Assembly: GCA_038049695.1 (NCBI GenBank)
Contig: CP142456.1
Span: 73,059,922 to 73,123,921 of the forward strand
Reading direction: 5' to 3'
From: Cinnamomum chago
Taxonomy: Eukaryota; Streptophyta; Magnoliopsida; Laurales; Lauraceae
DNA length: 64,000 nt
A program made the position numbers and the translations under genes. Numbering within the stretch: position 1 is the stretch's first letter; the number at the start of each line of letters is the position of its first letter. This document shows, piece after piece, positions 1-64,000 of this stretch. Under the pieces are notes generated by a model. It worked only from the letters and a program-made list of their open reading frames with translations, was not told the DNA's origin and did not search any database.

Positions 1-182
1 TCAAAGCTTTCGAAATCCTCGCCATTAGTCAAATTGAGATGGATCCCAAGATTTGCATGATCAATTAGAGAGTCCAGCCATCCAAATCGATGGTCTTGAA
101 AGTTTGCATATATTATACACACTCAGACGTCATAAACCCTCAAATGGAATAACCTATTATTTTGCATTGATGATAATTCAAG

Positions 183-476
183 CATGAGCAAAAGAGAGCA
201 CACATTGCGTCTGCCATTGAGTGCTACATGAAGGAGCATGGTGTATCGAGGCCTGAGGCTTGCCAAAAGATTCGAGAAATGGTTACATCAGCATGGAAGG
301 ACATTAACAAGTTCTGCCTCAAACCAATTCCCTTTCCATTGTCTCTACTTTTGCGAGTGGTCAACCTTACACGTGTGATAGAAGTAATCTACCTACATGG
401 AGATGGATACAGTGATTCCTTGGGTGAAACAAAAGAGATGATCAGTGCAATGCTTGTAAATCCTATTCCGATGTGA
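183..476 (+). CDS. TPS: Terpene synthase (TPS-a), copy A, last exon only
   Basis: This is exon 7 of a terpene synthase whose first six exons lie before the window. It follows an AG acceptor at 181-182 and ends at a TGA (474-476), encoding residues 461-557 by alignment with complete copies B-D. It supplies the last NSE/DTE metal ligand (Glu462) and the C-terminal helices, including the Asp534-Gly-Tyr536 element near the active-site lid that is typical of sesquiterpene synthases. Compared with the other copies it has Ile instead of Val at residue 468, and it shares Ser482 with copies C and D. Positions 1-182 are the 3' part of intron 6. The exon is intact; whether the rest of the gene is intact cannot be seen. 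Confidence 0.93.
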   Translation, partial: HEQKRAHIASAIECYMKEHGVSRPEACQKIREMVTSAWKDINKFCLKPIPFPLSLLLRVVNLTRVIEVIYLHGDGYSDSLGETKEMISAMLVNPIPM

Positions 477-668
477 AAAATACTCTCATAACCACTATGA
501 TTATATGTTTTCATATCAATGTTCTATTACTATAGGGGAGCGTTTTACCACTTGATTATTGATGCAAAAATCATGTAAAACTATCACATATATGAAACTA
601 GGTGGTAAAAAGCTTTGATTAATGCTTTACATTTTTTCTACAATCTCTCTCTCTCTCTCTCTGGAATA

Positions 669-1283
669 TGTTAGAAATGCATATTTGTTTTTGGGAAAAA
701 TAAAAACATGGTGGTTGAGTAGAGTTCCTGAATTAAATGTGTCGAATATCCTTTCAATTTTGTATGACAACCACTATTAAAAGTGGAAATAATTAAAACC
801 TTAAATGAGCTCTATTATGCGCTTCCTTGAGTTAGCGGAGGTTTAAAGTACAAAATAAAGAAAAATAAAAAACCTTCAAAGCACTCTCCTTCAATGAAAC
901 AAAAAGAAATTCTGGTCCAAAATGGGTGTCGGTATGAGATAGATCATATATACAAACTCGTTGTGAATGCTCTCAAGTCTTCGAGATGATTAACTTAAGG
1001 GTTCTCATCTCCCTTATATAGAGCAATCCCGAAGAGTCACAACGAGCAATCCCTAAGTTTCATGGCTACCACGGACTCTACCCTTCTAGGAATCCCATAT
1101 CTTCTAAACAGCATGGGATTTATGCCAAAGTGGAAGCTTGATCCTGATCCAAACTCCACAGCCAGGAGTTTGATCTTCACCTACTCTACCAGATCAAGAT
1201 TTGCTAAGAGTTTATCAGCGGCAACCCTCGGGATATATCTGGTGAGGGCCCCATGATAGTAGGGCCACATAATTTTCCTAACA
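669..1283 (-). mobile_element. Copia-like LTR (minus orientation), unit 1
   Basis: A ~615-bp segment bounded by TGTTAG on the left and CTAACA on the right, as expected of LTR ends. Read on the minus strand, the purine-rich AAATGGGAGAT just outside the right end followed by TGTTAGG resembles the polypurine tract and 3' LTR start of Ty1/Copia elements. No second LTR was found in the unit, so this is an old, broken remnant. It begins less than 200 bp after the terpene synthase stop codon. Family assignment rests on these end motifs only. Confidence 0.5.
699..704 (+). terminator. Possible polyadenylation signal AATAAA for the terpene synthase
   Basis: The first canonical AATAAA after the stop codon lies 222 bp downstream, 30 bp inside the Copia-like LTR. 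The same hexamer sits at 17815-17820, 34761-34766 and 51716-51721 behind copies B, C and D. Plant polyadenylation signals are loose, so this is only a candidate. Confidence 0.3.
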
Positions 1284-4156
1284 ATCTCCCATTTAGCTAG
1301 AATGTAATGTATATCAAACGTGCCATCATAAATCCAATATACTACGGTCCCTTCATTTATCTCTAGCCTACGATAGGGCTCAATGAAGGAAAACTCATCA
1401 ATTCTACTAGTGGGATCCACGAGATTGAAATCTCACCTTTGTAACCCACAGTTTAGATATACAGATAACACAATTCAATATAGTGAGGGATTGTGGAATT
1501 ATGGTTCCATTCATTGATGTGATGGCCGACTAAAAACATTTGCATCGGTTCATCGGTTCTTACCAATTTTGGATATCCATAAAGAGATCTAACCCGATGG
1601 ACCAATTTTGGATATCCATAAAGAGATCTAACCCGATGGCCAGTTGCGTTATTGCACTCTCTACAGAGCTACTAAGGGCAATTATCTCTATACCAGAAAT
1701 CAACACCTTTGCCAATGGTTAAAATATAACTAGACATAGACTCCCTCTTGTCCAAGTCACCATGCCCAGAGGCAACCATACAACCATGTAGTTCAAAAAA
1801 TAACAACCATGCGACAAAATGGTGTAGCAAATATTTTTTATGTACCCAAATTCCTCTTATTCACTTGTCATAACAGGCATACCATGATGACTTAGGAATC
1901 TAATTATGAGACAAATGGCGATCCATCTCTAGTCTCATAAATCTCGTATTAAAGTATCTTATGCACGATGAGGATGTCATGCATTATGCTCCTCCCACTA
2001 TTTGATCACGGCTTCAAGTGCAGAGCTTCAATTGCAGTAATAACTGGTAAGACCAGGTCGATCCACATGGAGCTTTAGAAATAAGGCTTTCCAACTCTGT
2101 CACATGCCCTAAATAAAATCTAATTTTAGCCTAAAATTTAGAAAAGTACATTCATCATTCCTACTTTAAACTAAAATTAAATACATTTCCAAAAATAAAA
2201 TTTCCTAAATCTAAAAACCTAATCTAAAATGAATCACAAGTTGCTACAAAAGAACACACAAATTAGAAACAATCCAAAAATAAAACTTACCAAAAATAAA
2301 ACTAAGAAGCTAAATTAAAAAAAAATGAACCTAAGTTAGAAACCAAATCAATCAAAACATGCTCAACATAGATTAGTAACAAATCAAATCACTCAAAAAG
2401 AAAACAACCTACTTTCTAAAATTAGCATGCAAACCTTACTAAATTAGTTTCCTAAATTATAAACTAGGTTAGTCAATTAGGGTTAATATATTTCCTAAGT
2501 TAGTGAATTGAGTTAATCAACTCCCTAAAGTTAAGGACTTTCCAAATAAATAAAGATTTTCAAATCTTAACAAATTTAGAAAGCACTAAGTCAATCATAC
2601 CTTATGTTAGAATTTCCAAATCTTAAGAAACTTCCTAAGTTAAAATCTTCAATTAACAAAAATTAAAAAGATCTTTTATTTGTGAAAATTATCTAAATAA
2701 TGTAAAACACAAAATCAAAAACTAATCCTAAAGTTAGAAAGTTAGTAATGCAATGTATGCCATGAGATGTTAGAAAATTCTAAGTCTAGAAAACTAATAT
2801 GCAGGGCTGTTTTTATGCATGATTTTTCCTAATCTAATGCAACCTAAAACTGAGTTTATTGGCTAGATTTTGAGCTACAATGATGTATGAATCAAATAAA
2901 AAAAAAAAAAAACCAGAAGTGGAAAACGATTTAAAACGAATGAGATATGAGTGTATGATCATGACCTAAAAAAAAAAACTATGCAGAAATTCTGCACACA
3001 GGTGGGTCCGACCAGCCATGTTTGAGCCACTGGTTCACCATCTTTCCAAAATTATTTTTGTTTGAAATTTGGGGGTTTAAAAATAAACTGATCAAACTTT
3101 AATTTCCCAAAGTTTCATTGAAAAATAATGTGTTTTGATCAAGTTTGTAATCGCAAACTTTTTACACAAAATCTGTCCTGAAATTCCTGCAACAATGTGC
3201 TGAATTGTGGACTTTATATTCAGATCCAGATTTCCCAAAAATTATTTGGCCGAGATTATTGACTCAAATCTCTGATTTTTCTTGCCTATTCAATTTCAAA
3301 CTCCGATTCCGGCAACTTAAACATATCTAAACTCCACCAATATGAATATGCATGCTATGCTAATTAGTACCAACCATAAACTATGCATAAAAATTCACAT
3401 AAACATATAAGAAGCAAAAGAAGAAAAGAAAACAACAAATGATTGAATTTAAATGTGTGGTGTAAAAAAAAATGTGTGGATTGCCTATGTAATTGAAAAA
3501 TTATGAATTGAAAAATTATGAATTGAAAAATTATTTTAATCATGAATGCCATGATCTTAGAATTTCAAAATCATCTTAGGCATTGATAGGTTCATATTTT
3601 GGAAAACACTTTTTGGATTTATTTAAACATGAAACCAAGAATGACTTCCATGACCTAAAATCCCACTTTGAAAATCACTTTCAATTCAAAAAATCTGCTA
3701 GTAGATCACCAGTAGGTCAGCAGGAGTTCAGCCTACCTGAGGTCGGCTAGCCGCCTGTATATGTTAGTGACCGTTAGAATATGATCGTTAGACGTCGGCT
3801 AGTGGCCCAAAGAGCCGTTGGAACCTTTTTTTACTATATATTGGAACCTATTCCTTGGGTTTTGAGCAAACACAATTGAATCTTTTGAGGTGTTTTGGAA
3901 CCTAAGGAAGGAGAATCAATTAAGGAAGGCTTATGGGTCACTTAATTGGAAAGCAAAAGCTTGGATTCATTAGTAAAATCAATCTAAGTAAGCTTTGATT
4001 TCCTTATCTTATATTAAATGCTTTGTTTAAATTATTGATAAATTAATTTTAGCATGTTAACTATGATTAGTTGAATCCATTACATGCATTTCACTTTTAA
4101 CATCTATCATATATTATAAGGGGCCGACTCCAATACAGGAACACTGCAACATAATA
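1284..4156. other. Non-coding intergenic stretch with retroelement debris, unit 1
   Basis: No credible gene. The part nearest 1284 looks like the 3' internal edge of the Copia-like fragment on the minus strand. From about 2100 to 3600 the DNA is very AT-rich with many A runs. Around 3720-3870 there is a GC-richer patch with two copies of GTCGGCTAG and repeated ACCGTTAG-type motifs followed by a TATATATT run, a composition common in the promoter part of plant LTRs; it may be another old LTR remnant. Equivalent stretches are 18400-21251, 35346-38204 and 52301-55158. Confidence 0.4.
1562..1639 (+). repeat. 39-bp perfect tandem duplication, unit 1
   Basis: Two adjacent identical 39-bp copies (1562-1600 and 1601-1639), each beginning ACCAATTTTGG and ending AACCCGATGG. 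The duplication is present in every unit (18678-18755, 35624-35701, 52579-52656), so it predates the array. Confidence 0.9.
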
Positions 4157-4165
4157 CCATGTCCC

Positions 4166-4652
4166 ATCAATCTCTATAAGCCCAAATTCCTTAGGCTCTC
4201 CTCCTTAACACAAATAGTGTGAGGACCATCCCCAAAATGAATCTTCTATTGCCCTAGTCTCCAATGCTTCCTCCAGGAAAGCTAGGAGAGGCAAATTTAA
4301 GGGAGCAGTAGTTGCTTTAGGACCTACTACAAGAAATTTAAGAGGTTGTCCTCCGCCCCAGGAGACCTTCATGATGTCTTTGTTAAAGGTTATGGATATC
4401 TTCTCCTTCTAGGCCAGCACTAGTAAAAGCTGAAGGCATGTCGATTTTTACTTTTATTTGCCCTATCAGCTTTATGTATTTAGCTCTCTTTAGGTGAAAG
4501 CTTTCTTTCTTTATTTTTTTTCCCACTTTCTGTCTATATTAGCTAGGCTTCTCTTTGTTGAGTCCTCAGATGTTTTGTCATTATGGTTGATTTTCTCAGC
4601 CCATATATATTTCCCTTTGCTTTTAATACAATTTACCTTATAGAAAAAAAAA
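4166..4652 (+). mobile_element. 5'-truncated LINE-like 3' tail, unit 1
   Basis: The segment ends with GCTTTTAATACAATTTACC, then TTATAG and a poly-A run, closely like the 3' ends of plant L1-type LINEs. It is flanked by CCATGTCCC (4157-4165) and CCATGTACC (4653-4661), an eight-of-nine match that could be the target-site duplication. No reverse transcriptase coding sequence is left, so only the tail inserted. This is the only unit where the tail is at full visible length (487 bp; 345-346 bp elsewhere). The 5' edge depends on accepting the imperfect duplication. Confidence 0.42.
4411..4552. other. 142-bp segment present only in unit 1
   Basis: Units 2-4 jump directly from the bases before 4411 to the bases after 4552. 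The segment is bracketed by a 5-bp direct repeat CTTCT (4406-4410 and 4548-4552), of which one copy remains in the other units. This is the pattern left by deletion between short repeats in the ancestor of units 2-4. A precise insertion in unit 1 is less likely, because the segment reads as a continuous part of the LINE-like tail. Confidence 0.85.
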
Positions 4653-4661
4653 CCATGTACC

Positions 4662-5862
4662 TTCCCAATTCCCCGTTTCAGTACATGCCACGCACTAATG
4701 ACTATGGTTTACCTTTCTTATTAATGACTTCTAGAAGCCATATAAAGTACCTTTATAGCTAGGCTGACACCAAGGACTTTATGTTTGTTAACCTTTTCAT
4801 ATTTTTTATATAAACTTTTTTCTCATGCGCGTGATTTTTTTTTATGCCTGTAGCTCTATCTTATTTAAATTTTATATATGTAAATTCTTTTTCAATTCAT
4901 CGTCATTGCTAAGAAATTAATGTGTTATTCAGAAATCAATGTGTTATTCCTACATTCACATATATATTGAAATAAACGTACGTTAATGGAATGATCTATA
5001 TTAAACTGTTTAGGACAAAACTTGTTAGGTAAAACAAAAGTATCCCACTTTAGATGCCTTTTGTTTTTCTGAAGATAACAATACGTACTACTAGACCATC
5101 ATTTTCTAAAATAAGTTAAAATAAAAAATATATATTTATGTGCATGTATGTATGTATGTATGTTCAAGGGGAAGCAGTTGGCCCTCTGTTTTTCGAAAAT
5201 GGATTTCAATCTATGTTTAATAAATCCACAGTAAACACACATTTACTGCTGAGAAGACATTTGAAAAACATTAAGGGGAAAATGAAAGATATTTATTGAT
5301 TTAGAAATGGTTACATAGGATTCCATTGTGGAAAACTTGCCGTGCACTAACTAATAAGTATATCTTGGGTGATTATATAGAGGATGAGACATGAATGAAG
5401 TAGGAGTAAAATGGGTAAGATTTGTATTGAAGGCCTATTTTAAACTTCCATTTACTTGGCTCAAATAATCACATTCAAAGAATAAATCCAGATGAAGCTT
5501 ATTAGTGTATGTTACTTGTAGATGTAGTGGTGATAACTTCAAAACAATAAATCAAGTTAATGGAAAAAAACTTGAAAAAGCACTTTTTACTTAGGGTTTA
5601 TTTGTTTTCATTGAATATACATAGGAATTAATGGTCAAATGAGATTTTCAAACAAGGGTTATTAAAGAGCCAAGGGCGAAGAAAATGAGGTGTGAGGTGA
5701 AAGATGTATGGAAGCTATCTATATGGGACCCTGACTTTCATACTATATATTTAAATTAATGAGGGCTGGATATTCACCTTTGACATTTCATTTTTAACGA
5801 CTTATATAAATATACTCTTAAAATTCTTAGGAATTCAATTACATGAACCACACAAGCTTTTA
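4662..5862. other. Intergenic DNA without recognisable features, unit 1
   Basis: AT-rich, with no credible ORF on either strand. Only simple features are seen: a short (TATG)n run near 5146-5163 and scattered A/T runs. Equivalent stretches lie at about 21615-22814, 38569-39768 and 55523-56722. Confidence 0.6.
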
Positions 5863-7308
5863 GGGCCTGTTCTTTACAACAATTCATAGAGTTTTTCTCT
5901 GGAAAATTTCAAAATCTCCGACAGCTATACCCTAATGTGGAATTCCTAAATCCTCCTCTTGAATGGAACATTTGAAATTCAAGAAAAATGCATAGAGATT
6001 CCCATCATTAATTGGGAACAAATGTAACATCATATACTTAACACCATTTCGTCTCTGATAAAAAAAGATTTCTTTGATCACTCAACTAACATTCTGAATA
6101 TTTTATGCCTAGAAAATGGATATTAAATGTTTCTATGCAAGATTGAGGGCCTACTCATTTAAGGATGAGTTAGAAAAAACACCACCTTAATCCAAATCAA
6201 ACATGCGAGATTACAAAGATAGCAAGTGTAAACCACATAACGTACTGAGTAGAAGCACTTGATGTAACAACTCTCTCCGTTTTAATTTCTTATTAACTTC
6301 TTAGGGTAACACGAGGAGGAGTATGTTTATAATGATGCATTTTTAATAGCATTTTAGAATCTTAAATCCACAATTTCCTCTTATGTAGTGCAATGTGGTG
6401 ATCATCATATCACGAGTTTTGAAAATAGCACTTATATTTTTCATTTATAAAGATTGATTCTAATTGTGATTTTGACAATCCCATTATAATTCATAAAAGA
6501 TGTTATTTGTATTATATTACATGTGCTAGACGCCGGTAGGTTAATTAAGCTAGTCTTAAAGATTTTTGAGATTTTCACAATTGATAGTGCAGTTTTTAAA
6601 GACTTGTTTCTTTGCAAGAATTTCTGACAGGAATTTAGGCTGTCTGTGAATTCCTGAATTGTAGTCGGAAATTCCATGTTCACTTGCTTGCATTCCCAGC
6701 ATTTGAGGCAAGTAGTATTTTGAAATTCCAAAAAAGTGGACTTCCCAAATGCTAGCCTTGACTCCAGCATTTACAAATTCAAGCATTCTGAGAGGCTTGT
6801 TGGAACTTCGGCTCTCCCCCAACGATTGATTTTAATCTTCTCCTCTATTCTACTGTAACAAAATCAAGTCCAGACATCTTCTTCCTCCACCCTCCTTTCA
6901 TATGTTTGCCTATTTTTCTCTTTTTTTTTTTTTTTTTTGCTGCATGCTATTTTTTCTAGAGGGTTTTGATGGAATGGAAAGAAGAAGGGTTTTTTGGGGT
7001 CTTAATGGAATGGAATCGGTGGGTTCTCTTAGATCTGAACCGGATGGTAAGTGACAGGGGCTATTTGGTTGGATGGATGGATTGATTTGTGGCTTGTGTT
7101 GGCTGAGAGATGAAGAAATTCAAATGGATATGAAGTCGAAAATTTTTGGAGTTTAGGTAGCCTGAAATTCTCAGGGAGGAATTTTGGCCTAAAAGAAACA
7201 AGAAATTTAGGAATACCAGAATTAATAGGACTTTAAAATTCCACCATCTCAAATTCTACAGGTTCCAACATACGTGAATTCTAAAAATTAATGCAAAGAA
7301 ACAGGCCC
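5863..7308. mobile_element. Non-autonomous DNA transposon candidate, 1446 bp, unit 1
   Basis: The left end begins GGGCCTGTTCTTTAC and the right end, read in reverse complement, begins GGGCCTGTTTCTTTGC, giving a terminal inverted repeat of about 14 bp with one gap. Termini starting GGGCCTGTTT are common in plant hAT and PIF/Harbinger elements. The interior has no transposase; short minus-strand ORFs near 6441-6822 and 7061-7252 resemble no family I know. A pure T run lies at about 6920-6938. I could not find a convincing target-site duplication, so the superfamily is left open. Confidence 0.45.
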
Positions 7309-7700
7309 GAAAAGTTAAGCAAAGAAATAATGTGAAACTTTCCCTTGTCCTTCACCATATTTCTCTTATTTCTATTGGCTGAGTTGTTATTTCATTTTCT
7401 GGGTCCCTTTTCTTTTCCAACTTCAACTTAAAACTACTCGTGGATAGGATCAACATCATGTCAGAATTGTTTATTACCATAGGAACATTCCATTTCACGA
7501 GGAGTACTGTCTAGAGTTTATTAGACATTCTCACCTAAAAAAAGACAACATATTTTTTTATGTGGCTCACCTCGCTTCTCCTACATAGTTGGCACCAATC
7601 TATTTCACAATAATTTTATATGTACTTGCTAGTAAGAGTTGGAATATAAAAAGAATCGATTAATTTAAAGAAGATTGTACTTTGTGGCTAATTTTTATTG
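7309..7700. other. Intergenic DNA without recognisable features, unit 1
   Basis: AT-rich sequence between the DNA transposon candidate and the SINE-like segment, without ORFs or repeats I can name. Equivalents are 24261-24652, 41215-41606 and 58169-58560. Confidence 0.6.
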
Positions 7701-7800
7701 GATTGTTGTAGCTCAGCTAGTTAGGGTAAATGTCAGAATGCACGAGTTCAAATGAACAATTGTGTTCCGCTCAAAGGAGAAAATTCACCAGTTAATATCA
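7701..7800 (+). mobile_element. SINE-like / tRNA-derived segment, unit 1
   Basis: TAGCTCAGCTAGTTAGGG at 7709-7726 is close to an RNA polymerase III A box in a tRNA context, and GAGTTCAAATG at 7744-7754 is a degenerate B box about 35 bp downstream, the spacing of a tRNA-derived SINE head. It cannot be folded into a full tRNA by eye, so it is more likely an old SINE or tRNA pseudogene than a working tRNA. Confidence 0.4.
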
Positions 7801-9929
7801 AGATAGTTATGAATTAAAAGTCGTCAGAAGTTTGGGTTTCTCTTGGATTATTGATGGAAATTAATGAAAAAAATAAAAATAGGAAAGGAATAAAACATAT
7901 TTGAAATCTTCACTCATATTGAAATATTCTTACTTTTAACGGTGTTTTTCACTTTCGTGCTGCACTTTTTGCTTAGGGGCTTGGTTTGGATAGGTGATTT
8001 TTGTGGGAGTGGTGGTCTCAGTGAAAAAAAAAATGAAAAACAAGCTTTTCCTAAATTTTAAGCAATCCTAAAAATTCTAATCGTGTAAAAGGGGCTTCAA
8101 TTAAAAAGTAAAACCGAAGAACCACAAATAGCCATTAAATAGTTTATTCGTAGATTAGAAAAACTAAAAGCAAGAAAAATCACAAGACTTGGAAAGAGTA
8201 AGTTTAGATGAGTAAAATGAAGTTTGACTTAGGTGAGGAAGCTTTTGGGTGAAAAAAATAGCCACAAGTGAGGTAGGAAGGTGTCACGTCCCCAGAACCC
8301 GATTAGAGAATAAACCGGATCCTTAGAGTGAAATTTAGGACTAATTAGAATTTTTGTCCTTTAGGCCCAAGGATCATAAGTTCGCTGTGAGGATATAATA
8401 TTTCAAGCCTCATGTATAATAAGAATTGCGAAGTTCATACAAATCTAGGCATATGGAATATCAACAATGGATAATGACTTCATTTAATAATTAAAGTTGC
8501 ACAAAAGAATAAACAAAACTAACCAAGGAGTTAATTAATTACACTGGCACTACTCTAACACTAGAAGAAACTCGCTCATTATCTAAACTCACTTAAATAT
8601 CTAAAATATAAATAATTATAAAAATAATAAAATAAACGGGTCAATGGGCCTACTATTGGGCCCAACTGACCCCAGTAAGGTCTTGGACCTTATAGAAGGT
8701 GGCTACCCAGATTTTTATTTTTTTCCATTTCTATTAAACATTACAGGGCTGGACGGATTGATCATTAGACATTACAATCTTTTCATTGAGCTTTCAAACC
8801 GGTACCAACGGATGGATCAAAAACTTTGACAAGGAGAAGTTGATGCTACACTTGGCCTGAAATCTAGCCAAACATCTTGACATCTAAAATACATACGCCA
8901 GAAATTCAAAATCAAGAAACCAGACGTCTAGAGTTGCGTTTAGATGTCAGGGGACAAGAAATCTAAAGATGATAGATGCCTAGGTTAATGTGAAGCAAAA
9001 GTTCCTTGTAGGGGATTTTATCGGAAAAACCCCCTTAAATTCGGTGGAGACCAAAAACTAGAATGGTCATAGAGGCTCTTTTCAGTTTTTTTCTTTCTTT
9101 TATTGTATCGAGTAGCAATATTGCTGCTCCTCTGTAAATATTGCTGCTCATTGCGTCACCTTCCTTCTTTTCTACTTTGCATGTCCACTATTCACTCATT
9201 CAACTAAGTAATGACGCATCTTGTTCTCTTAAATTATCTCCAAACTTCAAATCAAGCAATCAATACTGCAAACGACCCAAATTATTGTTGAATCATGAGC
9301 GCTCATTTAAATTAAACAAACAACCCTTTGCCCCAAACGAGGAGACTTCCAGCTCAGAGCCATAAATATTCCTTTAGTATTACTTAAATTACAAAAACAA
9401 ATACCTGGGATTTAGTAGAGGAGAAACTTCTCTAGCCAGAGAACTACACGACCAGTCTAGTTCTATGGGCCCCACATACGCCCGCATTTGATCAATGCAG
9501 CTCCATTCGCAGTCTTTAGTCCCCATGATTTAGCACCATGTGCAACTTTGTGGTCATCAAACCTTTCTTCGTCATTGGATTGAATTTCAATTTTCAAAAT
9601 ATCTACAGTTAAAAGACCATTAAATCTTAAGACTCTTAAATCGAGGACTACAATTGACATTTTGCATGACCCTTATCGGTAAAAAGACCTTTCGCATCTA
9701 CCTCTAATGGCACAAACGCATCCAAGTGGGCCCCACGAGCTGGACTACAAGCAGAGTATGTGGTCTGCTCGTAGGTGAAGATTTTGATCCTTTAATTAGT
9801 AGGATTGGTTTTCTGTTAAATACTTCAGAAGAAAATTGGTCTCCTCTAGCAAACAATCTCTTTTGGATTAGTAAACGGTTGCGACTGCTGAGTATTTAGG
9901 TAAAACATTCCTTTTGTGATTGAAACTAA
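7801..9929. other. Upstream intergenic region of copy B
   Basis: No gene. TGTCACGTCCCCAGAACCCG at 8282 looks like the start of a plant Gypsy-type LTR, but I cannot find a matching end. A 13-bp direct repeat AATATTGCTGCTC occurs twice at about 9117-9150. The last kilobase is likely the proximal promoter; AAACGGTTG near 9881, about 45 bp before the TATA box, matches a MYB core. Equivalents are 24753-26880, 41707-43834 and 58661-60788. Confidence 0.4.
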
Positions 9930-9937
9930 TATAAATA
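9930..9937 (+). promoter_or_regulatory. TATA box of terpene synthase copy B
   Basis: TATAAATA lies 181 bp before the chosen ATG, placing the expected transcription start near 9960-9970 and a leader of about 150 nt. A second weaker TTTAAATA at 10031-10038 could start a short leader. Confidence 0.5.
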
Positions 9938-10117
9938 CCAAGTTTTATAGCTAGCCAGACAGCTCAACGGCCTTAGCAAAAAACCCTTTTTGCTTGTCCT
10001 CTAGCAAACACATCCCTTTCCCACACACCTTTTAAATACCCAGCCATGCCATGCTTTGATATATTCATACACATTTTAAATCAGATTTCCTTACACACAC
10101 ACACACATTCTAGCAGT

Positions 10118-13100
10118 ATGGCTTCCCTAAGTTCCTCTCCTGTTGCTTCAGCCCTCCATCCCACACCTCTAAATACAAACAAAAATGGTGCTGACCGTCC
10201 ATCACCATTTCATCCTTCTGTTTGGGGAGATTACTTCCTTTCTTACTCCGACGGTCACGAGGTATATATTCACACATTCTTTGTTTTGAGAAATGATCGC
10301 ATGATGATGATTTTATACATGTCATGTCAACTACCGTGAGGCTCATCTTTGTTTGATCCAAGTCATTCATATCATGCAACTTCTCATGACGAGAAAGTCT
10401 CTCCAACTTTCATTCCATTAACTGGTTAATACGCAAATGTAAAGCAAAAGAGAGCTTGTTATGTTTGTGTATGTTTGTTTGTTTGTTAGATCCATTGTAG
10501 CGAAGGGATTTTTACAGTTTAGTATCTCTTAAACTTAATTTGCACATGAAAATGTTACTAAAGACATAAAAAAATGTCACCAAAGTAACTTCACTGTATT
10601 TTATCTTTTCTAATTTTTGACAGTCTTGCCCATTCTTTGATCTGTGTTTTAACTTTTGAGGCTCTTTTTACCAAAATAAATAAATAAATTTTGAGGCCCT
10701 GAAGTGATTGAAGTATTATGTTGCAAGTAGGTTAACTTGTGTGATCGGGATTTAACCCCATCATTTATTACATTATAAGTTGTTTAGTTTGATCCCATCA
10801 TATTCCTAGACCTTAAATGACCCCTCTACATTCCTGCTCAAGGAGGTTGTTTTGTTTTCCACCCCAGCCAAGGGGGCTGGGACCTACAATAGCACCTGGC
10901 ACCCGCACACGTGAGAAGAAAGCCCGCACAAATGAACAGAGAGTCTGCGTACACATGGAAAGGGAGTGTAAGCAGCTGAAAAGGGGTAACTTAAAAAAGG
11001 ATCGAACTTTAGGTAGCTGAATGAGATTTGGAGTTGCCAATCAAGCAACCCCTTGTACTCAAGAAAGTTGGGTCCCAGTGCAGTTGGCTGCAGTAAAAAA
11101 AAAAAAAATCTTGTCAGGGCTGAAAAATGATAACGGGCTTTATTTTTAGAAGATAACGTCAGCCAGGTCAACACAAATCAGATGCATCTTATCCACCATT
11201 CTCCATGGGATATTTCCATCCGTCCTCAAAACATGATAGAACGTGGGGTATTAAGCAGGCCCCACAAGGAGGCCCTCCCTTCTATAGATTTGCAAAAAAG
11301 CATCACTTTTCTCATCTATCTTCCATGATAGAAATTATTATTTTTTACCAACTAATCACTTTTAATTTGCAATGGGACATGGACAGAAAATAGATGCATG
11401 GACTAGCAAGGTTGGAGAGTTGAAGGAAAAAGTGAAGAGGATGCTAATCACATCCAAGGGATCAGTTGAAGAAACGATCATGATTGATGACATCCAACGA
11501 CTTGGAGTGGCCTATCACTTTGAAAAGGAGATCAACGACGCATTGGAACATATATATGAGGCCAATGTTGATTATGATGATCTAAAAACAGTCGCTCTTC
11601 GATTCCAATTACTGAGGCAAAAGGGCTATAACATCTCTTGTGGTAAAACTTCTTCACTATTTTATATCACTCATTCTTGGCAAACTGAACAACAAACAAA
11701 ATAATTAGATATATGTGGACATTTAATTACCAAAGGTAAGTGTGTCCCGCTATGGGGCCTATCGATATTTTATCCGGTAGGTATGATACAATATGATTAT
11801 TGTATCAATGGATCAACCTTAGGAAATTGAAATCATTAATTATTTGATCATGAACTAGATGTATTCAACAAGTTCAAAGACAGTGAAGGCAATTTCAAGG
11901 AAAGTTTATGTAGTGATGTGGAGGGCCTGTTAAGTCTCTACGAAGCGGCATTTTATGGCACACATGGAGAAGATACATTGGATGAGGCCATCTCTTTCAC
12001 AGGAGGACAACTTACGTCTCTCATGACCCATCTTGATGGTCGTCTTGCAGCACAAGTAGGTCATGCGCTTGAGCTACCTATGCGCAAGCGCATTCCAAGG
12101 CTAGAAGCAAGATCTTATATCTCACTCTTCCAGCAACAGAAGCAGCCAAATGATGTTCTCCTAGAGCTTGCAAAGTTGGATTTCAATTTGGTACAGTCAA
12201 TGCATCGAATAGAGCTAAAGGAGCTGACAAGGTAAGTATCAACAAACCACACTTATATAGCACCAACATATATCACTTCATTTATCTTATTATATGTAAA
12301 TGAGACTGAGGGGCTACTCCTAAGCAGAAAAAAAGGCTATGATGATGACCGAACAATTTGTTGGGGCTTATCTAGAAGCATGCAAATCAATTGGAGTAGG
12401 GGTGGAAAGATCTATGCATGCATAAAGGAAGGCCCTACAATCAATACAATCAAATTATTATAGATATAAATTTTTGGGCCCACCTAACTATGATGCATGC
12501 GTCTCGCTTGGGGGATCGAATGATCCACGCAAGGTGAGCTCATTTGTGAAATCTCATGTACTTAATCCAACATGTTCGCCCCTTGATCTGTAACCCTAAA
12601 TTTAAAGATTTTAGCGGGAACAATTTTCAATTACAATCCTATGGTCCAGTCCATTCAAATCATTGTCAACCCGTGGGATCACGTGGGGCCCTAGGTGAGC
12701 CCCATTGGTTGTCTCACACCGAGAAAGTCATTCACACGAGCATTTCAATCTGCATCGTTTTTTTTTTCCGATTACTACCTTATTCTAAATACGTCATTGA
12801 TGTTAAAAGAAAACACCATTTGTAAAAACTTTGAACAAATACATATGACACAAATTGTGAGTCATTCTTAATTGTTAGTTTCATGTGTTAATTTGATACA
12901 CTGTGCAATTTTCACAAACGTGACTCTCACGCAGCTCCAACATTCGAGTTTTAGTCAAAGCCTTTAATTTAGGGGATCCTGCTTTTATGGACAGCATCGA
13001 TTAAAAATTCACACCATTCATATGTGGGGAGTCCCTTAAAAGTAAAAAGCCCATGACAGTACATCTATGATGCTAAAAAACGACATGGATACGGCATGTA

Positions 13101-16100
13101 TACGCCATGGACACATCAAAGACATGAATTTTACATATAAAAAGTAAAGTTTCGGAGATGATGGCACGATTTGTAGCCCATTTTAAAAGTATTTGTGCAT
13201 AAAAAATACATATTAGTTTTGGTTTTGATTGAGATCAAAGTGTTACTTGTAGACCACACAAATTTCTCATTCCAATAATAATGTGGCTTATGCTGTTATC
13301 TTCTGTAGGTGGTGGAAGGACATAGGCCTTGCAGCAAAGTACCCTTTTGCAAGAGATCGATTGGTAGAAGGCTACTTATGGACATTGGGTGTATATTTTG
13401 AACCACAATATGCCCGAGGCAGAAACATAGTTGTGAAAATGTTTAAGCTTGCGTCAATCATTGATGACATTTTTGACGTTGATGGTAGATTTGAGGATCT
13501 CAAAGTATTTACGGATTCAATCCATAGGTTTGATATTGTGCTCTTCTCTGCTGCTGGAACCAATGGAACCAAGGGGCCTGGCAGGGTGGCCCTGCCATAA
13601 TTTCTGAAAAGCCCCTATTTCTTTAGAAAATCTTATAATTTTTTACAGTTGGCCCTCCAAAATTTCTGAAAATCCTTGTTTTCCCCAGAAAATTTCATAA
13701 TTTTGTACATATGGACCCCTCAATATTCTAGGAAAAACCTTGTTTTTCTTTAAAAAAATTATAATTTTTTACATGTCGACCTCCAGAATTTTAAAAAAAG
13801 CTACTATTTATTTTGAAAACTACATGCATTTTTCATATGCGGGCCCCCCAAATTTCTTTCTACTTAATGGCCCCGCAATGAAGAATTCTTGGGTTCGTCC
13901 CTGCTATTTTCCTTCTCCTCCATTTGTTTTAAGCTTGAGATGTCGATGAAATAACTAGTAATAGACCATATTTTTAGGTTGCACATTGTCTGTTATCAAT
14001 ATGCACAAGGGGGTCATGTTTTATAAGCATAGTTCTAAAACTCATCTTGAGTTGCCCGAGTTAGGGCAAGTCGGCACAATATGAGATCAGCAAGTTAAAT
14101 GAGTTACATGAGCCTGACTGACTCTGAACAAGTTATGAATGAGTTACATGATCTACGTTACAAACCATATGCTCCCAATTCAATGTAATGCGCGCACAAT
14201 CCACATTAGGAATATTTGATTCCTGATGGGTCAACTTCTTTTTATACTCATAAGAAGTGTGTTTGCAGAGGAAGGTTGTAATTAAATATGTTTTTTGGTA
14301 GACGTTGTAACTAAATACTTAATGTTTCAGGTGGGATCTCAGTGCCATGGATCAACTTCCGGAATATATGAGGCCTTGTTTTCTTGCAGTTCTAAATACC
14401 GTCGATGAAATAGAGGAGGAACTGATGCCCGGAGTAAAGTTCTGCCGTACTGATTACTTGAAACATGAAGTACGACGTACACGTAGAACTGGAAATTCTT
14501 TTTAGTATCTTTTTTTTTGCTCAAAATTATTTAAAGGAAAGAGCCATCCTTGATGGGCCAAGCTATCAAGTTTGGGTTCAATCTCATGCCTCTAATCATT
14601 TGATCCGTGGCCCTTAAGTTTAATGCATGATATATTAATGAAAATTTCTTGACCCTAGATCCAACGATCCATTCCATTCGCAACATTATTTGGGGTGGGG
14701 GGGTCCGTGCCTATCACCAATCCAAACCATCCATACACACGGACCCCCCTATACAAATAAATTCTCAAAAATCCCCTACCTCAAAGGGGAGTTTCTGCCC
14801 CTATCTAATAGCCAATGATGTGTTAGTATTTTAAGAAATCCACCTTTGCAGGAGAGAATTTTGGTTAGAGAATCGGATATGTGTATTTCTGATGACACGT
14901 GTCTCACTTTTATTGGGTAAAAGAAGGGCATTTTTTTAGAAAAACACCTGGGGAGTTTTGTAGCATAACTATATATATCTATATAGCAAGGCTCTCCTAA
15001 GCTAAAGCTTAGGGTAAAATTTCGTAAGCTCAAGCTTGTGGGGCCCACCTTTGGTCCATCCAGATGGACCAAACACATGACCCTCTTAAATTGCACATGT
15101 CCACGAACTTTTGGTCAGATCCAAATTTACTGGACCATTGGATCGACTAGGTATCGATCCAAATGGACTGTTGACCATGAAACTTTTGGGCCCATATATA
15201 TAGAGATGATAGAAATTACGGTTGGGAATAATTCTTTGCAGAGAGGAAGATCACAGGGAGCCCTTAAAAACCCCCCATCCCCATCCCCATGTGGGTCCCC
15301 TAGTGGCCCCCCCCCCACGCACTTGAGCCTACCTTATCCTAAGCTTGAGCTTAGGAGAGCCTTGCTCATATATATATATTTATATATGTATATATGGGGC
15401 CAGATCTCCTAAGTTGTAGTTTCGCTTATGCTAAGTTGAAACAATACTGGTCCCATAAATCAAAGTCGATTATCGTTGTTTTTTGCATGATGATCGTATC
15501 TAAAATCAAGATAAATCCAATCTGAACTGGATTTTCCAATTTCATCATGTAAAAAATAGATATAATTAACTTTGATTTATGAGACAACACTATTCTAGCT
15601 TAGGATAAGCTAAGCTGCAGCTTAAGAGAGCCCTGCTCCCTCTCTCTCTATATATATAAACACATACACACATACATACATACATATCGGGAGATGCTCC
15701 TATGAGAGCATCTCTCAACTTACTATGAGAGATAAGGTGGGGGCCCTCACATCCATATATACTGCCAACAACTTAAATGTGAGGGCCCCCACATTTCTCT
15801 CTTATAGTAAGGTGAGAGATGCTCTCATAGGAGCATCTCCCATATATATATATATATAGGGAAATATTCAAGTGAGAATTAGTTCTCACCTATTATATGA
15901 GAACTTTTTTGCGGGGCCCAACTAGCTACCCATCCAAACCTAGCAACCAATAGGGAACCCCTGGATAGTCACTAATCCCAAGGATTGGCAAACATCCGAA
16001 TGGATTGAACCGTTTGATCGAGGGCAGGCTGAATATTTTCTTGAATATGAAGCCATTAAACTTGTGGGCCACGGATGAACGGGTTAGGGGCATGGGTTTG

Positions 16101-17592
16101 GGGTCAAACTTGATAATTGGTGTGGTCTCACATAGATTTTACCATCCCCCCTGGTCCCATCCCCAAATGGGGCCCACAATTGGGCCCACAAAAAAGTTCT
16201 CACATAATATGTGAGAACAATTCACACCTAAATATTACCCATATATACATGTATATACATACAAGCTTTCCTTATGGTCTTACAATATAAGACACCTGGT
16301 GGGTCCACTTCAGACGCCACAAATCATGGAATATGGGGCGATCAAAAGATCCAAGTGGGGCCAATCTAAATATTAGGCTTAATGTCAATCTAATACCACT
16401 AAGCCATTCATCCATGGTCCACAAGTTTAACAGCTTTATATAAGATAATTAAATTGACCCGCGATCTAACTGTTCACACCATTCGGAGAGACCTTTGTGA
16501 GTACACACACATATATACATACATACATAAGTTAAGAAATGAATGCTTTGTCATGGGCCTATTGGCGTCGTGCTGCTACTGCTTTCTATTATCTTGTGCT
16601 TGTGGTGGTATTGTAGTTTTCTCTCTCTTTTTTTCCCTCTTATTCTTGTGATGCTTTGTCATTGGAGTTATGCCTAGCCCAATTTGTATTATTGTGGTTC
16701 TAGTTGGCTAAAGATGTGATGGTTGGATTGTATTGATCAGATGAAAGCTGTTGTCCAGGCATACTTCAAAGAAGCTCAATGGCTTAACACTAATTATGTG
16801 CCTACACTAGAAGAGTATCTTAAAATCTCCCTAGTCACAAGCGGTTATTTTTATTTGACGGCTGCTTCCTATGTCGGTATGGGAAAAGAGGCAACTAAAG
16901 AAGCATTTGATTGGTTGAAGACCCATCCTAAGTTTATCATGGATTCATGTTTAATTGGTCGGCTTGTGGATGATATCCAATCAAATGAGGTAAAAACCAA
17001 TGCATGTTTTATCATAGTTCACCAGTGCATGTTTTATCATAGCTCTAACATTCGAGCAACCCATGTGAATATTGGGAACCATATATATGATCGATTGAGG
17101 TTCTATTTTAGGGCCTTCAAAGCTTTCGAAATCCTCGCCATTAGTCAAATTGAGATGGATCCCAAGATTTGCATGATCAATTAGAGAGTCCAGCCATCCA
17201 AATCGATGGTCTTGAAAGTTTGCATATATTATACACACTCAGACGTCATAAACACTCAAATGGAATAACCTATTATTTTGCATTGATGGTAATTCAAGCA
17301 TGAGCAAAAGAGAGCACACGTTGCGTCTGCCATTGAGTGCTACATGAAGGAGCATGGTGTACCGAGGCCTGAGGCTTGCCAAAAGATTCGAGAAATGGTT
17401 ACATCAGCATGGAAGGACATTAACAAGTTCTGCCTCAAACCAATTCCCTTTCCATTGTCTCTACTTTTGCGAGTGGTCAACCTTACACGTGTGATAGAAG
17501 TAATCTACCTACATGGAGATGGATACAGTGATTCCTTGGGTGAAACAAAAGAGATGATCAGTGCAATGCTTGTAAATCCTATTCCGATGTGA
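10118..17592 (+). CDS. TPS: Terpene synthase (TPS-a, probable sesquiterpene synthase), copy B
   Basis: Seven exons: 10118-10261, 11387-11642, 11859-12231, 13309-13527, 14331-14469, 16741-16989, 17299-17592. All introns are GT-AG and frames join (phases 0,1,2,2,0,0), giving 557 residues, the usual TPS-a size. Exon lengths 219, 139 and 249 are those of class III plant terpene synthases. Motifs: RX8W at Arg27-Trp36 (single Arg, TPS-a style), RXR Arg273-Asp-Arg275, DDxxD Asp310-Asp314, NSE/DTE Asp454-Ser458-Glu462 split across exons 6 and 7, and Asp534-Gly-Tyr536. By family it should ionise farnesyl diphosphate with Mg2+ in the cytosol; no clear plastid transit peptide is seen, though the first 26 residues are Ser-rich. 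The product cannot be predicted. Oddities: Asp316 where the family usually has Tyr after DDxxD, and Pro482 where other copies have Ser. The ATG at 10118 was chosen by family length; an in-frame ATG also exists at 10046. Confidence 0.95.
13550..13904. mobile_element. hAT-like element with degenerate 63-bp repeats, intron 4 of copy B
   Basis: The right end in reverse complement reads CAGGGACGAACCCAAGAA, like the CAGGGGCGGAGCC termini of a common plant hAT family, and the left end GCTGGAACCAATGGAACC is a degraded counterpart. Between them (about 13588-13880) are roughly five degenerate units of 62-64 bp, each starting near GGCCCTCCAAAATTTCT and ending near ATAATTTTTTACAT. There is no transposase. 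It starts only 22 bp after the exon 4 donor. Family name is an inference from the termini. Confidence 0.5.
14985..15366. mobile_element. MITE 1 in intron 5, copy B
   Basis: A 382-bp element with perfect 19-bp terminal inverted repeats AGCAAGGCTCTCCTAAGCT, set in (TA)n sequence at both sides, suggesting a TA target. The interior is non-coding and includes GGGGCCCACC. Stowaway-type CTCCCTCC ends are absent, so I do not name a family. Confidence 0.8.
15396..15637. mobile_element. MITE 2 in intron 5, copy B
   Basis: A 242-bp fold-back element. The left ~70 bp (from GCCAGATCTCCTAAGTTG) match the reverse complement of the right ~70 bp (AGCAGGGCTCTCTTAAGCTG) imperfectly, sharing CATAAATCAAAGT towards the centre. 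Its ends resemble MITE 1 (CTCTCCTAAGCT), so the two may be related. Confidence 0.7.
15689..15841. mobile_element. MITE 3 in intron 5, copy B: long near-perfect hairpin
   Basis: A 153-bp element made almost wholly of two arms of about 63-65 bp, starting GGGAGATGCTCCTATGAGAG on both strands, with only a few mismatches and a loop of about 25 bp. It is flanked by TA-rich repeats. Transcribed as part of the intron it would form a strong stem. Confidence 0.85.
15859..16240. mobile_element. MITE 4 in intron 5, copy B
   Basis: A 382-bp element with terminal inverted repeats of about 65 bp: left GGGAAATATTCAAGTGAGAA, right in reverse complement GGGTAATATTTAGGTGTGAA, both continuing through GTTCTCAC and GAGAACTTTTTTG to a GGGCCCA block. 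It is flanked by ATA on both sides. The interior is non-coding; the short ORF at 16005-16214 has no recognisable product. Confidence 0.8.
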
Positions 17593-17784
17593 AAAATACT
17601 CTCATAACCACTATGATTATATGTTTTCATATCAATGTTCTATTACTATAGGGGAGCGTTTTACCACTTGATTATTGATGCAAAAATCATGTAAAACTAT
17701 CACATATATGAAACTAGGTGGTAAAAAGCTTTGATTAATGCTTTTCATTTTTTCTACAATCTCTCTCTCCCTCTCTCTGGAATA

Positions 17785-18399
17785 TGTTAGAAATGCATAT
17801 TTGTTTTTGGGAAAAATAAAAACATGGTGGTTGAGTAGAGTTCCTGAATTAAATGTGTCGAATATCCTTTCAATTTTGTATGACAACCACTATTAAAAGT
17901 GGAAATAATTAAAACCTTAAATGAGCTCTATTATGCGCTTCCTTGAGTTAGCGGAGGTTTAAAGTACAAAATAAAGAAAAATAAAAAACCTTCAAAGCAC
18001 TCTCCTTCAATGAAACAAAAAGAAATTCTGGTCCAAAATGGGTGTCGGTATGAGATAGATCATATATACAAACTCGTTGTGAATGCTCTCAAGTCTTCGA
18101 GATGATTAACTTAAGGGTTCTCATCTCCCTTATATAGAGCAATCCCGAAGAGTCACAACGAGCAATCCCTAAGTTTCATGGCTACCACGGACTCTACCCT
18201 TCTAGGAATCCCATATCTTCTAAACAGCATGGGATTTATGCCAAAGTGGAAGCTTGATCCTGATCCAAACTCCACAGCCAGGAGTTTGATCTTCACCTAC
18301 TCTACCAGATCAAGATTTGCTAAGAGTTTATCAGCGGCAACCCTCGGGATATATCTGGTGAGGGCCCCATGATAGTAGGGCCACATAATTTTCCTAACA
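17785..18399 (-). mobile_element. Copia-like LTR, unit 2
   Basis: Counterpart of the LTR after copy A, with the same TGTTAG/CTAACA ends and length of 615 bp. It is an old broken remnant inherited with the unit. Confidence 0.5.
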
Positions 18400-18677
18400 A
18401 TCTCCCATTTAGCTAGAATGTAATGTATATCAAACGTGCCATCATAAATCCAATATACTACGGTCCCTTCATTTATCTCTAGCCTACGATAGGGCTCAAT
18501 GAAGGAAAACTCATCAATTCTACTAGTGGGATCCACGAGATTGAAATCTCACCTTTGTAACCCACAGTTTAGATATACAGATAACACAATTCAATATAGT
18601 GAGGGATTGTGGAATTATGGTTCCATTCATTGATGTGATGGCCGACTAAAAACATTTGCACCGGTTCATCGATTCTT

Positions 18678-18755
18678 ACCAATTTTGGATATCCATAAAG
18701 AGATCTAACCCGATGGACCAATTTTGGATATCCATAAAGAGATCTAACCCGATGG
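18678..18755 (+). repeat. 39-bp tandem duplication, unit 2
   Basis: Two adjacent identical 39-bp copies as in unit 1. Confidence 0.9.
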
Positions 18756-21260
18756 CCAGTTGCGTTATTGCATTCTCTACAGAGCTACTAAGGGCAATTA
18801 TCTCTATACCAGAAATCAACACCTTTGCCAATGGTTAAAATATAACTAGACATAGACTCCCTCTTGTCCAAGTCACCATGCCCAGAGGCAACCATACAAC
18901 CATGTAGTTCAAAAAATAACAACCATGCGACAAAATGGTGTAGCAAATATTTTTTATGTACCCAAATTCCTCTTATTCACTTGTCATAACAGGCATACCA
19001 TGATGACTTAGGAATCTAACTATGAGACAAATGGCGATCCATCTCTAGTCTCATAAATCTCGTATTAAAGTATCTTATGCACGATGAGGATGTCATGCAT
19101 TATGCTCCTCCCACTATTTGATCACGGCTTCAAGTGCAGAGCTTCAATTGCAGTAATAACTGGTAAGACCAGGTCGATCCACATGGAGCTTTAGAAATAA
19201 GGCTTTCCAACTCTGTCACATGCCCTAAATAAAATCTAATTTTAGCCTAAAATTTAGAAAAGTACATTCATCATTCCTACTTTAAACTAAAATTAAATAC
19301 ATTTCCAAAAATAAAATTTCCTAAATCTAAAAACCTAATCTAAAATGAATCACAAGTTGCTACAAAAGAACACACAAATTAGAAACAATCCAAAAATAAA
19401 ACTTACCAAAAATAAAACTAAGAAGCTAAATTAAAAAAAAATGAACCTAAGTTAGAAACCAAATCAATCAAAACATGCTCAACATAGATTAGTAACAAAT
19501 CAAATCACTCAAAAAGAAAACAACCTACTTTCTAAAATTAGCATGCAAACCTTACTAAATTAGTTTCCTAAATTATAAACTAGGTTAGTCAATTAGGGTT
19601 AATATATTTCCTAAGTTAGTGAATTGAGTTAATCAACTCCCTAAAGTTAAGGACTTTCCAAATAAATAAAGATTTTCAAATCTTAACAAATTTAGAAAGC
19701 ACTAAGTCAATCATACCTTATGTTAGAATTTCCAAATCTTAAGAAACTTCCTAAGTTAAAATCTTCAATTAACAAAAATTAAAAAGATCTTTTATTTGTG
19801 AAAATTATCTAAATAATGTAAAACACAAAATCAAAAACTAATCCTAAAGTTAGAAAGTTAGTAATGCAATGTATGCCATGAGATGTTAGAAAATTCTAAG
19901 TCTAGAAAACTAATATGCAGGGCTGTTTTTATGCATGATTTTTCCTAATCTAATGCAACCTAAAACTGAGTTTATTGGCTAGATTTTGAGCTACAATGAT
20001 GTATGAATCAAATAAAAAAAAAAAAAAACCAGAAGTGGAAAACGAATTTAAAACGAATGAGATATGAGTGTATGATCATGACCTAAAAAAAAAACTATGC
20101 AGAAATTCTGCACACAGGTGGGTCCGACCAGCCATGTTTGAGCCACTGGTTCACCATCTTTCCAAAATTATTTTTGTTTGAAATTTGGGGGTTTAAAAAT
20201 AAACTGATCAAACTTTAATTTCCCAAAGTTTCATTGAAAAATAATGTGTTTTGATCAAGTTTCTAATCGCAAACTTTTTACACAAAATCTGTCCTGAAAT
20301 TCCTGCAACAATGTGCTGAATTGTGGACTTTATATTCAGATCCAGATTTCCCAAAAATTATTTGGCCGAGATTATTGACTCAAATCTCTGATTTTTCTTG
20401 CTTATTCAATTTCAAACTCCGATTCCGGCAACTTAAACATATCTAAACTCCACCAATATGAATATGCATGCAATGCTAATTAGTACCAACCATAAACTAT
20501 GCATAAAAATTCACATAAACATATAAGAAGCAAAAGAAGAAAAGAAAACAACAAATGATTGAATTTAAATGTGTGGTGTAAAAAAAAATGTGTGGATTGC
20601 CTATGTAATTGAAAAATTATGAATTGAAAATTTATTTTAATCATGAATGCCATGATCTTAGAATTTCAAAATCATCTTAGGCATTGATAGGTTCATATTT
20701 TGGAAAACACTTTTTGGATTTATTTAAACATGAAACCAAGCATGACGACCTAAAATCCCACTTTGAAAATCACTTTCATTTCAAAAAATCTGCTAGTAGA
20801 TCACCAGTAGGTCAGCAGGAGTTCAGCCTACCTGAGGTCGGCTAGCCGCCTGTATATGTTAGTGACCGTTAGAATATGACCGTTAGACGTCGGCTAGTGG
20901 CCCAAAGAGCCGTTGGAACCTTTTTTTACTATATATTTGAACCTATTCCTTGGGTTTTGAGCCAACACAATTGAATCTTTTGAGGTGTTTTGGAACCTAA
21001 GGAAGGAGAATCAATTAAGGAAGGCTTATGGGTCACTTAATTGGAAAGAAAAAGCTTGGATTCATTAGTAAAATCAATCTAAGTAAGCTTTGATTTCCTT
21101 ATCATATATTAAATGCTTTGTTTAAATTATTGATAAATTAATCTTAGCATGTTAACTATGATTAGTTGAATCCATTACATGCATTTCACTTTTAACATCT
21201 ATCATATATTATAAGGGGCCGACTCCAATACAGGAACACTGCAACATAATACCATGTCCC

Positions 21261-21605
21261 ATCAATCTCTATAAGCCCAAATTCCTTAGGCTCTCCTCCT
21301 TAACACAAATAGTGTGAGGACCCTCCCCAAAACGAATCTTCTATGCCCTAGTCTCCAATGCTTCCTCCAGGAAAGCTAGGAGAGGCAAATTTAAGGGAGC
21401 AGTAGTTGCTTTAGGACCTACTACAAGAAATTTAAGAGGTTGTCCTCCGCCCCAGGAGACCTTCATGATGTCTTTGTTAAAGGTTATGGATATCTTCTCC
21501 TTCTCTTTGTTGAGTCCTCAGATGTTTTGTCATTATGGTTGATTTTCTCAGCCCATATATATTTCCCTTTGCTTTTAATACAATTTACCTTATAGAAAAA
21601 AAAAA
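21261..21605 (+). mobile_element. LINE-like 3' tail with internal 142-bp loss, unit 2
   Basis: Ends in a poly-A run at 21605 and is flanked by CCATGTCCC (21252-21260) and CCATGTACC (from 21606). The 142-bp segment of unit 1 is missing and the junction retains one CTTCT. Confidence 0.42.
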
Positions 21606-22814
21606 CCATGTACCTTCCCAATTCCCCGTTTCAGTACATGCCACGCACTAATGACTATGGTTTACCTTTCTTATTAATGACTTCTAGAAGCCATATAAAG
21701 TACCTTTATAGCTAGGCTGACACCAAGGACTTTATGTTTGTTAACCTTTTCATATTTTTTATATAAACTTTTTTCTCATGCGCGTGATTTTTTTTATGCC
21801 TGTTGCTCAATCTTATTTAAATTTTATATATGTAAATTCTTTTTCAATTCATCGTCATTGCTAAGAAATTAATGTGTTATTCAGAAATCAATGTGTTATT
21901 CCTACATTCACATATATATTGAAATAAACGTACGTTAATGGAATGATCTATATTAAACTGTTTAGGACAAAACTTGTTAGGTAAAACAAAAGTATCCCAC
22001 TTTAGATGCCTTTTGTTTTTCTGAAGATAACAATACGTACTACTAGACCATCCTTTTCTAAAATAAGTTAAAATAAAAAATATATATTTATGTGCATGTA
22101 TGTATGTATGTATGTTCAAGGGGAAGCAGTTGGCCCTCTGTTTTTCGAAAATGGATTTCAATCTATGTTTAATAAATCCACAGTAAACACACATTTACTG
22201 CTGAGAAGACATTTGAAAAACATTAAGGGGAAAATGAAAGATATTTATTGATTTAGAAATGGTTACATAGGATCCCATTGTGGAAAACTTGCCGTGCACT
22301 AACTAATAAGTATATCTTGGGTGATTATATAGAGGATGAGACATGACTGAAGTAGGAGTAAAATGGGTAAGATTTGTATTGAAGGCCTATTTTAAACTTC
22401 CATTTACTTGGCTCAAATAATCACATTCAAAGAATAAATCCAGATGAAGCTTATTAGTGTATGTTACTTGTAGATGTAGTGGTGATAACTTCAAAACAAT
22501 AAATCAAGTTAATAGAAAATAACTTGCAAAAGCACTTTTTACTTAGGGTTTATTTGTTTTCATTGAATATACATAGGAATCAATGGTCAAATGAGATTTT
22601 CAAACAAGGGTTATTAAAGAGCCAAGGGCGAAGAAAATGAGGTGTGAGGTGAAAGATGTATGGAAGCTATCTATATGGGACCCTGACTTTCATACTATAT
22701 ATTTAAATTAATGAGGGCTGGATATTCACCTTTGACATTTCATTTTTAACGACTTATATAAATATACTCTTAAAATTCTTAGGAATTCAATTACATGAAC
22801 CACACAAGCTTTTA

Positions 22815-24260
22815 GGGCCTGTTCTTTACAACAATTCATAGAGTTTTTCTCTGGAAAATTTCAAAATCTCCGACAGCTATACCCTAATGTGGAATTCCTA
22901 AATCCTCCTCTTGAATGGAACATTTGAAATTCAAGAAAAATGCATAGAGATTCCCATCATTAATTGGGAACAAATGTAACATCATATACTTAACACCATT
23001 TCGTCTCTGATAAAAAAAGATTTCTTTGATCACTCAACTAACATTCTGAATATTTTATGCCTAGAAAATGGATATTAAATGTTTCTATGCAAGATTGAGG
23101 GCCTACTCATTTAAGGATGAGTTAGAAAAAACACCACCTTAATCCAAATCAAACATGCGAGATTACAAAGATAGCAAGTGTAAACCACATAACGTACTGA
23201 GTAGAAGCACTTGATGTAACAACTCTCTCCGTTTTAATTTCTTATTAACTTCTTAGGGTAACACGAGGAGGAGTATGTTTATAATGATGCATTTTTAATA
23301 GCATTTTAGAATCTTAAATCCACAATTTCCTCTTATGTAGTGCAATGTGGTGATCATCATATCACGAGTTTTGAAAATAGCACTTATATTTTTCATTTAT
23401 AAAGATTGATTCTAATTGTGATTTTGACAATCCCATTATAATTCATAAAAGATGTTATTTGTATTATATTACATGTGCTAGACGCCGGTAGGTTAATTAA
23501 GCTAGTCTTAAAGATTTTTGAGATTTTCACAATTGATAGTGCAGTTTTTAAAGACTTGTTTCTTTGCAAGAATTTCTGACAGGAATTTAGGCTGTCTGTG
23601 AATTCCTGAATTGTAGTCGGAAATTCCATGTTCACTTGCTTGCATTCCCAGCATTTGAGGCAAGTAGTATTTTGAAATTCCAAAAAAGTGGACTTCCCAA
23701 ATGCTAGCCTTGACTCCAGCATTTACAAATTCAAGCATTCTGAGAGGCTTGTTGGAACTTCGGCTCTCCCCCAACGATTGATTTTAATCTTCTCCTCTAT
23801 TCTACTGTAACAAAATCAAGTCCAGACATCTTCTTCCTCCACCCTCCTTTCATATGTTTGCCTATTTTTCTCTTTTTTTTTTTTTTTTTTGCTGCATGCT
23901 ATTTTTTCTAGAGGGTTTTGATAGAATGGAAAGAAGAAGGGTTTTTTGGGGTCTTAATGGAATGGAATCGGTGGGTTCTCTTAGATCTGAACCGGATGGT
24001 AAGTGACAGGGGCTATTTGGTTGGATGGATGGATTGATTTGTGGCTTGTGTTGGCTGAGAGATGAAGAAATTCAAATGGATATGAAGTCGAAAATTTTTG
24101 GAGTTTAGGTAGCCTGAAATTCTCAGGGAGGAATTTTGGCCTAAAAGAAACAAGAAATTTAGGAATACCAGAATTAATAGGACTTTAAAATTCCACCATC
24201 TCAAATTCTACAGGTTCCAACATACATGAATTCTAAAAATTAATGCAAAGAAACAGGCCC
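22815..24260. mobile_element. Non-autonomous DNA transposon candidate, unit 2
   Basis: Same ends and same length (1446 bp) as in unit 1, with only a few substitutions, for instance GATAGAATGG near 23920 where unit 1 reads GATGGAATGG. Confidence 0.45.
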
Positions 24261-24652
24261 GAAAAGTTAAGCAAAGAAATAATGTGAAACTTTCCCTTGT
24301 CCTTCACCATATTTCTCTTATTTCTATTGGCTGAGTTGTTATTTCATTTTCTGGGTCCCTTTTCTTTTCCAACTTCAACGTAAAACTACTCGTGGATAGG
24401 ATCAACATCATGTCAGAATTGTTTATTACCATAGGAACATTCCATTTCACGAGGAGTACTGTCTAGAGTTTATTAGACATTCTCACCTAAAAAAAGACAA
24501 CATATTTTTTTATGTGGCTCACCTCGCTTCTCCTACATAGTTGGCACCAATCTATTTCACAATAATTTTATATGTACTTGCTAGTAAGAGTTGGAATATA
24601 AAAAGAATCGATTAATTTAAAGAAGATTGTACTTTGTGGCTAATTTTTATTG

Positions 24653-24752
24653 GATTGTTGTAGCTCAGCTAGTTAGGGTAAATGTCAGAATGCACGAGTT
24701 CAAATGAACAATTGTGTTCCGCTCAAAGGAGAAAATTCACCAGTTAATATCA
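24653..24752 (+). mobile_element. SINE-like / tRNA-derived segment, unit 2
   Basis: A box-like TAGCTCAGCTAG begins at 24661; the degenerate B box follows at the same spacing as in unit 1. Confidence 0.4.
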
Positions 24753-26880
24753 AGATAGTTATGAATTAAAAGTCGTCAGAAGTTTGGGTTTCTCTTGGAT
24801 TATTGATGGAAATTAATGAAAAAAATAAAAATAGGAAAGGAATAAAACATATTTGAAATCTTCACTCATATTGAAATATTCTTACTTTTAACGGTGTTTT
24901 TCACTTTCGTGCTGCACTTTTTGCTTAGGGGCTTGGTTTGGATAGGTGATTTTTGTGGGAGTGGTGGTCTCAGTGAAAAAAAAAATGAAAAACAAGCTTT
25001 TCCTAAATTTTAAGCAACCCTAAAAATTCTAATCTTGTAAAAGGGGCTTCAATTAAAAAGTAAAACCGAAGAACCACAAATAGCCATTAAATAGTTTATT
25101 CGTAGATTAGAAAAACTAAAAGCAAGAAAAATCACAAGACTTGGAAAGAGTAAGTTTAGATGAGTAAAATGAAGTTTGACTTAGGTGAGGAAGCTTTTGG
25201 GTGAAAAAAATAGCCACAAGTGAGGTAGGAAGGTGTCACGTCCCCAGAACCCGATTAGAGAATAAACCGGATCCTTAGAGTGAAATTTAGGACTAATTAG
25301 AATTTTTGTCCTTTAGGCCCAAGGATCATAAGTTCGCTGTGAGGATATAATATTTCAAGCCTCATGTATAATAAGAATTGCGAAATTCATACAAATCTAG
25401 GCATATGGAATATCAACAATGGATAATGACTTCATTTAATAATTAAAGTTGCACAAAAGAATAAACAAAACTAACCAAGGAGTTAATTAATTACACTGGC
25501 ACTACTCTAACACTAGAAGAAACTCGCTCATTATCTAAACCCACTTAAATATCTAAAATATAAATAATTATAATAATAATAAAATAAACGGGTCAATGGG
25601 CCTACTATTGGGCCCAACTGACCCAGTAAGGTCTTGGACCTTATAGAAAGTGGCTACCCAGATTTTTATTTTTTTCCATTTCTATTAAACATTACAGGGC
25701 TGGACGGATTGATCATTAGACATTACAATCTTTTCATTGAGCTTTCAAACCGGTACCAACGGATGGATCAAAAACTTTGACAAGGAGAAGTTGATGCTAC
25801 ACTTGGCCTGAAATCTAGCCAAACATCTTGACATCTAAAATACATACGCCAGAAATTCAAAATCAAGAAACCAGACGTCTAGAGTTGCGTTTAGATGTCA
25901 GGGGACAAGAAATCTAAAGATGATAGATGCCTAGGTTAATGTGAAGCAAAAGTTCCTTGTAGGGGATTTTATCGGAAAAACCCCCTTAAATTCGGTGGAG
26001 ACCAAAAACTAGAATGGTCATAGAGGCTCTTTTCAGTTTTTTTCTTTCTTTTATTGTATCGAGTAGCAATATTGCTGCTCCTCTGTAAATATTGCTGCTC
26101 ATTGAGTCACCTTCCTTCTTTTCTACTTTGCATGTCCACTATTCACTCATTCAACTAAGTAATGACGCACCTTGTTCTCTTAAATTATCTCCAAACTTCA
26201 AATCAAGCAATCAATACTGCAAACGACCCAAATTATTATTGAATCAAGAGCACTCGTTTAAATTAAACAAACAACCCTTTGCCCCAAACGAGGAGACTTC
26301 CAGCTCAGAGCCATAAATATTCCTTTAGTATTACTTAAATTACAAAAACAAATACCTGGGATTTAGTAGAGGAGAAACTTCTCTAGCCAGAGAACTACAC
26401 GACCAGTCTAGTTCTATGGGCCCCACATACGCCCGCATTTGATCAATGCAGCTCCATTCGCAGTCTTTAGTCCCCATGATTTAGCACCATGTGCAACTTT
26501 GTGGTCATCAAACCTTTCTTCGTCATTGGATTGAATTTCAATTTTCAAAATATCTACAGTTAAAAGACCATTAAATCTTAAGACTCTTAAATCGAGGACT
26601 ACAATTGACATTTTGCATGACCCTTATCGGTAAAAAGACCTTTCGCATCTACCTCTAATGGCACAAACGCATCCAAGTGGGCCCCACGAGCTGGACTACA
26701 AGCAGAGTATGTGGTCTGCTCGTAGGTGAAGATTTTGATCCTTTAATTAGTAGGATTGGTTTTCTGTTAAATACTTCAGAAGAAAATTGGTCTCCTCTAG
26801 CAAACAATCTCTTTTGGATTAGTAAACGGTTGCGACTGCTGAGTATTTAGGTAAAACATTCCTTTTGTGATTGAAACTAA

Positions 26881-26888
26881 TATAAATA
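26881..26888 (+). promoter_or_regulatory. TATA box of terpene synthase copy C
   Basis: TATAAATA, 181 bp after which the ATG at 27069 follows, as in copy B; the surrounding promoter reads the same. Confidence 0.5.
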
Positions 26889-27068
26889 CCAAGTTTTATA
26901 GCTAGCCAGACAGCTCAACGGCCTTAGCAAAAAACCCTTTTTGCTTGTCCTCTAGCAAACACATCCCTTTCCCACACACCTTTTAAATACCCAGCCATGC
27001 CATGCTTTGATATATTCATACACATTTTAAATCAGATTTCCTTACACACACACACACATTCTAGCAGT

Positions 27069-30000
27069 ATGGCTTCCCTAAGTTCCTCTCCTGTTGCTTC
27101 AGCCCTCCATCCCACACCTCTAAATACAAACAAAAATGGTGCTGACCGTCCATCACCATTTCATCCTTCTGTTTGGGGAGATTACTTCCTTTCTTACTCC
27201 GACGGTCACGAGGTATATATTCACACATTCTTTGTTTTGAGAAATGATCGCATGATGATGATTTTATACATGTCATGTCAACTACCGTGAGGCTCATCTT
27301 TGTTTGATCCAAGTCATTCATATCATGCAACTTCTCATGACGAGAAAGTCTCTCCAACTTTCATTCCATTAACTGGTTAATACGCAAATGTAAAGCAAAA
27401 GAGAGCTTGTTATGTTTGTGTATGTTTGTTTGTTTGTTAGATCCATTGTAGCGAAGGGATTTTTACAGTTTAGTATCTCTTAAACTTAATTTGCACATGA
27501 AAATGTTACTAAAGACATAAAAAAATGTCACCAAAGTAACTTCACTGTATTTTATCTTTTCTAATTTTTGACAGTCTTGCCCATTCTTTGATCTGTGTTT
27601 TAACTTTTGAGGCTCTTTTTACCAAAATAAATAAATAAATTTTGAGGCCCTGAAGTGATTGAAGTATTATGTTGCAAGTAGGTTAACTTGTGTGATCGGG
27701 ATTTAACCCCATCATTTATTACATTATAAGTTGTTTAGTTTGATCCCATCATATTCCTAGACCTTAAATGACCCCTCTACATTCCTGCTCAAGGAGGTTG
27801 TTTTGTTTTCCACCCCAGCCAAGGGGGCTGGGACCTACAATAGCACCTGGCACCCGCACACGTGAGAAGAAAGCCCGCACAAATGAACAGAGAGTCTGCG
27901 TACACATGGAAAGGGAGTGTAAGCAGCTGAAAAGGGGTAACTTAAAAAAGGATCGAACTTTAGGTAGCTGAATGAGATTTGGAGTTGCCAATCAAGCAAC
28001 CCCTTGTACTCAAGAAAGTTGGGTCCCAGTGCAGTTGGCTGCAGTAAAAAAAAAAAAAATCTTGTCAGGGCTGAAAAATGATAACGGGCTTTATTTTTAG
28101 AAGATAACGTCAGCCAGGTCAACACAAATCAGATGCATCTTATCCACCATTCTCCATGGGATATTTCCATCCGTCCTCAAAACATGATAGAACGTGGGGT
28201 ATTAAGCAGGCCCCACAAGGAGGCCCTCCCTTATATAGATTTGCAAAAAAGCATCACTTTTCTCATCTATCTTCCATGATAGAAATTATTATTTTTACCA
28301 ACTAATCACTTTTAATTTGCAATGGGACATGGACAGAAAATAGATGCATGGACTAGCAAGGTTGGAGAGTTGAAGGAAAAAGTGAAGAGGATGCTAATCA
28401 CATCCAAGGGATCAGTTGAAGAAACGATCATGATTGATGACATCCAACGACTTGGAGTGGCCTATCACTTTGAAAAGGAGATCAACGACGCATTGGAACA
28501 TATATATGAGGCCAATGTTGATTATGATGATCTAAAAACAGTCGCTCTTCGATTCCAATTACTGAGGCAAAAGGGCTATAACATCTCTTGTGGTAAAACT
28601 TCTTCACTATTTTATATCACTCATTCTTGGCAAACTGAACAACAAACAAAATAATTAGATATATGTGGACATTTAATTACCAAAGGTAAGTGTGTCCCGC
28701 TATGGGGCCTATCGATATTTTATCCGGTAGGTATGATACAATATGATTATTGTATCAATGGATCAACCTTAGGAAATTGAAATCATTAATTATTTGATCA
28801 TGAACTAGATGTATTCAACAAGTTCAAAGACAGTGAAGGCAATTTCAAGGAAAGTTTATGTAGTGATGTGGAGGGCCTGTTAAGTCTCTACGAAGCGGCA
28901 TTTTATGGCACACATGGAGAAGATACATTGGATGAGGCCATCTCTTTCACAGGAGGACAACTTACGTCTCTCATGACCCATCTTGATGGTCGTCTTGCAG
29001 CACAAGTAGGTCATGCGCTTGAGCTACCTATGCGCAAGCGCATTCCAAGGCTAGAAGCAAGATCTTATATCTCACTCTTCCAGCAACAGAAGCAGCCAAA
29101 TGATGTTCTCCTAGAGCTTGCAAAGTTGGATTTCAATTTGGTACAGTCAATGCATCGAATAGAGCTAAAGGAGCTGACAAGGTAAGTATCAACAAACCAC
29201 ACTTATATAGCACCAACATATATCACTTCATTTATCTTATTATATGTAAATGAGACTGAGGGGCTACTCCTAAGCAGAAAAAAAGGCTATGATGATGACC
29301 GAACAATTTGTTGGGGCTTATCTAGAAGCATGCAAATCAATTGGAGTAGGGGGTGGAAAGATCTATGCATGCATAAAGGAAGGCCCTACAATCAATACAA
29401 TCAAATTATTATAGATATAAATTTTTGGGCCCACCTAACTATGATGCATGCGTCTCGCTTGGGGGATCGAATGATCCACGCAAGGTGAGCTCATTTGTGA
29501 AATCTCATGTACTTAATCCAACATGTTCGCCCCTTGATCTGTAACCCTAAATTTAAAGATTTTAGCGGGAACAATTTTCAATTACAATCCTATGGTCCAG
29601 TCCATTCAAATCATTGTCAACCCGTGGGATCACGTGGGGCCCTAGGTGAGCCCCATTGGTTGTCTCACACCGAGAAAGTCATTCACACGAGCATTTCAAT
29701 CTGCATCGTTTTTTTTTTTCGATTACTACCTTATTCTAAATACGTCATTGATGTTAAAAGAAAACACCATTTGTAAAAACTTTGAACAAATACATATGAC
29801 ACAAATTGTGAGTCATTCTTAATTGTTGGTTTCATGTGTTAATTTGATACACTGTGCAATTTTCACAAACGTGACTCTCACGCAGCTCCAACATTCGAGT
29901 TTTAGTCAAAGCCTTTAATTTAGGGGATCCTGCTTTTATGGACAGCATCGATTAAAAATTCACACCATTCATATGTGGGGAGTCCCTTAAAAGTAAAAAG

Positions 30001-33000
30001 CCCATGACAGTACATCTATGATGCTAAAAAACGACATGGATACGGCATGTATACGCCATGGACACATCAAAGACATGAATTTTACATATAAAAAGTAAAG
30101 TTTCGGAGATGATGGCACGATTTGTAGCCCATTTTAAAAGTATTTGTGCATAAAAAATACATATTAGTTTTGGTTTTGATTGAGATCAAAGTGTTACTTG
30201 TAGACCACACAAATTTCTCATTCCAATAATAATGTGGCTTATGCTGTTATCTTCTGTAGGTGGTGGAAGGACATAGGCCTTGCAGCAAAGTACCCTTTTG
30301 CAAGAGATCGATTGGTAGAAGGCTACTTATGGACATTGGGTGTATATTTTGAACCACAATATGCCCGAGGCAGAAACATAGTTGTGAAAATGTTTAAGCT
30401 TGCGTCAATCATTGATGACATTTTTGACGTTGATGGTAGATTTGAGGATCTCAAAGTATTTACGGATTCAATCCATAGGTTTGATATTGTGCTCTTCTCT
30501 GCTGCTGGAACCAATGGAACCAAGGGGGCTGGCAGGGTGGCCCTGCCATAATTTCTGAAAAGCCCCTATTTCTTTAGAAAATCTTATAATTTTTTACAGT
30601 TGGCCCTCCAAAATTTCTGAAAATCCTTGTTTTCCCCAGAAAATTTCATAATTTTGTACATATGGACCCCTCAATATTCTAGGAAAAACCTTGTTTTTCT
30701 TTAAAAAAATTATAATTTTTTACATGTCGACCTCCAGAATTTTAAAAAAAGCTACTATTTATTTTGAAAACTACATGCATTTTTCATATGCGGGCCCCCC
30801 AAATTTCTTTCTACTTAATGGCCCCGCAATGAAGAATTCTTGGGTTCGTCCCTGCTATTTTCCTTCTCCTCCATTTGTTTTAAGCTTGAGATGTCGATGA
30901 AATAACTAGTAATAGACCATATTTTTAGGTTGCACATTGTCTGTTATCAATATGCATAAGGGGGTCATGTTTTATAAGCATAGTTCTAAAACTCATCTTG
31001 AGTTGCCCGAGTTAGGGCAAGTCGGCACAATATGAGATCAGCAAGTTAAATGAGTTACATGAGCCTGACTGACTCTGAACAAGTTATGAATGAGTTACAT
31101 GATCTACGTTACAAACCATATGCTCCCAATTCAATGTAATGCGCGCACAATCCACATTAGGAATATTTGATTCCTGATGGGTCAACTTCTTTTTATACTC
31201 ATAAGAAGTGTGTTTGCAGAGGAAGGTTGTAATTAAATATGTTTTTTGGTAGACGTTGTAACTAAATACTTAATGTTTCAGGTGGGATCTCAGTGCCATG
31301 GATCAACTTCCGGAATATATGAGGCCTTGTTTTCTTGCAGTTCTAAATACCGTCGATGAAATAGAGGAGGAACTGATGCCCGGAGTAAAGTTCTGCCGTA
31401 CTGATTACTTGAAACATGAAGTACGACGTACACGTAGAACTGGAAATTCTTTTTAGTATCTTTTTTTTTGCTCAAAATTATTTAAAGGAAAGAGCCATCC
31501 TTGATGGGCCAAGCTATCAAGTTTGGGTTCAATCTCATGCCTCTAATCATTTGATCCGTGGCCCTTAAGTTTAATGCATGATATATTAATGAAAATTTCT
31601 TGACCCTAGATCCAACGATCCATTCCATTCGCAACATTATTTGGGGTGGGGGGGTCCGTGCCTATCACCAATCCAAACCATCCATACACACGGACCCCCC
31701 TATACAAATAAATTCTCAAAAATCCCCTACCTCAAAGGGGAGTTTCTGCCCCTATCTAATAGCCAATGATGTGTTAGTATTTTAAGAAATCCACCTTTGC
31801 AGGAGAGAATTTTGGTTAGAGAATCGGATATGTGTATTTCTGATGACACGTGTCTCACTTTTATTGGGTAAAAGAAGGGCATTTTTTTAGAAAAACACCT
31901 GGGGAGTTTTGTAGCATAACTATATATATCTATATAGCAAGGCTCTCCTAAGCTAAAGCTTATGGTAAAATTTCGTAAGCTCAAGCTTGTGGGGCCCACC
32001 TTTGGTCCATCCAGATGGACCAAACACATGACCCTCTTAAATTGCACATGTCCACGAACTTTTGGTCAGATCCAAATTTACTGGACCATTGGATCGACTA
32101 GGTATCGATCCAAATGGACTGTTGACCATGAAACTTTTGGGCCCATATAGAGATGATAGAAATTACGGTTGGGAATAATTCTTTGCAGAGAGGAAGATCA
32201 CAGGGAGCCCTTAAAAACCCCCCATCCCCATCCCCATGTGGGTCCCCTAGTGGCCCCCCCCACGCACTTGAGCCTACCTTATCCTAAGCTTGAGCTTAGG
32301 AGAGCCTTGCTCATATATATATTTATATATGTATATATGGGGCCAGATCTCCTAAGTTGTAGTTTCGCTTATGCTAAGTTGAAACAATACTGGTCCCATA
32401 AATCAAAGTCGATTATCGTTGTTTTTTGCATGATGATCGTATCTAAAATCAAGATAAATCCAATCTGAACTGGATTTTCCAATTTCATCATGTAAAAAAT
32501 AGATATAATTAACTTTGATTTATGAGACAACACTATTCTAGCTTAGGATAAGCTAAGCTGCAGCTTAAGAGAGCCCTGCTCCCTCTCTCTCTATATATAT
32601 AAACACATACACACATACATACATACATATCGGGAGATGCTCCTATGAGAGCATCTCTCAACTTACTATGAGAGATAAGGTGGGGGCCCTCACATCCATA
32701 TATACTGCCAACAACTTAAATGTGAGGGCCCCCACATTTCTCTCTTATAGTAAGGTGAGAGATGCTCTCATAGGAGCATCTCCCATATATATATATATAT
32801 ATAGGGAAATATTCAAGTGAGAATTAGTTCTCACCTATTATATGAGAACTTTTTTGCGGGGCCCAACTAGCTACCCATCCAAACCTAGCAACCAATAGGG
32901 AACCCCTGGATAGTCACTAATCCCAAGGATTGGCAAACATCCGAATGGATTGAACCGTTTGATCGAGGGCAGGCTGAATATTTTCTTGAATATGAAGCCA

Positions 33001-34538
33001 TTAAACTTGTGGGCCACGGATGAACGGGTTAGGGGCATGGGTTTGGGGTCAAACTTGATAATTGGTGTGGTCTCACATAGATTTTACCATCCCCCCTGGT
33101 CCCATCCCCAAATGGGGCCCACAATTGGGCCCACAAAAAAGTTCTCACATAATATGTGAGAACAATTCACACCTAAATATTACCCATATATACATGTATA
33201 TACATACAAGCTTTCCTTATGGTCTTACAATATAAGACACCTGGTGGGTCCACTTCAGACGCCACAAATCATGGAATATGGGGCGATCAAAAGATCCAAG
33301 TGGGGCCAATCTAAATATTAGGCTTAATGTCAATCTAATACCACTAAGCCATTCATCCATGGTCCACAAGTTTAACAGCTTTATATAAGATAATTAAATT
33401 GACCCGCGATCTAACTGTTCACACCATTCGGAGAGACCTTTGTGAGTACACACACATATATACATACATACATAAGTTAAGAAATGAATGCTTTGTCATG
33501 GGCCTATTGGCGTCGTGCTGCTACTGCTTTCTATTATCTTGTGCTTGTGGTGGTATTGTAGTTTTCTCTTCTTTTTTTTTCCCTCTTATTCTTGTGATGC
33601 TTTGTCATTGGAGTTATGCCTAGCCCAATTTGTATTATTGTGGTTCTAGTTGGCTAAAGATGTGATGGTTGGATTGTATTGATCAGATGAAAGCTGTTGT
33701 CCAGGCATACTTCAAAGAAGCTCAATGGCTTAACACTAATTATGTGCCTACACTAGAAGAGTATCTTAAAATCTCCCTAGTCACAAGCGGTTATTTTTAT
33801 TTGACGGCTGCTTCCTATGTCGGTATGGGAAAAGAGGCAACTAAAGAAGCATTTGATTGGTTGAAGACCCATCCTAAGTTTATCATGGATTCATGTTTAA
33901 TTGGTCGGCTTGTGGATGATATCCAATCAAATGAGGTAAAAACCAATGCATGTTTTATCATAGTTCACCAGTGAATGTTTTATCATAGCTCTAACATTCG
34001 AGCAACCCATGTGAATATTGGGAACCATATATATGATCGATTGAGGTTCTATTTTAGGGCCTTCAAAGCTTTCGAAATCCTCGCCATTAGTCAAATTGAG
34101 ATGGATCCCAAGATTTGCATGATCAATTAGAGAGTCCAGCCATCCAAATCGATGGTCTTGAAAGTTTGCATATATTATACACACTCAGACGTCATAAACA
34201 CTCAAATGGAATAACCTATTATTTTGCATTGATGGTAATTCAAGCATGAGCAAAAGAGAGCACACGTTGCGTCTGCCATTGAGTGCTACATGAAGGAGCA
34301 TGGTGTATCGAGGCCTGAGGCTTGCCAAAAGATTCGAGAAATGGTTACATCAGCATGGAAGGACATTAACAAGTTCTGCCTCAAACCAATTCCCTTTCCA
34401 TTGTCTCTACTTTTGCGAGTGGTCAACCTTACACGTGTGATAGAAGTAATCTACCTACATGGAGATGGATACAGTGATTCCTTGGGTGAAACAAAAGAGA
34501 TGATCAGTGCAATGCTTGTAAATCCTATTCCGATGTGA
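27069..34538 (+). CDS. TPS: Terpene synthase (TPS-a, probable sesquiterpene synthase), copy C
   Basis: Exons: 27069-27212, 28337-28592, 28809-29181, 30260-30478, 31282-31420, 33687-33935, 34245-34538; all splice sites and exon lengths equal those of copy B. The encoded protein has 557 residues with all metal-binding motifs intact. By my reading it is identical to copy D and differs from copy B only at residue 482 (Ser here). A base change in intron 6 (CAGTGAATG where B and D have CAGTGCATG, near 33973) closes the intron read-through frame earlier but does not touch the coding sequence. MITE 1 in its intron 5 has a private change (AGCTTATGG) and a shorter TA run. Confidence 0.95.
30501..30855. 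mobile_element. hAT-like element with 63-bp repeats, intron 4 of copy C
   Basis: Same element and position relative to the exon 4 donor as in copy B. It reads GGGGGCTGGC near the left end where copy B reads GGGGCCTGGC, a change shared with copy D. Confidence 0.5.
31936..32311. mobile_element. MITE 1 in intron 5, copy C
   Basis: 376 bp, with the same 19-bp terminal inverted repeats; 6 bp shorter than in copy B because of a contracted internal TA run and a shorter C run. Confidence 0.8.
32339..32580. mobile_element. MITE 2 in intron 5, copy C
   Basis: 242 bp, same boundaries as in copy B. Confidence 0.7.
32632..32784. mobile_element. MITE 3 hairpin in intron 5, copy C
   Basis: 153 bp with both arms preserved; no change found against copy B. 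Confidence 0.85.
32804..33185. mobile_element. MITE 4 in intron 5, copy C
   Basis: 382 bp; the TA run before it is 2 bp longer than in copy B. Confidence 0.8.
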
Positions 34539-34730
34539 AAAATACTCTCATAACCACTATGATTATATGTTTTCATATCAATGTTCTATTACTATAGGGG
34601 AGCGTTTTACCACTTGATTATTGATGCAAAAATCATGTAAAACTATCACATATATGAAACTAGGTGGTAAAAAGCTTTGATTAATGCTTTTCATTTTTTC
34701 TACAATCTCTCTCTCCCTCTCTCTGGAATA

Positions 34731-35345
34731 TGTTAGAAATGCATATTTGTTTTTGGGAAAAATAAAAACATGGTGGTTGAGTAGAGTTCCTGAATTAAAT
34801 GTGTCGAATATCCTTTCAATTTTGTATGACAACCACTATTAAAAGTGAAAATAATTAAAACCTTAAATGAGCTCTATTATGCGCTTCCTTGAGTTAGCGG
34901 AGGTTTAAAGTACAAAATAAAGAAAAATAAAAAACCTTCAAAGCACTCTCCTTCAATGAAACAAAAAGAAATTCTGGTCCAAAATGGGTGTCGGTATGAG
35001 ATAGATCATATATACAAACTCGTTGTGAATGCTCTCAAGTCTTCGAGATGATTAACTTAAGGGTTCTCATCTCCCTTATATAGAGCAATCCCGAAGAGTC
35101 ACAACGAGCAATCCCTAAGTTTCATGGCTACCACGGACTCTACCCTTCTAGGAATCCCATATCTTCTAAACAGCATGGGATTTATGCCAAAGTGGAAGCT
35201 TGATCCTGATCCAAACTCCACAGCCAGGAGTTTGATCTTCACCTACTCTACCAGATCAAGATTTGCTAAGAGTTTATCAGCGGCAACCCTCGGGATATAT
35301 CTGGTGAGGGCCCCATGATAGTAGGGCCACATAATTTTCCTAACA
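34731..35345 (-). mobile_element. Copia-like LTR, unit 3
   Basis: 615 bp with TGTTAG/CTAACA ends; inherited broken remnant as in the other units. Confidence 0.5.
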
Positions 35346-35623
35346 ATCTCCCATTTAGCTAGAATGTAATGTATATCAAACGTGCCATCATAAATCCAAT
35401 ATACTACGGTCCCTTCATTTATCTCTAGCCTACGATAGGGCTCAATGAAGGAAAACTCATCAATTCTACTAGTGGGATCCACGAGATTGAAATCTCACCT
35501 TTGTAACCCACAGTTTAGATATACAGATAACACAATTCAATATAGTGAGGGATTGTGGAATTATGGTTCCATTCATTGATGTGATGGCCGACTAAAAACA
35601 TTTGCACCGGTTCATCGATTCTT

Positions 35624-35701
35624 ACCAATTTTGGATATCCATAAAGAGATCTAACCCGATGGACCAATTTTGGATATCCATAAAGAGATCTAACCCGATG
35701 G
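35624..35701 (+). repeat. 39-bp tandem duplication, unit 3
   Basis: Two adjacent identical 39-bp copies. Confidence 0.9.
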
Positions 35702-38213
35702 CCAGTTGCGTTATTGCATTCTCTACAGAGCTACTAAGGGCAATTATCTCTATACCAGAAATCAACACCTTTGCCAATGGTTAAAATATAACTAGACATA
35801 GACTCCCTCTTGTCCAAGTCACCATGCCCAGAGGCAACCATACAACCATGTAGTTCAAAAAATAACAACCATGCGACAAAATGGTGTAGCAAATATTTTT
35901 TATGTACCCAAATTCCTCTTATTCACTTGTCATAACAGGCATACCATGATGACTTAGGAATCTAACTATGAGACAAATGGCGATCCATCTCTAGTCTCAT
36001 AAATCTCGTATTAAAGTATCTTATGCACGATGAGGATGTCATGCATTATGCTCCTCCCACTATTTGATCACGGCTTCAAGTGCAGAGCTTCAATTGCAGT
36101 AATAACTGGTAAGACCAGGTCGATCCACATGGAGCTTTAGAAATAAGGCTTTCCAACTCTGTCACATGCCCTAAATAAAATCTAATTTTAGCCTAAAATT
36201 TAGAAAAGTACATTCATCATTCCTACTTTAAACTAAAATTAAATACATTTCCAAAAATAAAATTTCCTAAATCTAAAAACCTAATCTAAAATGAATCACA
36301 AGTTGCTACAAAAGAACACACAAATTAGAAACAATCCAAAAATAAAACTTACCAAAAATAAAACTAAGAAGCTAAATTAAAAAAAAATGAACCTAAGTTA
36401 GAAACCAAATCAATCAAAACATGCTCAACATAGATTAGTAACAAATCAAATCACTCAAAAAGAAAACAACCTACTTTCTAAAATTAGCATGCAAACCTTA
36501 CTAAATTAGTTTCCTAAATTATAAACTAGGTTAGTCAATTAGGGTTAATATATTTCCTAAGTTAGTGAATTGAGTTAATCAACTCCCTAAAGTTAAGGAC
36601 TTTCCAAATAAATAAAGATTTTCAAATCTTAACAAATTTAGAAAGCACTAAGTCAATCATACCTTATGTTAGAATTTCCAAATCTTAAGAAACTTCCTAA
36701 GTTAAAATCTTCAATTAACAAAAATTAAAAAGATCTTTTATTTGTGAAAATTATCTAAATAATGTAAAACACAAAATCAAAAACTAATCCTAAAGTTAGA
36801 AAGTTAGTAATGCAATGTATGCCATGAGATGTTAGAAAATTCTAAGTCTAGAAAACTAATATGCAGGGCTGTTTTTATGCATGATTTTTCCTAATCTAAT
36901 GCAACCTAAAACTGAGTTTATTGGCTAGATTTTGAGCTACAATGATGTATGAATCAAATAAAAAAAAAAAAAACCAGAAGTGGAAAACGAATTTAAAACG
37001 AATGAGATATGAGTGTATGATCATGACCTAAAAAAAAAAACTATGCAGAAATTCTGCACACAGGTGGGTCCGACCAGCCATGTTTGAGCCACTGGTTCAC
37101 CATCTTTCCAAAATTATTTTTGTTTGAAATTTGGGGGTTTAAAAATAAACTGATCAAACTTTAATTTCCCAAAGTTTCATTGAAAAATAATGTGTTTTGA
37201 TCAAGTTTCTAATCGCAAACTTTTTACACAAAATCTGTCCTGAAATTCCTGCAACAATGTGCTGAATTGTGGACTTTATATTCAGATCCAGATTTCCCAA
37301 AAATTATTTGGCCGAGATTATTGACTCAAATCTCTGATTTTTCTTGCTTATTCAATTTCAAACTCCGATTCCGGCAACTTAAACATATCTAAACTCCACC
37401 AATATGAATATGCATGCAATGCTAATTAGTACCAACCATAAACTATGCATAAAAATTCACATAAACATATAAGAAGCAAAAGAAGAAAAGAAAACAACAA
37501 ATGATTGAATTTAAATGTGTGGTGTAAAAAAAAAATGTGTGGATTGCCTATGTAATTGAAAAATTATGAATTGAAAATTTATTTTAATCATGAATGCCAT
37601 GATCTTAGAATTTCAAAATCATCTTAGGCATTGATAGGTTCATATTTTGGAAAACACTTTTTGGATTTATTTAAACATGAAACCAAGCATGACTTCCATG
37701 ACCTAAAATCCCACTTTGAAAATCACTTTCATTTCAAAAAATCTGCTAGTAGATCACCAGTAGGTCAGCAGGAGTTCAGCCTACCTGAGGTCGGCTAGCC
37801 GCCTGTATATGTTAGTGACCGTTAGAATATGACCGTTAGACGTCGGCTAGTGGCCCAAAGAGCCGTTGGAACCTTTTTTTACTATATATTTGAACCTATT
37901 CCTTGGGTTTTGAGCCAACACAATTGAATCTTTTGAGGTGTTTTGGAACCTAAGGAAGGAGAATCAATTAAGGAAGGCTTATGGGTCACTTAATTGGAAA
38001 GCAAAAGCTTGGATTCATTAGTAAAATCAATCTAAGTAAGCTTTGATTTCCTTATCATATATTAAATGCTTTGTTTAAATTATTGATAAATTAATTTTAG
38101 CATGTTAACTATGATTAGTTGAATCCATTACATGCATTTCACTTTTAACATCTATCATATATTATAAGGGGCCGACTCCAATACAGGAACACTGCAACAT
38201 AATACCATGTCCC

Positions 38214-38559
38214 ATCAATCTCTATAAGCCCAAATTCCTTAGGCTCTCCTCCTTAACACAAATAGTGTGAGGACCCTCCCCAAAACGAATCTTCTATTGC
38301 CCTAGTCTCCAATGCTTCCTCCAGGAAAGCTAGGAGAGGCAAATTTAAGGGAGCAGTAGTTGCTTTAGGACCTACTACAAGAAATTTAAGAGGTTGTCCT
38401 CCGCCCCAGGAGACCTTCATGATGTCTTTGTTAAAGGTTATGGATATCTTCTCCTTCTCTTTGTTGAGTCCTCAGATGTTTTGTCATTATGGTTGATTTT
38501 CTCAGCCCATATATATTTCCCTTTGCTTTTAATACAATTTACCTTATAGAAAAAAAAAA
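38214..38559 (+). mobile_element. LINE-like 3' tail with internal 142-bp loss, unit 3
   Basis: Poly-A ends at 38559; flanked by CCATGTCCC (38205-38213) and CCATGTACC (from 38560). Same deletion junction as unit 2. Confidence 0.42.
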
Positions 38560-39768
38560 CCATGTACCTTCCCAATTCCCCGTTTCAGTACATGCCACGC
38601 ACTAATGACTATGGTTTACCTTTCTTATTAATGACTTCTAGAAGCCATATAAAGCACCTTTATAGCTAGGCTGACACCAAGGACTTTATGTTTGTTAACC
38701 TTTTCATATTTTTTATATAAACTTTTTTCTCATGCGCGTGATTTTTTTTATGCCTGTTGCTCAATCTTATTTAAATTTTATATATGTAAATTCTTTTTCA
38801 ATTCATCGTCATTGCTAAGAAATTAATGTGTTATTCAGAAATCAATGTGTTATTCCTACATTCACATATATATTGAAATAAACGTACGTTAATGGAATGA
38901 TCTATATTAAACTGTTTAGGACAAAACTTGTTAGGTAAAACAAAAGTATCCCACTTTAGATGCCTTTTGTTTTTCTGAAGATAACAATACGTACTACTAG
39001 ACCATCCTTTTCTAAAATAAGTTAAAATAAAAAATATATATTTATGTGCATGTATGTATGTATGTATGTTCAAGGGGAAGCAGTTGGCCCTCTGTTTTTC
39101 GAAAATGGATTTCAATCTATGTTTAATAAATCCACAGTAAACACACATTTACTGCTGAGAAGACATTTGAAAAACATTAAGGGGAAAATGAAAGATATTT
39201 ATTGATTTAGAAATGGTTACATAGGATCCCATTGTGGAAAACTTGCCGTGCACTAACTAATAAGTATATCTTGGGTGATTATATAGAGGATGAGACATGA
39301 CTGAAGTAGGAGTAAAATGGGTAAGATTTGTATTGAAGGCCTATTTTAAACTTCCATTTACTTGGCTCAAATAATCACATTCAAAGAATAAATCCAGATG
39401 AAGCTTATTAGTGTATGTTACTTGTAGATGTAGTGGTGATAACTTCAAAACAATAAATCAAGTTAATGGAAAATAACTTGCAAAAGCACTTTTTACTTAG
39501 GGTTTATTTGTTTTCATTGAATATACATAGGAATCAATGGTCAAATGAGATTTTCAAACAAGGGTTATTAAAGAGCCAAGGGCGAAGAAAATGAGGTGTG
39601 AGGTGAAAGATGTATGGAAGCTATCTATATGGGACCCTGACTTTCATACTATATATTTAAATTAATGAGGGCTGGATATTCACCTTTGACATTTCATTTT
39701 TAACGACTTATATAAATATACTCTTAAAATTCTTAGGAATTCAATTACATGAACCACACAAGCTTTTA

Positions 39769-41214
39769 GGGCCTGTTCTTTACAACAATTCATAGAGTTT
39801 TTCTCTGGAAAATTTCAAAATCTCCGACAGCTATACCCTAATGTGGAATTCCTAAATCCTCCTCTTGAATGGAACATTTGAAATTCAAGAAAAATGCATA
39901 GAGATTCCCATCATTAATTGGGAACAAATGTAACATCATATACTTAACACCATTTCGTCTCTGATAAAAAAAGATTTCTTTGATCACTCAACTAACATTC
40001 TGAATATTTTATGCCTAGAAAATGGATATTAAATGTTTCTATGCAAGATTGAGGGCCTACTCATTTAAGGATGAGTTAGAAAAAACACCACCTTAATCCA
40101 AATCAAACATGCGAGATTACAAAGATAGCAAGTGTAAACCACATAACGTACTGAGTAGAAGCACTTGATGTAACAACTCTCTCCGTTTTAATTTCTTATT
40201 AACTTCTTAGGGTAACACGAGGAGGAGTATGTTTATAATGATGCATTTTTAATAGCATTTTAGAATCTTAAATCCACAATTTCCTCTTATGTAGTGCAAT
40301 GTGGTGATCATCATATCACGAGTTTTGAAAATAGCACTTATATTTTTCATTTATAAAGATTGATTCTAATTGTGATTTTGACAATCCCATTATAATTCAT
40401 AAAAGATGTTATTTGTATTATATTACATGTGCTAGACGCCGGTAGGTTAATTAAGCTAGTCTTAAAGATTTTTGAGATTTTCACAATTGATAGTGCAGTT
40501 TTTAAAGACTTGTTTCTTTGCAAGAATTTCTGACAGGAATTTAGGCTGTCTGTGAATTCCTGAATTGTAGTCGGAAATTCCATGTTCACTTGCTTGCATT
40601 CCCAGCATTTGAGGCAAGTAGTATTTTGAAATTCCAAAAAAGTGGACTTCCCAAATGCTAGCCTTGACTCCAGCATTTACAAATTCAAGCATTCTGAGAG
40701 GCTTGTTGGAACTTCGGCTCTCCCCCAACGATTGATTTTAATCTTCTCCTCTATTCTACTGTAACAAAATCAAGTCCAGACATCTTCTTCCTCCACCCTC
40801 CTTTCATATGTTTGCCTATTTTTCTCTTTTTTTTTTTTTTTTTTGCTGCATGCTATTTTTTCTAGAGGGTTTTGATGGAATGGAAAGAAGAAGGGTTTTT
40901 TGGGGTCTTAATGGAATGGAATCGGTGGGTTCTCTTAGATCTGAACCGGATGGTAAGTGACAGGGGCTATTTGGTTGGATGGATGGATTGATTTGTGGCT
41001 TGTGTTGGCTGAGAGATGAAGAAATTCAAATGGATATGAAGTCGAAAATTTTTGGAGTTTAGGTAGCCTGAAATTCTCAGGGAGGAATTTTGGCCTAAAA
41101 GAAACAAGAAATTTAGGAATACCAGAATTAATAGGACTTTAAAATTCCACCATCTCAAATTCTACAGGTTCCAACATACATGAATTCTAAAAATTAATGC
41201 AAAGAAACAGGCCC
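39769..41214. mobile_element. Non-autonomous DNA transposon candidate, unit 3
   Basis: 1446 bp with GGGCCTGTT ends, as in units 1 and 2. Confidence 0.45.
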
Positions 41215-41606
41215 GAAAAGTTAAGCAAAGAAATAATGTGAAACTTTCCCTTGTCCTTCACCATATTTCTCTTATTTCTATTGGCTGAGTTGTTATTTCA
41301 TTTTCTGGGTCCCTTTTCTTTTCCAACTTCAACGTAAAACTACTCGTGGATAGGATCAACATCATGTCAGAATTGTTTATTACCATAGGAACATTCCATT
41401 TCACGAGGAGTACTGTCTAGAGTTTATTAGACATTCTCACCTAAAAAAAGACAACATATTTTTTTATGTGGCTCACCTCGCTTCTCCTACATAGTTGGCA
41501 CCAATCTATTTCACAATAATTTTATATGTACTTGCTAGTAAGAGTTGGAATATAAAAAGAATCGATTAATTTAAAGAAGATTGTACTTTGTGGCTAATTT
41601 TTATTG

Positions 41607-41706
41607 GATTGTTGTAGCTCAGCTAGTTAGGGTAAATGTCAGAATGCACGAGTTCAAATGAACAATTGTGTTCCGCTCAAAGGAGAAAATTCACCAGTTA
41701 ATATCA
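41607..41706 (+). mobile_element. SINE-like / tRNA-derived segment, unit 3
   Basis: A box-like TAGCTCAGCTAG begins at 41615. Confidence 0.4.
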
Positions 41707-43834
41707 AGATAGTTATGAATTAAAAGTCGTCAGAAGTTTGGGTTTCTCTTGGATTATTGATGGAAATTAATGAAAAAAATAAAAATAGGAAAGGAATAAA
41801 ACATATTTGAAATCTTCACTCATATTGAAATATTCTTACTTTTAACGGTGTTTTTCACTTTCGTGCTGCACTTTTTGCTTAGGGGCTTGGTTTGGATAGG
41901 TGATTTTTGTGGGAGTGGTGGTCTCAGTGAAAAAAAAAATGAAAAACAAGCTTTTCCTAAATTTTAAGCAATCCTAAAAATTCTAATCTTGTAAAAGGGG
42001 CTTCAATTAAAAAGTAAAACCGAAGAACCACAAATAGCCATTAAATAGTTTATTCGTAGATTAGAAAAACTAAAAGCAAGAAAAATCACAAGACTTGGAA
42101 AGAGTAAGTTTAGATGAGTAAAATGAAGTTTGACTTAGGTGAGGAAGCTTTTGGGTGAAAAAAATAGCCACAAGTGAGGTAGGAAGGTGTCACGTCCCCA
42201 GAACCCGATTAGAGAATAAACCGGATCCTTAGAGTGAAATTTAGGACTAATTAGAATTTTTGTCCTTTAGGCCCAAGGATCATAAGTTCGCTGTGAGGAT
42301 ATAATATTTCAAGCCTCATGTATAATAAGAATTGCGAAATTCATACAAATCTAGGCATATGGAATATCAACAATGGATAATGACTTCATTTAATAATTAA
42401 AGTTGCACAAAAGAATAAACAAAACTAACCAAGGAGTTAATTAATTACACTGGCACTACTCTAACACTAGAAGAAACTCGCTCATTATCTAAACCCACTT
42501 AAATATCTAAAATATAAATAATTATAATAATAATAAAATAAACGGGTCAATGGGCCTACTATTGGGCCCAACTGACCCAGTAAGGTCTTGGACCTTATAG
42601 AAAGTGGCTACCCAGATTTTTATTTTTTTCCATTTCTATTAAACATTACAGGGCTGGACGGATTGATCATTAGACATTACAATCTTTTCATTGAGCTTTC
42701 AAACCGGTACCAACGGATGGATCAAAAACTTTGACAAGGAGAAGTTGATGCTACACTTGGCCTGAAATCTAGCCAAACATCTTGACATCTAAAATACATA
42801 CGCCAGAAATTCAAAATCAAGAAACCAGACGTCTAGAGTTGCGTTTAGATGTCAGGGGACAAGAAATCTAAAGATGATAGATGCCTAGGTTAATGTGAAG
42901 CAAAAGTTCCTTGTAGGGGATTTTATCGGAAAAACCCCCTTAAATTCGGTGGAGACCAAAAACTAGAATGGTCATAGAGGCTCTTTTCAGTTTTTTTCTT
43001 TCTTTTATTGTATCGAGTAGCAATATTGCTGCTCCTCTGTAAATATTGCTGCTCATTGAGTCACCTTCCTTCTTTTCTACTTTGCATGTCCACTATTCAC
43101 TCATTCAACTAAGTAATGACGCACCTTGTTCTCTTAAATTATCTCCAAACTTCAAATCAAGCAATCAATACTGCAAACGACCCAAATTATTATTGAATCA
43201 AGAGCACTCGTTTAAATTAAACAAACAACCCTTTGCCCCAAACGAGGAGACTTCCAGCTCAGAGCCATAAATATTCCTTTAGTATTACTTAAATTACAAA
43301 AACAAATACCTGGGATTTAGTAGAGGAGAAACTTCTCTAGCCAGAGAACTACACGACCAGTCTAGTTCTATGGGCCCCACATACGCCCGCATTTGATCAA
43401 TGCAGCTCCATTCGCAGTCTTTAGTCCCCATGATTTAGCACCATGTGCAACTTTGTGGTCATCAAACCTTTCTTCGTCATTGGATTGAATTTCAATTTTC
43501 AAAATATCTACAGTTAAAAGACCATTAAATCTTAAGACTCTTAAATCGAGGACTACAATTGACATTTTGCATGACCCTTATCGGTAAAAAGACCTTTCGC
43601 ATCTACCTCTAATGGCACAAACGCATCCAAGTGGGCCCCACGAGCTGGACTACAAGCAGAGTATGTGGTCTGCTCGTAGGTGAAGATTTTGATCCTTTAA
43701 TTAGTAGGATTGGTTTTCTGTTAAATACTTCAGAAGAAAATTGGTCTCCTCTAGCAAACAATCTCTTTTGGATTAGTAAACGGTTGCGACTGCTGAGTAT
43801 TTAGGTAAAACATTCCTTTTGTGATTGAAACTAA

Positions 43835-43842
43835 TATAAATA
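43835..43842 (+). promoter_or_regulatory. TATA box of terpene synthase copy D
   Basis: TATAAATA, with the ATG at 44023; spacing equals copies B and C. Confidence 0.5.
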
Positions 43843-44022
43843 CCAAGTTTTATAGCTAGCCAGACAGCTCAACGGCCTTAGCAAAAAACCCTTTTTGCTT
43901 GTCCTCTAGCAAACACATCCCTTTCCCACACACCTTTTAAATACCCAGCCATGCCATGCTTTGATATATTCATACACATTTTAAATCAGATTTCCTTACA
44001 CACACACACACATTCTAGCAGT

Positions 44023-47000
44023 ATGGCTTCCCTAAGTTCCTCTCCTGTTGCTTCAGCCCTCCATCCCACACCTCTAAATACAAACAAAAATGGTGCTGAC
44101 CGTCCATCACCATTTCATCCTTCTGTTTGGGGAGATTACTTCCTTTCTTACTCCGACGGTCACGAGGTATATATTCACACATTCTTTGTTTTGAGAAATG
44201 ATCGCATGATGATGATTTTATACATGTCATGTCAACTACCGTGAGGCTCATCTTTGTTTGATCCAAGTCATTCATATCATGCAACTTCTCATGACGAGAA
44301 AGTCTCTCCAACTTTCATTCCATTAACTGGTTAATACGCAAATGTAAAGCAAAAGAGAGCTTGTTATGTTTGTGTATGTTTGTTTGTTTGTTAGATCCAT
44401 TGTAGCGAAGGGATTTTTACAGTTTAGTATCTCTTAAACTTAATTTGCACATGAAAATGTTACTAAAGACATAAAAAAATGTCACCAAAGTAACTTCACT
44501 GTATTTTATCTTTTCTAATTTTTGACAGTCTTGCCCATTCTTTGATCTGTGTTTTAACTTTTGAGGCTCTTTTTACCAAAATAAATAAATAAATTTTGAG
44601 GCCCTGAAGTGATTGAAGTATTATGTTGCAAGTAGGTTAACTTGTGTGATCGGGATTTAACCCCATCATTTATTACATTATAAGTTGTTTAGTTTGATCC
44701 CATCATATTCCTAGACCTTAAATGACCCCTCTACATTCCTGCTCAAGGAGGTTGTTTTGTTTTCCACCCCAGCCAAGGGGGCTGGGACCTACAATAGCAC
44801 CTGGCACCCGCACACGTGAGAAGAAAGCCCGCACAAATGAACAGAGAGTCTGCGTACACATGGAAAGGGAGTGTAAGCAGCTGAAAAGGGGTAACTTAAA
44901 AAAGGATCGAACTTTAGGTAGCTGAATGAGATTTGGAGTTGCCAATCAAGCAACCCCTTGTACTCAAGAAAGTTGGGTCCCAGTGCAGTTGGCTGCAGTA
45001 AAAAAAAAAAAAAATCTTGTCAGGGCTGAAAAATGATAACGGGCTTTATTTTTAGAAGATAACGTCAGCCAGGTCAACACAAATCAGATGCATCTTATCC
45101 ACCATTCTCCATGGGATATTTCCATCCGTCCTCAAAACATGATAGAACGTGGGGTATTAAGCAGGCCCCACAAGGAGGCCCTCCCTTATATAGATTTGCA
45201 AAAAAGCATCACTTTTCTCATCTATCTTCCATGATAGAAATTATTATTTTTACCAACTAATCACTTTTAATTTGCAATGGGACATGGACAGAAAATAGAT
45301 GCATGGACTAGCAAGGTTGGAGAGTTGAAGGAAAAAGTGAAGAGGATGCTAATCACATCCAAGGGATCAGTTGAAGAAACGATCATGATTGATGACATCC
45401 AACGACTTGGAGTGGCCTATCACTTTGAAAAGGAGATCAACGACGCATTGGAACATATATATGAGGCCAATGTTGATTATGATGATCTAAAAACAGTCGC
45501 TCTTCGATTCCAATTACTGAGGCAAAAGGGCTATAACATCTCTTGTGGTAAAACTTCTTCACTATTTTATATCACTCATTCTTGGCAAACTGAACAACAA
45601 ACAAAATAATTAGATATATGTGGACATTTAATTACCAAAGGTAAGTGTGTCCCGCTATGGGGCCTATCGATATTTTATCCGGTAGGTATGATACAATATG
45701 ATTATTGTATCAATGGATCAACCTTAGGAAATTGAAATCATTAATTATTTGATCATGAACTAGATGTATTCAACAAGTTCAAAGACAGTGAAGGCAATTT
45801 CAAGGAAAGTTTATGTAGTGATGTGGAGGGCCTGTTAAGTCTCTACGAAGCGGCATTTTATGGCACACATGGAGAAGATACATTGGATGAGGCCATCTCT
45901 TTCACAGGAGGACAACTTACGTCTCTCATGACCCATCTTGATGGTCGTCTTGCAGCACAAGTAGGTCATGCGCTTGAGCTACCTATGCGCAAGCGCATTC
46001 CAAGGCTAGAAGCAAGATCTTATATCTCACTCTTCCAGCAACAGAAGCAGCCAAATGATGTTCTCCTAGAGCTTGCAAAGTTGGATTTCAATTTGGTACA
46101 GTCAATGCATCGAATAGAGCTAAAGGAGCTGACAAGGTAAGTATCAACAAACCACACTTATATAGCACCAACATATATCACTTCATTTATCTTATTATAT
46201 GTAAATGAGACTGAGGGGCTACTCCTAAGCAGAAAAAAAGGCTATGATGATGACCGAACAATTTGTTGGGGCTTATCTAGAAGCATGCAAATCAATTGGA
46301 GTAGGGGGTGGAAAGATCTATGCATGCATAAAGGAAGGCCCTACAATCAATACAATCAAATTATTATAGATATAAATTTTTGGGCCCACCTAACTATGAT
46401 GCATGCGTCTCGCTTGGGGGATCGAATGATCCACGCAAGGTGAGCTCATTTGTGAAATCTCATGTACTTAATCCAACATGTTCGCCCCTTGATCTGTAAC
46501 CCTAAATTTAAAGATTTTAGCGGGAACAATTTTCAATTACAATCCTATGGTCCAGTCCATTCAAATCATTGTCAACCCGTGGGATCACGTGGGGCCCTAG
46601 GTGAGCCCCATTGGTTGTCTCACACCGAGAAAGTCATTCACACGAGCATTTCAATCTGCATCGTTTTTTTTTTTCGATTACTACCTTATTCTAAATACGT
46701 CATTGATGTTAAAAGAAAACACCATTTGTAAAAACTTTGAACAAATACATATGACACAAATTGTGAGTCATTCTTAATTGTTGGTTTCATGTGTTAATTT
46801 GATACACTGTGCAATTTTCACAAACGTGACTCTCACGCAGCTCCAACATTCGAGTTTTAGTCAAAGCCTTTAATTTAGGGGATCCTGCTTTTATGGACAG
46901 CATCGATTAAAAATTCACACCATTCATATGTGGGGAGTCCCTTAAAAGTAAAAAGCCCATGACAGTACATCTATGATGCTAAAAAACGACATGGATACGG

Positions 47001-50000
47001 CATGTATACGCCATGGACACATCAAAGACATGAATTTTACATATAAAAAGTAAAGTTTCGGAGATGATGGCACGATTTGTAGCCCATTTTAAAAGTATTT
47101 GTGCATAAAAAATACATATTAGTTTTGGTTTTGATTGAGATCAAAGTGTTACTTGTAGACCACACAAATTTCTCATTCCAATAATAATGTGGCTTATGCT
47201 GTTATCTTCTGTAGGTGGTGGAAGGACATAGGCCTTGCAGCAAAGTACCCTTTTGCAAGAGATCGATTGGTAGAAGGCTACTTATGGACATTGGGTGTAT
47301 ATTTTGAACCACAATATGCCCGAGGCAGAAACATAGTTGTGAAAATGTTTAAGCTTGCGTCAATCATTGATGACATTTTTGACGTTGATGGTAGATTTGA
47401 GGATCTCAAAGTATTTACGGATTCAATCCATAGGTTTGATATTGTGCTCTTCTCTGCTGCTGGAACCAATGGAACCAAGGGGGCTGGCAGGGTGGCCCTG
47501 CCATAATTTCTGAAAAGCCCCTATTTCTTTAGAAAATCTTATAATTTTTTACAGTTGGCCCTCCAAAATTTCTGAAAATCCTTGTTTTCCCCAGAAAATT
47601 TCGTAATTTTGTACATATGGACCCCTCAATATTCTAGGAAAAACCTTGTTTTTCTTTAAAAAAATTATAATTTTTTACATGTCGACCTCCAGAATTTTAA
47701 AAAAAGCTACTATTTATTTTGAAAACTACATGCATTTTTCATATGCGGGCCCCCCAAATTTCTTTCTACTTAATGGCCCCGCAATGAAGAATTCTTGGGT
47801 TCGTCCCTACTATTTTCCTTCTCCTCCATTTGTTTTAAGCTTGAGATGTCGATGAAATAACTAGTAATAGACCATATTTTTAGGTTGCACATTGTCTGTT
47901 ATCAATATGCACAAGGGGGTCATGTTTTATAAGCATAGTTCTAAAACTCATCTTGAGTTGCCCGAGTTAGGGCAAGTCGGCACAATATGAGATCAGCAAG
48001 TTAAATGAGTTACATGAGCCTGACTGACTCTGAACAAGTTATGAATGAGTTACATGATCTACGTTACAAACCATATGCTCCCAATTCAATGTAATGCGCG
48101 CACAATCCACATTAGGAATATTTGATTCCTGATGGGTCAACTTCTTTTTATACTCATAAGAAGTGTGTTTGCAGAGGAAGGTTGTAATTAAATATGTTTT
48201 TTGGTAGACGTTGTAACTAAATACTTAATGTTTCAGGTGGGATCTCAGTGCCATGGATCAACTTCCGGAATATATGAGGCCTTGTTTTCTTGCAGTTCTA
48301 AATACCGTCGATGAAATAGAGGAGGAACTGATGCCCGGAGTAAAGTTCTGCCGTACTGATTACTTGAAACATGAAGTACGACGTACACGTAGAACTGGAA
48401 ATTCTTTTTAGTATCTTTTTTTTTGTTCAAAATTATTTAAAGGAAAGAGCCATCCTTGATGGGCCAAGCTATCAAGTTTGGGTTCAATCTCATGCCTCTA
48501 ATCATTTGATCCGTGGCCCTTAAGTTTAATGCATGATATATTAATGAAAATTTCTTGACCCTAGATCCAACGATCCATTCCATTCGCAACATTATTTGGG
48601 GTGGGGGGGTCCGTGCCTATCACCAATCCAAACCATCCATACACACGGACCCCCCTATACAAATAAATTCTCAAAAATCCCCTACCTCAAAGGGGAGTTT
48701 CTGCCCCTATCTAATAGCCAATGATGTGTTAGTATTTTAAGAAATCCACCTTTGCAGGAGAGAATTTTGGTTAGAGAATCGGATATGTGTATTTCTGATG
48801 ACACGTGTCTCACTTTTATTGGGTAAAAGAAGGGCATTTTTTTAGAAAAACACCTGGGGAGTTTTGTAGCATAACTATATATATCTATATAGCAAGGCTC
48901 TCCTAAGCTAAAGCTTAGGGTAAAATTTCGTAAGCTCAAGCTTGTGGGGCCCACCTTTGGTCCATCCAGATGGACCAAACACATGACCCTCTTAAATTGC
49001 ACATGTCCACGAACTTTTGGTCAGATCCAAATTTACTGGACCATTGGATCGACTAGGTATCGATCCAAATGGACTGTTGACCATGAAACTTTTGGGCCCA
49101 TATAGAGATGATAGAAATTACGGTTGGGAATAATTCTTTGCAGAGAGGAAGATCACAGGGAGCCCTTAAAAACCCCCCATCCCCATCCCCATGTGGGTCC
49201 CCTAGTGGCCCCCCCCCACGCACTTGAGCCTACCTTATCCTAAGCTTGAGCTTAGGAGAGCCTTGCTCATATATATATATTTATATATGTATATATGGGG
49301 CCAGATCTCCTAAGTTGTAGTTTCGCTTATGCTAAGTTGAAACAATACTGGTCCCATAAATCAAAGTCGATTATCGTTGTTTTTTGCATGATGATCGTAT
49401 CTAAAATCAAGATAAATCCAATCTGAACTGGATTTTCCAATTTCATCATGTAAAAAATAGATATAATTAACTTTGATTTATGAGACAACACTATTCTAGC
49501 TTAGGATAAGCTAAGCTGCAGCTTAAGAGAGCCCTGCTCCCTCTCTCTCTATATATATAAACACATACACACATACATACATACATATCGGGAGATGCTC
49601 CTATGAGAGCATCTCTCAACTTACTATGAGAGATAAGGTGGGGGCCCTCACATCCATATATACTGCCAACAACTTAAATGTGAGGGCCCCCACATTTCTC
49701 TCTTATAGTAAGGTGAGAGATGCTCTCATAGGAGCATCTCCCATATATATATATATATAGGGAAATATTCAAGTGAGAATTAGTTCTCACCTATTATATG
49801 AGAACTTTTTTGCGGGGCCCAACTAGCTACCCATCCAAACCTAGCAACCAATAGGGAACCCCTGGATAGTCACTAATCCCAAGGATTGGCAAACATCCGA
49901 ATGGATTGAACCGTTTGATCGAGGGCAGGCTGAATATTTTCTTGAATATGAAGCCATTAAACTTGTGGGCCACGGATGAACGGGTTAGGGGCATGGGTTT

Positions 50001-51493
50001 GGGGTCAAACTTGATAATTGGTGTGGTCTCACATAGATTTTACCATCCCCCCTGGTCCCATCCCCAAACGGGGCCCACAATTGGGCCCACAAAAAAGTTC
50101 TCACATAATATGTGAGAACAATTCACACCTAAATATTACCCATATATACATGTATATACATACAAGCTTTCCTTATGGTCTTACAATATAAGACACCTGG
50201 TGGGTCCACTTCAGACGCCACAAATCATGGAATATGGGGCGATCAAAAGATCCAAGTGGGGCCAATCTAAATATTAGGCTTAATGTCAATCTAATACCAC
50301 TAAGCCATTCATCCATGGTCCACAAGTTTAACAGCTTTATATAAGATAATTAAATTGACCCGCGATCTAACTGTTCACACCATTCGGAGAGACCTTTGTG
50401 AGTACACACACATATATACATACATACATAAGTTAAGAAATGAATGCTTTGTCATGGGCCTATTGGCGTCGTGCTGCTACTGCTTTCTATTATCTTGTGC
50501 TTGTGGTGGTATTGTAGTTTTCTCTCTCTTTTTTTCCCTCTTATTCTTGTGATGCTTTGTCATTGGAGTTATGCCTAGCCCAATTTGTATTATTGTGGTT
50601 CTAGTTGGCTAAAGATGTGATGGTTGGATTGTATTGATCAGATGAAAGCTGTTGTCCAGGCATACTTCAAAGAAGCTCAATGGCTTAACACTAATTATGT
50701 GCCTACACTAGAAGAGTATCTTAAAATCTCCCTAGTCACAAGCGGTTATTTTTATTTGACGGCTGCTTCCTATGTCGGTATGGGAAAAGAGGCAACTAAA
50801 GAAGCATTTGATTGGTTGAAGACCCATCCTAAGTTTATCATGGATTCATGTTTAATTGGTCGGCTTGTGGATGATATCCAATCAAATGAGGTAAAAACCA
50901 ATGCATGTTTTATCATAGTTCACCAGTGCATGTTTTATCATAGCTCTAACATTCGAGCAACCCATGTGAATATTGGGAACCATATATATGATCGATTGAG
51001 GTTCTATTTTAGGGCCTTCAAAGCTTTCGAAATCCTCGCCATTAGTCAAATTGAGATGGATCCCAAGATTTGCATGATCAATTAGAGAGTCCAGCCATCC
51101 AAATCGATGGTCTTGAAAGTTTGCATATATTATACACACTCAGACGTCATAAACACTCAAATGGAATAACCTATTATTTTGCATTGATGGTAATTCAAGC
51201 ATGAGCAAAAGAGAGCACACGTTGCGTCTGCCATTGAGTGCTACATGAAGGAGCATGGTGTATCGAGGCCTGAGGCTTGCCAAAAGATTCGAGAAATGGT
51301 TACATCAGCATGGAAGGACATTAACAAGTTCTGCCTCAAACCAATTCCCTTTCCATTGTCTCTACTTTTGCGAGTGGTCAACCTTACACGTGTGATAGAA
51401 GTAATCTACCTACATGGAGATGGATACAGTGATTCCTTGGGTGAAACAAAAGAGATGATCAGTGCAATGCTTGTAAATCCTATTCCGATGTGA
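44023..51493 (+). CDS. TPS: Terpene synthase (TPS-a, probable sesquiterpene synthase), copy D
   Basis: Exons: 44023-44166, 45292-45547, 45764-46136, 47215-47433, 48237-48375, 50642-50890, 51200-51493. The 557-residue product reads identically to copy C, with Val468 and Ser482, and has the same RX8W, RXR, DDxxD and NSE/DTE motifs described for copy B. Intron differences identify the copy: GTCCCTACTAT in intron 4 (near 47806; CTGCTAT elsewhere) and CCCAAACGGGG inside MITE 4 (near 50066; AAATGGGG elsewhere). No disruption of reading frame or splice site is seen, so it should be functional. Confidence 0.95.
47456..47810. mobile_element. hAT-like element with 63-bp repeats, intron 4 of copy D
   Basis: Same position and structure as in copies B and C; one private substitution within a repeat unit (TTTCGTAATTTTG near 47603) and one at the right end. 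Confidence 0.5.
48891..49267. mobile_element. MITE 1 in intron 5, copy D
   Basis: 377 bp; keeps AGCTTAGGG like copy B but has the contracted TA run like copy C. Confidence 0.8.
49297..49538. mobile_element. MITE 2 in intron 5, copy D
   Basis: 242 bp, same boundaries as in B and C. Confidence 0.7.
49590..49742. mobile_element. MITE 3 hairpin in intron 5, copy D
   Basis: 153 bp, both hairpin arms preserved. Confidence 0.85.
49760..50141. mobile_element. MITE 4 in intron 5, copy D
   Basis: 382 bp with one private substitution near the right arm (CCCAAACGGGG). Confidence 0.8.
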
Positions 51494-51685
51494 AAAATAC
51501 TCTCATAACCACTATGATTATATGTTTTCATATCAATGTTCTATTACTATAGGGGAGCGTTTTACCACTTGATTATTGATGCAAAAATCATGTAAAACTA
51601 TCACATATATGAAACTAGGTGGTAAAAAGCTTTGATTAATGCTTTTCATTTTTTCTACAATCTCTCTCTCCCTCTCTCTGGAATA

Positions 51686-52300
51686 TGTTAGAAATGCATA
51701 TTTGTTTTTGGGAAAAATAAAAACATGGTGGTTGAGTAGAGTTCCTGAATTAAATGTGTCGAATATCCTTTCAATTTTGTATGACAACCACTATTAAAAG
51801 TGAAAATAATTAAAACCTTAAATGAGCTCTATTATGCGCTTCCTTGAGTTAGCGGAGGTTTAAAGTACAAAATAAAGAAAAATAAAAAACCTTCAAAGCA
51901 CTCTCCTTCAATGAAACAAAAAGAAATTCTGGTCCAAAATGGGTGTCGGTATGAGATAGATCATATATACAAACTCGTTGTGAATGCTCTCAAGTCTTCG
52001 AGATGATTAACTTAAGGGTTCTCATCTCCCTTATATAGAGCAATCCCGAAGAGTCACAACGAGCAATCCCTAAGTTTCATGGCTACCACGGACTCTACCC
52101 TTCTAGGAATCCCATATCTTCTAAACAGCATGGGATTTATGCCAAAGTGGAAGCTTGATCCTGATCCAAACTCCACAGCCAGGAGTTTGATCTTCACCTA
52201 CTCTACCAGATCAAGATTTGCTAAGAGTTTATCAGCGGCAACCCTCGGGATATATCTGGTGAGGGCCCCATGATAGTAGGGCCACATAATTTTCCTAACA
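51686..52300 (-). mobile_element. Copia-like LTR, unit 4
   Basis: 615 bp with TGTTAG/CTAACA ends; inherited broken remnant. Confidence 0.5.
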
Positions 52301-52578
52301 ATCTCCCATTTAGCTAGAATGTAATGTATATCAAACGTGCCATCATAAATCCAATATACTACGGTCCCTTCATTTATCTCTAGCCTACGATAGGGCTCAA
52401 TGAAGGAAAACTCATCAATTCTACTAGTGGGATCCACGAGATTGAAATCTCACCTTTGTAACCCACAGTTTAGATATACAGATAACACAATTCAATATAG
52501 TGAGGGATTGTGGAATTATGGTTCCATTCATTGATGTGATGGCCGACTAAAAACATTTGCACCGGTTCATCGATTCTT

Positions 52579-52656
52579 ACCAATTTTGGATATCCATAAA
52601 GAGATCTAACCCGATGGACCAATTTTGGATATCCATAAAGAGATCTAACCCGATGG
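52579..52656 (+). repeat. 39-bp tandem duplication, unit 4
   Basis: Two adjacent identical 39-bp copies. Confidence 0.9.
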
Positions 52657-55167
52657 CCAGTTGCGTTATTGCATTCTCTACAGAGCTACTAAGGGCAATT
52701 ATCTCTATACCAGAAATCAACACCTTTGCCAATGGTTAAAATATAACTAGACATAGACTCCCTCTTGTCCAAGTCACCATGCCCAGAGGCAACCATACAA
52801 CCATGTAGTTCAAAAAATAACAACCATGCGACAAAATGGTGTAGCAAATATTTTTTATGTACCCAAATTCCTCTTATTCACTTGTCATAACAGGCATACC
52901 ATGATGACTTAGGAATCTAACTATGAGACAAATGGCGATCCATCTCTAGTCTCATAAATCTCGTATTAAAGTATCTTATGCACGATGAGGATGTCATGCA
53001 TTATGCTCCTCCCACTATTTGATCACGGCTTCAAGTGCAGAGCTTCAATTGCAGTAATAACTGGTAAGACCAGGTCGATCCACATGGAGCTTTAGAAATA
53101 AGGCTTTCCAACTCTGTCACATGCCCTAAATAAAATCTAATTTTAGCCTAAAATTTAGAAAAGTACATTCATCATTCCTACTTTAAACTAAAATTAAATA
53201 CATTTCCAAAAATAAAATTTCCTAAATCTAAAAACCTAATCTAAAATGAATCACAAGTTGCTACAAAAGAACACACAAATTAGAAACAATCCAAAAATAA
53301 AACTTACCAAAAATAAAACTAAGAAGCTAAATTAAAAAAAAATGAACCTAAGTTAGAAACCAAATCAATCAAAACATGCTCAACATAGATTAGTAACAAA
53401 TCAAATCACTCAAAAAGAAAACAACCTACTTTCTAAAATTAGCATGCAAACCTTACTAAATTAGTTTCCTAAATTATAAACTAGGTTAGTCAATTAGGGT
53501 TAATATATTTCCTAAGTTAGTGAATTGAGTTAATCAACTCCCTAAAGTTAAGGACTTTCCAAATAAATAAAGATTTTCAAATCTTAACAAATTTAGAAAG
53601 CACTAAGTCAATCATACCTTATGTTAGAATTTCCAAATCTTAAGAAACTTCCTAAGTTAAAATCTTCAATTAACAAAAATTAAAAAGATCTTTTATTTGT
53701 GAAAATTATCTAAATAATGTAAAACACAAAATCAAAAACTAATCCTAAAGTTAGAAAGTTAGTAATGCAATGTATGCCATGAGATGTTAGAAAATTCTAA
53801 GTCTAGAAAACTAATATGCAGGGCTGTTTTTATGCATGATTTTTCCTAATCTAATGCAACCTAAAACTGAGTTTATTGGCTAGATTTTGAGCTACAATGA
53901 TGTATGAATCAAATAAAAAAAAAAAAAACCAGAAGTGGAAAACGAATTTAAAACGAATGAGATATGAGTGTATGATCATGACCTAAAAAAAAAACTATGC
54001 AGAAATTCTGCACACAGGTGGGTCCGACCAGCCATGTTTGAGCCACTGGTTCACCATCTTTCCAAAATTATTTTTGTTTGAAATTTGGGGGTTTAAAAAT
54101 AAACTGATCAAACTTTAATTTCCCCAAGTTTCATTGAAAAATAATGTGTTTTGATCAAGTTTCTAATCGCAAACTTTTTACACAAAATCTGTCCTGAAAT
54201 TCCTGCAACAATGTGCTGAATTGTGGACTTTATATTCAGATCCAGATTTCCCAAAAATTATTTGGCCGAGATTATTGACTCAAATCTCTGATTTTTCTTG
54301 CTTATTCAATTTCAAACTCCGATTCCGGCAACTTAAACATATCTAAACTCCACCAATATGAATATGCATGCAATGCTAATTAGTACCAACCATAAACTAT
54401 GCATAAAAATTCACATAAACATATAAGAAGCAAAAGAAGAAAAGAAAACAACAAATGATTGAATTTAAATGTGTGGTGTAAAAAAAAAATGTGTGGATTG
54501 CCTATGTAATTGAAAAATTATGAATTGAAAATTTATTTTAATCATGAATGCCATGATCTTAGAATTTCAAAATCATCTTAGGCATTGATAGGTTCATATT
54601 TTGGAAAACACTTTTTGGATTTATTTAAACATGAAACCAAGCATGACTTCCATGACCTAAAATCCCACTTTGAAAATCACTTTCATTTCAAAAAATCTGC
54701 TAGTAGATCACCAGTAGGTCAGCAGGAGTTCAGCCTACCTGAGGTCGGCTAGCCGCCTGTAAATGTTAGTGACCGTTAGAATATGACCGTTAGACGTCGG
54801 CTAGTGGCCCAAAGAGCCGTTGGAACCTTTTTTTACTATATATTTGAACCTATTCCTTGGGTTTTGAGCCAACACAATTGAATCTTTTGAGGTGTTTTGG
54901 AACCTAAGGAAGGAGAATCAATTAAGGAAGGCTTATGGGTCACTTAATTGGAAAGCAAAAGCTTGGATTCATTAGTAAAATCAATCTAAGTAAGCTTTGA
55001 TTTCCTTATCATATATTAAATGCTTTGTTTAAATTATTGATAAATTAATTTTAGCATGTTAACTATGATTAGTTGAATCCATTACATGCATTTCACTTTT
55101 AACATCTATCATATATTATAAGGGGCCGACTCCAATACAGGAACACTGCAACATAATACCATGTCCC

Positions 55168-55513
55168 ATCAATCTCTATAAGCCCAAATTCCTTAGGCTC
55201 TCCTCCTTAACACAAATAGTGTGAGGACCCTCCCCAAAACGAATCTTCTATTGCCCTAGTCTCCAATGCTTCCTCCAGGAAAGCTAGGAGAGGCAAATTT
55301 AAGGGAGCAGTAGTTGCTTTAGGACCTACTACAAGAAATTTAAGAGGTTGTCCTCCGCCCCAGGAGACCTTCATGATGTCTTTGTTAAAGGTTATGGATA
55401 TCTTCTCCTTCTCTTTGTTGAGTCCTCAGATGTTTTGTCATTATGGTTGATTTTCTCAGCCCATATATATTTCCCTTTGCTTTTAATACAATTTACCTTA
55501 TAGAAAAAAAAAA
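55168..55513 (+). mobile_element. LINE-like 3' tail with internal 142-bp loss, unit 4
   Basis: Poly-A ends at 55513; flanked by CCATGTCCC (55159-55167) and CCATGTACC (from 55514). Confidence 0.42.
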
Positions 55514-56722
55514 CCATGTACCTTCCCAATTCCCCGTTTCAGTACATGCCACGCACTAATGACTATGGTTTACCTTTCTTATTAATGACTTCTAGAAGCC
55601 ATATAAAGTACCTTTATAGCTAGGCTGACACCAAGGACTTTATGTTTGTTAACCTTTTCATATTTTTTATATAAACTTTTTTCTCATGCGCGTGATTTTT
55701 TTTATGCCTGTTGCTCAATCTTATTTAAATTTTATATATGTAAATTCTTTTTCAATTCATCGTCATTGCTAAGAAATTAATGTGTTATTCAGAAATCAAT
55801 GTGTTATTCCTACATTCACATATATATTGAAATAAACGTACGTTAATGGAATGATCTATATTAAACTGTTTAGGACAAAACTTGTTAGGTAAAACAAAAG
55901 TATCCCACTTTAGATGCCTTTTGTTTTTCTGAAGATAACAATACGTACTACTAGACCATCCTTTTCTAAAATAAGTTAAAATAAAAAATATATATTTATG
56001 TGCATGTATGTATGTATGTATGTTCAAGGGGAAGCAGTTGGCCCTCTGTTTTTCAAAAATGGATTTCAATCTATGTTTAATAAATCCACAGTAAACACAC
56101 ATTTACTGCTGAGAAGACATTTGAAAAACATTAAGGGGAAAATGAAAGATATTTATTGATTTAGAAATGGTTACATAGGATCCCATTGTGGAAAACTTGC
56201 CGTGCACTAACTAATAAGTATATCTTGGGTGATTATATAGAGGATGAGACATGACTGAAGTAGGAGTAAAATGGGTAAGATTTGTATTGAAGGCCTATTT
56301 TAAACTTCCATTTACTTGGCTCAAATAATCACATTCAAAGAATAAATCCAGATGAAGCTTATTAGTGTATGTTACTTGTAGATGTAGTGGTGATAACTTC
56401 AAAACAATAAATCAAGTTAATGGAAAATAACTTGCAAAAGCACTTTTTACTTAGGGTTTATTTGTTTTCATTGAATATACATAGGAATTAATGGTCAAAT
56501 GAGATTTTCAAACAAGGGTTATTAAAGAGCCAAGGGCGAAGAAAATGAGGTGTGAGGTGAAAGATGTATGGAAGCTATCTATATGGGACCCTGACTTTCA
56601 TACTATATATTTAAATTAATGAGGGCTGGATATTCACCTTTGACATTTCATTTTTAACGACTTATATAAATATACTCTTAAAATTCTTAGGAATTCAATT
56701 ACATGAACCACACAAGCTTTTA

Positions 56723-58168
56723 GGGCCTGTTCTTTACAACAATTCATAGAGTTTTTCTCTGGAAAATTTCAAAATCTCCGACAGCTATACCCTAATGTGG
56801 AATTCCTAAATCCTCCTCTTGAATGGAACATTTGAAATTCAAGAAAAATGCATAGAGATTCCCATCATTAATTGGGAACAAATGTAACATCATATACTTA
56901 ACACCATTTCGTCTCTGATAAAAAAAGATTTCTTTGATCACTCAACTAACATTCTGAATATTTTATGCCTAGAAAATGGATATTAAATGTTTCTATGCAA
57001 GATTGAGGGCCTACTCATTTAAGGATGAGTTAGAAAAAACACCACCTTAATCCAAATCAAACATGCGAGATTACAAAGATAGCAAGTGTAAACCACATAA
57101 CGTACTGAGTAGAAGCACTTGATGTAACAACTCTCTCCGTTTTAATTTCTTATTAACTTCTTAGGGTAACACGAGGAGGAGTATGTTTATAATGATGCAT
57201 TTTTAATAGCATTTTAGAATCTTAAATCCACAATTTCCTCTTATGTAGTGCAATGTGGTGATCATCATATCACGAGTTTTGAAAATAGCACTTATATTTT
57301 TCATTTATAAAGATTGATTCTAATTGTGATTTTGACAATCCCATTATAATTCATAAAAGATGTTATTTGTATTATATTACATGTGCTAGACGCCGGTAGG
57401 TTAATTAAGCTAGTCTTAAAGATTTTTGAGATTTTCACAATTGATAGTGCAGTTTTTAAAGACTTGTTTCTTTGCAAGAATTTCTGACAGGAATTTAGGC
57501 TGTCTGTGAATTCCTGAATTGTAGTCGGAAATTCCATGTTCACTTGCTTGCATTCCCAGCATTTGAGGCAAGTAGTATTTTGAAATTCCAAAAAAGTGGA
57601 CTTCCCAAATGCTAGCCTTGACTCCAGCATTTACAAATTCAAGCATTCTGAGAGGCTTGTTGGAACTTCGGCTCTCCCCCAACGATTGATTTTAATCTTC
57701 TCCTCTATTCTACTGTAACAAAATCAAGTCCAGACATCTTCTTCCTCCACCCTCCTTTCATATGTTTGCCTATTTTTCTCTTTTTTTTTTTTTTTTTTGC
57801 TGCATGCTATTTTTTCTAGAGGGTTTTGATGGAATGGAAAGAAGAAGGGTTTTTTGGGGTCTTAATGGAATGGAATCGGTGGGTTCTCTTAGATCTGAAC
57901 CGGATGGTAAGTGACAGGGGCTATTTGGTTGGATGGATGGATTGATTTGTGGCTTGTGTTGGCTGAGAGATGAAGAAATTCAAATGGATATGAAGTCGAA
58001 AATTTTTGGAGTTTAGGTAGCCTGAAATTCTCAGGGAGGAATTTTGGCCTAAAAGAAACAAGAAATTTAGGAATACCAGAATTAATAGGACTTTAAAATT
58101 CCACCATCTCAAATTCTACAGGTTCCAACATACATGAATTCTAAAAATTAATGCAAAGAAACAGGCCC
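56723..58168. mobile_element. Non-autonomous DNA transposon candidate, unit 4
   Basis: 1446 bp with the same GGGCCTGTT termini. Confidence 0.45.
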
Positions 58169-58560
58169 GAAAAGTTAAGCAAAGAAATAATGTGAAACTT
58201 TCCCTTGTCCTTCACCATATTTCTCTTATTTCTATTGGCTGAGTTGTTATTTCATTTTCTGGGTCCCTTTTCTTTTCCAACTTCAACGTAAAACTACTCG
58301 TGGATAGGATCAACATCATGTCAGAATTGTTTATTACCATAGGAACATTCCATTTCACGAGGAGTACTGTCTAGAGTTTATTAGACATTCTCACCTAAAA
58401 AAAGACAACATATTTTTTTATGTGGCTCACCTCGCTTCTCCTACATAGTTGGCACCAATCTATTTCACAATAATTTTATATGTACTTGCTAGTAAGAGTT
58501 GGAATATAAAAAGAATCGATTAATTTAAAGAAGATTGTACTTTGTGGCTAATTTTTATTG

Positions 58561-58660
58561 GATTGTTGTAGCTCAGCTAGTTAGGGTAAATGTCAGAATG
58601 CACGAGTTCAAATGAACAATTGTGTTCCGCTCAAAGGAGAAAATTCACCAGTTAATATCA
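58561..58660 (+). mobile_element. SINE-like / tRNA-derived segment, unit 4
   Basis: A box-like TAGCTCAGCTAG begins at 58569. Confidence 0.4.
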
Positions 58661-60788
58661 AGATAGTTATGAATTAAAAGTCGTCAGAAGTTTGGGTTTC
58701 TCTTGGATTATTGATGGAAATTAATGAAAAAAATAAAAATAGGAAAGGAATAAAACATATTTGAAATCTTCACTCATATTGAAATATTCTTACTTTTAAC
58801 GGTGTTTTTCACTTTCGTGCTGCACTTTTTGCTTAGGGGCTTGGTTTGGATAGGTGATTTTTGTGGGAGTGGTGGTCTCAGTGAAAAAAAAAATGAAAAA
58901 CAAGCTTTTCCTAAATTTTAAGCAATCCTAAAAATTCTAATCTTGTAAAAGGGGCTTCAATTAAAAAGTAAAACCGAAGAACCACAAATAGCCATTAAAT
59001 AGTTTATTCGTAGATTAGAAAAACTAAAAGCAAGAAAAATCACAAGACTTGGAAAGAGTAAGTTTAGATGAGTAAAATGAAGTTTGACTTAGGTGAGGAA
59101 GCTTTTGGGTGAAAAAAATAGCCACAAGTGAGGTAGGAAGGTGTCACGTCCCCAGAACCCGATTAGAGAATAAACCGGATCCTTAGAGTGAAATTTAGGA
59201 CTAATTAGAATTTTTGTCCTTTAGGCCCAAGGATCATAAGTTCGCTGTGAGGATATAATATTTCAAGCCTCATGTATAATAAGAATTGCGAAATTCATAC
59301 AAATCTAGGCATATGGAATATCAACAATGGATAATGACTTCATTTAATAATTAAAGTTGCACAAAAGAATAAACAAAACTAACCAAGGAGTTAATTAATT
59401 ACACTGGCACTACTCTAACACTAGAAGAAACTCGCTCATTATCTAAACCCACTTAAATATCTAAAATATAAATAATTATAATAATAATAAAATAAACGGG
59501 TCAATGGGCCTACTATTGGGCCCAACTGACCCAGTAAGGTCTTGGACCTTATAGAAAGTGGCTACCCAGATTTTTATTTTTTTCCATTTCTATTAAACAT
59601 TACAGGGCTGGACGGATTGATCATTAGACATTACAATCTTTTCATTGAGCTTTCAAACCGGTACCAACGGATGGATCAAAAACTTTGACAAGGAGAAGTT
59701 GATGCTACACTTGGCCTGAAATCTAGCCAAACATCTTGACATCTAAAATACATACGCCAGAAATTCAAAATCAAGAAACCAGACGTCTAGAGTTGCGTTT
59801 AGATGTCAGGGGACAAGAAATCTAAAGATGATAGATGCCTAGGTTAATGTGAAGCAAAAGTTCCTTGTAGGGGATTTTATCGGAAAAACCCCCTTAAATT
59901 CGGTGGAGACCAAAAACTAGAATGGTCATAGAGGCTCTTTTCAGTTTTTTTCTTTCTTTTATTGTATCGAGTAGCAATATTGCTGCTCCTCTGTAAATAT
60001 TGCTGCTCATTGAGTCACCTTCCTTCTTTTCTACTTTGCATGTCCACTATTCACTCATTCAACTAAGTAATGACGCACCTTGTTCTCTTAAATTATCTCC
60101 AAACTTCAAATCAAGCAATCAATACTGCAAACGACCCAAATTATTATTGAATCAAGAGCACTCGTTTAAATTAAACAAACAACCCTTTGCCCCAAACGAG
60201 GAGACTTCCAGCTCAGAGCCATAAATATTCCTTTAGTATTACTTAAATTACAAAAACAAATACCTGGGATTTAGTAGAGGAGAAACTTCTCTAGCCAGAG
60301 AACTACACGACCAGTCTAGTTCTATGGGCCCCACATACGCCCGCATTTGATCAATGCAGCTCCATTCGCAGTCTTTAGTCCCCATGATTTAGCACCATGT
60401 GCAACTTTGTGGTCATCAAACCTTTCTTCGTCATTGGATTGAATTTCAATTTTCAAAATATCTACAGTTAAAAGACCATTAAATCTTAAGACTCTTAAAT
60501 CGAGGACTACAATTGACATTTTGCATGACCCTTATCGGTAAAAAGACCTTTCGCATCTACCTCTAATGGCACAAACGCATCCAAGTGGGCCCCACGAGCT
60601 GGACTACAAGCAGAGTATGTGGTCTGCTCGTAGGTGAAGATTTTGATCCTTTAATTAGTAGGATTGGTTTTCTGTTAAATACTTCAGAAGAAAATTGGTC
60701 TCCTCTAGCAAACAATCTCTTTTGGATTAGTAAACGGTTGCGACTGCTGAGTATTTAGGTAAAACATTCCTTTTGTGATTGAAACTAA

Positions 60789-60796
60789 TATAAATA
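60789..60796 (+). promoter_or_regulatory. TATA box of terpene synthase copy E
   Basis: TATAAATA, 181 bp from box end to ATG spacing as in the other copies. Confidence 0.5.
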
Positions 60797-60976
60797 CCAA
60801 GTTTTATAGCTAGCCAGACAGCTCAACGGCCTTAGCAAAAAACCCTTTTTGCTTGTCCTCTAGCAAACACATCCCTTTCCCACACACCTTTTAAATACCC
60901 AGCCATGCCATGCTTTGATATATTCATACACATTTTAAATCAGATTTCCTTACACACACACACACATTCTAGCAGT

Positions 60977-63091
60977 ATGGCTTCCCTAAGTTCCTCTCCT
61001 GTTGCTTCAGCCCTCCATCCCACACCTCTAAATACAAACAAAAATGGTGCTGACCGTCCATCACCATTTCATCCTTCTGTTTGGGGAGATTACTTCCTTT
61101 CTTACTCCGACGGTCACGAGGTATATATTCACACATTCTTTGTTTTGAGAAATGATCGCATGATGATGATTTTATACATGTCATGTCAACTACCGTGAGG
61201 CTCATCTTTGTTTGATCCAAGTCATTCATATCATGCAACTTCTCATGACGAGAAAGTCTCTCCAACTTTCATTCCATTAACTGGTTAATACGCAAATGTA
61301 AAGCAAAAGAGAGCTTGTTATGTTTGTGTATGTTTGTTTGTTTGTTAGATCCATTGTAGCGAAGGGATTTTTACAGTTTAGTATCTCTTAAACTTAATTT
61401 GCACATGAAAATGTTACTAAAGACATAAAAAAATGTCACCAAAGTAACTTCACTGTATTTTATCTTTTCTAATTTTTGACAGTCTTGCCCATTCTTTGAT
61501 CTGTGTTTTAACTTTTGAGGCTCTTTTTACCAAAATAAATAAATAAATTTTGAGGCCCTGAAGTGATTGAAGTATTATGTTGCAAGTAGGTTAACTTGTG
61601 TGATCGGGATTTAACCCCATCATTTATTACATTATAAGTTGTTTAGTTTGATCCCATCATATTCCTAGACCTTAAATGACCCCTCTACATTCCTGCTCAA
61701 GGAGGTTGTTTTGTTTTCCACCCCAGCCAAGGGGGCTGGGACCTACAATAGCACCTGGCACCCGCACACGTGAGAAGAAAGCCCGCACAAATGAACAGAG
61801 AGTCTGCGTACACATGGAAAGGGAGTGTAAGCAGCTGAAAAGGGGTAACTTAAAAAAGGATCGAACTTTAGGTAGCTGAATGAGATTTGGAGTTGCCAAT
61901 CAAGCAACCCCTTGTACTCAAGAAAGTTGGGTCCCAGTGCAGTTGGCTGCAGTAAAAAAAAAAAAAAAATCTTGTCAGGGCTGAAAAATGATAACGGGCT
62001 TTATTTTTAGAAGATAACGTCAGCCAGGTCAACACAAATCAGATGCATCTTATCCACCATTCTCCATGGGATATTTCCATCCGTCCTCAAAACATGATAG
62101 AACGTGGGGTATTAAGCAGGCCCCACAAGGAGGCCCTCCCTTATATAGATTTGCAAAAAAGCATCACTTTTCTCATCTATCTTCCATGATAGAAATTATT
62201 ATTTTTACCAACTAATCACTTTTAATTTGCAATGGGACATGGACAGAAAATAGATGCATGGACTAGCAAGGTTGGAGAGTTGAAGGAAAAAGTGAAGAGG
62301 ATGCTAATCACATCCAAGGGATCAGTTGAAGAAACGATCATGATTGATGACATCCAACGACTTGGAGTGGCCTATCACTTTGAAAAGGAGATCAACGACG
62401 CATTGGAACATATATATGAGGCCAATGTTGATTATGATGATCTAAAAACAGTCGCTCTTCGATTCCAATTACTGAGGCAAAAGGGCTATAACATCTCTTG
62501 TGGTAAAACTTCTTCACTATTTTATATCACTCATTCTTGGCAAACTGAACAACAAACAAAATAATTAGATATATGTGGACATTTAATTACCAAAGGTAAG
62601 TGTGTCCCGCTATGGGGCCTATCGATATTTTATCCGGTAGGTATGATACAATATGATTATTGTATCAATGGATCAACCTTAGGAAATTGAAATCATTAAT
62701 TATTTGATCATGAACTAGATGTATTCAACAAGTTCAAAGACAGTGAAGGCAATTTCAAGGAAAGTTTATGTAGTGATGTGGAGGGCCTGTTAAGTCTCTA
62801 CGAAGCGGCATTTTATGGCACACATGGAGAAGATACATTGGATGAGGCCATCTCTTTCACAGGAGGACAACTTACGTCTCTCATGACCCATCTTGATGGT
62901 CGTCTTGCAGCACAAGTAGGTCATGCGCTTGAGCTACCTATGCGCAAGCGCATTCCAAGGCTAGAAGCAAGATCTTATATCTCACTCTTCCAGCAACAGA
63001 AGCAGCCAAATGATGTTCTCCTAGAGCTTGCAAAGTTGGATTTCAATTTGGTACAGTCAATGCATCGAATAGAGCTAAAGGAGCTGACAAG
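60977..63091 (+). CDS. TPS: Terpene synthase (TPS-a), copy E, exons 1-3 (cut by window end)
   Basis: Exons 60977-61120, 62247-62502 and 62719-63091 encode residues 1-257 and part of 258, the N-terminal beta-type helical domain with RX8W at Arg27-Trp36. The translation is identical to copies B-D over this span. Intron 3 opens with GTAAGT at 63092 and continues to the window end; by the period, exon 4 with the DDxxD motif would begin about 170 bp beyond it. The visible part is intact. Confidence 0.93.
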
Positions 63092-64000
63092 GTAAGTATC
63101 AACAAACCACACTTATATAGCACCAACATATATCACTTCATTTATCTTATTATATGTAAATGAGACTGAGGGGCTACTCCTAAGCAGAAAAAAAGGCTAT
63201 GATGATGACCGAACAATTTGTTGGGGCTTATCTAGAAGCATGCAAATCAATTGGAGTAGGGGGTGGAAAGATCTATGCATGCATAAAGGAAGGCCCTACA
63301 ATCAATACAATCAAATTATTATAGATATAAATTTTTGGGCCCACCTAACTATGATGCATGCGTCTCGCTTGGGGGATCGAATGATCCACGCAAGGTGAGC
63401 TCATTTGTGAAATCTCATGTACTTAATCCAACATGTTCGCCCCTTGATCTGTAACCCTAAATTTAAAGATTTTAGCGGGAACAATTTTCAATTACAATCC
63501 TATGGTCCAGTCCATTCAAATCATTGTCAACCCGTGGGATCACGTGGGGCCCTAGGTGAGCCCCATTGGTTGTCTCACACCGAGAAAGTCATTCACACGA
63601 GCATTTCAATCTGCATCGTTTTTTTTTTTCGATTACTACCTTATTCTAAATACGTCATTGATGTTAAAAGAAAACACCATTTGTAAAAACTTTGAACAAA
63701 TACATATGACACAAATTGTGAGTCATTCTTAATTGTTGGTTTCATGTGTTAATTTGATACACTGTGCAATTTTCACAAACGTGACTCTCACGCAGCTCCA
63801 ACATTCGAGTTTTAGTCAAAGCCTTTAATTTAGGGGATCCTGCTTTTATGGACAGCATCGATTAAAAATTCACACCATTCATATGTGGGGAGTCCCTTAA
63901 AAGTAAAAAGCCCATGACAGTACATCTATGATGCTAAAAAACGACATGGATACGGCATGTATACGCCATGGACACATCAAAGACATGAATTTTACATATA

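Follow-up and report, generated by a model that had tools for sequence, protein, structure and literature searches.

Cinnamomum chago carries on C6 a ~225-kb tandem array of a single terpene synthase (TPS) gene, C6:72934916-73159499, that is composed of two tiers. Exons 1-2 occur in 19 copies in the assembled array: six are whole genes, one is a three-exon copy, and twelve lie on 9,408-bp units in which the gene breaks off within intron 2. A two-tier history, in which a 17-kb amplification was followed by truncation and by re-amplification of a 9.4-kb unit, is very likely. The copying was probably driven largely by recombination and not by a need for more enzyme.

The window, the whole 64,000-nucleotide stretch of DNA that was analyzed, is C6:73059922-73123921 of a 1.06-Gb assembly in 14 contigs. 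Twelve contigs measure 56.6-134.3 Mb, and the other two, of 707,525 and 152,753 bp, resemble mitochondrial and plastid genomes. Offsets between shared 24-mers within the window peak at 16954/16955, 16951, 16946 and 17116, and units begin at positions 1, 17117, 34063 and 51018. Three complete ~17-kb units and most of a fourth are present, all on the + strand, with five gene copies (three whole, two partial). Unit A (1..17116; 17,116 bp) contains the 3' end of gene copy G0, the spacer, and G1 through intron 6; exon 7 of G1 lies in unit B. Unit B (17117..34062; 16,946 bp) is the reference, and unit positions (U) are counted from U1 = window 17117. Unit C (34063..51017; 16,955 bp) is followed by the first part of unit D (51018..64000), which ends beyond the window at C6:73127891. 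Between the end of G2 and the following ATG lie 9,484 bp. The five copies, spacings of 17116, 16946 and 16955 bp and ~9.5 kb of intergenic DNA given in the earlier note are thus borne out. Chance repetition within the window is excluded by identity of at least 99.6% across 16.9 kb. No internal repeat was detected within one 17-kb unit (minimum length 60 bp, seed 14), so a single unit does not have its own LTR pair. A dispersed repeat in the spacer (U2003-3487; window 19119..20603, +) is present in every 17-kb unit read and ends at U3487, where it is cut relative to its C4 and C5 copies. The array had also been described as uniform, with copies that differ by scattered single bases and short repeat-length changes. 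The repeat within the window is real, but a 142-bp piece (4411..4552, +) separates unit A, which shares it with a relative on C3, from units B-F, where it is missing and one CTTCT is left. The C3 relative polarizes this difference as a deletion common to B-F. Outside the window, the array passes into the truncated 9,408-bp unit.

The gene model was built by hand and verified exon by exon. The reference copy G2 (27069..34538, +) has seven exons of 144, 256, 373, 219, 139, 249 and 294 bp (27069-27212, 28337-28592, 28809-29181, 30260-30478, 31282-31420, 33687-33935 and 34245-34538, all +), has GT-AG introns, and encodes 557 amino acids. G1 (10118..17592, +) is whole and open and differs from G2 by one base (S482P). 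G3 (44023..51493, +) is whole with a coding sequence (CDS) identical to that of G2. G4, also identical, has exons 1-3 in the window (60977..63091, +) and ends beyond it at C6:73128367. Only exon 7 of G0 is in the window (183..476, +); the whole gene is C6:73050576-73060397. G0-G5 are the six whole genes, each with an open frame and GT-AG introns; together they span C6:73050576 to 73147674, and all are on ~17-kb units.

In Pfam, the G2 translation matches PF01397 at 194.2 bits (cut-off 37.6) and PF03936 at 317.6 bits (cut-off 26.3), and window 1-4800, translated with stops as X, matches no family. The translation contains DDIFD and DDIQSNEHE, which we take to be the metal-binding motifs DDxxD and NSE/DTE. 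With both domains and these motifs, the array gene is a plant class I terpene synthase. The top solved-structure matches are (-)-cyperene synthase (7xkw; 496 bits) and (+)-delta-cadinene synthase (3g4d; 495 bits), both over nearly the full query, although in residue alignment the array protein is clearly diverged from them. Cyperene, cadinene, vetispiradiene, bicyclogermacrene, aristolochene and drimenol synthases score 448-496 bits, amorphadiene synthase 388-390, and others at most 362. Under the usual TPS subfamily labels for these synthases, TPS-a is the best fit by score ranking and the most likely placement. The gene appears to be of the sesquiterpene-synthase type, and its six whole copies may encode active enzyme.

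Both array ends, which had lain outside the 64 kb of the earlier note, were located by adding 80 kb on either side of the window and then 20 kb further left. At the right edge is G6, which has exons 1-3 and ends at U12289. Left of the 17-kb tier and outside the window is the short tier of twelve 9,408-bp units (C6:72934916-73045863). Seven of these (n6-n12) were fully read; n1 is truncated, with 7,461 bp read, 7,545 bp of n2 were read, and n3-n5 were counted from profile and probe matches alone. With 40 of 453 candidates scored, a promoter probe matches at least 19 places on C6, all on the + strand, corresponding to the copies of exons 1-2. An exon 3 probe (40 of 70 candidates scored) matches at least seven places on C6 and at least 33 on C2 and C3. 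As assembled, the locus is a tandem segmental amplicon with concerted evolution: its head-to-tail units include the spacers, and interior copies resemble each other more than edge copies do.

The short unit is composed of U5245-11649 (window 22361..28765, +), which holds the promoter and exons 1-2, followed by a 915-bp LTR fragment, X, and then by U1867-3968 (18983..21084, +). Unit n6 measures 9,406 bp. Intron 2 meets the left end of X at an 8-bp microhomology, ATGGATCA, and the 1.28 kb of U3969-5244 is also absent. Each of the seven short units checked has exons 1-2 in an open frame and keeps both downstream GT sites. No catalytic-domain exon is present. X is the 3' portion of an element that has two ~2.34-kb copies in the array, I1 and I2. 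A complete element was rejected for X, since it corresponds to I1 from about position 1296-1304 onward and is thus 5'-truncated. I1 (in intron 4 of G0) and I2 (in the spacer ahead of G5) are single insertions, each in one unit. Their ends read TG...CA, and the 5-bp target duplications are exact (GCCCC for I1, TGGTT for I2). I1 and I2 are read as solo LTRs because their direct repeats are internal and none is terminal. The short unit is the derived, deleted form, because relatives elsewhere retain sequence from the missing stretch: the C2 relative has U4491-5576 (with a gap) and the C3 relative has U4345-11162 in pieces. Both the 9.4-kb junction and the array's left edge carry an LTR fragment, and the interval to which the 17-kb junction has been narrowed contains the truncated dispersed repeat.

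Divergence among the copies is graded. Between any two of units B-E there are 14-22 substitutions across ~16.95 kb (0.08-0.13%); against these units, A shows 52-58 (0.31-0.34%). Unit F has 39-50 substitutions in ~12.3 kb, and unit Z, the unit of G0, has 80-84 in ~11.7 kb. The CDSs of G2-G5 are identical; that of G0 has six base differences and four amino acid changes, and G6 has seven differences in 773 bp and two amino acid changes. Among short units n6-n12, there are 0-5 pairwise substitutions: n7, n9 and n10 match base for base through all 9,408 bp, n6 differs from these by one indel and no substitution, and the remaining pairs have 1-5 substitutions. The edge unit n1 differs from n6-n12 by 25-28 substitutions in ~7.46 kb. 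Edge copies are thus more diverged than a homogenized middle, as unequal crossing-over predicts. A promoter-region tree (~4.6 kb, rooted with C3) unites Z with n2 and n6-n12 in a clade with support of 99, and n1 falls outside it; E groups with F (support 70), and the remaining branches have support of at most 80. Because Z groups with n2 and n6-n12, the left part of the G0 unit is of the short-tier kind. The offsets, low divergence and open frames support the proposal that one terpene synthase gene was recently amplified in tandem.

Both flanks of the array consist of one ~3.03-kb tandem repeat, about 92% identical. The left flank (C6:72925351-72933983) ends at monomer position 1273 and adjoins an inverted LTR fragment at the array edge (C6:72933984-72934915), and the right flank (C6:73159496-73177871) starts at monomer position 1861. 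CAAA is common to the unit and the flank repeat at the right junction. The repeat on both sides places the TPS block within a tandem-repeat array. The same repeat is found at C11:29.59 Mb (two of 2,849 candidates scored).

By sequence comparison, the array gene belongs to a clade whose members cluster on C2 and C3. The closest partial relative, C2:67834060-67839636, has exons 5-7 at 95.0-97.6% identity (for exon 7, over the single-piece match of bases 46-294) and is without exons 1-4. On the promoter side, C3:25620701-25626758 matches at about 88-90%. A gene at C2:67196667-67207208 (exons 2-7) was rejected as the founder; its identity is 81.5-92.8% by exon, exon 2 has a stop, and exon 1 was not found within the stretch examined. 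Downstream homology to C2 is clear until near U885 and then gives way to a weak inverted match, and upstream homology to C3 begins near U4345, with the dispersed repeat cut at U3487 in between. The first duplication junction thus lies within about U885-U4345, where C2 homology stops and C3 homology starts. The unit junction, invisible among complete copies, has been narrowed to this interval, in addition to the location of both array ends.

The proposed history is as follows. A segment with one sesquiterpene-synthase-type gene would have arrived inside the 3.03-kb tandem-repeat array on C6 and would then have been amplified into ~17-kb units, giving the six whole genes and the copy that stops after exon 3. 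Afterwards, a left-hand unit would have lost most of its gene when intron 2 was joined to the downstream LTR fragment at the microhomology, and the same unit would have lost the further 1.28 kb of spacer. The resulting 9.4-kb unit would have been amplified anew to twelve copies. We infer unequal crossing-over as the copying process, this order of events, and a neutral or recombination-driven second amplification. The simplest order is that the 17-kb tier came first, its middle was homogenized, and the short tier was amplified later. With n1 outside the clade, the interior short copies may make their unit look too young: it may have been homogenized later, instead of having arisen in one recent burst. 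At substitution rates of 2-7e-9 per site and year, about 70-250 thousand years would separate the interior 17-kb copies, and no more than about 40-130 thousand years the short ones; homogenization lowers the apparent age of copies.

Selection for more enzyme, driving and maintaining the array through gene dosage, is an unlikely alternative, although six of the seven gene copies on 17-kb units are whole and open, four with the same CDS, and the available part of one source ties TPS duplication in Lauraceae to defence and scent (PMC10496300). The most copied and most uniform unit carries exons 1-2 only, and identity reaches across the ~9.5-kb spacer, as expected from recent exchange alone. The dosage selection raised in the earlier note is unsupported as a general cause because the most recently amplified unit is without catalytic exons; acting on the six whole genes, it is possible.

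It is improbable that the array is an assembly artefact, that is, a few real copies multiplied or two haplotypes set end to end. Each of units A-E has private bases (44, 8, 4, 5 and 7, respectively), I1 and I2 are copy-specific with exact target duplications, B-F have a deletion in common, and the array stretches read (all but C6:72949922-72979921) contain no N. The private bases, the solo LTRs and the common deletion argue against an artefact for the 17-kb copies; they do not bear on how many identical short units there are. An artefact would be favored by n7, n9 and n10, which are identical, and n6, which has no substitution against them, since an assembler would struggle to settle their number, and by a gap of 5,000 N at C6:73178422, 19 kb beyond the array on the right. 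Little credence is given to rolling-circle copying of an extrachromosomal circle reinserted as an array in one step, since, although identical neighboring 9.4-kb units fit a single burst, the 17-kb units are graded in divergence with diverged edges, as stepwise exchange predicts, and the promoter-probe matches (40 of 453 candidates scored) include no second array.

The two-tier array has a close parallel. In the part of the source available, the Kochia scoparia EPSPS tandem amplicon has two dominant repeat types of 56.1 and 32.7 kb, the short repeat has 7 bp at its start in common with a mobile element, unequal crossing-over is proposed, EPSPS is retained in both types, and herbicide selection is known (PMC6808082). 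It is the closest parallel in the literature consulted, and this kind of amplification is already known. Both loci have single-gene tandem units of a long and a short type and a mobile element with a short shared sequence. In the Cinnamomum array, unlike in Kochia as described there, the LTR fragment is located at the short-unit junction and the short type is without catalytic exons; selection is known for Kochia only. In Lauraceae such as Cinnamomum kanehirae and C. camphora, clustered tandem TPS duplicates with expanded TPS-a and TPS-b are described in the available parts of PMC6784883 and PMC10496300. The present array resembles these in its clustered tandem duplicates and differs from the clusters of subfamily members described there in having units identical across spacers, plus a truncated tier. 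Other TPS matches in the assembly have equal profile scores and regular spacing, such as those at C7:7.49-7.63 Mb (scores only), and these weaken the view that TPS clusters usually have diverged copies. By title, the open-licence literature yielded no account of this locus or of a truncated TPS tier.

Counting the array by its 19 first exons would inflate the whole-gene number of six approximately threefold. We hold it doubtful, though conceivable, that the 9.4-kb tier is a satellite in the process of arising from a gene: promoter, two exons and LTR fragment, caught within the pre-existing 3-kb tandem-repeat array, would have lost their genic function and would now be multiplied and homogenized as repetitive DNA. 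More boldly, the twelve promoter copies of this tier may titrate factors from the six whole genes or help silence them. Uniform gene arrays are often taken as dosage selection, and in this array the unit that looks youngest and has the most copies is unable to make the enzyme. The locus thus lets recombination-driven copy number be told apart from copy number maintained by selection.

The seven-exon terpene synthase (TPS) gene of the tandem array on contig C6 has relatives on contigs C2 and C3 of the same Cinnamomum chago assembly, and C7 carries further TPS matches. A truncated relative lies on the minus strand at C2:67834060-67839636. Its exons 5-7 are 95.0-97.6% identical to those of the C6 array gene and adjoin sequence corresponding to positions U4491-5576 of reference unit B (U1 being window position 17117), the promoter and exons 1-4 are missing, and an insert of ~1.1 kb interrupts exon 7. 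The region C2:66.5-69.0 Mb is a dense cluster of relatives, holding many of the 40 exon-3 matches (40 of 70 candidates scored) at 87-93% identity.

Within the array itself, units A, B and C each carry a minisatellite of ~62-bp period in intron 4; in unit A it spans window positions 13587-13798 (3.4 copies), and it recurs at the equivalent position in units B and C. The array is flanked on both sides by a ~3.03-kb tandem repeat (C6:72925351-72933983 and C6:73159496-73177871), the monomers of which are ~92% identical to each other. Within one monomer lies a 523-bp segment bounded by 15-bp inverted ends, TAGGGTTCCAAACGG and CCGTTTGCAACCCTA, that match almost perfectly; this segment resembles a hAT-type element. 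A gap of 5,000 Ns at C6:73178422 lies immediately to the right of the right-hand flank.

With the promoter-region probe, for which 40 of 453 candidates were scored, three relatives at 89% identity were found on the minus strand of C3 (25620793, 25665316 and 25708353), ~44 kb apart. These represent a tandem array, with a larger unit, of a related gene. On C7, three TPS C-terminal matches (13836497, 14083539 and 14337214) have identical scores (105.3 bits), a spacing of ~250 kb, and 320-aa frames with a stop pattern common to all three; they are possibly duplicates of a large unit. Five matches to the TPS N-terminal exon at C7:7487446-7626166, with nearly equal profile scores (85.0 bits) and intervals of 38.7, 38.4, 31.0 and 30.3 kb, probably represent another near-uniform TPS array.
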